Shown: positions 1 to 64,000 of the stretch, in pieces
Layout: every line of letters begins with the position of its first letter
Position numbering within the stretch: position 1 is the stretch's first letter
Assembly: GCA_963971425.1 (NCBI GenBank)
Contig: OZ020514.1
Location: 41,205,158-41,269,157, forward strand
From: Bryoerythrophyllum caledonicum
Taxonomy: Eukaryota > Streptophyta > Bryopsida > Pottiales > Pottiaceae
Reading direction: 5' to 3'
DNA length: 64,000 bases
Position numbers and translations under genes: made by a program
Notes under the pieces: generated by a model
Database searches by the model: none
What the model was told of the DNA's origin: nothing
What the model saw: the letters and a program-made list of their open reading frames with translations, nothing else

Positions 1-309
1 ACTCGTGTTATTTGTTGTCTCTCCCTTATATTTGCTCTCTCTTATATATTTTGGTTTCCCTAGAGTCTGTAGTTCTATTACCTTACAGTTTATAGCTCCA
101 TCTTAACCCCTAAAGGAACAAGTATCAAAAAGAGGCTTTTTGAAAGTTCGGTCAAGTTCCTACGGTGTGAATTTCCAACATTTCTCTTTAAAAATTTTAC
201 TACAAACGGACGGAAGCTTGTTTTTTTCTCACTTCCTTTCTTCTCATGCCGAGTCGAATGTGCTGCAATTACAGTTTTTTTGTACTTGTTGCTCTTACCA
301 GGTGAGGAG

Positions 310-2012
310 ATGGAAGTCATGGTGGAGGATGTGAGTGAAATTGGAACCGGAAGGTTGAAGAAAAGGATCAAACAGAAAGGTGCTACTCATGATCTTTTGC
401 CAGCTATGATCTCCAAAGACACTTTGGATCAAAGGTTGATAGAAGACTCCGTACGATCTGATATTCAAAATATTGTGATGATAGGAGGTGAAGACAATGG
501 TAACGCGGAATAAAAGGGAAAAATATGGATGGAGAAGAAACCGTTGTTCCAAACGTTCAAACTTTGGAAGGCATGGCTGCAGAAACAATGGATGTTGGCC
601 AAAAACTTCAACGCGGGAAACATTGGAACCAAATTCCAATGACCCAATGATTAACAAGGGTATAATTTCTGGTATTGAAGAAATGCTTCGAACAATGCCA
701 AACAAGGATAAGTTCAAAGAGTTGCTCGACTTGAGTGTTAAGTGAACTGATGCGTGCATTCAAACAATGGAATTTGGTAGCCGGACTGCAAAGTGATTCG
801 AACGAGGCAGCTGAAATGAAAAGAATAGTGAGAGTGGCACGTAATTTGATGGATGGGGCCAAAATTCTTGCAGCAATGGCTTCTTCTCTTCTAGATATGG
901 CTCATGCATTTTCAAGTATAATTCCAAGTGTGCTACGAGCCGCCTATGGCTTCGACACATTGACTTCATGTATAATGCCAATGTTAGAAGAAAGGATCGC
1001 GCTATTACATGTGACTGAATTGGAAAAAGAGGCCGATAAAAATGATGCCCTCACTAGACAACTAAAATGTGAATTGGAAGGGAACAAGCGGCATGTGGAT
1101 GCAAGTAGAAGAGACCTTAAAAAGATGTCGGAGAAGATGAATGTGCCAGTCCTAGAGTCTGGATGTGGTAGTCATTGTAGGCAATGCTGAAACTTCAGAC
1201 AACCTTTATTTTCCTAGTTTGAAAGGAATGATGGAGAGGATGCCTCACCAATCAAATCTAGCAGACCAGCCCAACCTTCTTTTGTTGAATGAGTAGTCAT
1301 GAGTTGAGAGTAGCCAAGTACGGCCAAAAGCGCATGGAAAAGGAAAGGCGATAGTGGAATGTGAGAGGGAGATGGAATTGGTGTCACAGAAGTTGGAGGT
1401 GGCAAATATGAAGAGGGACGAGGCACGAGCCGAACTAGAGACATTGCGGAAGACATTGAGATTAGTGGACGACACACCATGCAACGTTAACACAATGCCT
1501 AGGTTGGATTGGATTCATTGCCTTCAGGATAGAGAGACTATGGTCTCAAAAGCACAACATGATTTCAAAAAATTTGCCGCCGAATCACAAGAATCATGTG
1601 AACTCGTGGATACCTCATTGGAGAGATTCAAGAAATTCATCGCACAAACTATCATCGGAAGGGAAAGAGCAATGGTAATGACTCGACTTTGGAAGTAGAG
1701 GAAGGATGGATGCCCAACAATATCTTCTCATCACATTTTGCGGAATTAAAACAAAGAGTAATCCATACTTGCGATCATGTCCCGACATCCCTCAACGACA
1801 CATGCAGCTTATGCCAAGAACATTTCGGTCCGGAGGGAGCGTATACGTTGGGCCAATGTGGCCATAACTTTCATATTACTTGCATTTCTCCAAGTTTTAT
1901 GATACAATTGGTGTGTCCCATGTGTCGTTCTCCAATTACCAGAAGATTCTACGAAGTGATGGGGATACAAGATGTTATGCCACCGAGGCACGAGTTCAAC
2001 CGATGAAATCTC
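310..2012 (+). pseudogene. Coiled-coil RING-H2 protein gene, broken
   Basis: The end of this stretch (about 1700-2006) encodes a RING-H2 finger: CSLC near 1803, then C-x-H-x2-H-x2-C in QCGHNFHITC near 1856, then CPMC near 1913. RING-H2 fingers usually bind an E2 enzyme in ubiquitin ligases. Upstream, open blocks at 310-513, 620-745, 740-1190 and 1354-1698 lie in different frames; the last two are rich in Lys, Glu and Leu and look like coiled coil (for example EKEADKNDALTRQLKCELEG). The RING block has no ATG at its start and overlaps the end of the previous block in another frame, so frameshifts or unrecognised introns separate the parts. It faces the hAT gene tail to tail. It may be host sequence captured by that element or a decayed host gene. 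The RING call is good; gene structure is uncertain. Confidence 0.6.
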
Positions 2013-2179
2013 CCCTTAGATCAACTTCCGAAGAAATCCCATGATTATCGTGACTGGGAAAAACCACTTATTTGAAATAGTGAGTTTTCTTATAGCCAAT
2101 TATACGAGGAGTATGAGATGGAATGTCATCTATTATTTTGAATGACTCAAGGCTATGAGGTGGAGATAAAGGCGTGAGA

Positions 2180-2840
2180 TTGAAGATGGCGAGCAACAAG
2201 AGTTGTTTTGCCACTACTTTGGGGAGCATTGGAGCACAGAGCACAAGCGTTTCTTCCGATTTCCTCCAAGGAGAGTTGAGAAGAGAGAAGATGGTTTCTG
2301 GCATAATGTCGATGATGGCATTGAGTTGGGAGATGAGTATAAAAAGTACAATCATACTTTAGTTGGAAGAGCCCTACTCCTTGCAAAGTTAAAAGAGGTC
2401 GCAAAACTACGGTGTTCAACAAAAGAGGCTTCTTTTGAAGACATAGAATGTTGTTATTGGGATGCGGTGCAAGCATTTGATCGCATGATTGTGGACATCA
2501 TTGGCTATCGACGGAATGTGCTACAGGAGTCCCAAGGGGAATTGTTGGTGTCATTCTTACAGATTGACGCTTTTATGAACAAGGTGGTGGAATGAATTGA
2601 GAAGGCCATGGAAATCTTTGTAGCCAAAAAGGTGGATCCTAGCGAGAAGCGGAAGAGGGATGATGGCAATGACAGCGTCGATAGTTGGGGTCTGAGATGC
2701 ATAAGGAAATTGCAGTCGTAGATCGAGAGTACCAAGATGGGGAAAGATTACTAGGCAAAGCTAGAGACCGCGAGCTTGTAGTAGCACACGAACGGATGAT
2801 ACGAATGAGCCTTCTTCTTCAAGGCAGTAGAATGGGGTAG
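2180..2840 (+). pseudogene. Unrecognised coding remnant downstream of the RING block
   Basis: Two open blocks, about 2180-2595 and 2596-2735, are in one frame separated by a single stop, followed by a third (2697-2840) in another frame. The first contains FCHYFGEHWSTEHKRFFRF and a helical stretch around LLLAKLKEVAKLR; the second has the basic patch EKRKRDDGND; the third is charged and helical. I do not recognise a family. The strand and closeness to the RING block suggest a later part of the same decayed gene, but no shared motif proves it. 2841-3347 shows no coding signal. Confidence 0.35.
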
Positions 2841-3347
2841 ATGAACGTAAAGCTCAGAGTAGTTGTTGTTGAAGGAATGGTGTGGCAAGAAGTTCGAAGC
2901 ATGCCGTGGTGAGGCAAACTTTTTGAGATAATGGTTTACAATTTGTAAGATACATTTTGTCCACTTGTTAATTCTTCAATTGTATGTGGATGTTAGAAAT
3001 GTTGTAGTGCATCAGGTGAATGCGAGGCAGTGAAATAAATAGAAGTTTACAAACTTGAAGTACATTTGGTATACAACAAGAATGTCATGTTTAAGTCATT
3101 TCGTAGGGGATGACTAAATCCATACACAAAACACAAGACAATAGAATAGCAAAAAAGATGGATATAAAACTTGTGCATATATGAAAAATCTTTATTGGTA
3201 TTCAGAATAAATCCAAAAACCAATTGAGACAGTAGAAGCTTTCAATGCATCCGCAATACGACCATAAAGTTCCATGAACTTGAACTACAATATTTGCAAT
3301 AAAAGTAAGTGCGGTGAACGCATACTACGTAAATGGGCCAAATTTTC

Positions 3348-3896
3348 CTACTCATTCACGTCAATAGGAAGTTCGTAATCGTTGTCTCCTTTGATTTCAG
3401 CTCCACTAGATCCCGAACGATCGTCTTGATAATCGGTGGTGGCTTCTTGTTTGATTCTCAGTTTGATCGACAATGATTGAATGGTTTTGAATCTCTTGCA
3501 AGTTTCAATGACATCAGTGGGATTACTAGGTCGCGCGGGAAAAAATGGATGCATGGGAGCTTTACGTTTCTTCGTGGTGTTTGTAGGCCACTGAGGTTGT
3601 TATCCTAAACCTCTCTAAACCTCGGCATGATGTATGAAGAGCTTAGACAGAGGTACATCCCCATCACTGGGTATGTCATCGGATTGGCGTTGCGCTGTTC
3701 CGGGTCGCACATGTTTTGAAAGGGACACCAAACCATGGGAGGATTTCAAATTGGTTGTAGTGACTCTTGCAAGAAGGGTTCCAAACAGAGACCGCGAGGC
3801 GCAACTATGCAAGGACGGTTGATCCTTAGAGGAAGACGCCTTCTTCTCTGTGACGTGAATGGGGCTCCTTGTATCGCCGTAAGCACCGCCCTCCAT
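3348..3896 (-). other. Small reading frames beyond the hAT gene
   Basis: Two minus-strand open blocks (3554-3348 and 3896-3615) lie just past the hAT C-terminus. The first ends in an acidic stretch (SSGAEIKGDNDYELPIDVNE) that could be an extended hAT tail or a last exon. The second has no recognisable motif. A role as 3' exons of the hAT gene is possible but unsupported by motifs. Confidence 0.25.
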
Positions 3897-4179
3897 AGTT
3901 TTCTCCCCAAAAACAAGCGTGTCGTCTAGGAATGGCTTTTTTGTTGTTTGCTACAGATTTTCCGCAAGTGCGAGATCGTGGTGCTTGCCTTCCTCAACAT
4001 TCTTCATTGAGAGCCCTTGTGTTTTTTGCCCGTATAGTGCTGTTGCACGTGAGGATGATAAATCTTCTCCTCCCTTGTCCTTTGTGTCTTCCGGAAGTGG
4101 AGCTGGTCCATGACGAAGGATATTATTGCTATTGACCATGCCGTCTCCATTCAAGTACCGTGCTATGGGCAACAAGTCA

Positions 4180-6317
4180 TCTTCTTTTTCTGCAAGAACG
4201 TCGTCATCGACAAAATCATACTCGGTGATTGGCAAGGGCACCCGTGCTTGAATCTTGAGAGTATTCTGGGTCATCTGACTCACCTGGTTGTGGATCCTTT
4301 AAATCCAAGTTTTTTCGTACCACCTCTTTTCATTGGTCAACTTTGCATTCGCGAGCAACTTCGAGTTCGTTTACTCAAAGACCAAGTCATCAACCCTTTC
4401 CGGTAATAATTGATTCCGTTTCTTCTCATGGACGAAAGAGTAGCTACTCCAATTGCGTTCGCTAGAAGAAGATGACAGTGTCTGCACTAGTATTCTCTTT
4501 GCAATCGGTGCACGGAGTTTTCCACAAGCATCTTCAAAATCCCACCTAGCATACGGAGAACATTTTTGGTCCTTAGGATCCAACATGTCATGGAATGGTA
4601 CATTCTTGTTTTGAAATGCTATAAACTCGTTCACCACGTCCGAGTAAGTCTTAGGAGTACATAGCTTTCGTAGTACTCGTTTGCATGCCGTGATGACATC
4701 CGGATCATCGGCCAACTCTTCGTCATGGAGTAAATAAGGATTGAGAAGTGCACCGGCGGAATGTAAATCCGTTGTCATCATTTGTTTCCGTGCATAGAAC
4801 TCGTCCTCAGCGATGACCGGTAAGTCGCCATAAAGACAAAATGGTTCTTTACGCAACGCCAAAACATGCATCTCGAGATGACAAAGGACGTGCAAAACCT
4901 TGGGCATATAAGGTTCCTTGGCATTGAATTCCCAAAGCGCATACACTACAAAGGCTACCATCTCCTGGAAGTTTGTGCACCGCTCCCAAAAGCGCTCATC
5001 TAGAACCACTCTTTTGATGCTCCGAGAGATCACTAGTGTATCTCTAGCCAAGAGTGACTTCTTTGAGGCATATGCGCGCCATTTACGATCAACAACAGTT
5101 TGCTCTAATGATTCCTTGACCTTCAAGAGGTGATCTATCATTGTGAAGTTACATACAAATCTTGTTTGTCCGGGCATCAATAGGCTGAACTTTGCCTCGT
5201 GTTTACGAAACACGTCGAGGGGCATTGCCGATTCTTGACAAACGTAACCAAGAACTTGGCCTTATCGAGAGTTTCTTTTATCCATGTTGCCTTCCTCCAG
5301 TTCTTTAACAATAAGTCTATGGCATGCGCGGCACATCCTTGAATGTATATGTGTGGATATTTCTTGACGACTAATTCTGAGGCATTGAGCATTACTGGAG
5401 CATTGTCAGTACACCTGAATAATGTTATGGGGGCTTACTTGTTCAATGAACTTAAACATGATAGATGCCACGTACGCAACGTTCTTTTCTTTGCTCATAG
5501 TATCTACGGCTCCCAAGAAGAGCTCTCCAGCACGAGACACAAGCATTGCATTGCACAAAGGGCGACTAGTCACAGATGTCCACCCATCCAGGCCAAGGGT
5601 TCCTCAAAACTTTCAAACACTTCCAAATAGTCTTTTATTAAGTTGTGCTTCCAAATCAGCCTTCGCTTGTCCCAACAACCTTGTTCGAATGTCATGGTAA
5701 GAACGTGGGACATATGGTTTTTTGAAAGACGCAGTCTTCGTCACAACTTCCTTAAACGCAGCATTCTGTGCTACAGCAAACGGCGAGTTTGCTTTGTAGA
5801 AAAACTTCGCCCACACTTTGTCTAGCTTCTGCCGCTCCACTTCTTGAAAGCTATCTTCGATCACGGATTGCCTTACTAATCTAGGGAAGGTGGCACCTAC
5901 ACTCCCTTGTTTGATGAAGTCGTGGAAGGAAGAGGTCGTTTCAACTCTAGTTGATGGTAAAATCATGGGAGAAGCTTGAGTGGACCCTACACAAAAGTCT
6001 TTACCATTGGACTTGGACGTGCTATATTCTAAGGCAGACGCAAATTTCAATGATGAAGTGGGGTAATGTTCGGAGAAAGGTTCTCCATTATGTTTCAGGT
6101 AGTGGCCACCACAATTTTTAAATAAAGTCTGTACACGGATCGTCAATTTGGTGCAGAGGCCAACATTGCTGTTGTGCTTGCCTGGGAGTTCTTCGTACCC
6201 GAGATGACTAAGTTGTTGTATTAGCCTTTTTGCAAAAATGCGATGACAAAGATTGCATTGGAAGGAGTCAATATTCTTACCTTGTACTTCAGTGATTTCC
6301 ATATAACAAAAGACCAA
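4180..6317 (-). pseudogene. hAT-family transposase (DUF659 type), decayed
   Basis: Reading from 6317 downwards: a BED-like zinc finger (FQCNLCHRIFAKR, then HL and VGLCTKL); a DUF659-like start (FKKPYVPRSYHDIRTRLL) near 5690; DUF659 continuation at 5392-5177 with KKYPHIYIQGCAAHAIDLLL and ETLDKAKFLV; then 5225-4371 ending in the hAT dimerisation motif SSSSSERNWSSYSFVHEKKR. An acidic tail (ITEYDFVDDDVLAEKEDD) follows in another frame near 4220. The protein would cut and paste DNA and leave 8-bp target repeats in this superfamily. The parts are in at least three frames, with breaks near 5.6, 5.2 and 4.3 kb, so the copy is inactive. I could not define its terminal inverted repeats. Family assignment is strong. 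Confidence 0.85.
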
Positions 6318-6684
6318 GGTTTGGTGGCCATTTTGATGGCTATAATATCGAGAAATGAACGAACCTGATAGATAGTATGTGGAAGAAATATCAGGAGTTC
6401 CTAAAGAAACTCTGATATTGAAGACTTTCGAACTTGATGATTACCAAGCAATGGATACATAGTGCAGCTCAAAGCTCTTGTTAAACAAAAGTTTAGAAGT
6501 GAAGTGAGGCTCCATGTGTTGTTTTCTTTATATTCGCGGTGATCATGTCCGTTGGGACATGGGAGGATGTCAATCTACTAGCGGACGAGGTCGAGGGATC
6601 GGTCGGCGAAACGGCGGCTGTCAGATGGTCCTTTGTGCGATCTAGAGAGTGCGGATAGCCGGGCGAACGGCAGACGATGAATGC

Positions 6685-6830
6685 CGGTCGCCCCAAACGG
6701 ACAACCGTGCGGTCGGCCGCGGCGAACGGTGGACGGCGGCCGCCCCAAGCGGACGGCCATGCGGTCGGCCGCGGAGGACGGCGGACGGCCGTTGCAATAA
6801 GTGGACGGGCAGTCGGCCTGAGTAGCGGAC
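6685..6830. repeat. GC-rich tandem repeat, unit about 50 bp, three copies
   Basis: Copies begin near 6685, 6738 and 6787 with GGTCGCCCCAAACGG, GGCCGCCCCAAGCGG and a diverged third version; each includes GCGGTCGGCC-like and GGACGGC segments. The surrounding 6580-6910 is far richer in G+C than its neighbours and full of CGGACGG. It could be subterminal repeats of the adjacent hAT element or a small minisatellite. Confidence 0.6.
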
Positions 6831-6839
6831 GGCTATTTA

Positions 6840-7871
6840 CCCCTTGGTAAACTGACCAAAGTGGTTATGTCACCGGACCTCCTCATGGGGTCGAGGACGT
6901 CCTCTGTCCGGACGACCAGACATCATGAACGTCAAGCGTCCTGACAACACAATATAAAATTGAGACTCAATCTCGATTGAAAATGCTAAATAATCTAGCC
7001 GTATCATGGACTGTTGAATTCATTTTGTATGAAATTGAATATCATATTCAATTGTGTGTGTAAAGGAAATAGATGATAAAAAATGTACCAAGATATGGAG
7101 CATATTACCTAAGAAAAACTAATACATCCAAAAAAAAATCATTGCGAGAATAAAATTACTGCGTGAAAGTAGAAGCGGTAATATATTTGAAAACCCCTCT
7201 AAGTTGGGTTTAAAATTGGACTAAAATACACACTCATTTAAATTCCACCTAGAATACATACCTTTTCATTTGAAGAGAAATAATTACCAATTTCAAGAGA
7301 TTATACTATTTCTAAACAACAAGGTCGTTGTAATACCTAGCGTTGAAAAGTTAGCATGTATTGTAGCAATCCATTCAATAGTTGCTATCAATAGAAAGTA
7401 TCGATGCATCAAGGATAAATGTACAATTAATGACACTCACAATGTAGACTGCCTCTTATACATCAATGATGAAACAAAATTCTCGACTCTGTTGTATAAT
7501 ATTGAAAGCAACACAATACATCACTACATGGAACTACAACCACTAATCTAATTCTATCTACAAATATGCTATGCGCACATTCAAAGTCTTCAATTCCATC
7601 CTATAGATACAAGTTCACCACATACTTTATAGGATATCCATTACAGAGGAACAAAAAATCAAATAAGAACATGCATTCCCACCTATTTTATATTGGTAAA
7701 ATAACTCCAGTCCCCAAAAACCACAAACTCCGTTGAAATCTATAATTCAGCTAAAGATGCCTTGATTATGTCCACCTGTGATTTTGGAAGCTTTAACTTA
7801 GAGGAGCTTGTGTTTCCAGGCAACCTAGGCTTCGAAGCCGTTAAAATACAATCTGTATACACCCAGATTGG
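6840..7871. other. Non-coding interval between hAT and Unit I
   Basis: AT-rich sequence with no recognisable coding. One 93-codon frame at 7270-7551 has AT-driven composition and no motif. The left end of Unit I probably lies here, but I found no terminal repeat. Confidence 0.4.
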
Positions 7872-10552
7872 TTAAGATTCAATTTCTTCAATCCAATTAT
7901 TTCCATGATTAGAATCCCACCCTCGGTACATTTCCACATCCACATGACGTTGGGATGCAGGTTTAAAGTATTTCACTTTAATCTCATGAGAATGTTCACG
8001 ATCCGGATGTGGATTAGTAAATGCCAAGGCAATCCAAAATGGGCGCAAATCCCCATCAGCAGAACGCACCGCAAGTACATAGCCTTCGTACACATCTCTA
8101 CCGACTTGAAATGATAGAAGGGAATAATGACGTTGTTGTCCAATGAATGGAGGGTCCTCTGCATACTCCTCCTTCAACGATCCATCAATCTCATATTCAT
8201 CCTCCATAGATGGAGCATATCTAGATACTGGCCACAATCCCTCTCGTAGGAGAGGCGATTCTTCCAAAGGCACCTCGAGGGAAGCCTTAACACCTCTCCA
8301 ATAGTACATAATATGCTCGTTCTTCCTCCTATATTCAGCTGAGAGATCCTCGTTAGCCGTAGGTTCCTAAAGACTTAGAAACCCAGGGATACCCTTCAGA
8401 ACCTCATCCTAATTCTCATGACGTCGCGGAATGAGAAGAAGTGGCTGTCCAGGAGGCAAAATTGGCCTACCATCTGTCGTCACTTTCCACAACTGAATTC
8501 CTCCATCCTCCTCGGGCAACCAATCCCTATCTGTACAAAGAATTTTGTACTGCATCTTTGGCAATCCATCTGAGCCCTTGTAGAACTTGAATTGTTGGCC
8601 CTTTGTGTGACCCTTGAGGGCCTCTTTGCCAATGCACAAATATCCTTCTAAAAAGCCCTTGAAATCGGGCACCTCTTCAATGAGGTGTGGAATAACTGGC
8701 ATTTTCTCAGCATCCATGAATGATTTCATCAAGAGTGTAATCGTTGGATAGCTATTTGACTTGAGTTTGGAACTCCATCTCCCAAACATTGCGTCAATAT
8801 CCTCGTGAGTATGACCAACAAGTAAGAAGTTGACATACACTTCACGGAAAATACCCATATGAACGAGGAGTGTTAAAAAAGCGAACGCAAATCTATTTTT
8901 ATTGTTCCCTGTGGCATTATCCAACTGCATTTGGAGAATTGGAGGTAATTGTTTCGCAGGAACAGGTTCAACCGGTGGAGCAACAAGGGATCCAAAACAC
9001 ACGTTAGCATCCGCAAGCACAACCTCAAAGAGAGGAGAAGCTCTTCCTCCCAAAAATAATTCACGAGAAGAATACACCGGTGGACTCTCTAAGTCCCGAA
9101 GTAACTTCGCAATGGATCCAACACTGTGGTTCGAGCCGGTGGGGAAGATGTCAAGACTATAATGGGCATAAGGAACATCTCCATGTCCATGCGCAATCAT
9201 TCCAGTTACGGCCACAGGTAGTTTCATGAAGGACTCCGTCGCTTTATTCTTGTGAGAAAAATGAGGAGATGCGGTTTTGCTATGGTCCATTTTATCATGG
9301 ATGATGCACACAACCTCATTAGGTTTTTCTTTTGAGTTCTTCCGGTTTGCATAATATAAAATATGATGAGTCTGTTGAGAGGCTTGATGTAACTGCAATT
9401 TGACTTCCCACATTTTGTATGAGGAGGACCCCCGTGTACAAACCTTTTTTAATTGCTTGAGTTGGTCGCATCTTCCGCAGCGAGCAAAGTTGTCACCAAG
9501 CTTCTTCGTAGAGTATTGTTCAAATTCAGAGCTTCGAATTCGACTAAGACCAGACAAAGATATTGGTTTCAGGCCAAATCTTGAATTCACCTCATTTACT
9601 TTGGGCAACAGTGCACTCTTTTGAAAAGAAGGAGGAAGGTGTTTGGAGACCACCTTCTCCCCTGTGCCAAGTATAGTAGTCTTATTAGGACAGTGATCAA
9701 CAACATCATCAAGTATATCATGTAGAGTAGCAATTGCTTGTAGGGTATGAGTCCAAGGCCTTTTTGAACCAGTATTGCCGTGTGTCCCTACCCGCATCCC
9801 ATCCTTTGCCTCTCGTTTGTACCGGTAGAATGTGGCTTGGCTAACCCCCATGATAGTACACCATGCATTTTGGCATACATCAATTCCATTAAGCGTCACC
9901 ACATGGTTGCCATTGGAATCCATGTGGATCTGCCTATGTACATCAAACCAAACATGTTTCTGAAAGAAAACACCTCCAAAGTCACGGTAAATTTGGGAGC
10001 GAAGTACAAAAATTGAACACCGTGGAAATTGTTGAGTACAATTTCTTGGACAACTGACGGTGCTTGCAACAGACTTGATCGATTGTAAGTAAGAAGTACT
10101 TCCTTCTTTGGTCGGAAAGGACCCTCTACCCTCTGACGAGTGGTTTCGTATTGTCGAACGCCTACTCTAGATCCGCGACGAAATACTTTAAGAGCTGCAT
10201 TGTAAATGCTAGTTTGCTCTTGGTCATACAAACTCACATTACAAAGGAAGACCTGTCGAGTTGGCCATGCTCGGAGGGCAAATATCCAATTCAATGGAAT
10301 TTCATTCTCGTCTAAGTATTGAGCAATTATAATAGCAACACGATCATCTCGAAGTGGACGACCACCAGTTTCAGGAACAAATCCAGAATCAACACTTTGT
10401 CAAAGTCCAATTCCAACATCACCCGCAGATGTGTTTTTAAGGATAACGTGCTTTGAGAACCACGACAAGCGAGGAATATCCCCAAATGCAGCAACACTTG
10501 GAGGTAAGATAGGTGGAACTCGAACTACACAATCATATGAGCGTTCTTCCAT
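7872..10552 (-). pseudogene. Unit I RNase H/DDE-like (DUF7869-type) gene
   Basis: The longest open part, 9923-8409, encodes 504 residues. Three acidic blocks resemble a DDE/RNase H core: HDKMDHSKTASP (about residue 208), QMQLDNATGNNKNRF (about 333) and LLVGHTHEDIDAMFGRWS (about 367). This pattern matches what I recall of DUF7869-type proteins; a transposase role is inferred. The homologue at 41.2-43.9 kb aligns throughout and shows that the protein begins upstream, near an ATG at 10552, so the Met at 9923 is internal. The C-terminal part (8309-7872) is in the same frame, separated by two stops, and contains a conserved segment around LRPFWIALAFTNP. With another stop near 10.4 kb and a frame change near 10.0 kb, this copy looks inactive. 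Confidence 0.7.
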
Positions 10553-10658
10553 CTTCCAGATATCACAATGAAAAGAACAGAGGGTTAGTTATCCAGTTAA
10601 TCGGCATATTTGTAAAGGATGGATCCTAAGAGAGGAGACAGACACAAATAAGATATGC

Positions 10659-11493
10659 TTATCCTCGACACGAGGATAATTCGAGATATTAAATATTTCA
10701 ACATTGAATTAGGAGAACATTCAATAATACCATTGTCAGGTATAACAACACACTCATGACTCAAACCTGGAGAAAACACACCAAATATACATAACACTTC
10801 AAACGAAGATCAACATTCAAAAAATTATTTATCAAATCCGGATCTGTTAAAATACCTCGTTAAATATGAAATTGCAAGGAACAAATCTTTTTTTATGATA
10901 ATAAAACAGACAGCATGAAGCCTCAGTGTGTTATCCTCAACTCGAGGATAGACGTGCAAATGAGAACTGAAAGACATGAGTGCATGAATGACATAGGCAT
11001 ATCACCACCTTACATAAATTTAAAAATCTGACGGTCTTAACTCAACATGCGTCTTCGATGACATTTAACTCGTTCTCTGTCATCCCCAATTTGAGAATAA
11101 CCATCATAAATTAAGTGATCCACTTATCAAATGTCATACTTTTGATATCCTTGACTCGAGGATAACACACAGGTAGAATATACCACCCATACTGGGCAAA
11201 GTCTGACGTGACATCAAATCCTGATTCAGCTGATGAATTCATAATTTACTCATTGTAATTTCATTGAATTCCAACGAATCAACATCCGTTATCCTCGAGT
11301 TGAGGACAGTTGTTCTTTCAATTTCATTCGCCTTTTTCTTACAGTACTCTATACTTTGGAGTTGGTGATTTCGAATGAACCAAGATTCAATAGTTCTATT
11401 CTCGAGTCGAGGATAAACCTCATAAGTAATGTCCTATAAGTGATGGATTTGATTCGATTATGTGAGTTCAGGTTATCGTCAATCCAAGGATAA
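10659..11493. repeat. Unit I palindromes, promoter cluster (six sites)
   Basis: Sites at 10659-10679, 10931-10950, 11146-11165, 11289-11307, 11398-11415 and 11473-11493 match half-site TTATCCTCGA, a centre base, then its reverse complement, with some mismatches. They lie upstream of the minus-strand gene, spaced about 80-270 bp apart, in sequence with no other repeat structure. Confidence 0.9.
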
Positions 11494-11963
11494 TAGTGCT
11501 ATAGTGATTCCGTAATATGCGGAGTGTCACAGATAGAGATTTTGTTTAGAGACAAACAAGAACCGCCGAAATGGTCAATAATACTGAATAACGTGCGATG
11601 GGGAGACCCATACTCTTGCACAGAAAGCAGAGGAGAAAACATTGAAATGGCCTATGCGACACAGGCAAATAGAAAATGAAAATGATTTCAACCAACCAGC
11701 AAGAAATACAACCACATAAGAAATACAACCACACTTTCACTCCTGCCCTAAAAAACTATCCAAAACATTCGTGTCCCAAAGAAGGACCTGGAATAATAAA
11801 AGCCAGTTCAGTATCTTACTGAGCCGCGGCAAGAGCTGAAGCACGGAAGTGGAAGCGGAGGCGAGGCATAGAGAGCTTCAGAAGAGGGAAGAGTTCGAAA
11901 TGAGTTTTTCCAGGGGAAAGTCAGAATGTTGTTCTGGACTTCGGTGCAAATAAAACGGAGGTG

Positions 11964-12014
11964 GGCGGGAAACTTGAAAGACTTTTTCCAATGGCTGCAT
12001 TTTTGGGCGGGAAA
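11964..12014. promoter_or_regulatory. Two E2F-type sites in the Unit I divergent region
   Basis: GGCGGGAAA occurs at 11964-11972 and 12006-12014; its reverse complement TTTCCCGCC is a textbook E2F/DP site. Two perfect sites 42 bp apart in an AT-rich stretch are unlikely by chance, and related sites sit in the same place in Units II and III. This suggests expression in S phase. Confidence 0.6.
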
Positions 12015-12019
12015 ACAAT

Positions 12020-13670
12020 GTATTTTTGTCACAACTTTTATACTGACCTTTTTAGATTGTCGAGTCACTTCAATTTAGGAATACGACCAACCGGAATAAG
12101 ACAAAATGAGATTCGTTTTGACAAAATTGGATATTCTAATGAATAAAAAACTGACAGTCATATTTGGTTTCATATGTAAAAAAGTAATAAAAAGTAACAA
12201 AAATCTGCTAAATTAGTTTTTTAAAAAATGATTAAAAAAAATAAGCCTTATAAAATCAGAATCGATTTAAAGAAAAGAACTTTTAAAATATTAAAAGTTT
12301 TAACCTATATAATTTGTTTTAGTATTGTTTTCAAATAAGAATTGAAGATAATTTAACTTTGTCTTTAAAAAATTGTATATTCATTAAAGCTTTCTTCGTT
12401 TCATTGATAAAAAATCAAATGTTTATCACTTTTTGATTATTTTTAAGTAAGATGATAAATGTTTTATGTCACACTCAAGAAGAAGAAGAACTTTACTTCG
12501 AAGCGCGTCGTGATTAATGTGTTTATTTGATCCACCACTAAGTCCATTTCCACCGGACTTATGTCACACCCATATTTGTTCTTCAAAGTTGACGAAGAAG
12601 GGGAAAAAAGATTAATTTTGTTCACAATCTTTAAAAATAAGTCGAACCTATTTTGAGCTAATTCATGCAATTTGATGACTTTCTAATTGAAGGTTATCCT
12701 TGATTCAAGGATAAAGTTTCCAATTATAAGTAGTAGTCAATTACAATGTATTGAAAATTAGAAAATGGTATAAAATTGTTATAATCACTAAATTGTACAG
12801 TGTAATATGATGTGAATTTGAAAACTATTCATGGATCATGGTGTCTATAATTCTTTATGTCCTTTTAATCTTATGACTTAAGTCTTATTGTGTTCCTTAG
12901 GATTGCTAATATAAAACTATAGTAAATCAAATACATGTAGTTTTCTTGAAGAACGACTAAAATAAAATTTCATTGGTTTGGTATGTTCAATGTATTTGTG
13001 TATCATAAGTTGTAGGAAATAGTTAATTGACAATTGCAACTTTAAATTTGAATGCAACTTGTGGACCACTATGAAAAATCAAGTGCAATGTCTTTAAAAT
13101 CCTAATTAATTACAAACTTACAATCTACAATATGAAATTAACACATATCAAATCAAAGAAAGACATATAAATGTAGTTTTATATAGATCCACTCAAAGAG
13201 TCCTAATTTGATGAACAATGATTCTAATAGTTGTTTACAAAGTTACAATTTAAAAATTATTTGAATTTGAAATTTACTATACAATAGTAATGAAAAATTA
13301 ATAAGATTCACATTGATTTCAAAATTTAAATAATTCTTAATACATTTATATGAAGTAAAATTTTATGAATTATCCAAAGAAACTAATTTGGAAATCATTT
13401 TCATCATGCAAGAGTATGCCAAAGTTGATTGTTTTCAAATCATTCTAGGTACAATCAAATTGACGGATGAAAACGTCCCATATTCATTCCAATTCACGAA
13501 CATTTATTAACCGAAAATTAAAGTGAAGCAATGCATCATTTCGGTATATTTTCTAAATTGAAAATAATTGGACATTCACCCATCGCGTCGCTTTAAAATT
13601 AGGTTTAATTTGTTCTCGAAAGAAGGCAAGTAGGTTCAAAATTCTTCACTTTTCCAAGAGTGAATGAGGG
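12020..13670. other. AT-rich spacer of Unit I with one palindrome
   Basis: About 1.6 kb of very AT-rich sequence without coding. A single Unit I palindrome lies at 12694-12714, with both arms changed together (half-site TTATCCTTGA). No other structure seen. Confidence 0.6.
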
Positions 13671-13678
13671 CGTGACAC

Positions 13679-14100
13679 CTCTCTCTCTCTCTCTCTCTCT
13701 CTCTCGCTCGCGCGCGCTCTTCTCCGCATCGTTCTCTTCCAATTTTCTCTCCTTCTCTCTTTGCTTGCTTCCCCTGTGCTCGTAAGGGTCTGTCATTGTA
13801 GTGTGTGAGAGTTGTGACCATGTGTGTGTCGTGAGTGAGTTGTGAGTGAGCGTGAGTTGTGAGCATGTGTGAGTTGTGAGTTGTGAGTCATTGTGTGTCT
13901 GTGAGGTGTGTGTGAGGTGAGGTGAGGTGTGTGTGAGGTGAGGTGAGATGTGTTAGTGTGAGGTGCGTGTGTGTGAGGTGAGGTGTGTGTGTGTGAGCGC
14001 GTGTGTGTGTGAGTGTTTGTGTGAGGTGCATGAGGTGTGTGTATATGAGTATAGGTGAGTGTGTGAGCATTAGGTGTGTGTCTATGTGAGCGTGAGTTCG
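13679..14100. repeat. CT microsatellite and TG-rich minisatellite upstream of Unit I gene A
   Basis: A CT run at 13679-13705 is followed by a pyrimidine-rich stretch to about 13770, then about 300 bp of GTGTGAG/GTGAGGTGAG repeats (13798-14095). Unit III has TGTGAGTTTG repeats at the matching place and Unit II a pyrimidine block plus GTGGGTGTGA-type sequence. The placement suggests a core-promoter Y-patch and transcribed 5' leader. Confidence 0.75.
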
Positions 14101-14585
14101 TGATTGTCAACGCTTAGGGTTTGAAAGTTTCTGGATTTAGATTCACTTAAGCAAGGGTTTTCATAGTGATTTGGAAAGATTTTCAACTATTTAGGTTTTG
14201 GAGGTTTAGACTGTCTCTGCTAGGGTTTTTGTTGTCGGTGTGTGAGGGTTTTCTGAGGCTTTGTCCTGAACAAAACCCTAATTTTATTAAGCTTCCCCAC
14301 ACATCGATTGTGCACAGCGACTTCAATTAAATTCAGATCTTCCTGTTGGTTTTTTTCCCATACACTTCAAGTAAGTATGTAATAACTTTCTCAATTCTGC
14401 ATTCCGCGTTTCAAGCTGCATCTAATAATGTGTTTATGACATTGTATATGTGCATGAGTGGAGAAGTGTCTGAAACCATTGTTTGTGAATTTTAATTGAT
14501 AATTTGTTTGTTTGTTTGCTGGTTTGTCTGCGTTTTTTTTGCAATGAACTGTAGATGGTAAATAAACAGCCATAATTGAAAACCG

Positions 14586-15063
14586 TTTATTCTCAAGCCG
14601 AGAATAAACTTGTTGTCATGGTTCACTGGTCATGTAAACGACGTCTGATTCACTAATATCTACTTGAATTTCAACCAATTTATCATCGACCCGAGAATAA
14701 ATACAAGAAAATACCATGAAAAGAAGTATAGTATCCTCGAGCCAAGGATAAGCTGGTTGAAATTCAATGATGAAAAGCACTTGGGACCCAAAATCATGCA
14801 GCATTGGGGAGCATGTGTAGTTTGGTCAACAGATCCTCTATAGTTGCAGAGGATTTCCAAATTCTCTAATGACACCAACTACCTGGACCATGCTCAGCCG
14901 ACTTGGGGAAATCAGATCTTGAGTTGCAAAAGAATATGGCTCAGCTCAGGACGACCGAGCTACCAGCAAGGAGAGGGTGCCACTAGAGGCAATGGTGTCG
15001 TGTTCGACGAGGAGAAATACACGGTAAGATTTCAGTCTAAATGTATCCTCGAGTCGAGGATAC
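14586..15063. repeat. Unit I palindromes, 5' end of gene A (four sites)
   Basis: Sites at 14586-14608, 14680-14701, 14732-14752 and 15043-15063. The first has TTTATTCTC paired with GAGAATAAA, and the last GTATCCTC paired with GAGGATAC: both arms differ from the consensus in matching ways. The last lies in the first conserved intron. Confidence 0.9.
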
Positions 15064-18000
15064 CAGTTGATACCAAACAACTTCCATTTTAACCCTCCTG
15101 CATGTCTTCTTCATTTTGATTGTTACTGTTTAATTATTTGACATGTAAGGGTTTCCTGAATTGCAGTTGTTCTCCAAACTTATCGTGAACCGCTTTCAAA
15201 ACATCGACCCCACAAAGAAAGGGAAGCAGGTGAACAAGTCGTCAGACATCACGAATGAGATCAAGGTGATTACATTGCCTGATGACATTTTCAAGCTGTG
15301 GGAAGATTTTCTTGAAAAGCACACGAAAGGCGAGATCATCAACCCGGACACGATGGTCATGTATAATGAGGCTAGAGGTTTCAGAGGCTCCTATCCATCG
15401 TGATTTTTTCAAGAGGTTGGGCCACCTCTCTGATAAGGACTTACGGGACCTGTTCACCTACTTGGTTGACAGTGAAGGCCCAAATGGGAACCCAAAAGTC
15501 ACGCTCCGTCAGACAAGCGTGGTTCACGGGTCCTGCTATCACTACGAGGAGTGGGCAGATCGCCGGAAGAGAAAGCGCATTGTCCTTCAGGAATTGATTG
15601 CAATTGATTCTTCCTTGAAGTTTTTGATGCCAGACGGGTCCACAAACGATGAGGTGTGGAAGGCGTGGAAGCAAGAACACTGCGTGTCTTCTCCGACATA
15701 CAATATGCTTCTTGTCCGGCTCGACAAGGTGTTCTTCTAAAAGGCTCACATATGCTGGGAAGCTTAAGCAAGCATCCCAGTTGATGGAGAAGTTTCTGAA
15801 CGTGTTTCCATTCTTTCGGAAGTTTTTGTACGTGAAGAGCCAGATCGACCCGGTTGTTATACCATCAAAGATTCGCAATTTGATGGGGAGAAAATGGAAT
15901 TCTCCGAATATTTTGATGCCCCTACGGAGGAGAGAGAGTGGTCCCTTGGTCTCCTTGACCTTCGACAGGTCCCCGGGTAGTCTTCTAAGGAGGAATCATC
16001 GGAAGAGCCCTACTTCTCTGCCTTTTTGAAGACCTTGAAGATGGAGAGAAGCAAACCCACCCTAAACTCTTCCACAATTTGGGTGTGGATAACCTCTTCC
16101 AAACAACAAGCCGTGCTAGCTGAAAAGAATGCGAAGAGAAGGATGTCCAATTAAGTGTGCCTTGAGTTGAGGTACATGCCATCCGCATACGCGCGACTCA
16201 ATTTGGGGGCATCGAGGTCGAAGTGTTCTTAGGTTTACCTGCTATTCCTCATACGGGACGACCATCCCGAGTCACCTTCGATACTGAAGATGGTTAATCT
16301 CAATTACTCTACTGTGGATACTCCATATCACACCGAGAAAAACAAGTATTTGGAGGCATGCTTCGTAGTTCACGGCTACGAGTTGCGGATGGAGTTCTAC
16401 CTTGAGCTCCTATCAGCCTTCTGCAAGCCCGGGAGCAGAGTTTTCAGAGTTTACTGTGGCTCCAAGCTGGTGCTGCCGAGTAAGGTAATTCACTTATCAT
16501 TACTAAGTTTATCCTCAGGTCGAGGATAAACCCGATGAATCTCCCATTTACGTTGTTTTGTATTTGATTGCTTTGTATCTTGCCTTTTCATGATTCCATT
16601 AGTTACTGTTTATTCTCGCGTCAAAGATAACTCTCATGCTAGGCTCTTGATTTCTGATTGCTTTAGTTTTCGTGTAAATAACGCATTAGTTTTGTCTTGC
16701 CTTTTGCAGATGTTCGGAACATCATTTTACGATCTGGTGGACAAGGACTATTGCAATTTATACAAACACAATACCAAGAAATTTGAGAAGTATGACATAA
16801 ATGACTTCCTCCATAAGGATTGTGAGTATGTTGGCCCCCTTCCACCGGATTCCAATCCTTCGAAATCAGCACCATCCCTGAACATTTCAGACTGCAGGCC
16901 CTCAAGGAACGCTGCCGCTTGCACAAGCTCTACACTGAGGACTTCAGCGACTGCAGCTGCAACAGCCTTAACCCCTTGAACCGAAGCTCCGATTCATTGG
17001 GCTAGAGCCAGGGCAGCCTCTGATGTTCGTCCATCAAGCCGCAAACAAAGCGATATCTCTGGCACTAGAATCCGTCTGGATTTGGCCCACATCAACAAAG
17101 TGCCTGCGGCGGATGCCGACCCTCCACTCTCGCGCCGATCTCCTCCTCCGCCGAATCCCTCGGAAGATTTCGACGAGGATACCCAGGAATTGGATATGTA
17201 TGGGAGTAATATGGGTGTGAACCTTCTGTCACTTGGACCCAATTTGGCTGAGCCATCTTCTCGATATGCTGATGATGAAGACGACGTTGAGGTGCTCCCT
17301 CATGAGGTTCCTTCCTCTGATATTTCCAGTCCACAAGGGGACGCCTTTGTTGTTTTGGAGCCTTCATCAAAGGAGGCGCCACAAGCTGAAGGGGGCATGA
17401 AGCGGGATGATGCCATCATCCTGCTTTCAGATTCTAGTGACAACAAAGGCCTCAGACCTCCGGTGACTGGCCCATCGAATGTTGATACTCCCGGAGAAGA
17501 ATGTCCTTTGCGATAGACTTTGATTGAGGCTTCCGACTTCTTTATCAACGCTCTTGGAGAAGCCCCGCCCCTTGGAGAGGTTGTGAAGTACGAACCTGGT
17601 GGTTATTTTTGTCACCATCTGGCGTACAAACGCCTAATGGAGGAGAAGGACAAGTAGGATATATAATGTTTGGAAGAGTCCAAGCGCAGGCAGGCAGAGA
17701 TGGGGGCTCCTCTTGAAAAGCAGAGGATGGAGTTTGCTTTGGAGAAAGAACGGATCGAGGCGACTATCAGGGCTGAGCTTCAGCTTTAAATGAAGGCAGA
17801 CCTCGCCCTCATGTACCTGAGGAGCCCTATGAATTCGGAGGCAACATCATCTGGTCCTCCTCCCTCTAAGGTGCCTACAAACACGAGTTATCCTCGCGTC
17901 GAAGATAACAAAGGTTCTAGGCTCTCTACTCCCTTGCAGCCTTCGGCTGCATTACCTTAGAGCTCGCCGTCTGTTTGTGTTCTTGAACCTTCCTCTGCTG

Positions 18001-18310
18001 ATCACCTGCAATCACATCCTGGGAAAGCACCTGTGTTCGCTCCCTCTGAGATGCCCTCTCCAAGAAGAAACCCTCCTATGGGGTATCTTCGACCCGAGGA
18101 TACGACGGGTGTCTGCCTACACCAGAACCCGCTTCCACTCCCTGCTCTCCTTCAATAGTCTGAGGAGTGCGACATAGAGGCTTGCATTGTGGACGTTCCT
18201 GTGGTGGCTGAGGATGTCTCTACGGTGGAGGATGATCGAGTGGATTACAAGCCGTCACCTGATGGAACTGGAAACGAAGCGCCTGATTCTGATAAGGTTG
18301 GCTAGCTTTT
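14755..18310 (+). pseudogene. Unit I gene A: ParB-like tail, methyltransferase-like region, disordered tail
   Basis: Aligned with Unit III. Exon 14755-15023 holds the end of the ParB-like segment (HWGACVVW, then AQPTWGNQIL); the part with the G-Q-H motif is missing or unrecognisable. Intron 15024-15166 (GTAAGA...TTGCAG). Exon 15167-16484 includes DITNEIKVITLPDD, LGLLDLRQVPG and the motif-I-like FRVYCGSKLVL just before the next donor. Intron 16485-16709. Exon from 16710 (MFGTSFYDL) continues into Ser/Pro/Asp-rich sequence, a coiled coil near 17640-17830 (EKQRMEFALEKERIEATIRAE) and a proline-rich tail. It is inferred to be a nuclear DNA-binding or DNA-modifying protein. Several stops and frame changes break it. 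Intron positions agree with Unit III, which supports the gene model. Confidence 0.6.
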
Positions 18311-19812
18311 TTTTCATCTTTTTTCAAGCTATTTTATGAGCTGCAGACGTATTTATTTTTGGAATGCCTACTCATAGTTTCCAGTAGGTCTTATATGGGT
18401 GTGTTGGACTGCAGGCATCAGATCCATATGAATTTTAGTGTACATTAGGCGGAGTGTGCATATTTGTAAAAGCACATTGCTTATAATTTATTGAATTGTT
18501 TAACCATTCAATTTTCTTTAATTGTTTTCTCAGATGAGATTGGATGATATTGTTCATCGACCTCTTGTATTGAAGCCTCGAATTGAGAATGATTTACAGA
18601 AATCGCTATGTGGGGGAGGAATCATGCAATCTGTAATAGTTCCTTTGCATATTGCTCAATGTACATTTCATCAGGTAATTTCCATTGACTTTAGTGTGTG
18701 TTCATCTTGTCCCAAGACTGTCTGCGGAGGAGTTTCTCCGTTGTCCTCAACCAGCGGCCACACAAGTGGCTTAATATTGTTCTGGATATTAATGGCATCA
18801 TGTGCGAGACAGAGCATGCCCTCGGGTTGTCTAGAGGCTCAGGGAGTCGAGCAACGTATTCTTGCACCGTCCCTACGTACATAGGTTTCAAAGTTGTGTA
18901 TACTCGCCCTGGAGTTCGTGCGTTTCTGGCGGACATCTGAAACATTACGAATTCTATTGTCGTCTGGAGCTCGATGAAGAAGTCCACTGTAGTTGAAATC
19001 TCGAAGTATCTTTTTTCAGACATGCCTTCTCTAGCTTTGGTTCTTGGTCAAGAGAGCTGTGAGAGAATTGAAACCTTGCCCAATAAGTTCGTGATGGATC
19101 AGAATAATTCAAGCAAGATGATCTTCTTGAAAACCCTGTCATCAACTTTATTTAGGCGCCCATTTGAGTCGATGGTCCTAGATTCGGACAACACCCTTCT
19201 CATCGACGATAGCTCGGAGAAGAGCGCCTGTAATCATATGGGAAATGCCATTTTTCTTTGTCCGTGGAGACATCAAGCTTGTGATGACCAGTTCCTTATT
19301 CAAGAACTTGTACCTTGGCTGCGACGTTTGGTTTCCGAATGCCATGTTGGACAATTACATGATTATGTTAATAATAATCGCATAGGGGTTCCACCCTTGG
19401 CGCCTAATAGTCTTTTTATGAAGTATATTGTAGATGGGATGGCGCTCTCAAACAAGAACGTTGGTTTTGTCTATAAAATTCCACATGGTTTTACTTCATC
19501 GCCTTCACAGTTTCAAAGGCTTCATTTTTGTAATATAATGGCATTTAGTATCAATATTGTTAACACCCATTTACATTTTGAATATAAAAATATTTTACAA
19601 CTTCAACAAGTTTTTTTGTAACTTATTGGCATTGTCTCCTGCTTTTCATTCCCTATGTGCTTCTATTCATTCTTCGGTCGGTCCTAGGATTTATCATTGT
19701 TTTCAGTATTTTTGTTTATCCTCTGGTCGAGCTTACTGTTTTTTTTGTGGATTCAAGGTAAAATGTATTCCTCCGGGCCTGGTTTCATATTTATCCTCGG
19801 GTCGAGCATGAA
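16508..19812. repeat. Unit I palindromes within gene A and gene B
   Basis: Good sites: 16508-16530 and 16609-16630 (both in the intron 16485-16709), 17887-17909 and 18083-18103 (inside the proline-rich coding tail). Half-decayed sites lie near 19715 and 19790, after the phosphatase block. All follow half-site TTATCCTCGA with up to three mismatches. Confidence 0.85.
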
Positions 19813-20674
19813 TTGGATTGTTGTGACTAATGTTATGTCCTACTCATGGCTTCTTCTATCTTGTGTGTCTTTCGGAGGTTGTGAAGGCTACCATCCCTCC
19901 TTTCTACAGGAGTTATCGTAGTAAACCACCCTCCAATTGTGGCTCGTTTTCTGAGTACTCTAGATCTCTTCCTGGAGGTTTTTCCCAATCCCACCATTCA
20001 AAGTCGTTTCTTATGTGCACTGCAACCGATGTTGCCTCTACTATCATGGACTTTTCTACACAGAAGGTTGATGATGGTGTTGTTGATAGCCCTCCTGAGC
20101 GGAGGGCCGAAATTCCTTGTGTGGCATCCCCTTCGCCACTCAAGTGGATGTGTGCTTCTATAGAGCTTGTTGGCGATTGCACTCCTAAATGGCAGCTCTA
20201 TGTTAATGGTGCAATTGGTGAAACGAGGTGAAGCAATTGATAATTCAGCCTTCAACTATTCATGTCCAGCCTTTTCCTACCCCAACTAAGCGGAGGCGGC
20301 TTCCTAGTTCAAGATCTAAAGGTATTGTAGGAGTTAGTAATCCTCCCATACGTTCAACGGGATTGCATACTAAATCTCTCGATTTACAGCCTAGATCTTT
20401 GAGATCCACATCTTCACAGTTTCGTCGGAATTCCCTATGCTTGAGTGGAGGTGGTGGTTCTGTGGCTGATAGTGGTCGGTGCCATCAATCACGTCATTCA
20501 CCTCTGCTGAAATCCGTGAATTATTCGGAAGTGGATGATTACTATAAACCCTATTCTCAGAGGGAGGAAATTATGATTGGGTATGCGAAAGTGAAAGCGC
20601 AGGAGGCTTTGCTTTTGCAGACAAGAGGAGGTTGTTCAACCATTCCGTCTAGTGAAGGGGGTATTGCTAAGTAG
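18534..20674 (+). pseudogene. Unit I gene B: FCP1/SCP-like phosphatase domain and Ser/Pro tail
   Basis: 18534-18680 is an exon after TTTTCTCAG. The phosphatase block follows: LNIVLDINGIMC (motif I; the second Asp of the DxD pair is Asn), YTRPGVRAFL, NSIVVWSSMKK (motif II), MIFLKTLSS (the conserved Lys) and TLLIDDSSEKSACN (the DD motif). FCP1/SCP enzymes remove phosphate from Ser/Thr of proteins such as the RNA polymerase II tail; the Asn makes catalysis doubtful. Coding tails follow at about 19870-20231 and 20228-20674, rich in SP/TP and basic residues, ending near 20674; the first matches Unit III (MDFSTQKVDDGVVDSP). A stop falls just after the motif-I region. It may be the 3' half of gene A rather than a separate gene. 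Confidence 0.6.
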
Positions 20675-20736
20675 GAACAATTGTGTATGCTTCAGGAGTT
20701 CTTCCATGTTTTGTTATAGAGACGATAGAATAGATC

Positions 20737-21660
20737 CTATTGTACTATAAATAGAAATTTATAATGAATATGTGTTGTAGGTGTTGTTGCCAAATTGGCC
20801 ACATCCGCCTTACACATCTTGGTGAAGGCCACTTGGTACAAGTTGTGTTCTCGAGGTGTTACCGCAAGTACATCTCCATTTGGTGCCTTCATTGAGCACC
20901 CGTCCACATTGAATTGCACCTTCATACCGCTCCACACAAGCTTGCTCATTGAGACCAAGTTTGCTTGCAACTTGGACACATAGACGACGTCCTTGATTGT
21001 CATCCTCTTCAAACGCCCCCTAACAAGCACTTTGACAACAGTGGCAGTGACTCTAATGGCATCCACAATACTTTCATTACCTAGGTGCACGTTGCATGAT
21101 GAAATTTCCTCATATGTATGAAATGCCGCCCGACGTGGTGTCATGTGTTTTGTGACGTCCGAATCTAAAATACACTTACAAATGGACCTGGAATGAGGTC
21201 CATTTAGAGTTGCAATTGGGTAGTCATCATCTTCCTTGGCAAGGTTGGGACTCTCCTTTTCCTTTGCTTGGTTAGCATTGTCCCGCTCCTCTTTCTTCGG
21301 CTTAAAGCAATTTCATGCAACATGGCCCGGTTTGCCACAATTGTAACATACCTTGGTCTCGCCACGTGAAGATGAGTTGCTCCCTTGTTTTGCCTTGATA
21401 CTTAGTTTGTATCATCGCCATGCGTCTCCTTCTCCTTGCGCTTAGACTCTTCGTGCATCATTCGTGCAACCACAAACTCCATGGTGAGATCCTTCATGTG
21501 CAACGTCTCCAAGGTGGTGATCAAGTACTCAAATAAGGGCGGCAGGCTCTCAAGAAACGTCATTACCACATCTTCATCTTTGGCGGGTACCTCTGAGCAA
21601 TTGAGTTGATCTGCAAGTGCCTTCACTTGGTTGATGTAGGGGTTGAAGCACACTACGGTG
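20737..21660 (-). mobile_element. Ty1/copia fossil fragment (gag to protease)
   Basis: On the minus strand: a UBN2-type gag segment (QVKALADQLN), a zinc knuckle region near 21310-21350, and a protease/GAG-pre-integrase region (NVHLGNESIVDAIR, SKLQANLVSMSKL). No LTR, integrase or reverse transcriptase is attached. It is an old, broken fragment with several breaks. It begins about 60 bp after the last Unit I coding sequence. Confidence 0.85.
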
Positions 21661-23291
21661 GATCACTTAGTACGTCACTTTCTATTTCTGCGGGGGGTCA
21701 TAAACTTCAACGGCCGGTTTAGAAGTCCTCTAAATGCAAAAGTACTAATGTTTTTAGCAACGATGGTGTCAAACCCGTTGAATATTATAATTCTATTGTA
21801 CGTCACCTTAAAAAACATAGGGAAGTAACATATATTTGTATTATTTTGCCTCTCAGAAAGTACGTCATGGTCTACAAAAAATGAACTAAAGTACAAATTT
21901 CATGTTGTTTAAGGGGGGATAGTACAAATTCACACATTGATTATGAAACTACATGTTTGAATCCTTCAAATGCACACTTGATATGTTGAAAACCTTGTAT
22001 TGATCATCGTGATTTTTTCGGTCAAAGGGCCAAAATCGGCTTTGGCCCTAATTCACTCAATAATCATCCAAACTTTGATTTTTTTGGCTCACGCAGTCAT
22101 GTGTAGGGCATCTCTATGTGGGTAGCATGTTGCTTTAGTTGAAAGGCCAGTAGTTTTTGGTACACAGAGACCCCTCCCATACTCGGTCCCTGTACAAATT
22201 GGTACCAAAAGTACCTTGGTCATGCTTGGAAAGGGCGTCGCCTCTCATGAAGGCTTCTGATAGTGCATGGCTGCTGTCCATTTCATTTAGTAGTCGTCAT
22301 TTTTTCATGATCTTTCCTGCCTTCTGACAATGGATCTGGATGAATTTAGGATCTTCATGGCGATCGGCGGCTGTTTCTCCTCCTCCGAGGTAGTTCGGAA
22401 TGTCCAAAGGCAATCAGAGTGTGTGCTTGCAATTCCTGTTGTTGAGGTGCTGCGAGATCTGTTGCGGATAATCAAAACTTGTTGTGAAGCTGCGTGGAGG
22501 AACGGAGGATCTACTTTGCGGTGAAATTGTGTGAAAGAATGTGTGTGTGCAAAGCCGACGCTCAGGAAATGGGGAACAACCGAATGGTAGAGCGACGTCT
22601 AGGGATTTCTCGTCCAGGACCCCAAGTCCGGGCAGCAGCGGCTGCTGTGGCGGAAGCACAGAGATTGATGCGCGCCGAAGACCTAAATTGAAAATCATTT
22701 GTTACATACTACGCTCCTTGTAAACCAAAATTAAAACCTAAATCTGATAATCATTCATAACATGCTTCAAATCTTGTAAATTTGAACGTTAGAAAAAAAA
22801 CTAAATATCATTGAAAGGTTGGAAATTTACGGGTTAGTCTAATTGTTTGCATTGCCCGATGGGCCCGACATCCTCCTAAAGCGGATGCCCTACACGCAAG
22901 ATAATATACACGCTGGTTATGTTATAAGGTTGTGCATAACAATAATCGATCAAGTAAACATTAACAGTTGACCAAGAATGACAACGTCGTTCTCCTTATC
23001 AACATTTTCAACTGATTTGAGTCGGAATTGCCTTCATAAAGACGTAAATACACCTAATCTCTAAGACATGTTTATTGACTCTAGTTTATAAGAAGAGTAT
23101 ACAAATTCTGAAGTATTGCTTGTTTTAGAGCGCCGCACTCTTTTGTAACAACGCATTTCTCAATCGCATTGTTTAGAAGGTGCCAAAAATGTATATAGTT
23201 TAACCTTGTAATAAGACTCTACCCGTCCACCTTCCACAAAAGTTATATTTTCAGCTCATCAACTCTGTAAAGGACAATGAGCACCAATTTT
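21661..23291. other. Interval without a supported gene
   Basis: Two short overlapping reading frames (22330-22524, 22494-22691) have no recognisable motif beyond an alanine-rich stretch (VRAAAAAVAEAQRLMRAED). GTACGTCA-like words occur near 21671, 21795 and 21858 but do not form convincing inverted ends. Otherwise nothing is seen. Confidence 0.4.
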
Positions 23292-23552
23292 TTTAGAGAT
23301 TAGAGTTGCTTGTTGTTATTATGATATCGTTGATAGTTGAGGTAGATTTAGAAGGGAAAGTAAAGATGAGAAAATGGAGAGAAGTGATACGAACTTAAAG
23401 TAGTCCCATATGTATTTGCAAAGTTTATAACCAATTGGTACTGTAAGTAAAGGCCTTCAAAAGAACGCCATATCTCACTCCAAGCATTGTTCGTAATACC
23501 TTGTGTGCTGCATTTTCGTGTGCAATCATTTCGCTACTTCTTTTGAACCTCA
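23292..23552 (+). repeat. 5' LTR of the copia fossil
   Basis: Matches 31158-31420 along its length, including TTGAGGTAGATT, AGTCCCATATGTATT, AAGTAAAGGCC and ATATCTCACTC. It ends in CA just before the primer-binding site. Confidence 0.85.
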
Positions 23553-23599
23553 ATAAGTTATGGGCCCACTCATGTGAGTTGCGTGTGTAGTATTTGGGT

Positions 23600-24070
23600 G
23601 CAAATTGATTTGGAGGAGATCTCGAGAGTCTTGAGTGTTAGAGGTGCCCAAGATCCAATTTAGAGCATTTGAGGTGTACAAGAGTTGACTCAAGGTTGTT
23701 GCACCATTGGAGGTGCACAAAGTTCAAATTGAAGCATTGGAGGTGCACAAGTATCGATTCAAGGCCGTTCGAAGCATTGGAGCTCATTGAAGTCGACCCA
23801 AGAAGTTTCTACGAGCATAGGAGGTGATAGTAGAAGACTTAAGGAGTTTCTAGGAGCATTGGAGGTGCACATTTAAGGATGTCGACTTTGTAGGTATTTG
23901 AATCTTCACTTTTACACTTTTGGACTTTGCCCATACACATAGTACACAATCCATATGGGTAGCCCTGAAATTTGAGTGTTGTAGGTGCATAAGTGTACAT
24001 TGGAGCATAAAAAGGGCTCATTTGAGTGATTGAGGTGCACTAGTGCACATTGGAAGTCGGAAGTTAGTGT
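23600..24070 (+). repeat. Repeated leader of the copia element
   Basis: Between the 5' LTR and gag, GGAGGTGCACAAG-like words recur about every 40-50 bp in diverged copies. The related fragment at 39.2-39.8 kb has the same kind of leader, so this is a family trait. Confidence 0.7.
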
Positions 24071-24969
24071 TGGGGTGCAAATATGACAACATATAATGGC
24101 GAGAGTGCTAGACTCATTGACAAGTTCAAAGGTAAGAATTTCAAACTTTGGAAGTTCAAGATGGAGATGGTGTTGACATCCTTGGACCTTTGGGAGATTG
24201 TAGATTACTCCGAGGAGCCTCCATCTAAAGAAGATCATCCAAAAGTGAAGAAGGACTATAGTCCGCGTGTGAAGAAGGCCATGTCTGTCATTGGCCCCAA
24301 CTTGGTGGACAACCAACTTGCCCACATCAAGAGTTCCAAGTGACCTGCGGAAGCATGGAAGACTTTGTATAAGATCCACAAAACGAGGAGCTTTTCCAAG
24401 ATCCTCTTCATTTGCCGCAAGTTCTTCACAATAAAAAGTGGAGAGGCTTTTGTTCAACACATGGCGAGCCCAAGCTATATTACAATTGCAGCAAACCCTG
24501 GCCACATTGCACAAAATTGCTTCAAGCCAAAGAAGTAAGATCGCGACAACGCAAACCAAGCAAAGGAGAAGGAGAACGCCAATCATGCAGAGGAGGAAGA
24601 TGACTACGCATTTGCAACTCAAGGTTGACCTCATTCCAAGTCCATGTGTAAGTGGATCATGGATTCGGGTGCCACAAAACACATGACACCTCATAAGGCG
24701 ACATTTGACACTTATGACGTAATTACTCTATGGAATGTGCATTTGGATGATGATAGTTTTGTAGAGGCCGTTGGTATTAGATCTATTGTTGTCAAAGTAC
24801 TTGTGAGGGGTTGCTCTCAGAGGTTTAGAATCAAGGACGTTCTCCATGTGCCCAAGTTGCAAGCGAACTTGCTCTAGTGAGCAAACTTGTGATAAGTGGA
24901 ATGAAGGTGTAATTCAACGTAGATAGATGTGTGTTGAGGGCACCAAACAAAGATGTTCTTGTTTCTAAG

Positions 24970-27900
24970 ATGTCCTTAAAAGCCCTAACGGAGTGCTAAA
25001 TACGAATGTTTGGATACGATCGGATCCGGTAGGTCTGTCACGTCCGGAACTCTCCGAAACAATCCAGAATCCGGAGCAATCCAGAATCCAGAAACGCCAT
25101 CATGACTGCGACGATACCCAACTGTCATCCTTACGCCGTCAGAGGTATAAGAATGTGCATCCATTTTTGTCGACTTCCACTTCTTCGCTCTCCTTTTTTT
25201 TTTCTCCTTCCTGCCTTCCGTCTTCATGTTGTGCTAGTCCGGAAGTGTTTATGGTAGAGAGTTATTTTTGTAAGGTCAGTGCGTGCATGTGTGACCAAAG
25301 AGGTTGCAAGGGTTAATCGTTTTTTTTAGAAAGCATGGCGAATGAAGGACCTTCCCGGACAACCCTCGTACCACTATGACTCTGACATTTCAGAGGGTTT
25401 TGCTAGTGATACCTAAGGATCCGGAGGAGCTCGGAGTACTCAAACACTTTCTTGATGTCATGGGGTACCGAGGATTACTGGACGTCGCATAGGGTGTGAA
25501 GGACGGACAGTTGGGGGTGGACCTTTTAGGAACTCCGGATAACCGATACAATGGCACCATCCGCGCCCATCTCAGAACCTTGGTGTACCGAATGGCAACG
25601 CACCCACGTGTTCACAAGCGGAGACGTGAAGACGGCTAAGCAAAAGGATGTATTCTTGAAAAACAAGTTCACGAAGGCAGCAAATCGAATGGAAGGATTC
25701 AGCCCCGACGATTTACGGCACTAGGACGCCTGATCCGGCTTAGCTTACTCAATCCAATCTTCTACCCGGAAAAGCCGAAGAAGGTGGTTTTCAAGTGGGC
25801 AAGGACGATCCTCGGGTCGATGAGAGGGAAGATTTGGATGGATTGGGCGTCAGTCATGAGCGACATGGTCAACCGGATGGTAAAAAACCTACGGAAGGTA
25901 ACGAAGTCAAAAACTCCCCTACCCTCCTACCTCACTCACCTCTATGCACGCCATGAGGTACTTACATCGGAGGAGCAAGACGTGTATGAGGAACTTCTTA
26001 GCATTCAAAACTACGGTGGACCAAAGCCAACGTCCGACAAAAAAAACACAGAGGTGACAGATGCTCTAGCGCCACCACCAATCCCCCATACCCGGAAGAA
26101 AAGTCGATCCACGTAGAAGGAGCCGGCACCCGAGCCGGTTCCGTTGAATTAGGAGGCAAGGACACTAGAGGCACAAAACCCCACCAGGCCACCTCCCAAA
26201 GATGGTCGGGTGCCATCAGCGGAACCCCCAACACTCACCGGGCACATAGGAGCGGATCTTTTGGAGCTCATCCAGCAGGTGACGTGGCGGGCTACCCTCG
26301 TCTACCAATCGGATGTAGATCACATGAATATCATCGACGAAATCTGGCAAGAGCTAGACTTGATAAGCTGGCCGATATACCCACTCAGATCGTAGAGCTC
26401 AAGAAGAACACCCTCCGACTCCGAGCTCTAGAGGATCAGTAGGCTGCCATCCTCCATAGTCGCGAGAAGTTCCGGGATGAGCTAAACAAGACGGAGACGG
26501 AAGTGGCGGAAGCCTAAACTATGAAGAAGGAAGCCAAAGATCGGACAAATGCCTCGGCCCTTGCCTTGGCAGAGGTTCGGGCAGCTCTAGACTTTCTAGT
26601 TGACATTGTCAACCGAAGTCTTCTCTTCTCCAAGCAACTAGAGCGGGAGGACAAACTGACGGGGTACAATTTATCAGGTTCCTCCACGATCACGGCAGGA
26701 AGATGGAGAGGACCGGAAGCCGGATATAAGAGGTGGTGGAAACAACTCTCTGGATTAGCTAGAGATCCGGAGTACCCAAGCACCTTAAGACCGGTCCTTC
26801 TCGGTACGAGTCACGACTAGTCCGGATGTAGCAGGACTCTCAGAGGTGCCTCCGGAGAGCTCCGGAAAAGGAAAGGGAGGTACTGACCACTCATGATTCT
26901 ATCACACAGATGAACTAGAGTCCCCTTAGCCTCCTAAGTACGGGCACGATCAAGCATCGGACGGAGCTATTACCGGTGCTGAGTCCTGAAGAAACGCCTC
27001 CTTCCATCCGGCCCGTACCTACTCCTTCCTCATCCGACCACCGGAAGTCGACGCCTCAGCTAGCTCGTCGTTTAGCGACAGATCCTCCGAGCCCAAGCAT
27101 GAGCTTCCAGGGCTTTGTTGGAGGTCCGGAAGGAACTGTAGTGGACTCCGCCACCGAAACAGTTCCAACGGTGGAAACACCATTACCACCTTCCGGAACC
27201 TGATCCCTGAGTCAACCGGCAACCACGACACCCTGAAAGACGTAGACCAACAAAGCTAGAGTGGATGGGTCTGCTAGGCGTACGAGCCCAAGATTCAAGG
27301 ATATTGGATCACCTCCCTAGTTAGATCTAGGATTAGAATTAGGAAATTCTTAGTTACCTAGATTCAGCATTGCACCCGGCTACTACCCAATAGACTAAGA
27401 AATTATGTAAATAACCTAGAGTTAGAGGAGGTATGTCCGGATTTTAGAAAGGTCCGGATTTTGGACCCGAGAGTTTTAGATCTTGAATCCAAATTTTTGG
27501 ATCTGACATAGGAATTATCAAACTTTAGAAGTAGAATCTAGGATATTTCGGCCGACATTTTCCGGATTCCTCGCGGACACAGTAGAACTTGAATTAGAAA
27601 CTTAGCTTGTACTTAGTGGATGAGTTTTAGAAACTTATCATCTTGTTATCTTGCGCTGAAGGCATTTCAACCCCTTAGTAGATTTGCTTCCTAGACCTTG
27701 TGGTGTTGAATGTTTCCTTGTGAGGAACGGATCCATTGTGGTGTGTGTGTTGTTGTAGAGAGTTCTTTTGTAGTAAGTGATATTTTGTTTTGTACTTGAG
27801 GAAATTGATTGTGGCTTGCTTTAGAAGAACCCCGAAAGAGTTGAAGACGTATTGCAGAGGTGTTCTTGGTAGTCTCTAAGGTCTAGTAGAAGCCAGGAGG

Positions 27901-28625
27901 GGAAGAGTTGTATTGCAGAGGTGTTCTTGGTAGTCTCTAGGGCATGGAAGATCCGAGTGAACCCGGATCCCGGTTGGGGCTGGCTTTAACCCCCACAATA
28001 GGAAAAAGCCTGATGCGCATGTCTAGAAGAAGTCCTCTTTGTAAACTATAGAACTTGCTTAGAAGAATCAGAACCATACTTTTCAGAATGTCGTTGTAGT
28101 CCGGACTTACCTCTACTTGACCGCGTCCGGATGGCCATCCGGATGTTGTGAGAATGTAGGTCTAGCAGCTGCAATCAATCACCGGTGAGCGGAGTCGGAA
28201 GAGTGGGTGTTTAGCCACTATAAGTCTCAGGGCAGTGGGTGTCTAGCCACTCTAAGTCACAAGACAGTGGAGAAATTGGCCACTTGGACAAAACATGATC
28301 AGTGGCCTTCCGGTAACTTGATTAAACCTTTCGAAAGATTCTCTTAGGAGGAACTGAGATAAAACAATAATCCTTCATGTTGTGAAAAAATTAGTTCTGG
28401 AAGCTACTGTAAGAAGTCTGGAATCCAGAAGAATCCGGATCTATAGCAAACGAATGAATGGATTAGCTAACCTGTGGAGTAGTGCTTGGTAGTTGTAGTT
28501 TTTGTAGGATCTTTTGAAAGGAACATTAGGTCTCTGTGGGAACGAATCCGGAGCGGTTTACTTTGGAAGCATTTAGTGACGATTGAGTGCATTCCGGAGG
28601 AATATTGACCCAATGACTTGCAACA
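24970..28625 (+). mobile_element. CCGGA-rich LTR element fossil nested in the copia element
   Basis: Copia coding stops near 24.97 kb and resumes after 28.625 kb. The right part (about 27.2-28.625) matches the solo LTR at 55.9-57.38 kb, sharing ATTGCACCC..GCTACTA, CTGTGGGAACGAA and AAGCATTTAGTGACGATT, and the same CAACA end. The interior has an unrecognised gag-like reading (WARTILGSMRGKIWMDWA near 25.8 kb) and a helical segment near 26.55 kb. No reverse transcriptase is seen; it looks incomplete and non-autonomous, with several breaks. The left boundary is approximate. It is younger than its copia host. Confidence 0.7.
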
Positions 28626-31157
28626 GTCGTCTTGGTCATTTGAACGTGAGAAGGTGCATTTACTTCAAAGCATGGTAAGTGGCATGACGTTTGGCAATGA
28701 TGAATTATCAATGTCATTTTGTGAAAGGAGCGTGCAAGGCAAGCAACAGAGGGCACCATTTCCGAAGGATGGAGCTATGCGTGCAAAAAAAGCCTTTGGA
28801 GATTGTGCATTCAGATGTGTGCGGCCCTATAAGGACCTTTTCCATAGGTGGTGCAAAGTATTTTGTGACCTTTATTACTGACTTTTCAAGGAGGCTGTGG
28901 GTGTACATCTTGAAGACAAAGAGGGAATGCCTTAGGAAGTTCAAGTAGTTCAACGCCCTTGCGAAAATGCAATTGAAGCACAAAATCAAGGTTTTTCGAT
29001 TGGACAATGGTGGGTAGTTCATATCCAAAGAGGAGAAAGCTCGATGCGAAAGGTACAAAGTGCGCATATGCGTGTATGCGTGTGTTTGAATGCATATGCG
29101 TGTGTTTGAATGCATTGCATATGCGATGGTGCCGGATACAAAGAGGAGAAAGCTCGATGCGAAAGGTACAAAGTGTTTGTTTCTTGGCTATTGTGAGGGC
29201 ACTAAGGCATATCAACTCATGTGCATTGAGATGAAGATCATTGAGAGTCTTGATGTAGTATTTGTTGAAGATACTACTAGTTTTGGTGATGTTTTCGAGA
29301 TGAGTCCAAGTGGGAGAAGCGGGACCCGTACCTTGGTGGATGAATCTTTCAAACCACAACCTTGCAAGATTGCGATGGTGATACCAAGAAAGAAGAGAGA
29401 TTGGATGCCAAAGAAAGAGGTGTAGCATTTTCATCAACACCTTCACCAAACGATGAGGACTTGGGGAACTTACAAGAGCCGCAATATCCAAGAAGAGAAT
29501 GTCTCTCGCCCGGCGAATGGTGGAAGAGCCACATTTTGCCTTACCATGAGATAGAACGTGCCAAAATGGCGTCATTGGAGGATCTTTTAAACAAATGTGA
29601 GACTATGCAATTGGAGGATGCGAGCAAGTGGGAGTCGGCCATGCAAGAGGAGTACGACTCGCTCATGGCGAATGGCACGTGGGAGTTGGCTCTTCTTCCA
29701 AAGGATCGTAAGAGCGTTAAATGGAAGTGGGTGTTTCGTACGACAAAGCATGCTTCGGGTCGAGTGGTGCGCCACAAGACAAGATTAGTTGCCAAAGGTT
29801 ACTCTCAAGTTGCGGGAGTGGACCTTCTTGAGACATTTGTTCCCGTTGCCAAGTTCACCACTATTGAGTGCATTCTTGCACTTGGGGCGGCCTTGGACTT
29901 GGAGAACCACCTAATGAATGTGAAGACCGCATTCTTAAATGGTGAGTTGGAGGAAGACACTTTCATGGATAAATTCCAAGGTTTTAAACAAGGAGACTTT
30001 GATCATCTTGTGTCCAAGGTCAAGAAGTCATTGTATGGACTCAAGCAATCACCAAGAGCATGGTACCAAGGCATGGATGCTTTCTTCACCAAGGAAGGTT
30101 TTACAAGAAGCCTAGCGTACCATTCCTTGTACATCAAGCAAACGGGTGAGTACTTGGTGATAGCCCTCATCTATGTAGATGACTTGATCATCTTGGCTAG
30201 CCTTTTGGCTATGTTAGCATGGCTCAAAGGTAAGCTCAACACGGAGTTTGTGATGAGCAATGTTGGTGAGTTAAAGTATTGTCTTGGTGTGGAATTTGTG
30301 AGGGACCGTAAGGCACGCACCATCACCATGAGCCAAAAGAAGTATGTTGAGGAGGTGCTCAAGCGCTTCAACATAGAAGAGTACAAGCCCATTGGTACCC
30401 CTCTTGATGTGAATGTCAGGTTGTTGAAACTTTCAGAGGAAGAGTTTCAAGCCATTCAATGTGAGATGGAAGGCATGCCATACAAGAGTGAAGTTGAATT
30501 CTTGATGTATGCCATGGAAGAGACACGGCCTGACCTTGCTTTTGCGATGAGCATGGTGAGCCAATTCATGTCTAGGGCTGATCCAACACATTGGAGTACC
30601 TTGGAGCGTATCATGCGGTACTTGCGAGGTAGTATAGACCACAAATTGTGCCTTGGAAGTAAGGAAATTGCTTTGAGAGGGTATTACAATGCAGATTGAG
30701 TCGATGATGCGAACAAGTGTCGTTTGACAATGAGGTATGTGTTCTATGTTGAAGTTGGTGCGATCTCGTGGATTTGCCAGAGGCAACCCACCTTTGCCTT
30801 GTCCAGAACGGAGGCGGAGTGCATGGCAACTAGCCAAAATACGAAGGAGGTCATTTAGCTTTGTAAGCGTTTGGCGGATGTGAGGTTTGTTCAAGAAAGA
30901 GCAAGGACCATCATGTGCGACATCCATGGGTGTATAGCTCTTACAAAGAACCCCACACACCACTCACGCACAAAGCACATTGATGTGCAACATCACTTCA
31001 ATTACTCAAAGTTGGAGAGGGGCGAAATAAGCTTGAAGTATTGTCCAATAGAAGACATGCTCGCGGACGTATTGATGAAAGCATTTGCAAAAGAGCGGCA
31101 TCAAAGGTTTGCAAAGGCAATGAGATTGCGGGATGGTAATTACTCGCAAAGTGGAAG

Positions 31158-31420
31158 TGTTAGAGATTAGAGTTGCTCGTTGTTATTTTAATACCATAAA
31201 TAGTTGAGGTAGATTAAGAAGGGAAAGTAAAGGGGAGAAAATGGAGAGAGGTGAAACAAACTTATAGTAGTCCCATATGTATTGCCAAAGGTTGTTACTT
31301 ATTGGTAGTATAAGTAAAGGCCTTTGAGAAAAGGCCATATCTCACTCTAAGCATTGTTTGTAATACCTTGTGTGTTTCATTTGCTTGTGCAATCATTTCT
31401 CTACTACTATTGAACCTCTA
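31158..31420 (+). repeat. 3' LTR of the copia fossil
   Basis: Begins TGTTAGAGATTAGAG after a purine-rich tract (GCAAAGTGGAAG) and matches the 5' LTR. The end is placed by alignment to the 5' LTR. No clear 5-bp target repeat was seen. Confidence 0.85.
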
Positions 31421-31543
31421 TAGGAGTAGCACAAGGAAACTTCCATGGCGGGGTAGAATTCATCACGCCAATGACTTCTGCAAGCAACAGTGCCGCCATT
31501 TATTGGAAAAGAAAACTCATTCGGCAATCCGTATGATAAGGAC

Positions 31544-31770
31544 ATCAAAGGATCCTTCGATCATAAACAATACGTGGAAAATGTGCTTGTCACTCTATGT
31601 GTCTGAAGATCCCGCAATCTAACCTACATTCAGAAGATTGTGCGATCAACTTTGGGAGAGAAGGATCTCTCAATCTGTCAAACTTCCTTGGGTTGCGTCG
31701 ATTGAGTGTTCATTATACGCAACCGGAAGATCCTCCAATTTTTGAGGAATCAACAGGTGTCTCCAAATAT
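31544..31770. repeat. Unit II palindrome family, left cluster
   Basis: ATCAAAGGATCCTTCGAT at 31544-31561 is an imperfect palindrome; weaker versions (GAAGATCCCGCAATCT, AAGGATCTCTCAATCT, GAAGATCCTCCAATTT) follow. They match the words seen at 35.2-35.8 kb. Confidence 0.6.
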
Positions 31771-32643
31771 TGGCATTGTTCCATGTCAGAGCAGTTTGGC
31801 CAAAGCAAAGCAACTATTCAGAATTTGGAACAAGACAAAAAAATTATTCACAAAATATTAAATCAATATGGAAGCTAGTGAGTTGACATGAATTGAATCC
31901 ATGAGGTCATCTAAACAAAATCAGTTTTGTTTCCTCATTTGTTTCACCATGTTAAATTTAGAATTCATAAGATGAGGTTGTCAATCAAGGATTTGTTCAT
32001 TACAAAATTTGAATACGAAGATCCCTACACAAAAGTATCATAGGAAAATCTAGGTACAAAATAAGTGAATAAATTGTGAGGATTGATGTTGCACTCCACA
32101 AATTAGTAGACAATGAACCTCACAATTACGTAGTTAAGGGCCCAATCCACAAACTCCGGCAAGCATCAGCAATATAGACGCAATCAGGTACTCTGCTCTG
32201 AGCTTCTAGGCATCAATCATTTTTTTGTTAGGGTCCAACAAAGTCAATCAAACAATTTCTACGAAGGGAATCCTAAAAATGAATCAAGCTCACAATTTGC
32301 GAAACAAAATGGAGTGTGAAATCAAACCATGACACCAACATTCCCACCTCCCGAGCACAACTGCAACAACAAGAAACTGAAGGCATATAACTCAAGGAGA
32401 GCACCCTAAACCTGCTTAGGCACATGGACTTGAAGTTGAAGGAGTCAAAAGAAGGCTACTCTGTCTACAAGAGGACAAAACTCAAACCCTTGCTTTCTAA
32501 CTATATAGTTCTAAGACAAACTGAAAACCAAGCGTCCAATTCCGACCTCAAATTGACAATAGGTTGAAGATTGCTAGCGCAAGCGCCCTCTACTTTTAGA
32601 ATAAAGAGAGAAGTTTGTATTCAGATTTACTCAGAAACTTTAA

Positions 32644-32654
32644 TTTGGCGGGAA
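32644..32654. promoter_or_regulatory. E2F-type site of Unit II
   Basis: TTTGGCGGGAA fits the E2F consensus and lies in the same position, between the minus-strand side and the AT-rich spacer, as the sites in Units I and III. Confidence 0.5.
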
Positions 32655-32969
32655 GAGATTCACAATCATTTTCTAGACAGTGGATACTTCATCCATGATC
32701 CATGCTAAATAATGATTCCAACACCTTACCTTGGAGTGAAATTGCCAGCAGAGCAGGTGAATATGAAAGATTTGAATATATGGTACGAGGAAAAGGAGAA
32801 CGTTAGATGATCATGACCATCCTGCCGTTCAAATATTCACATGAATATCCTACGGTTCAAAATTGATACGACTCACGAACACCTAATATCTATAAAGACA
32901 TGTTTTCAAGGTCTAGTATTTACCAGGTTAAAGGTACATTAGGTTCAGAATACAACTTGGATAATATAG

Positions 32970-33310
32970 TACATCATGTATAAGGTTTAGGGTTTGGTGA
33001 TTAGGGTTTGGGATTCAGGTTTCTTGCTTAAGGTTTAGAGGTTCTTTCGCTGGATTCTGGGTTTCCTTCTTAGGATTTGGGATTACATGCTTACAATTTA
33101 GGGATTGAGGTTTAGGATTAAAGGTTTTAGAGTTTTGAGTTCATGATTTTAGAGTTCACGATTTAGGGATTTAGGATTCATGGTTTAGTGTTTAGAGTTC
33201 AGGGTTTTTTGCTCAAGGTTTCTTGCTCAGGATTTGAGGTATAGGATTTTAGGTGCTGGAGGCAAAGTTTAGGTTATTGGGCCTAGGATCTAGCATTTAG
33301 AATATAGGAT
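32970..33310. repeat. Degenerate TTTAGGG-like tract
   Basis: Many diverged GGTTTAGGGTTT-like words in about 340 bp. A cleaner short tract is at 45075-45110 in Unit III at a comparable place beyond the E2F site. It is an interstitial telomere-like repeat, not a chromosome end. Confidence 0.7.
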
Positions 33311-34700
33311 TTAGAATCTAGGATAGAAGATGAAACTTGAATAGTATTCATGTGCTTGTTTATTCATATTAGCCTCTCTAACATCTTTCTTGTAAACTAA
33401 ATTCTTTAAAAATTCCATGGACTTCTGAACTAGGCCAAAATATTTGGAACTTGTTAAAAATACTAGTTGAGAATTGTGTAGGCTATGTAAATTGTAATTT
33501 AAGAAATTAATCACATCCTTGTGCACCGAGATTTGAAGCTACCAAAACAATGTGTATATAATTTGGTAAAGGTGATGTGCATGGTAATAACTTTGTCCAA
33601 TGAGACAAATAATATATCTTCATGTGGACTATTAAAGAGTTTGTTGTAGTTGTTCAATAAATAATAGGAATTTAAATACTATTCTTACACACAAGGACAT
33701 TGTAGCATTTTCAAACAATTTGCACAAGCAATACAAATAATAATATTTTCAATGCAAAATGATAATCAAATTTCAATGATTTTATTTGCTTACACAATGT
33801 CTTAAATTCCTAATGTCCTATTAAGCATTGGAAAGGAATTTGTGATTTTCATTTCTAATAGCCTTCATTGTTTCATCATAAATCTAAAACTTGTTGATAC
33901 ATGGTTTGTTGATAGCAAATACATAAATTATTAAGGTACTAATTTGTGAAATCAAAATGTCTATAAATGAGTATGTTACACACAACAATGGAGTCAAATA
34001 ATAATTTAAGGATAATAGAATTTCAAATTCAAATTCGAATAAGTACAAGGAATTTAATACAAAGTCAGTAAGATAATAATCTTTTCAACAAATTTGATTT
34101 CTAGAAATAATTCTTTCAAGTTTTGAATGGTCTCATTCAAGTAATATAAGATATAACGGTAGATGTTAGCATTGTCCCAACTTGTGATGTCCTTCCCCCA
34201 CTCCTCTTCCTCTCTCCCACATCTCTCACTTTGTTTGGCTCTCGTTTCTCTCACTTCCTCACTCTCGCAACTGCTGATTGATCTTTGATTCACCTTTTTT
34301 CCTATAGCTCTACAATTTCGTTTGCAACGTCACAATTTAGAGCGTATTAGGAGCGGAGCGGGTGAGACATTGTGGCGAGGAAGGATGAGTAGGTGGGTGT
34401 GATTTTGTGGGCGTGAAGGCAAGCTGGGTGTGAGTCTATTGCGAGGGAGGGTGTGATTTAATGTGTGGAACCTTGTCGGCGTGAGGACAGGCTGGAAACA
34501 GTTTGTAGCAAGGAAGATTGTAACTTCGTGCGAGTAGACGATATGTAAAATTGTGTGAGTGGAAGGTTGTTTCGGGTTGAACCAAAGGCAACTGGAACTC
34601 TGTAAGGGCAGACGATGAATGAAATTGTGTGAGCTGTAGGGTGTTTTGGGTTTGGCCGATAGGGTGGGAATCAAGAAAGTGCAACTTTACAAATCGCGTC
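33311..34700. other. AT-rich spacer and probable gene A promoter of Unit II
   Basis: 33311-34180 is AT-rich with no coding. 34185-34270 is a pyrimidine-rich block (CTCTTCCTCTCTCCC). 34360-34640 is rich in GTGGGTGTGA and GTGTGAGT words. This order matches the CT block plus TG minisatellite upstream of gene A in Units I and III. Confidence 0.5.
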
Positions 34701-35164
34701 GTTACAAAAGGGTGCGGCGGATCCTTGCGATTGAAGGTAAGGTTGTTACCTTCAAAGCTCATTCTCACATTGAAGCACTCTAGTTTTGTTTCAGTAGCAC
34801 AAAAGCTTAGATTTTCCCCAATTATTATTTCAGTTACCTTATATTATTGTATAATCATGTGCAACGGCAGTTTATAGTTGCTTGTTCAAATCAATTTGCA
34901 TAAGTTGTTGATATTATCGAATAACACTCGTCTTACTTCAAGATTTCTCACTTCTTTGGGGCGCAGTGCTTCACATTTAGAAGAATGTTGTAACAGATTT
35001 GTATTCCTTTAGTTATTTGACAAAATTTTAGTATGCTTTTCTATGTTGCAAAACTCTTTCTCTCAATTGCTTCCCAGTCCGCTAGTTTGTATGTGTTTCA
35101 CCACGTTAGTATTGAAGTAGATATACAGTACAAGTGTATGGATAGCCCTATTATTCAAAGACAA

Positions 35165-35760
35165 GAGGATTCTTTGATCCTCCACTCAATGGGTCATTGG
35201 TTTTGGAAGGATCAAAGGACCTCTCGATCCACTCTTTAAATTGTCCTAGTCAACCTCAAGCTCAAGATGAGTTAATTGCGAGGGATCGAAGCATCCGTCA
35301 ATCTACAAGGATCAATGGATCCTTTGATCTTTAATTTGGAGGGTCATCGGTTTAAGAGGAACCAATGCATCTCTCAATCCACTCCTTGAAACTTCTTTCC
35401 AAATCACAAGCTCGAGAACGAAGGATCCATTGGGATCAAAGGATCTTTGATCTTGAAGGATCGACAGATCCTTCAATCCATGATATGATGAATCAAATGA
35501 TTTAAAGGAACCGGAGGATATATTGATCCACATTGATTGGCGGATCAATCGAGTAAGTGTTGAGGGTCCAAGGGCTCAATGGATCCTTCAATCTACTACT
35601 CTCCTGTTGTTCCTTTTTACTCTTTGGACTATGGATTTTTTGGGATTCAGGGATCTCTCGATCATTGAAGGTCAACAGGTCTTTTAATCATTATATCCTC
35701 ATCGGCAGATGGGAAGTGATCGATTGGATTATACTAAAATAATCGAGAGATCCTTGGATC
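35165..35760. repeat. Unit II palindromes, half-site GATCAAAGGA
   Basis: Sites include 35209-35230, 35309-35330 (GATCAATGGATCCTTTGATC inside), 35434-35452 (GATCAAAG paired with CTTTGATC) and 35455-35474 (GAAGGATC and GATCCTTC around four bases), with decayed copies at 35290, 35580, 35650 and 35740. Spacing is about 20-100 bp. The position, between leader and gene A, matches the palindrome clusters at 14.6-14.75 and 50.4-51.3 kb. Confidence 0.8.
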
Positions 35761-36419
35761 TTGTAAATGAGTCATGTTGAATGAAGGCCGATTGTCACAT
35801 ATTTTTCACGGGTGAGTTTTCAGATCTCAAATTTAACGATGCAGTTCACCGATTGCGTAGGGGCAACTTGATCTTTAAAGAGCCTATGAACCCGAACTAG
35901 TGCACATTGAAGCTTGACATGGCGATCACTTGTGGGATTCAAATGATAAGTTATGATGGGCTTGAAGATCCATCCCCATTTTTCTTGGCAAAGAATGTCT
36001 ATAAATAGGTATTGACATAGAAGCAAGATATCAGAAAAGAGAGAGTCTGCATTGCCCTAGTTCTCTTGATAACCAACTAGGGTGCGCCAACTGGAGATTT
36101 GATAGCGCTCACAAAAGAGCACCTTGAGGTCATGAACCTAGTCAAACTCGACCACATCAACCTCTTCTTCCTAGATATCAACGAGTTTGTGACGAGTGTC
36201 GGATGTTCAAGGGTGTATGGCCTTGTGGTGAATTCCATTAGTTTGAATCTCTAGCTTTGCACGGCGGTTAAGGGTTATGGATTCTTAATTTGGTGTAGGG
36301 AATCCGACAATCGCTTTGTTCAGAATGGGTGGGACAAGCATTGGACCGAGTGTAATGCGGCCAACCAGAGCTGAAGGAAGGGTACTCCTCCAATGCTTCT
36401 AAAGAATTAGGAAAGGCCA

Positions 36420-38600
36420 TCAATGACAACTGCTGCTGCAGAAAGCAAACCCTAAAAGAAGGCGCAGCAAAAAAAGTCGGATCCGCTGGAGGAGAGTATC
36501 ACATTAGCCAAGGCCGTGCGATTGTCACACACAACGGTAGCCAAGTGTTCGCCAAAGGACCTTCAACAAGTGAAGGCGTTGTATGAGAAGGAATCTGGTG
36601 GCGTCCATATATTTGGCCGGTGTCCATTCAAGGTTGACGAGGCAGGTCTTGACATAGTGGTGGACATATCCCACCTGCATTGAGTTCCAAACAATGTGGT
36701 GGTGTGTCGTCTACTCGATCAACATCGAGTCACCCAAGTCGTTGATGACAAGAGGACAATGCCTTCCTTTTAGACATCATTGCAGCATGTTTTGTAATGC
36801 CGCTAAGGGGACCGCCGCAATGGACCAACGACATTGATTTGTGTCAGACGGATTATTTGATGGAGGAACCCAAGACAACAAACATCACCGCTGAGACGCA
36901 CTTCTATATACTTGGTGGCCAACATTGTGTTGAAGCACACAAGTTCCTGATAAAAGAGGGAACTCTCAGTCTGGAAGACGCCTAGGGTGCTCGGAAGTTT
37001 TGCGTCACGATTCTGTGGATAGAATCCGAATAGTTCTTGACCGTTATTTATTACTTGAAAGTTTTGAACCAAGATGTGGCTGGAAATAGTACCAAGGGTA
37101 ATTACCTCGGACAACTAGAATCCGTGCGGCTTGGTCGTTGCAGAGAAGCCTAAGTTGCCTATTTGTGGCCCGCAAAACACCACTCAGTTTAAAGTAAGTC
37201 TTAGAATGTTTTTTCTTCCATGGCTATTGTGTGAATTACTTTTGATCACAAGAGATCTCGATCCCTATTTTCATCATGGATTTTTAGGCTTCAATTTTTT
37301 GCAGACGTGGGTGGCAACACTTAGGGCGATATTTGCTAGAGCAGATATGAAGCTAGAAGTGAAACACAACAGTGGTCAGCCTAAAACTTTTGCTTTTATA
37401 TGTGACCAATGCTCTCTTTTGTATGTGGAAGAGTATCCAGATAAGCTGCATTGAAGGATTGCTTTCCAACTTGTTTGGGAAGTATTCAAGTTTTTTCGGC
37501 GTTGACAACGACGATGACAATGAGGAGGACAATGACAGAAGTGCAACAAAGACGAAGACGCTGGCTGCAAGGCACTTTGCCTCTAGAGCTTTAGAAACAA
37601 AATGATTTGCAATCATTGAACGCAATGTGGGATAGTGAAGAAAAAGGAAATGGCTAGGATGGGGATCAAGAGTATTTCAATCAAATCAACAGAATCGCTA
37701 AAGGAGCCAATTATATTTCTTATACTTCGCGATCAGTGTCTTGACATTAAGAAGTTCCGACTTGTGAAGAATGAGATTATGCACAATTTCAAGCAAAAGT
37801 CGGTGTTGGCAAAGACGATTAAGAAGTTATATTTAGAGGACAGTATATTGACCTTGCAATAGAGTTGAAAATAACTGACAAGGTACTCTGAACTTGGCAT
37901 AACAGACTTCATTAAGACAATGGCAAAAGTGGTTTTTCAAGAAATGGAGGGCTAACTTAAACCCCCGTAGCAAGTCGGAAGACATTGCCTTATTTGTAAA
38001 TGCCATATTCAAGCAGCAATGAAGACTCAGCTCTGCATAGTCAGTAGACGAGGTCATTGACTTGTCATCTTGGTCCTCGTTTGCTGATCATTATAGAGTA
38101 AAACAAATGATAAGAAAATCATGAGATGTTGAAAAGATTCTTAGGATGAAGTCTATCCTCAATTAGATGAAAGCGGACGCAAGGATTGTGTTTGTCTATT
38201 GCTTTGTCAATTGCTAGACTCGTGGAGTTGGTTAGAGTATCACAAATCAGATGAACCGAACTCTAGGATGTATGGAGTGGAAAGATAAACAAAGGTCCAA
38301 GAGGGCACATAATCCTACAAAGTTTTCCACAAACCGCAATTGAATGGTGGAGTTGGGAAACATGGTGTCGGGGAGGGCAAATTGATTGTACAGACCAACA
38401 CCTAAAATTGCACTTCCACATTGTATATCACGTCGGAACCTGAGGGATTCATATTGCCTCCAACTCTTGAGCCTACTTTAGGCTTGTTCTTCAATTTTCT
38501 CTACAGTTACACTCCTGATATTAATGCGGAAAGAGCTTTTCATCCTTCTTTGGAAACAACATGCCATTCCAACATGTCATATCGGCATCAGATTTAAAAA
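36420..38600 (+). pseudogene. Unit II gene A remnant (ParB-like segment)
   Basis: A block near 36480-36660 (KAVRLSHTTVAK, VHIFGRCPFKVDEAG) precedes the ParB-like segment at 36797-37190. That segment has HFYILGGQHCVEAHKFLI, matching Unit III DFYIINGQHNVAASKEMI, then VTILWIES and YYLKVLNQ. A conserved intron follows at 37194-37304 (GTAAGT...TTGCAG), then an exon beginning TWVATLRAIFARAD, equivalent to PFLNSVRERFAMID of Unit III. Further downstream, to about 38.6 kb, homology is weak (a readable block is at 38561-38800). Several stops break it. The alignment to Unit III rests on motif order and intron position. Confidence 0.55.
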
Positions 38601-38800
38601 ATGCTCCTATGCAGTGGACACAAAGCGGAAGGGCCAATTTTGATGTCCATGCGGTTAACCAGCTCATTGACCCACTTAGGCGGGCCGACAGTGTCCTTGT
38701 CAATGTCGATGGTGAGACTTCTATTACCTCGGTAGGCGTGGTACTATCATTCTTGAATCCTTTGATCACTTCTACTCCTCCCGTTGTTGTTATGCATTTT

Positions 38801-40200
38801 TTTATTAGAGGGGAGAAAATATGCAAAGGAATTGAGGAGAAGTGAAACGAACTTGAGAGGTACATGTATGGCGCAAGGTCAAAGAGATAGGACCAATCCA
38901 TATGTCTTGCATGGCATAAGCTAGGACAAGTGGGTGGCCATGAGTTGGCATAGAGGGACTTGCTAGTTGTTGGAGAAGCCACTTGCAAGATGCATGAGAC
39001 GCCACTAAGTAGTAATATAAGTAAAGGCCTTTGAAAGAAGGCAATATCTAACTCCAAGCATTGTTTGTAGTACCTTGTGTATTTATCACTTGCTTCTACA
39101 GCCATTTCTCAACTTCTTTTAACATCAATAGGTTATGGGCCAACTCATGTGTGTTGCGAGTATAGAGTTTTGTTGCTAAGTTGTTCAAAAGAGGTCTTGA
39201 GTGAGTTCATTGTTTAAGTACACAAGGGCTGATTTTGAGCTTTGGAGGTGCACAAGGGCAGCTTTTAGAGCTTTGGTGGTGCAAGAGGAAGGCTTTGGAG
39301 CTTTGGTACTGTACAAGAAAGGCTTTGAAGTTTTGGTACTGCAGAAGAGAGCTCATTTGAAGCTTAGGAGGTACAAAAGGCCTCATTTGGAGCATTGGAG
39401 GCGATTTGAGAAGGAACAAGGAATTGCAAAGAAAGACGGTTGTGCATATTCAAGCTTTTGAACCTTTTAAGTGATCATTCATAGTGAATGTGCTTGTTTT
39501 CTCTATAAAGGTGTCGTTTTGAGTGATTGAGGTGCTTAGTTGCACATTGGAGTCTACGTGAAGCTTATTGAGGTCATTGAAGTCCATATTTGTGTGTACT
39601 AGCAAAAAAGGGCCTGATTTATCTGAATGAGGTGCAAAGGTGTACATTTGAGTCTATAAGGAGTGGACTTGAGTGTTTTAGTAGTACCTTTGCACATTTG
39701 AGCTTAGAAGTGACTGATTTCATGGTACTTGCACAGAAGCCTTAAAAGGGCTCATTTGAGTATATAAGGTGCTTAGTTGTTCATTTGAGAGTCTAAAAGA
39801 TGCTCGATTCAGTGATTGAGGTGTGTTAGTGCACATTGGGAGCGTAGAAGGGCCAATCTTGGCCATTTGAAAATTATCATGGCTACATTCAACAATGAAA
39901 ATGCTAGGATCATTGACAAGTTTAAAGGGGACAACTTCAACCTTTGGAAGTTCAAGATGGAGATGGTGTTGGAGTCCATGGACCGTTGGAAGATTACTGA
40001 GGACTTCAAGGAATCTCCATCCAAAGATGATGATCCAAAGATGATAAAGAATAACAATCGGCGTGTGAAGAAGGCAATGTCCGTCATTGGGCTCAATTTG
40101 GTGGACAATCAACTTTCTTACATCTGGAGTTGCAAAGGACCGGCGGAAGCATAGAAGACTTTGGGCAACATCCATGAAACAAAGAGCTAACACCATATTC
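38801..40200 (+). mobile_element. Ty1/copia fossil fragment (LTR, leader, start of gag)
   Basis: About 38801-39128 matches the copia LTR end region (AAGTAAAGGCCTTTGA, CTCCAAGCATTGTTTGTA) but has an extra block of roughly 100 bp. A primer-binding site related to initiator tRNA-Met follows at about 39133, then a repeated leader, then gag (DNFNLWKFKMEMVLESMD at 39930). It stops near 40.2 kb with no pol. It is a truncated, old copy with a few breaks. Confidence 0.8.
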
Positions 40201-40686
40201 GTTATATTGGGAGATTTAGCGACTCCCAAATTAACACATGTAGATCATAAGAGCTAAAGTGCACATCTAAAGTCTATAGTATGGAGGGATATGAGTTTCC
40301 ATTAAATTGGGAGGTAATGTTCACTACAAAAATCCCTAAAAACATAAGTACTACGGATAACGTTACAAATCTAACTATAATATTGAAAAGAAGAACACAT
40401 TAGTCGACACTTCTTTTATACGACTTGTGCATTGTGCTCATTGAATATGAATATCTTAATATTCACACTCGATCCTATTAACCTGGAATAACCCCATGCT
40501 TCAAGTTATCTAAAAGTGAGCTAAATGACGAACAAATATCCACTTGTAACAAATTAGCTAAACACATTCTGATGAGCCTTTTTTTTATTTAATAGAATTT
40601 CAGTTTAATTTGTGGAATACACATTGGCTAAAAAAATATGTAACGCGTTTCAAATGATGATGTTTAGAAGTGGAAAAACAAATGCA

Positions 40687-40863
40687 CACACATTAGCTCT
40701 CTTTGAACTAAAGTGTCCCCATCACTTAGAGGTGTAATTCACTCAAAAGGGCAATTTCACACACTTTAGTTCCACTTGACCTAAAGTGCGCACCATTACT
40801 AAGTGCAATGAACTAAATAAGAAGATTTGCTCACACTTTAGCTCTAGTGGAGCTAAAGTGTGA
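40687..40863. repeat. Degenerate Unit III palindromes at the left flank
   Basis: Three copies near 40687, 40760 and 40834 have CACACTTTAGCTC on one side and GAGCTAAAGTGTG on the other, with altered centres (for example CTAGTG). They lie beyond the 3' end of the minus-strand gene, showing that the family marks the whole unit. The rest of 40201-41164 has no gene. Confidence 0.7.
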
Positions 40864-41164
40864 ACCAACATTTACTTTCTATCATTCACCATGAAGGCAA
40901 TTACTCGGATTATTGGTTTCAAGATTAGACCACATTGTTATTTAAAAAAGAAAATAAAACATACTGCAAATTATCACCGATACGCAAAAACATTGGAGAG
41001 AATATTTCATAGCAATCATTGGCATCACATAAAGTCATACAAAGTGTAATCAAATACAAATATTATCTATAATCTTAGCACCAAGAGATCTAACCATACT
41101 ACATGAAGTATTAAGCATCAGAATCCAAAATCTAGGAAAAGGAAAGTCCATCGATCTAAGTCCA

Positions 41165-43947
41165 CTACGACTCGGACCTGGCAAGTGCTTCCAAGGAGGC
41201 CTTGATAATCGCTACTTGCCCCTTCGGAATTTTTGTAGTTGAATCTTGCACATGACCTCCATCCCTCTTTGAAGACCTAGGTTTCCATGCTGTCAAGATT
41301 GAATCGGTACTCTCCCACGTTATGGCTATCCCCTTTTCAATTGTCCAGCGAAGGTTGCAATCTGTATCCCAATCTTTATGGAACTTCATAACATCCCGAT
41401 CGCGCGATATAGGGCGGAAGAATTGGATACGCACGGTGTTTGGCATATCCGGGTTAGAATTAGGATCTGAAACTGCTTGAGCAATCCAAAATGGGCGCTT
41501 GTCCCCATCACAAGGCCGCAATGCAACAAAATAGCCAACAAAAAGATCACGACCAACTCTAAAAGGAGGTGGACGATCGCGTCTCTGACCAACAAAATGC
41601 TCATCTTCACGGTACTCCTCGCGAACCTCACCTTCCGCTGAGAACTCATCTTCAATGGCATTGGCAATTCGCGTTGTTGGCCATTAGCCGTCTTCCAATG
41701 ATATCGACGTATCCATTGGAAGGGCTAGAGCATCTCTAACATCGCGCCAAGAGTACGATAGCGGCTCAAAACGCGAACGGGCTTCAACAGACTCCCGCGA
41801 TGATTGCTCCCAGTGATCGATGAATCCTGAAAGTCCCTTCACCACCTCATGGAAATGCTGCAACGTAGAAGGCTTCAATGCATCAGGTTCTCCGCGAGGC
41901 CATAAAGACCTTCTTTCAGAATCCTCCTTCCACAATTTGATGCCACTACCTTCTCCTCCCTTAGGAAGCCAATCCTCATCATGACAAAGGATTTTATACT
42001 TCATTACCGGACAACCACTTGAGTCCACATAAAACTTGAACTGATGAGCCTTCGTATGACCATGCAAAGCTTCATCACCGTCCGCAATCATATCCCCAAT
42101 GAACTTCTTAAAGTCAGGAACCTCTTGGATGAGATGCAGGATTGTGGGAACACTCTCATTTCTCATGAACGACCTCATGAGCAAAGGAATGGTTGGAAAA
42201 CTCTCCTTCCTTTATGTCATACTCCAACGTCCAAATAATGCATCTATATCATCATGTGTATGACCAACTAGCATAAAATTAACATATACCTCGCGAAAAA
42301 TGCGTTTTGCCACAAGAAGAGATCAAAAACAGAAAACAAATCTATTTTTGTTATCACCAACAGCATTGTCCATTTGCACTTTGAATATTGGAGGCAAAGG
42401 CCTCCCAAGAACTGGGACATCTGGAATTGGCCCTAATGGATCCAAACACATATTTGCACCCCGTAATACCGCCGCATACAATCGATGAGAGCAAGATTCT
42501 GGAAAGAATTGCCGGGAAGATGACTTTGGAGGCGCCTCCAGGTCACGCAATAGTTTTGCGAACGACCCGACCGTGTAATTGGCATCTTGGAAGTATAAAT
42601 CAAGGTCGTAATGGGCGTAACGTTGGTCCACATGACCATGGACAAGCATGCCTATGACTGCAAGAGGCAACTTCATAAGGTCATCTAAGTGCTTTGTTTT
42701 ATGTGAAAAACTGGGGAGGCGGTCTTTGAATGATCCATCTTATCATGCATGATGGTTAGAACCTCTTGGGGCGACGACTTTGATCGAAATCGGTTCAGAT
42801 AGTACAAGTCTCGATGTGCAAAAGCAGAATCGATGTGAACCTGCATCTTCTTTTGCCATAGCAGTGATGCTTGTGTTCCAGGTTGAGTAAGCTTCTTCTG
42901 ATCCTGGTATTTTTCACACGTAAACCAACGGACAAAGTTGTCTCCACCTTTCTTGGCATAGTACTCAGGAAAGCTCACTTGCCGAATCTTACTCAAGCTT
43001 GAGGTTGAGATTGGCGGCAATCCACAATCAGCGAGATGATCATCAAGAAGCGGTATCTGATCCTTCCACTTAAAACTTGCAGGAAGGACCTTTGACACAG
43101 CCTTTTCGCCAGAAGAGAGCACCAGACTTGTGAGGCATGTGGTCCGCATGTCTATCGAGGATGGCTCCAAGAGCGGCAGTAGCCACAATCGTATGACCTC
43201 TAGGCTTACGCAAACCGGTATTCCCATGGTGTTGAGCCGCATGACCAGCGGCAGCGTCCTTCGCATTCCGATAGAAAGTACTCGAACTCACACCCATGAT
43301 TTTCATCCAAGCATGGGCACAAACGTCCACACCCTCTAGGGTCACAACCTTCCTACCCGCAGAGTTTCTATGAAATTGTCGATGAATGTCGAGTTTGATA
43401 TGATTTCTAAACTGCACAGTGGTCTCACTGTACAAACGCGTCCCAAGGGTTTTAATTTTATCTCTAGGGTAGTGTTGAACACAGTTTTGAGAGCAACAAC
43501 TATTGCACGCAATTGCGTTAATGGAATGAAGGGTCATGAGGAATTCAACATTCCTGGACACTGTTGGACGAGTATTCCTTGAGGAATTGTCGTATGAACG
43601 GGAGCTCCCACCTAGAGGTCTGTTACGCTCAACCAACCAGACATTGTAAACATCCCTAAGGCAATGATGGAAGAGACTCACACCGTTTAAAAAGACTTGT
43701 TGAATTGGCCAGGACTTAAACTCGACACCTGTACTACAACTTTAGAATCCCCAAGAGGAACAGAGGAACCTAGAATTGCACTAGACCAGACATTGCGAAC
43801 CAACCCCTGCGCAATGCGAACACCCGAACCATTGTGAAGCAAAACAGCCATCCCGACCCAGAGACGGCGCGGAATAACATCAAACTCAGGAAGGTCTGGG
43901 TTCACCGGAGCGTCAACATGATCATCGTCGCCCTCCGAAGACAACAT
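41165..43947 (-). pseudogene. Unit III RNase H/DDE-like (DUF7869-type) gene
   Basis: It is homologous to 7872-10552 end to end. The likely ATG is at 43947, one base after an apparent acceptor (AATGCAG), giving LPEFDVIPRRLWVGMAVLL. A Cys cluster (ACNSCCSQNC) and VVTLEGVDVCAHAWMKIMGV follow, then HHGNTGLRKPRGHT, IMHDKMDHSKTASPVF, VQMDNAVGDNKNRFVFCF, a decayed HTHDDID block near 42250, and C-terminal parts at 42184-41684 and 41667-41165 (KRPFWIAQAVSDP). The Asp/Asn-rich blocks suggest a metal-dependent RNase H-fold nuclease, presumably a transposase (inferred). Stops or frame changes near 43.7, 43.1, 42.7, 42.25 and 41.68 kb make this copy inactive. Confidence 0.7.
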
Positions 43948-44127
43948 CCTGCATTCCAATGAGATAAATATTAAATAATTCTGCCAAATCAGATTGGGTG
44001 AATACCTTGTAGGAATAGACATCAATGAAGAAGCATAGGAAGTGGGAAATTAAGCTCGAATCCAGGTAAGGTCTCGCGCTTGAAAAGAACTTCCAATCAA
44101 CTGAAATGACAATGTAATACAAGCAAA

Positions 44128-44444
44128 TTTAGCTCGACTCGAGGTAAACACATATAGTATTATATGACAAGAATCCAATTTCATGTGATTAGTTTTGATC
44201 CAAAAATGAAATTATCTCATCGTTGACAATGACATTTTAGCCCGACCCGACCTGAAATGTTGACTATTAGACGGTATGACAATTTATCTCGAGTCGAGGT
44301 AAACAAACATAGAAAATAAGGTATGACAGTTTAGCTTGAGTCGAGCTAAACTGTATTACCTAATATCCAATGACAATTTAGCTCGAGTCGAGCTAAACTG
44401 TCATTCCATATTATTATCGACAGTTTAGCTCGACTCAAGCTAAA
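44128..44444. repeat. Unit III palindromes, promoter cluster (five good sites)
   Basis: Sites at 44128-44148, 44283-44303, 44327-44353, 44377-44397 and 44424-44444, plus a decayed one near 44236, have half-site TTTAGCTCGA, a centre C or G, then the reverse complement. They sit just upstream of the minus-strand gene, as the Unit I cluster does. Confidence 0.95.
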
Positions 44445-44913
44445 CTACCCTTCCGTGATTCCCGACGTCGTTTTCGGGATTCATATGGGAAAACTCTTCA
44501 ACCAATGAATCTGTCTCTTTGTATTCTACAATCCAAATCTTTGCGTTAGCTTTCAAGATACTCGCAGTGATGCTTCAAAATCATAGTAGCAACTGGAACG
44601 AGCGCAATAACCCTAATCATTGTCACATCCTAATTGCTAGAGTGCACAGAGAATGCAAGAAGTATACATTGTGTACCTTATGAAGAAGACAACCGGTGCG
44701 TTGTTGGCTCGCGCAAGCATCCTGCTCAACCGTGCACAACCTATAGATGTTGCCCTCCTCAACCTCCGACAATTGTACTACCTCCAAGCCTCTCCACAAC
44801 AACCTTACACAGCAACCAAAGTGAGAAGGAAAAAATGATGAAAGTTTTTGAGGATCGGCGAGGTCACTGACGAACACACGACCGTTTCAGAATTGACGCG
44901 AGGAAACTTCAGA

Positions 44914-44923
44914 TTTGGCGGGA
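44914..44923. promoter_or_regulatory. E2F-type site of Unit III
   Basis: TTTGGCGGGA fits the E2F consensus (TTT, two G/C, CGC-like core). It lies between the palindrome cluster and the AT-rich spacer, as in Units I and II. Confidence 0.5.
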
Positions 44924-45074
44924 GGAAACTTTTCCACAGCCACTGAAAAACTGCAATTTCAAAATCTCAACGGGAAACTGAATCAACTATTTCCCGGTTG
45001 ACTAAAATAAGGAAGAGTACCTACCTCGAATATACTCGCACATGCGAATATTATACACGATTTTACGGTAACGC

Positions 45075-45110
45075 TAAGGGTTAGGTTTAGGGTTTAGGGT
45101 TTAGGGTTTG
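45075..45110. repeat. Short interstitial TTTAGGG repeat
   Basis: About four near-perfect plant telomere-type repeats, with diverged words continuing to about 45160. Confidence 0.85.
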
Positions 45111-45159
45111 GAATTTTGGTTCAGGTTTAGGGTCCTTGGTTTAGGTGGAATCTTCTTAT

Positions 45160-48100
45160 GTCATTTTATTTCAATTTAATAATACTTTGAAGATTCATGA
45201 TATTGACAATTCAACTAAGGTATAGGAAACTGTAGAGAAGATATTGAGATGATTAGAAAGAATTTATATTATATTACAATCCAAATAGGACTTATCTATG
45301 ATGTTGAAAATGAAGACCTTAACAAACGAGTAGCATTTAAAAAAACAAAAAAACATATTACATGTGCACGTGTATTTTGAGCAAAAAAGTATGTAGTAAA
45401 ACATGCTTTGGACATCATTTCTTTGGGGTTCAAAAAATGTGCATAATTATACTATGTTGTAATCAAATTAGTATGTTCATTCCTTTGCAAGAATACCAAG
45501 TGTCCCCATGGTCTGGATTTGGAATTGAAATTGGTTACTATTCATTTAGAGGTACTCAAAGGCTTGAAATGTGCGCAAACTAATAGTTTGATTAAAATAT
45601 CTTATTCTTGAGTTTACATTGTATTATCATGAGTTTAGGGTGTGGCAATCTAAGCATGACATGAAAGATGAAAGAATTCTTGACCACACACCATGTATTT
45701 CATGTTTTGACGTGAAATTAAAGACTTTGTCATTTGTAAAACATAGAGAGTGGAACAATATTAAAAGATTTAAACAAAATACGGAGAGACCTCCTCATGA
45801 CAAAAAAAGGATAATCAAAATATAACATATAACTAATACAAAGTGTATCACTTAGTGCATCAGGCATAATTTACTATTCGTAATGTAAGTAATTTTGAAT
45901 TTATTTATACATGCAAAAAAAGAATAATAAGTTTTTGAGCACGTTCCAGTGGTCGCAAATTATATTTTAAATTCTCAAATTTTGTAGAAGGATGATAAAA
46001 GTCATGAGGCATATTTATAAGTAATTTATTTTCTCATTGAACGTCTTTAATAAAAGTTATGCGAGCCAAGAGAGAAACTTCTTAATTGCCGGCATGTCGT
46101 GCAACCTAAAAAATCTTTTGCTATGACACACTATGGAATGTGATATTTTCAATATATAGAAGTAATATTAGAACGAATGATATTGTGGAAAAACAAGTTA
46201 TTTTTCTAGTGAAAAATAAGATTATATCCCAATTCATACATTTTCACACATTGTCACATATTATTGATTTAGGGTACCAAGAATACTTAGACTTCATATC
46301 CACTGAAGACTAGGGGATTATTAGTTTTTTTTGCTTTTTAATATTACTATTGGAGATTTAGGTCCACATATTTTGAAAATCCTTTTAAAATTCAAAAGAT
46401 TAGTATTTCACTTGTGAAATACTTAACCATAAAGAGAAGTACGGAGTTCAAAATGATTGTTTGAAGAAGAGGAAATATACATTGCACATACATCAGCTCG
46501 GTTTTTAGCAGAGGTGTGCACCAACTCTACGTGCAATGAACTAAAAGGAGTGTGTGCACACACTTTAGCTCCAGTGGTGCTAACGTGTGCCTCATCACTA
46601 GGTGCAGTGAAGTAAGAAGAAAATATGCACAGTTTAGCTCTATTATAGCTAAATTTTGCATCATCACTAAATGGAGTGGATTAGAAAGCAAAAATGCACT
46701 ATGTAGCTCCAGTATACAGAAGATGGCTTCTAGTGTAGTGGACACTAAATAGGACTCCATACAGTAATTGTAAAATTTACAATCAGTGTAGTGACAAAAC
46801 TATCTAACACTAAATGTCAACTACTACTCTAAATGTCAATCCTAGTAAATAGTGGAGCATAAAGTTTTTTACTTCTGGACAGTTACTGTAGGAAACCTTA
46901 ATCATGATTTGATTTCATCTTGAGCATTACAGTAAAGAAGGGTTTAGTGCATGTAGAAAAACAAGAATTTGCAAGAAAGAGCTTGGGAATAATTGGACGT
47001 AGGTATGGAGCAAAAGGAAAATATCAAAAATTGGACAAAGTAGAATGTAAAATATGGAGGGAAAATGAAACTACAAGTAGAAGATTGGAAATATAAGAAC
47101 ATTCTTCTAGTGACGAAAATGAGAAAAAAAAGGAATATTGGAAAAGGAAAAAACATAAACATACAATAAATATAGAAATACAAGTAAAATACTCATTAGA
47201 TATTCATCACATATGCATTCAATGTGCATTACATATTCAGTAAATATTCATTATATACTCATTGAATATTCAAATACACAATGATTTTACATTAGAAATT
47301 TATGCACTATTCATTAATTCTTCATTAACGTCACATTAAATACCCTTTAAATAATCATTAAATATACAAATATTAATTAAACTATCATAAATTATAGTTT
47401 TAAAACTTCAAACATTCATTAAATAATATTTAAATATTCTTTAAATATTCTTTAATGAAAAAGTTTCATATATACAAATATACATTAATTATCCTATAGA
47501 AAATCATTACAAAGTCATTAGTTATTAGCTAAAAATATGATTACACATTATATATTCATTAGAGAATATTAAATGATGAAAAAGAAGTAATCCAAGAGAT
47601 GGGAATGAGAATAGTTGTGGATAAGATAAGAAATTGAGGTTGAAGATGAGACAAAGAAAAAATGCATGGCGACCGGTAGGCAGAAGTTTATGATCTAATA
47701 CTATTCATTGAATATTCAAGTTTGTGTGCTAGGATAGAGTTTTGTTTGAGGGCTATTACGAAATGAACTATAGTAGGTGAACGAATGAGGGATAATATTC
47801 AGGACAATGGTGGCTAAAAGTAGTTGCCAAATTGTTGACATATAGTGTACTAGAAAAAGAGAATCTCCACGGTGGCAAAGGGACCGGGTTGCAAGAATAA
47901 ATACGGTAAAGCCCACTCCGCGAGGCCTAGGCCGGTGTCTCGGCCCAATGAAGTGGCGGCGCCGGTTCTTCTAAACAATAAATTTACGAATAGTACAGGG
48001 GACACCAAAACTCCTCGGGAGCATGTGTTCAATCATGTAATGACACAAGGGAATTAAAAAAAATGAATAAAAATCTCAAAAAAAATTAGCCTACTATGGC

Positions 48101-49020
48101 GTTAGTGCTGGGCGCTGGCGTTCCCCCAGAGTGGCCAACTCGGGGATAGGGCGGGGGGAAAAGGGTAACCCCCCTCCCTTCATCTCAAACTTGGGCACCT
48201 TCCCGCTGGCCTGGGAAATTCCCCATCAAGGGTGAAGATGCTCTAACTACAGTATTTGTACCGTTACAGTAAAAGCAAAATGAAGTGAAAAAAAAAGAAA
48301 AAATTCACAGTTTAGCTCTATTAGAGCTAAAGTGTGCACCATGACTAAATGTAGGAAACTAAAAAGAAAATATGCACACTTTAGCTCCAATAGCGCTAAA
48401 GTGTGCACTGGCATTTATTTTAAATTTATACAATTGCAAGATGTGGTCTTAACATACTTATTGTCTGTCCGATTCTCATAGTAAATAATATCAAACTCAC
48501 AAAAAATCAAAACTTGAATTAAAAGTAATAGAATCTTAAAATCGTAGCTTTAAAACTCTCTTAAGTGTGCTTCACCTAGAAATTGGTGTAGGAGGAACTT
48601 ATATATATCGATGGTAACGAATTTACTCCTTGTGTAAAGCAGAAATGAAAATCGAGTCAAATAAAAGCCTGTTGATCCACTAAAAGCATTAAAGAAAACT
48701 AAACACTATAACACTAAATACTAAACACTAAATCTAACACTAACACTAGAATTGTTCACTTCTGTGCAATCCAAGTTTGTGTATTATTAAGAAAATGTCA
48801 ATTTAAAAGTTTTAATTTAGATCATACAAATGAAATTGGAAAGAATCACTTTTCCTTAGCTACCTGCTTGTTGCCCCAGAATAAAAAAAATTGTAGTATT
48901 AATGGCTCAGATAAATTGAGGAGGAAAATAACGAGTACATAAATACTACGCGCGCATAATATTTTGAACTTATTCTAGTAAGATTAAATTGAGTTCTTGA
49001 AATTCCGGGTATCAATAACG
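45160..49020. other. AT-rich spacer of Unit III with decayed palindromes and a GC-rich patch
   Basis: Nearly 4 kb with no supported gene. Decayed Unit III palindromes lie near 46557-46590, 46628-46660, 48308-48340 and 48375-48405, keeping TTTAGCTC and GAGCTAAA but with altered centres. A GC-rich patch at about 47870-48250 ends in GATGCTCTAAC, a word common at ends of plant MITEs; I could not find its partner end. Confidence 0.5.
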
Positions 49021-49484
49021 AAGGTGAATGAATTGTAATGCATCCACAGTTAATACCCGAGGGTCTCACCCCATTATCGCAAACGGTATCCCGAGGGTAT
49101 CTCGGGAGGACCGCACGGCCACAGGGTTTCGACCCTCACGGCTTTAGGTACCCCATGAAGTACCCCACGAAATCATGGCGCGACCTTTGCTTTTCCCTCT
49201 TTTTGTTGCTGTCCGAGTTTTCTAGATGTTCTTCTATGCGTTGTTGTTTTGTGAGTTTTGTGAGTCTCTGTGTAGGTTCGTCGTTGCGTCTATGTGGTTT
49301 GTGTTAGAGTTGATATCTACAGGGTTTGTTAAGTTCGTGTATACTCTAGCGCTGCAGTTCAGGATTTCATGCGCAATTTACTGGAGTTTAGGGTTTTTAG
49401 CGGATAGGGTTTGTTGGACGTGCAATTCTGGTTGTATGGGTTTGTGAGCACGTAGATGAGTTTGTGTATATTGTGGCGCTGGAG

Positions 49485-49617
49485 TTTAGGGTTGTTTGTG
49501 TGAGTTTGTGTGAGTTTGTGAGAGTTTGTGTGAGTTTGTGTGAGTTTGTGAGAGTTTGTATGAGTTTGTGTAAGTTTGTGTGAGTTGCTGTAAGTTTATG
49601 TGAGTTTCTGTGAGCAC
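49485..49617. repeat. TGTGAGTTTG minisatellite, Unit III leader
   Basis: About twelve copies of a 10-bp unit TGTGAGTTTG with minor variation, preceded by words such as TTTAGGGTTT (telo-box-like) at 49389 and 49478. It sits at the same relative place as the Unit I tract at 13.8-14.1 kb. An apparent splice donor (AAAG then GTAAGT) at 49707 suggests it is in a 5' leader exon. Confidence 0.8.
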
Positions 49618-49849
49618 GTCGACTCTGAAACGGCCGTGCTCGGAGGATTGACGTGAACTGGGAAAAAGATTTGCAGCTCTAGTAGTCGGATTTCTGAGTT
49701 TTAAAGGTAAGTGAACTCATTCACTCTTGTATTCCTTTTAATATATGTGTAGTATTGCTTTTGATATAATGTGATGAATCATTATATATGTGTAGCATTG
49801 CTTTTCATGTATGTGTGAGCACGTAGATGAAATTGTGTATTCAATGTGG

Positions 49850-50225
49850 TGGTTTGAATGTGCTGGTTTGTGCTGGTTTGTGGTTGTCTGTAGTGATTTG
49901 TGCTCGTTTATGCTAGATTAAATGTGTTGGTTTGTACTGGTCTCAATGTGTAGGTGAATGATAGTTTCAATGTGCTCGTTTGAATGTGCTGGTTTCAATG
50001 TGGTGAATTCAATGTGCTGAATTCAATGTGCTGATTTCAAAGTGTTGATTTCAATGTGAATGATTTCAATGTATTCGTTTATTTGTGCTGGTTTGTGCTG
50101 GTTTGTGCTGGTTTGTACTGGTTTATTTGTGCTGGTTTGTGCTGGTGTCAATGTGCTGCTTTGTGCTAGATTCAATGTGCTAGTTTCAATGTGCTGGTTT
50201 CAATGTGTTGGTTTCCATGTGCTAC
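49850..50225. repeat. CAATGTGCTGGTTT minisatellite
   Basis: Irregular copies of TTCAATGTGCTGGTTTGTGCTGG-like 10-14 bp words, about 30 in all, within the presumed 5' leader intron (49707-51378). No equivalent seen in Unit I. Confidence 0.75.
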
Positions 50226-50432
50226 TTTAATTGATTTTGTGTGTGTGGGTTTGTTATTGTTTTTGCAAGACGTCTAGTTCCAGCAGAATTTGTTTGGGAT
50301 TAAAGTTCATAAGCAATGGCTGAAAGGTGAAACCATAGTCACCCATGAGCCCTAAACCTTGAGCCTTGAATATCATATAACGAAAGACACATCTTCATAA
50401 ACTGCAATAAATTAGCTTTTCAATGAACACAA

Positions 50433-51310
50433 TTTAGCTCGACTCGAGCTAAAGTGGGCCCTCTATATTACACCATTGGCCACACTTTAGCTCGAGTCGA
50501 GCTAAAGTGGGCTCTCCAGTGTGCTCTTTTGGCTGCACTTTAACTCGACTCGACGTAAAGTGTGGCCAGTAGTGTACTATTGAGTTCCACTTTAGCTCGA
50601 CTCGAGCTAAAGTGTGGCCCATAGTGCATGTTGGAGGACCACTTTAGCTCGACTCGAGCTAAACTGTGGCCCAGAGTGCACAGTTGAGGACAACTTTAGC
50701 TCGACTCGAGCTAAAGTGCAACTCAATAGTGCACTCTGGAGATCACACTTTAGCTCGAGTCGAGCTAAAATGTACAATAAAATGCGTCTTTGGTCGCGCT
50801 AAAGCCCGACTCCCGCTAAAGTGATCATAATTTCTACGCTCAAACTCAATATTTTAAACAATCTAAATCTTTTCATCAAAGCCAACACACTTTAGCTCGA
50901 ATCGAGCTAAACTGTAAAACAAAGGACCGAATGCACATATCGAATACCTCTACGTTCAGACCTAATGACAATCCGAAAGTAAAGTTTGACGACGCAATCA
51001 ATGACCTAACACTAGTCTACTTCTCGTTCACTTCTCACAAGTGTGCAAGAGCTTCAGTCTCGCTCCAACCATTCGAGAACCTCGAAGAGCAAGGTTCGTG
51101 AGTGATTAGAGCAGAATTGAAGCTCTTCCATAGTTCTGAGTGTTAAATGAGAAGTAGCCATGAATTGAATTTACAGATCTAGGAAAGACTTCTTAAGGAA
51201 TATTGAATGTTTTAGAGCTATACTGATATACATTCTAGGTAATAAAACATTAACTCGAATCGATCTAAAGTAATCGGTTACACTTTAGCTTGACTCGAGC
51301 TAAAGTGTAA
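50433..51310. repeat. Unit III palindromes upstream of gene A (about ten sites)
   Basis: Sites at 50433-50453, 50483-50509, 50536-50562, 50588-50614, 50640-50666, 50692-50719, 50746-50772, 50888-50914 and 51278-51310, with decayed ones near 50790 and 51250. Most have arms extended to CACTTTAGCTCGA. The first seven are spaced about 50 bp apart, almost evenly; the last has arms of 16 bases. Confidence 0.95.
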
Positions 51311-52824
51311 CCTCTCTCTCCTAGTTGGATCATCGATGCATCAATCTAATATGCTTACTCGCTTTCGTGTGTGTGCAGATCTGAGAGGGACATGATGGTG
51401 ACTTAACTTCAGCACTTCTTCCAGCCAAAGCCCGTCGACATTGATGATGACATTGGCGACGACAACAATCACTTGGATTGTTGGGAGCTCAAAGACCCAT
51501 CGATGACACTGAAGTCGACGCTGCTGTGGGCAACGTTTACGGACAATCTTGTGTTTGGTCAGACCTTCGCTGGTGATATCGCTGTACCCCAGCACACCGA
51601 CTTCAAGACCAAAATTATTGATGTAGTCCACGAAGATAACGATCACGTTAAGTTGTCGTGTGAGACAACCAGTAAGTCCGTAGAGCCGTATTTGTTTACT
51701 ATTGTAGTAGACAATAGTTCATCTCCCTTCTGTATCAACGATTTAGTCGAATCACTCAGGGGGTCCAAGTTTGATGAAATAGTGGCTCAGATCGACCACG
51801 AAATCTCTATTAAAAAATGGGAGACTAGTAGTGGTCAGCCGCTGAAAGCAAAGGCTGTAGCTAATAAACTCCGCGTCATTCTATCAAGAATGAATACCTT
51901 TGCCGCTCTTGATAAGGCAAAAAATATCGCGGCAAGACGCCCGGTAGAAATTTCAATGGTTTCGGGGGCCGTGACCGGTAGCGAGGATATGAGTCAAGCG
52001 TCGGTCCCGGTTAGAACACCTAGTGCAAGGACAAGTCGAAGCACCTTGCGCAACACGCTGTCTGCTTCCCCGTCAAGAAGCGCTCAGCTGCCAAGAAGCC
52101 GGAGACCTCTTCGAGAAAGAAGTCGAAGCTCGTTTCAGAGGAGGAGTTGGCAACCTCGATGGCCTCTGCACTCTCGGAGCTCCCTTTGGCGCTCGGGTTC
52201 GCAGAGGCAATCAACTACAACAACGTCCAAGAGATTTACCAAAAATTCTGGACGGAGTGACAGAGTTGCTTCTTCAATGGAGACAGAGAGATGAAGATCA
52301 AGCTTGACGTGATGAGGCTGCATAATGCACCACCAGAGTGGACGATCCGTGCATTCGAGCCTCGGGGCATAGAGGAGTTAAAGCATTACTACCTCCAAAT
52401 GCCGGACAAGACGGAGAAGCAGACTCTCTACGTCATGCCAAAGCTCGATGCTATGCTGACGACTGTGGAGGAGCTCAGCGACTGCGACTTCTACATCATC
52501 AACGGCCAACACAACGTTGCTGCATCAAAGGAGATGATCAACGGCAACGTCCCAGAGGTGATGAGAAGGCACTTCCGAACTTGGCTGTGTTACATTGTCT
52601 GGACGAAGGATCCGGAGAAGCTGAGAATGATTTCCGCGTATTATAATCGCGTGAATCACTTGGTCCAGTTCAAGCCAACCTGGGCAACGAATATCCTTGG
52701 CTCCCGTGCTTTGTGGATCCAAGCTGGGAGACCAATGCCGAAGCACTCCGCTACAGGCGTTCGCGGGTCTCACAAGTCAGGTCGAAGAACGGCAGTGGAG
52801 ATTGCCAATGACAAGAAGTTTGAG

Positions 52825-53051
52825 GTAATATATCTTAACCAAGGTCATGCACTTTAGCTCGACTCGAGCTAAAGTGCATGCTTGCTGAATATCTGTATTA
52901 TGTTGTGTTTAGAGTGGACTCGCTTTCAATGTCTCCTCTTAGGTTGCAAGTTAGCTCGACTCGAACTAACTTGCAGAAGTTGCACCCTATTAGACATGTT
53001 TAATTTTCTGCTTCAATTTTAACTCAATCAGCCCTCTTATGTTCTGCGCAG
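52825..53051 (+). other. Conserved intron of gene A, with two palindromes
   Basis: Donor GAG then GTAATA, acceptor TGCGCAG. Units I (15024-15166) and II (37194-37304) have an intron at the same place. It holds palindromes at 52846-52880 (35 bp, arms of 17 perfectly paired around one base) and 52945-52975 (arms TGCAAGTTAG and CTAACTTGCA). Confidence 0.75.
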
Positions 53052-54419
53052 CCATTTCTTAACTCCGTTCGTGAGCGCTTTGCTATGATCGACGTTGCTA
53101 AGAGCCATGCGGAGCTCAAGAAAGCCGGAAAGGCGAAGGAGCTCTCTATTACCAACGAGGTGAAAATCATCACCTCGTCCGATGAGACCTTCAAGCTCTG
53201 GTCCGATGTCATCTCTTCGGCAGCTCACGGGGACCTCATCAACGTTGATTCAACATTGACGCCCATGGCAAAGTTCATGGACACCAAGTCTTGGATGCCT
53301 CAGAAGGATGGGGTTCTGACGCGCGAGTTCTTCAAGTTTCTCGGCTACATGACCGAAGCCGATCACGCAAAAATGTGCAAGCACATTCTCAATCGATCAG
53401 GGCCATCTCGGAAACTGCTCTACGTTGAGGTGGTTATAAAGCAACCGACTTCTGTGCCGGAGGATTGCTGCAGCGCCAGGGACTGGGTCGATCGAAGGAA
53501 GAGAAAGGAGGTCGCTCGGATGGAGCTGCAGTTGATCAGGCCGGAGTTGGCCTTCTTTAACAACTCTGGAGCGTATAGTCGTTCCAACTGGCGGACGTTT
53601 AAGAAGAACTACAACGTCAGCAAGGCCTCAAAGCGTGCCCTTCTGGATTGGGGTCCTCCGGATTTGTATTACAAGGACTCGAGACAGACGCAGTTTCGCA
53701 ACTGCAAATGTGAAGATCTCTCTCCGTACGCTAAGGAGTTCTTCAGAGTCTTCATCGATGTGCGATCGCGGTTCGTTCGACCTCAAGGAGCTCTGCACTT
53801 TCGTTCATACAAGGCCGCGATGAATTCGCTCGGCACGTGGCCTTCGGATTCGTGGCGCAACCTGGGCTGCAACGTGAAGCTCGGCATCATCGACTTCCGG
53901 AATGTTCCTGGCTTCTCTGGGAAGGCAACATCGTCGTTGGAGAGGCCCTTCTTCAACGAGTTTATGACGATGTTCGCATCGAAAGGGCAGCCTCCCCTCA
54001 CCAATCTTCCAGCCTGGCTCTTCATTTGCGGCGACGAACAGCCACACCTTCAAGTGACAGCGTTTGCTGAGGGCCCGTCGTTGTGCCATGCGTACGATGT
54101 GCTGCACTTGAAGTATCTTCTCTCCGAGAACGAGCACTTGGGAGGATACGCGCCTAAGAGCAACAACGCTCTCGACCCTGTTTGCCTTCTCTTTCTCTTC
54201 AAGAAAGAGCTCACGCAGATCCCGGCAGTGAAAAAGACCTACGCAGCTCCGGAGCATGTATTGCACACCAAGCTGCACAAGTACAACGAGCTTTTGTACA
54301 GCATGAACATGAACGAGCTGAGGATGGAGTTCTTCATCAAGGTCCTGGAGATGTTCTTCAAGAAGGGGGAGTCAGTTGTCTAGCTGTTTGGCGGGACGAA
54401 ATTGCTCATTGCGAGTGTG

Positions 54420-54706
54420 GTAAGTTACCCTACAGTTTAGCTCGAGTCGAGCTAAATTGTTGATACCTCTCTCTGTCTGTGCATGGATTGTTTCAGAGAG
54501 GTCGTCTCTTATGCTTATATAGCATTGCACTTTAGCTCGACTCGAGCTAAAGTGCCGGCATATTTTTTTATGATTTTCTTACAGTCGTTCAATCGCGTCG
54601 TTTCCTTTTAAGTTGTAATATCTGACTTTAAGTATCAGTGTTTCTCTGTATTCACTTTAGCTCGATTCGACCTAAAGTGTTACTTGTTAAATCCATTGGT
54701 GTGCAG
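54420..54706 (+). other. Second conserved intron of gene A, with three palindromes
   Basis: Donor GTAAGT right after the motif-I-like segment; acceptor GTGTGCAG before ATGTTGGAT. Unit I has the equivalent (16485-16709, acceptor TTTTGCAG before ATGTTCGGA). Palindromes lie at 54432-54460, 54527-54555 and 54653-54679. Confidence 0.75.
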
Positions 54707-55433
54707 ATGTTGGATCTGGAGGCTTTGTGCATCTCCCACGACACCAATGAGCACGACCTCGAGGACGCCATGGAGGTCGCGTTGACATTGGATTGGGCCG
54801 ATTTTGTTGTTGGTGCGTATCACGTCAACGCGGAGATCTTCCCCGAGCTTAGAGAGGCCATTGCCAACGGGAAGGGAAAAGCAATTATTGACCTCGGCGA
54901 TGAGGAGGAAGATGAAGAACCGAGCGCCTTGGTTGTGTGTCCGAGCTCAAGCACGGCCACTCCGGATGAAGAGTCCCATGACGATTTCAATACCGCCACT
55001 TCGCCGGAGTTTCAGAGTGGCTCTCAATCTGAAGCAGGAGACACAATCGTTTCCTCGCGGCAACGACTCGACTTCCCAGAGTTGGATTCTTTGGAGATTT
55101 TTGACAGGCCTCACTCCGCTCCCATCTTGGGTGGGTCATCCGCTCGGCCCGCTGCCAAGAAGAGGAAAGTCGCTAGCGCGAGCGACCACTCTCCGTTGGC
55201 TTATGCGAGCAGTGCACAGGATGACAGTAGGTTGATCTCCCTCGAGAAGAAGCTCGAGGAAGAGGCCACCCGGATGAGGTTGATGGAGCAGCGGCTGGCG
55301 GATCGTGATCAGGAGCTCACGCATCTGTAGCGGAGGCGTGACAAAGAGATGAAGAGGGACCAAGACCAGAGGCATGCCGAGATGATGCTCATGATGTAGA
55401 GATTCATGTCGGCTAATTTGCCTGTAGCCACCA

Positions 55434-57380
55434 TGTGGGAATCCGTTCCCACATAATTCGGGATATAGCCTTAAAATCCGGCTAGATATCAAATTTAATA
55501 AAAAAATTAGTAAATAGAATATTATAGTAGGAGGCAAATAGGTAGAAATAAAAAATAAGGAATCATGGTCCAACCGGAATCCTTAAATAGTGCTATTAGA
55601 GTACTTAGTATTAGTGCGGATGTCCGGAGAAATCCGGACTATTTTAGGGGTGATCCGGATTCCGGAACTGTCATCATGAAACGGACCTCATCCGACAGCC
55701 GTTTGTTCCTCAAGACAACTCTAAGAGCAGATCTGGTTGGCAGGGAGGTCGGCAACAACACCACCAGCAGAAGAATCTCCAGCAGCAATTTCCGGATCCG
55801 GAACTCAGTAGCCGGAGGAGACTCCGGAGAAGACAGACGCCGGGAAGAAGATGGAGGAATCACCTAGGCGTAAGAATAAGAAGACACCATAGTTAGGAGT
55901 AGTATTAGAAAATCCCTAGTCCCTTTTGAATTAGTAGCGATTAACGATGGGGCTCAGGATTGCACCCAGCTACTAACAAAGGAGACTTAGGGAAGTTTGC
56001 ATCCGGAAGGCCTTAGTCTAGAAAACTGTGAGTCCGGAAGGGATTTCCGGACTTCAGGGAATTTCCGGATTTCAGGGAACTTCCGGAAATCAGGGATTTC
56101 CGGAATTGAGGGATTTCCAGAATTTCCGGATTTCCGGATTTCATGATTTCCGGATTTCCGGATTCCGGAAGGCGGGAGACGGAAACCGGAAACCGGAAGC
56201 CGGATTCCGGATTAGGGTATCCGGAATCCGGATCTCAGATCCATAAATTTCGGACCTGAGATTTGAAATCCGGATTTTCAGGGATAAGATCTTTTAGGAT
56301 AAGATTTTCCGGATTCCTCGCGGATAAGATGGAGTTGAGGTTAGGAACTTAGTTAGTACTTAAAGGATGAGTCTTGGGAGGCTCATCATCTTGTTTCCTC
56401 TAGCTGAAAACATCTTAGCCTTTGAATATATTTTTCTATATCCTAGTGTTGAGCGTTTTTTTGTGAAGAACGGATCCATTGTGGTTTGTATTGTTGTGGA
56501 TAGGTTCTATCATAGTGAGCATTATTGTGTTTGTAACTTGAGGTAACCGGTTGGGACTTGCATTGGGAGATCGCCCGGAAGAGTTGGAGGAGAGGTTAGA
56601 TAGAGTCTGACGATCCACAGGGACCGGAAGTAGCCTGGAGGGGGAGGGAGGGTATTGCAGGAGTGAGCCTTGTAGCTCCCAGGGCACGGAGAATCCGTGT
56701 GAACCCGGATTCCGGTTGTGGCCGGAATTTCCCCTTACAATAGAGCAAAAAGCCTGATGTGTATGTCTAGAAGGAGTCCTTGTTGCAAACCGTAATACTC
56801 ACTTGGTTGAATCACGACAGCACTTGCCGGAATGTCGTTGTAGTCTAGACTTATCTCTGCGTGACCGCGTCCGGATGGCCATCCGGATGGTGTGAGAGTG
56901 TGGATCTAGCAGCAGCAATCAACCACCGGTTAGCGCAGTAGGGAGAGTGGGTGTCTAGCCACTTTAAGTCACAGGACAGTGGGGAATCCGCCCACTTACA
57001 CAAAACAGGATCAGTGGCACCCGGCCACTAGCTTAAAAACTCCGGAAGAGGCTCCGTCAAAAGTTATCCGGAATCCGGAAGGATCCGGAATCTATTTTTA
57101 AAATCCGGAATCCGGAAGGATCCGGTATCTATTTTTAGGATCCGGAATCCGGAAGGATCCGGAATCCGGAATGATCCGGAATCCGGAAGGATCCGGAAAT
57201 AGTTGTAGAACAAGTGAGAATGAGGTTCTGGTGGATTGGTGCTTAGTGTAAGTGGATTATTTAGTGATTCTAGAAGATACAGCAGGTCTCTGTGGGAACG
57301 AAACCGGAGCGGTTACTTTGGAAGCATTTAGTGACGATTAGGTGCTTTCCGGAGGAATACTGTCTCTACAAACTGCAACA
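55434..57380 (+). mobile_element. Solo LTR, CCGGA-rich family, inserted in gene A
   Basis: It starts TGTGGGAATCC and ends CAACA, flanked by the 5-bp direct repeat CACCA at 55429-55433 and 57381-57385. About 1.95 kb, with no internal coding. It is packed with TCCGGA/ATTCCGGA words (especially 56020-56260 and 57050-57200). Its right 1.4 kb matches 27.2-28.625 kb, the nested element in the copia fossil. The intact ends and perfect target repeat suggest a fairly recent insertion followed by LTR-LTR recombination. Confidence 0.8.
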
Positions 57381-57720
57381 CACCACAACACCACCCGCAG
57401 TAAATACTGCGATTCCCCAGTCTCCCCTCTTAGCGGAAGAAGGGACTGGGAGTCTGTCCCGCGGTTTGCTGCTGCCGTCTCCGGCGGGTTCCTCCCCCGT
57501 CTCCATGGGGGGTCAATCGCCTCATGTTTCCCCATTGCTGCCGACCCGCCCCTCTTCCCCTCCAAAGTCGCCCGCTCGGGACGTATCTATCGCAGATGTT
57601 CCCTGCTCATCGTCAGGTTAGTGTAACGTAGTTGCGAGTGTATAGAGGCAGAACATTTTGTAAATGTCCAATTTTGTACTCCAGTATTTTTTTTTGTTAA
57701 TATTACGGTGCTCAGCGAGC

Positions 57721-59818
57721 ACTTCAGCTCGACTCGAGCTAAACTGCTTGACATTTGACGGCTTCGACTTGTATCACTGTCCTTTGTGCGCATCGGCTGA
57801 TAGGTTGAAGTTGTTGAATTTTTCTGATCTAAGTTTCGGTGATGACGCGATCGCTCACCCAGTCATAGATGAGGTCGTCCAATCTGCAGTCCCGGTCGTA
57901 GAAGAGGTCGTCTAAGCTTCGGCCGTGCTCGTAGACGAGATCAATCATGATTCTTCTGTCCCGGAGCCACCTCTTCTTGACTATGAACCATGCCCCAAAA
58001 TGGTTGTGAGGCTCTCGGAACCCCTTGACACCATGCAAGGTTCATTAGGAACGATTGGAGTCCGAGGCGAAATGCTACAAGACGATGAAGTTCTCGAGGT
58101 ATTCTTCTGACACTTTTCACACTCCACTCTCCCCCTCCCATGACGTCTGGCCCCGTTTGCCTCTTTCAATCTACATTTTGTTGACCCGTCGTTGTCAATG
58201 AATCTATAGTAATATTGTTCGTTCTTCTGGCGTTTCCGAACCAGATCTGCGAAGCATCGATAAGTGGTGCCAGTAATCTTGAAGAAATACCTAGAGTCCT
58301 ATCAGATTTTGAGGGCAAGTGGTTGAATGTTGTGCTAGACGTCAATGGGATTCTCTGCACGCGTGAGCCTTCGTGGCATGCCATGGGATCCAAAAACTTT
58401 GACTCGTCCATTCACTCGGCTTCGCATCCGGCGGAAGTTGGCCCTAAACTAGTCCGAGTACGCCCTGGTTGTGCTGAATTCCTCACGAGGTTGTCTAAGA
58501 TTGCCACCATTACGATCTAGAGTTCGATGATGGAATCCACAACACGTCAGATATGTAAATATCTTTTTCAGCATAGTTCTTTGTACCCTCTCAGGATCTT
58601 TGGTCAGGAGAGTTGCGATAGGGTGCCCGAGCGTAGAGTCGGTAACAGAACAATCTACATGAAGAAATCTGGCACTTAGAAGGACATCTTCTTGAAGACC
58701 TTATCGAACCATCTCTTCAATAGGTTGGGTCGTGAGTATACTCCGGCGAATACGCTTGTCATTGTCGACAGCCCGATTAAGCATATGCTCAATTTGCCGG
58801 AGAACGTCCTTCTTCTTCCATCATGGTCGCACAAACATGATGGTGCGAGAGATGATTCTGTATTGCTGGAGGAATTGCTGCCATATCTCTCTGGCCTTCA
58901 TCTGTTTCCGGGTGGCCTTACGTAGTATCGGGCTGAACATCCCTTGGGCCGGGAGATGTTCTATAATGATCAGAAGACGTGTGGTCAGTCTTTGAGTATC
59001 TGGAACGCAATCCAAGCGTCTCAGAATCTCCGCTCTTAATGTCGTTGGAAACGCTTAGATGCTTATTACACTTTAGGTCAGATAGAGCTAAACTGTATTG
59101 ATCGACTGAAGCTCTATTTTGTAAATTTTGTTGGACCATTTTTCATGTGTATATTTTTTTTGATAAATGAAACCGAGATGTTTCACCACTTTGTTTGTTT
59201 TGGGGAATGGATACTTACTTTTGATGGAATGTCGTTCTGTTTTGAATGATTGGGGTTTTCCTCTGTTGTTATGAGATATGTGAGCGTCACTTTGGTTGAA
59301 AATTCTACAGGACTGTGACTGTCGTGCTTCCGTGGATTCTTTGTTGGGCCCAGAGGAGTTCATCCTTTCCCTTCGGAGTAAAGGGCTCTTCTTGCACTCT
59401 GCTGCAACCGCGCAGTCAACCATGGATTATTCGACCATAACAATGGACGACGGAGTTGTCAAAAGCCCTATTGCACGGGAGCCAATTCATGAAAAGGACA
59501 ATTCACCTTCGCCGCAATGGCCTCGTTCAGTTCCAGGGTCCCCGTGTCTAAATCCGGATAATTGTACTCCTGCAAAGCATACTCTCTATGACGGTTTAGG
59601 GGATGCTACTTCCCATCACTTGCTCGAGGTGCGTGATATGTTGACCTCCTAGTTATTACACTATTGAGTCGTTTTGGCCTAGGCAACTTTTGTTTGTTGT
59701 TGAGCTACATTGCACTCATGTAGTTTTGATTCATTTGATTTTGTTTTTATTAGTTGGATGGTAAATGTTGTCTATGGATCTTCCCTTCTGCAGTTTAGCT
59801 CCATTCGACCTAAAGTGC
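57721..59818. repeat. Unit III palindromes in gene B introns
   Basis: Sites at 57721-57745, 59070-59096 and 59791-59818, with a half-site near 59868. They are more decayed than those upstream and fall between coding blocks. Confidence 0.8.
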
Positions 59819-60161
59819 GCTAGGATGGATCTTATTGATACAATTTTCATGTGTGATGTGTAGGAGTATTCGATCTAAAGTGTATTTGTTTGGATTGTGT
59901 GTGGCGTCTATTGTGCAAGAACCATCTGGCAAATTTCTCCGCCCCCGTATTCTCTCAGGAAATGCTGCTAGAGACAAATGCTCTCCTTCCCCCACGCGTC
60001 GACACTCGCTGCCCAAATCAAATAGTGACGAGGTGCGTAGGCGGGGCTTGCAGCGTCTTCTAGAGAGTCCATTAATGCAAGAGAATGGTGCAACATGGAC
60101 TAGGCAACGCCAGAGGGCTTTTTTGAGGTCGCGTATAGAGGCTTATGGCGGAACTCCCTAG
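57804..60161 (+). pseudogene. Unit III gene B: FCP1/SCP-like phosphatase domain and Ser/Pro tail
   Basis: Exon to 58099 (acidic, ending before GTATTC), intron to 58244 (acceptor CCGAACCAG), then the phosphatase block: LNVVLDVNGILC (motif I, with Asn for the second Asp), VRVRPGCAEFLTRL, a motif II region where the Unit I Trp codon reads as stop, DIFLKTLSNHLF (conserved Lys) and NTLVIVDSPIKHMLN (acidic motif), to about 58920. Exons near 59310-59651 (MDYSTITMDDGVVKSP) and 59880-60161 form a Ser/Pro and Arg-rich tail ending in a stop at 60159. It matches Unit I gene B throughout. Substrate unknown; the Asn suggests a binding or regulatory role rather than catalysis. It may be the 3' half of one transcript with gene A, because 57619 looks like a splice donor rather than a gene end. 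Confidence 0.6.
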
Positions 60162-60420
60162 ACCATTTATTTAGTGATAGGACGATTGTGTTTTGCCCCG
60201 GAGTAAATGAGTGTTCTTTGTGACCTATTTTCATGAAGTTTGAATAAATCTTGGAATAATGGTATTTGCTTCTTTTACTGTTACTAATTTTTTTTGGCAA
60301 TGGGCTAATTTGGTCCATCCATGTAATGAAATATAGTATTCTTGGTACACTGTCTATATGCTTTGCACCTACAAATGTCTATATATATTGATACTTTAAA
60401 GATCATACATCTTCAAAATC

Positions 60421-61310
60421 ATGGAAATCTCCCAATATAATGAATATGGTGTTAGCTTGTTGAACATCCTCTTCATTTGCCGCAAATTCTTTACAATCAA
60501 GATGCAAGAAGGTGATGACTTGTTGACCCACATCTACCAAGTGAAGGCACTTGCGGATCAACTCAATTTCTTGGAGGTACTCGTCAAAGATGAAGATGTG
60601 GTAGTGACGTTGCTTGAGAGGTTGCCACCCTCATTAAAGCACTTGATGACCGCCTTAGAGGCGTTGCGCATGAAGGACCTCACCATGAAATTTGTGGTTG
60701 CACGGATGATCCACGAGGTCTCTAAGGGCAAAGAGATGGAGATGCATGGTGATGATGCGGCCTTAGTATCAAGGCAAAGCAAAGACAACAGCTCATTTTC
60801 ACGTGGCAAGTCCAAGGTATGTTACAATTGTGGCGAACCGGGCCATGTTGTACAAAATGCATCAAGCCAAAAAAATGGGAGCGCGACAACGCAAACCAAA
60901 CAAAGGTGAAGGAGAATGCCAACCATGACAAGGAAGATGATGACTATGCATTTGCAACTCAAGATGGACCCCATTCCAAGTCCATTTGTAAGTGAATTTT
61001 AGATTCGGATGTCACAAAACACATGACACCACGTCGAGCGGCATTTCATACATATGAGGTAATTTCATCCTGCAACGTACACGTGGATGATGATGGTGTT
61101 GTGGATGCCATTATAGTTGGTGCCATTGTTGTCCAAGTGCTCGTGAGGGGGCGTTCAAAAAGGATGACAATCAAGGACATTCTCCATGTGTCCAAGTTGT
61201 AGGCAAACTTGTTCTCAATGAGCAAGTTTGTTTGAAGCGGTATGAAGGTGCAATTCAATGTGAACGGGTGCTCATTGAAGGCCCCAAATAGAGATGTACT
61301 TGCCCGGTCA
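60421..61310 (+). mobile_element. Ty1/copia fossil fragment (gag to protease)
   Basis: A UBN2-type gag (YQVKALADQLNFLEV), a CCHC zinc knuckle (CYNCGEPGHVVQNA near 60820) and a protease/pre-integrase region (KHMTPRRAAFHTYEVIS, then KAPNRDVLA-like end). It covers nearly the same stretch as the fragment at 20737-21660 but in the other orientation. No LTR or pol; broken in several places. It ends at the start of the MULE. Confidence 0.85.
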
Positions 61311-61329
61311 CTACAATCAATCCGGGTTC

Positions 61330-61364
61330 GCGGTGTCAGGGCCCGGTTTTAGCCCTGACACCGC
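61330..61364. repeat. Perfect hairpin at the left edge of the MULE
   Basis: GCGGTGTCAGGGC (61330-61342) and its exact reverse complement (61352-61364) surround nine bases. It lies where copia homology ends and GC-rich MULE sequence begins, so it may be part of the MULE terminus. Confidence 0.7.
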
Positions 61365-61658
61365 AAAGAGCGGCCCTTTCGCCGTATTCCCACGATAACT
61401 GCCACTCTCGCCCTCAATTATTTCGCGCGGCCCGTCTCTCTTTTCGGCACTTCTCGCCGAAAGCCCGTTTGCCCCCGCCTTCTCCGGATCACCAAAGTCA
61501 CCTTCTCGCCCCGCCACGTGTACTCCAGAATGACCCGCCCTTCTCGGCGGATGCCGGCGCGAAGTGTCATCCACATCGTTTCGTACTGCGCCGTCTTTCG
61601 CACGATCTATTGTGCCGTGTAGCACCTTGCCGAAAGGGGAGTGCTTGTCTCCGCGTGA

Positions 61659-64000
61659 ATGGAGTTCCTCGATCTCAATCTCCCCATCCAAGACAGGCCG
61701 AATGGGAATTCTGGCGAGACGGCGGCACCAACCGTTGCCGATAACGGGGCAGTAGGGAGGAAATGGAGGCGTCAAGGGAGAAAGAAATCGGCTGGCGTGC
61801 GTGAGAAGGGGATGGAGGATCTTGATGCCGCGTTCCGAGAAGGCCCGCATGCAGACTACCTGAAGAAACACGGTCACAAGGTTCTTCAGATGCGCGATTC
61901 ATTACAGAACCCTCCTCCAGGAATTTTGACGTGGAAATGTCTTAGGTGGAACATGGAGGCCGAGAATGATACGAGGTTCGTAGAAGACCCGCAATCATCG
62001 AAGAGGAAGCAGTCCAAGCTTATCGCCTACATTCCCTGGGATAGGGTCTCGGATTTCGTGGAGGGTGAGCAGTCTGGCCGAAAGGATGTAGAGACTACCT
62101 TCGTCCGCGACAAGAACGACCCCACAAACGTTGGCGAGAAGACGCACTATCTGTGGAACTGCCACATCGAGTACCAACGGTAAGTGAATCGCGACCTCTG
62201 ATATCACGATATGCACGGTAGATCTGCTTATCGGCTGTGCCGTTACATCTCTTCAGTACCGCACGTATCTCTGATGGTCAACACCGATAAGCCGATGGCG
62301 TTGTCAATACGGTCCCGAAGACAACAGGGACAAGATCCAAGCTATCACGCCCGAAATGACACCAACGCCATCGAAATACAATCACAAAGGGAAACAACTT
62401 ACGTCCGGCGCTCGCCAGAAAGGCCCTCGTGCCAGTGATGCGAAGGAGAGGGGCTCTATGAAAGTGGGCTGCCAATGTCGATTCTACATAAAGAGGTACT
62501 ATTTTCTACCATATATCGCCAAGATAGGGTACTTTTGCTCGGAAGATGTCGACACACAGGGCCTCATCGTCCAGGATAAGGACAATGTGCAGAGGAGAAA
62601 GCTTCGCTTTCGGAAGTACATATCAGAGGAAGTAAGGCTTTGGGTTCTGAGGCAATTTGAAGAGCAAGTTCCGATGGCAGCTATAATACAGAAGCACTAG
62701 AAGCTGGTACTGAAGGCACGGGATGAAGGCACTCTTACGCCTTCTCGGGATTGTTTCCTTAACATGGAGGACATCCGCAACATATGCGGAGTCCGTGCGC
62801 AAGAACTATACAAGAAACACAACAACGACGCTGAGAGTGAGAATGTGGGTCCGAGAAAACCGAGGTATGGTTTTTTACTACCAAGACCCGGGCAGCAAGG
62901 TCGACGGAGTACTGAATGCCGATAACGTACCCTTTGTAATTGGGATTCAAACCCCATTTCAGACGCACATGATGCTGAAATACAGTCACGATAACATTAT
63001 TGCTATAGACGGGACATTTGCAACGAACAACAAAAAGGTACACATACCTTTACCGTGCTCCATGTAGGGTCCGTATAAAAAATTAGAAGCACTCACTCCC
63101 ATACCGCTTAATTCCTTGCTTGCGTATCCAGTATCCGCTCTTCACGATGATGGTATTCGACGAGTGGAGAAACGGTGTTCCAGTGGCTTTCGTGATCACT
63201 GCGAAATCCAAACAAGCAGATCTCGTGCCTTGGATGCGCGCTCTGAAGCAGAAGTTAGTGCAGATAAGGCCGGACTGGAGACCCACTGCCTTTGTACTTG
63301 ACAACGTCGATAATGAGATCAACTCTCTTCGGTAAGCAATTTTGCATTCTTACGTTATCGGGTGACGGGCTTCAGCGAGTTGTACTTATCGGCTTGTCGG
63401 GTTATCGCAGGGAGGTTTGGCCGCACTCGCATCTATTTCTATGTCTCTGGCATGTTCGTCGAGCGTGGCAGAAGAATGCATGTGCTAAGTTGAAAGACAT
63501 GGAGACGAGGGCCGGAGCTTTGCGAATTGTGAGCTCACTTATGTACGTATTAGAGACACCTAGTGACTTCCAAGACCCTTCGGCGAGAGCTCCCGGCGAT
63601 AAGGTGTGGAATTTGGTAGAGTGGGTGCGGCATGTTTATGGCGAAGCTAAGGCTCTCTTGCTAGACGCTGATGCATACTGGAAGTACTTCGACAAGGAAT
63701 GGCTCCCGAAAATCAAAATGTGGGTTGTGGGAGACCGGAAAATCCCCCATGCTGGCCAGGACACCACTGCAGCGATCGAATCATACCATTCTAACATGAA
63801 AGCAGTGCTCCGGCAATCCAAAAGGAAGCTTATCGGCCGAAGGATGGACTGGCTTATTTATGAGCTCACTGGAAATGTCATCGAGAAGTATGATTACAGT
63901 CACTGGTGTAAGCTAAACGGTTTTATAAAGAACAAGAGGCAGCGGCAGATCATGGTCAATGCAATCAACCAAGGAAATACAATTCCCGATAATGTGGTCA
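61659..64000 (+). pseudogene. MULE (Mutator-like) transposase, runs off the window
   Basis: Exon 1, 61659-62180 (ATG, MEFLDLNLPIQ; ends LWNCHIEYQ before GTAAGT). Then a block from about 62260 with a Cys-containing segment (GSMKVGCQCRFYIK) and the transposase core: IAIDGTFATNNKK (first Asp), exon from about 63132 with FDEWRNGVPVAFVITAKS and FVLDNVDNEINSLR (second Asp), a GTAAGC intron to about 63411, then HLFLCLWHVRRAW and TTAAIESYHSNMKAVLR (Glu), as in MULEs. It cuts and pastes DNA, typically with 9-bp target repeats. The coding sequence is still open at 64000. One stop at 62698 and one frame change near 62840 suggest inactivity, though decay is light and most introns are intact. No SWIM finger is visible within the window. 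Confidence 0.85.

Follow-up and report, generated by a model that had tools for sequence, protein, structure and literature searches.

The 64-kb window, by which we mean the whole stretch of DNA analysed here, contains three units in which families of short palindromes had been noted from the letters alone, and two of these, units I and III, are related transposons (Table 1). Unit III is inserted in a Copia-like gag sequence (judged by eye) and is flanked by a duplicated 4-bp target, AGCT (40185-40188, 60454-60457); the empty site was reconstructed by comparison of both flanks with a Copia-like copy at 23970-24961. Sola1 elements likewise duplicate 4 bp of target. Its ends read AACACC, and membership of the CACTA group was rejected because CACTA ends were sought and are absent and most of its palindromes are internal rather than confined to the ends. 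Two divergent genes make up its layout, one of which encodes a protein with the domain DUF7869 that is probably the transposase, while the other is referred to here as gene 2. The DUF7869 gene of unit III matches its Pfam profile in two pieces (E 3e-12, over the cut-off, and 5.7e-4, under it) and is 38-79% identical to its unit I counterpart over the main pieces; gene 2 of unit III carries a foreign insert at ~55460-57420. For unit I, a right end was found and a left end was not, and position 20778 is the limit used in our counts.

Table 1. Coordinates of the units, genes and palindromic sites in the window.
Feature	Position	Strand	Remarks
Unit I, transposon related to unit III	7772-20778		right end AACACATATTCATTATA.. 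at ~20776
Unit I DUF7869 gene	7872-10570	-	585-aa open stretch 8409-10166; PF25273 E 3.5e-43, above cut-off
Unit I palindromes, 7 sites	10659-11493		DUF7869 gene leader
Unit I palindrome, 1 site	12694-12714		between divergent genes
Unit I gene 2	14371-20680	+	introns 15024-15166, 16485-16709; frame broken; first coding part not found
Unit I palindromes, 3 sites	14587-14751		gene 2 leader intron
Unit I palindrome, 1 site	15043-15063		gene 2 intron 2
Unit I palindromes, 2 sites	16509-16630		gene 2 intron 3
Unit I palindrome, 1 site	17888-17908		apparently coding
Unit I palindrome, 1 site	18083-18103		apparently coding
Unit I palindromes, 2 sites	19716-19811		after NIF-like exon
Unit II GATC-rich stretch	34737-35760	+	behind splice-donor-like GTAAGG; beside decayed, doubtful gene 2 relative
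Unit III DNA transposon	40189-60453		20.3 kb; 29-bp terminal inverted repeats AACACCATATTC.., 28/29 identical
Unit III palindromes, 4 sites	40505-40857		40505 (weak), 40692, 40765, 40837; 3' of DUF7869 gene; 3 at 72-73 bp
Unit III DUF7869 gene	41165-43960	-	Pfam PF25273; frame broken in places
Unit III palindromes, 7 sites	44050-44444		DUF7869 gene leader; 5 at 47-bp spacing
Unit III palindromes, 2 sites	46564-46653		between divergent genes; 69 bp apart
Unit III palindromes, 2 sites	48311-48400		between divergent genes; 69 bp apart
Unit III gene 2	49707-60160	+	frame broken; homology to unit I, C243/C269; GT..AG borders
Unit III gene 2 introns	leader 49707-51378; 52825-53051; 54420-54706; others	+	GT..AG
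Unit III palindromes, 9 sites	50433-50911		gene 2 leader intron; 7 spaced 52-54 bp
Unit III palindromes, 2 sites	51249-51304		gene 2 leader intron end
Unit III palindromes, 2 sites	52853-52970		gene 2 intron 2; arms of 17 bp at one site (52846-52880)
Unit III palindromes, 3 sites	54436-54676		gene 2 intron 3
Unit III palindrome, 1 site	57723-57743		gene 2 intron
Unit III palindrome, 1 site	59072-59092		after NIF-like exon
Unit III palindromes, 2 sites	59794-59879		59794 in last intron; 59859 weak

The window contains 15 perfect palindromes with 10-bp arms around a one-base centre, of which 14 belong to the families of units I and III, whereas none of five dinucleotide shuffles contains any; with up to one broken pair, the window holds 32 and the shuffles 0-5. 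We called a site at up to 4 mismatches in 20 to the unit consensus, unless a looser limit is stated. The unit I consensus TTATCCTCGAnTCGAGGATAA then matches 16 sites, none of them beyond 7772-20778, and for unit III the consensus TTTAGCTCGAnTCGAGCTAAA matches 31, none beyond 40189-60453, with shuffled means of 0.1 and 0.0, respectively; lists compiled by hand, weak sites included, hold 18 and 35. The counts originally given were about 17 and 30, and the confinement of each family to its own unit was confirmed, with no site of either elsewhere in the window at this limit. At 5 mismatches, the unit I pattern has 20 matches, of which the 2 outside unit I are both unit III sites, and at 6 mismatches it has 39, with 16 of the 20 outside unit I again being unit III sites; the unit III pattern has 36 matches at 6 mismatches, one of them outside unit III. 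The families had been presented as if they were unrelated words, but both contain the centre CTCGAnTCGAG and TT/AA close to the outer edge, and their half-sites are unlike at three positions. Unit III additionally contains a sub-type with an altered centre (TTTAGCTC-TA/CA...) at 40.7-40.9, 46.6, 48.3-48.4 and 59-60 kb. An Rfam scan of the window gave no match at the gathering score.

The third family, for which about 8 sites in unit II had been claimed, did not hold up: the half-site GATCAAAGGA occurs only 4 times in the window, 3 of them within 35210-35434, and the unit II region is better described as a GATC-rich stretch (21 GATC in 680 bp; 257 in the whole window) without a clean palindrome family. 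For gaps of 2, 4 and 6, unit II shows a modest excess over the largest of 40 shuffles (7 vs 6, 8 vs 6 and 9 vs 7), and its gene 2 relative is a single match at E 0.001.

The strongest evidence comes from related elements in a second source, a separate environmental sample, on four eukaryote-like and presumably eukaryotic contigs (C71, C74, C243 and C269) in a cyanobacterial genome bin. Among 386 genomes drawn from the bin's phylum, DUF7869 had no match except in the bin itself, and a gene 2 exon used as query against the bin returned the three gene 2 contigs C74, C243 and C269 and none further. Viral contigs scanned with the unit I DUF7869 protein, gene 2 pieces of unit III and C269, the C71 protein and three exact palindromes yielded no relative. 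The centre CTCGAnTCGAG occurs 20 times in the whole bin, 18 times on these four contigs, and control contigs with a single copy (all of C7 and 10 kb of the 69.6-kb C64) contained no such palindrome family.

On these contigs, the palindrome family follows the protein lineage. C71 has a DUF7869 gene close to that of unit III (65-97% identity over 6 of 7 pieces and 49% over the N-terminal piece; PF25273 E 1.7e-42, above cut-off), with no gene 2 seen, and bears the unit III word, whereas the gene 2 of C74 is 71% identical to that of unit I and the contig bears the unit I word. C243 and C269, sister gene 2 copies with 69% identity, both bear a third word, TTCAGC-TCGAnTCGA-GCTGAA (family IV). In cross-family pairs, gene 2 identities are 28-40%, and the DUF7869 proteins of unit I and C71 are 36-50% identical (the identities in this paragraph are sums over BLAST pieces). 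All 27 outside sites fit the single family of their own contig, so that family I comprises 16 sites in unit I and 5 in C74, family III 29 in unit III (plus 2 ties with family IV) and 6 in C71, and family IV 8 each in C243 and C269; the window outside units I and III contains no site of these three families. With only six elements, a match of label and clade arises in 1 of 15 pairings, and we therefore place the weight on the near-exact sharing of 21-bp words, which stay the same in copies with only 74-76% DNA identity between their genes. This pattern lends indirect support to the proposal that the palindromes are putative element-specific recognition sites and suggests, at the level of sequence, that each transposon lineage keeps its own recognition address.

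The sites had been described as dispersed singly in non-coding parts rather than in tandem, and the latter is wrong for unit III, where 19 of 35 form regular arrays (5 sites spaced 47 bp, 7 spaced 52-54 bp, and groups of 3, 2 and 2 spaced 69-73 bp). Non-coding location was largely borne out with exon limits hand-drawn from homology and GT-AG borders: site centres judged coding number 2 of 18 in unit I although 60% of the unit is coding (binomial 2.8e-5), 1 of 35 in unit III (a weak site at an exon edge) although 45% is coding (binomial 2.2e-8), and 0 of 27 on the outside contigs, which are 53-66% coding. Arrays of this kind could be the product of functionless tiny palindromic repeats spread by tandem duplication and fold-back copying, and self-complementary flanks of variable length (see below) would suit fold-back birth or palindrome self-correction. 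However, the palindromes inside the three sets of arrays are more alike than their spacers (0.94 vs 0.37-0.52, 0.82 vs 0.35-0.61 and 0.78 vs 0.44-0.66), and neither the scarcity of coding sites, 3 of 53 in the window, nor the constancy of words between diverged copies fits such an origin, which we regard as highly improbable.

Most sites lie in the leaders and introns of both genes; a few are intergenic or lie downstream of the DUF7869 gene. Intron 2 of gene 2 contains sites in every element from which it was recovered (I, III, C74, C243 and C269), as does intron 3 (I, III, C243 and C269), and the word in these homologous introns differs from lineage to lineage. CACTA (En/Spm) transposons carry element-specific short subterminal repeats that are clustered at the ends and bound by TnpA, and the DUF7869 transposase, or a partner protein, might similarly bind the sites in order to assemble the ends. 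In line with this, 7 of the 35 sites in unit III lie 0.3-0.7 kb from its left end or 0.6-1.4 kb from its right end, a half-site without a partner is found at 40251, ~60 bp inside the left end, and C71 combines DUF7869 with the unit III word. We nevertheless consider end assembly unlikely, since the other 28 sites are more than 2.7 kb from either end, mostly in leaders and introns, three gene 2 contigs have intronic sites, and another lone half-site, at 26479, is outside every unit. The likeness to CACTA elements extends to element-specific short repeats and, as a proposal by analogy, to binding by an element protein, but not to their placement at the ends.

A location in leaders and introns would also suit sites that act in RNA as hairpins for splicing, export or protection from silencing. 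The arms of unit III covary and pairing extends past 21 bp (none of 5000 permutations pairs as well as the observed sites), 10 of its 35 sites have self-complementary flank runs of at least 4, and 9 of the 27 outside sites have runs of at least 3, with ~0.4 expected. On the sense strand, G-T pairs exceed A-C pairs 5:1 in C71 and, for offsets 11-14, 11:2 in unit III. Yet elsewhere the arms are at parity by the hand lists (15:16 in unit I, 7:8 in unit III), and at 4 mismatches the ratios are 11:16 (I), 5:7 (III), 0:2 (C74), 0:0 (C243) and 0:1 (C269), with 3:6 (I), 0:1 (C71), 0:1 (C74), 0:3 (C243) and 2:1 (C269) at offsets 11-14; parity is a weak argument because neutral decay would produce it as well. 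Hairpins in RNA further leave aside the intergenic sites and those downstream of the DUF7869 gene, and the arms of unit I show no covariation, so that we see this explanation as distinctly unlikely.

The centre is common to all lineages, and its core TCGAnTCGA is unbroken in 14 of the 16 sites of C243 and C269, which could point to a host factor (a transcription factor, insulator or silencing protein) that the lineages exploit or evade. This reading leaves unexplained why the outer arms are lineage-private and recur in matching lineages from a second source, and we think it very unlikely. The centre also includes GANTC, the target of CcrM/HinfI-type methylases. Strict retention of GANTC was ruled out, since at 4 mismatches it is kept in only 46 of 74 sites in the window and the four contigs (4/16 in unit I, 22/31 in unit III, 3/6 in C71, 3/5 in C74, 6/8 in C243 and 8/8 in C269).

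The explanation that we favor, with about an even chance of being right, is that the palindromes are operator-like dyad sites for an element-encoded protein, likeliest the gene 2 product, that serve self-control or protection. The protein would be a sequence-specific DNA binder acting as a symmetric pair, with CTCGAnTCGAG as the part of the site common to the lineages and half-site positions 3-5 (ATC, TAG or CAG) as determinants of lineage specificity. With sites spread over both leaders, the internal introns and the vicinity of the ends, the protein may coat its own element and thereby control or protect its expression, a form of self-recognition that could amount to anti-silencing or DNA marking and would spare the host genome and other lineages. 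Binding and its effect, any methylation or self/non-self function, and the choice of gene 2 rather than the DUF7869 protein are what we infer, and the DUF7869 protein could be the binder because units I and III hold both genes while C71 has DUF7869 alone. The self-complementary flanks of unit III are not needed by a plain protein dyad and count against the operator reading.

What gene 2 encodes bears on a more specific version, in which the protein has its origin in a bacterial fusion of ParB and methylase and recognises the private arms as a dimer. Marking or masking of the GANTC/TCGA centre within the element's own introns would then serve as a self-identification code, with an address and a mark peculiar to each lineage. 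By eye, gene 2 has a GQH motif, and bacterial fusions such as a 512-aa frame (G017:C214) similarly show a GH motif region followed by a methylase in one chain, but without a significant profile match to gene 2. The NIF-like (NIF phosphatase-like) domain is matched at E 2.4e-14 in C243 and just below cut-off in unit III (E 2.5e-4). An N6_N4_Mtase match in C243 (E 0.033 for the exon alone, 0.0063 with the next exon and 6.9e-4 for a chosen segment) stays below the curated cut-off throughout; no such match came from exons of C269 and unit III or from a stretch of unit I, and the catalytic motifs look degenerate by eye. Alignment of three gene 2 rows with 16 bacterial methylases by hhalign reached a probability of 14.7% (E 0.0018), while a ParB-like domain had no Pfam support and an hhalign probability below 1%. 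PDB sequence searches produced no methylase match and nothing useful, PHROGs gave weak matches only and NCBIfam none, and tblastn of gene 2 pieces against phage and plasmid sequences returned 17 records, all at E 1-7 and none a match; two structure models were uninformative (mean pLDDT 35-36). With GANTC kept in only 46 of 74 sites and methylase motifs that look degenerate, we regard this version as rather unlikely.

Two known systems resemble the arrangement described here. In the VANDAL families of Arabidopsis, as presented in the VANC texts of PMC5735166 and PMC10398659, every family possesses a short motif of its own that is dense in non-coding parts, introns among them, and often in tandem, and a conserved transposase is accompanied by a variable, family-specific second protein, VANC, whose motifs are 8-9 bp long and form arrays with a single orientation; neither text uses the word "palindrome". 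Units I and III likewise have a family-private motif dense in non-coding parts, but their sites are 21-bp dyads with a common centre, and the unit and contig pieces scanned had no Pfam match to the DUF1985 and DUF287 domains of VANC or to a VANDAL transposase and have DUF7869 instead. The VANC/VANDAL system is one of anti-silencing, in which the protein binds its motif and removes DNA methylation. The 21.5-kb Ectocarpus element Sola1-1_Ec32, according to the account of it in PMC12477816, carries on the strand opposite its transposase a gene for a ParB-like protein with an N4C/N6A DNA methyltransferase, suggested there to bind and modify its own element, apparently without naming target sites. 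Gene 2, with its GQH motif and faint N6_N4_Mtase match, is likewise divergent from a putative transposase (DUF7869) in a giant transposon, unit III, but its methylase match is below cut-off with poor catalytic motifs, ParB is without profile support, and the NIF-like domain is extra.

If the palindromes are indeed the targets of an accessory protein, they would be another, independent instance of the principle seen with VANC, in which private lineage addresses let a transposon act on itself while sparing the host. The common centre would single out the positions that confer specificity, and self-action would become directly testable with matched pairs of word and protein from several lineages.

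Perfect palindromes in the window fall almost entirely into two families. Fifteen (10-bp arms, one-base centre) were found, compared with none in each of five shuffles, and 14 of them are members of the families of two related transposons, unit I (7772-20778) and unit III (40189-60453). When the window was scanned at up to 4 mismatches in 20 positions, the consensus TTATCCTCGAnTCGAGGATAA matched 16 sites, all in unit I, and TTTAGCTCGAnTCGAGCTAAA matched 31, all in unit III; site lists compiled by hand hold 18 and 35, respectively. The half-sites, TTATCCTCGA in unit I and TTTAGCTCGA in unit III, agree at positions 1, 2, and 6-10 and differ at positions 3-5. The original prediction of a palindrome family private to each unit holds for units I and III, while the third family proposed for unit II, a GATC-rich stretch (34737-35760) with a single weak match to the second element gene (gene 2; E 0.001), fails.

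The window is plant-like nuclear sequence in which spliced genes occur together with pieces of Copia and a hAT-like gene. Unit III has defined ends (see table), and a Copia-like gag, compared with its second copy, runs on across both flanks; its DUF7869 gene (Pfam PF25273, a putative transposase) and gene 2 both have broken reading frames. Unit I likewise has DUF7869 and gene 2, and its right end, at around 20776, resembles that of unit III; a search for its left end found none. Between the units, DUF7869 pieces at E <1e-4 share 38-79% identity (one further piece, 29%), and gene 2 has a mean identity of 37%. The target duplication sequence also occurs inside the unit III half-site, probably by chance. 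Unit III gene 2 contains a CCGGA-rich, repeat-bearing insert whose diverged second copy is around 74% identical in DNA over two stretches. To the left of unit I lie hAT-like transposase remains adjoined by a GC-rich tandem repeat.

Features of the window and of related contigs, with window positions unless a contig is named
Feature	Location	Position	Details
Inverted repeats (29 bp)	Unit III ends	40189 and 60453	
4-bp target duplication	Unit III flanks	40185-40188, 60454-60457	AGCT
DUF7869 gene	Unit III		Minus strand
Gene 2	Unit III		Divergent from DUF7869 gene; leader intron and several GT-AG introns
NIF-like domain	Unit I	18695-19400	
NIF-like domain	Unit III	58245-58900	
NIF-like domain	Contig C243	1368-2219	Third copy
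CCGGA-rich insert	Unit III gene 2	55460-57420	
CCGGA-rich insert, second copy		27540-28625	
Copia-like gag, second copy		23970-24961	
hAT-like remains	Left of unit I	4371-6440	hAT dimerisation E 2.7e-4, just below cut-off
GC-rich tandem repeat	Adjoins hAT-like remains	6685-6808	
RING finger-like open frame		2203-2595	Likeness by eye; possibly a host gene
Unit III palindrome	Contig C71	34, 114, 489	
Unit III palindrome, weaker	Contig C71	3573, 3821, 4071	

The sites occupy both gene leaders, internal introns, and the intergenic region. Their expected confinement to non-coding parts applies to most of them, the exceptions being 2 of 18 site centres in unit I and 1 of 35 in unit III, where coding sequence makes up 60% and 45% of the unit. 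They were also thought to be dispersed singly rather than in tandem, which is contradicted by unit III arrays with spacings of 47, 52-54, and 69-73 bp that take in 19 of its 35 sites; inside these arrays, the 21-bp palindromes are better conserved than the spacers.

In unit I, 13 of 14 changes at the two central CpGs lead to CpA or TpG, as expected because methylated CpG decays in this way; in unit III, such changes are only 7 of 25. At least 4 extra complementary flank pairs beyond the palindrome were seen at 10 of 35 unit III sites versus none of 18 in unit I, and none of 5000 permutations reached the own-arm pairing seen in unit III, whereas that in unit I was ordinary. The unit III flanks vary from site to site and are self-complementary within each, with arms of up to 18 bp (e.g., at 51284, 52853, and 52950). 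Fold-back copying and RNA pairing are possible explanations. Mismatch types gave no clear RNA signal in units I and III or four outside contigs (C71, C74, C243, and C269): sense-strand G-T:A-C ratios from the hand lists were 15:16 (I) and 7:8 (III); at 4 mismatches they were 11:16 (I), 5:7 (III), 5:1 (C71), 0:2 (C74), 0:0 (C243), and 0:1 (C269); and for offsets 11-14 they were 3:6, 11:2, 0:1, 0:1, 0:3, and 2:1 in the same order.

These outside contigs come from a single bin. When genome contigs of bacteria and archaea were scanned with the unit I DUF7869 protein, one relative was returned, on CADCWO010000071.1 (C71), a contig of the bin titled "uncultured Synechococcales cyanobacterium isolate AVDCRST_MAG81"; a sister bin in this series, MAG94, is listed as coming from the Avdat site in the Negev Desert (PMC8619395). 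The 963-residue open frame of C71 is 65-97% identical to unit III DUF7869 in six of seven pieces (N-terminal piece, 49%) and 50% identical to that of unit I in the main piece (36-44% in smaller ones). C71 and its fellow contigs are likely eukaryotic contamination, since the DUF7869 family is confined to this bin among 386 genomes drawn from its phylum and absent from 14 control genomes, and since neighbouring contigs contain introns. Contigs of this bin bear introns and giant-transposon genes.

Searching the bin for palindrome words led to the other three contigs. C74 carries the unit I palindrome, with two perfect copies, and a gene 2 with 71% identity to that of unit I; in C243 and C269, the exons of gene 2 are long and open, and the palindromes belong to a third family, TTCAGCTCGAnTCGAGCTGAA. 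The shared centre CTCGAnTCGAG occurs 20 times in the bin, 18 of them on these four contigs, compared with 7 matches to the reversed pattern. All 27 outside sites (up to 4 mismatches) fit the single family of their own contig, and none lies in coding sequence as delimited by hand. Gene 2 intron 2 holds sites in both units, C74, C243, and C269, and so does intron 3 except in C74, which stops short of it.

In its late exon, gene 2 encodes an SCP/FCP1-like phosphatase domain (NIF), which scores E 2.4e-14 in C243 and, narrowly missing the cut-off, around 2e-4 in units I and III. Active members of this family have the acidic motif DxD. Judging by the DxN found instead in units I, III, and C243, the gene 2 domain is perhaps an inactive phosphatase. 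The middle region in C243 faintly resembles N6_N4_Mtase, a match that stays under the curated cut-off in every version (E 0.033 for the exon alone, 0.0063 with the next exon joined by predicted splicing, 6.9e-4 for a chosen segment), with no match for the C269 exon, the unit III exon, or a unit I stretch. An early exon carries a GQH motif reminiscent of ParB-type proteins, a likeness that profile comparison did not support. The 21.5-kb Sola1-1_Ec32 element of Ectocarpus encodes, on the other strand from its transposase, an accessory protein that joins ParB-like and methyltransferase parts in one chain, and the authors of its description suggest that this protein binds and modifies its own element (PMC12477816); the gene 2 features are compatible with such a protein, though they are no proof.

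Literature searches returned no paper for "DUF7869" and, by title, nothing relevant for palindromic motifs with transposons; we found no earlier description of palindromes private to a lineage in elements of this kind, with most subscription literature outside the reach of the search. For algal cases, the Ectocarpus paper cites Iyer 2011 and Petroll 2025.

We take as the nearest working model, by analogy, the VANC proteins of Arabidopsis VANDALs, which bind family-private motifs in intronic and upstream tandem arrays and lift silencing (PMC5735166, PMC10398659). In the most likely reading, a protein of each element lineage would bind that lineage's word as a symmetric pair, with the shared palindrome centre providing family affinity and half-site positions 3-5 a lineage-private address. 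Through the sites in both gene leaders, the element may regulate its own expression.
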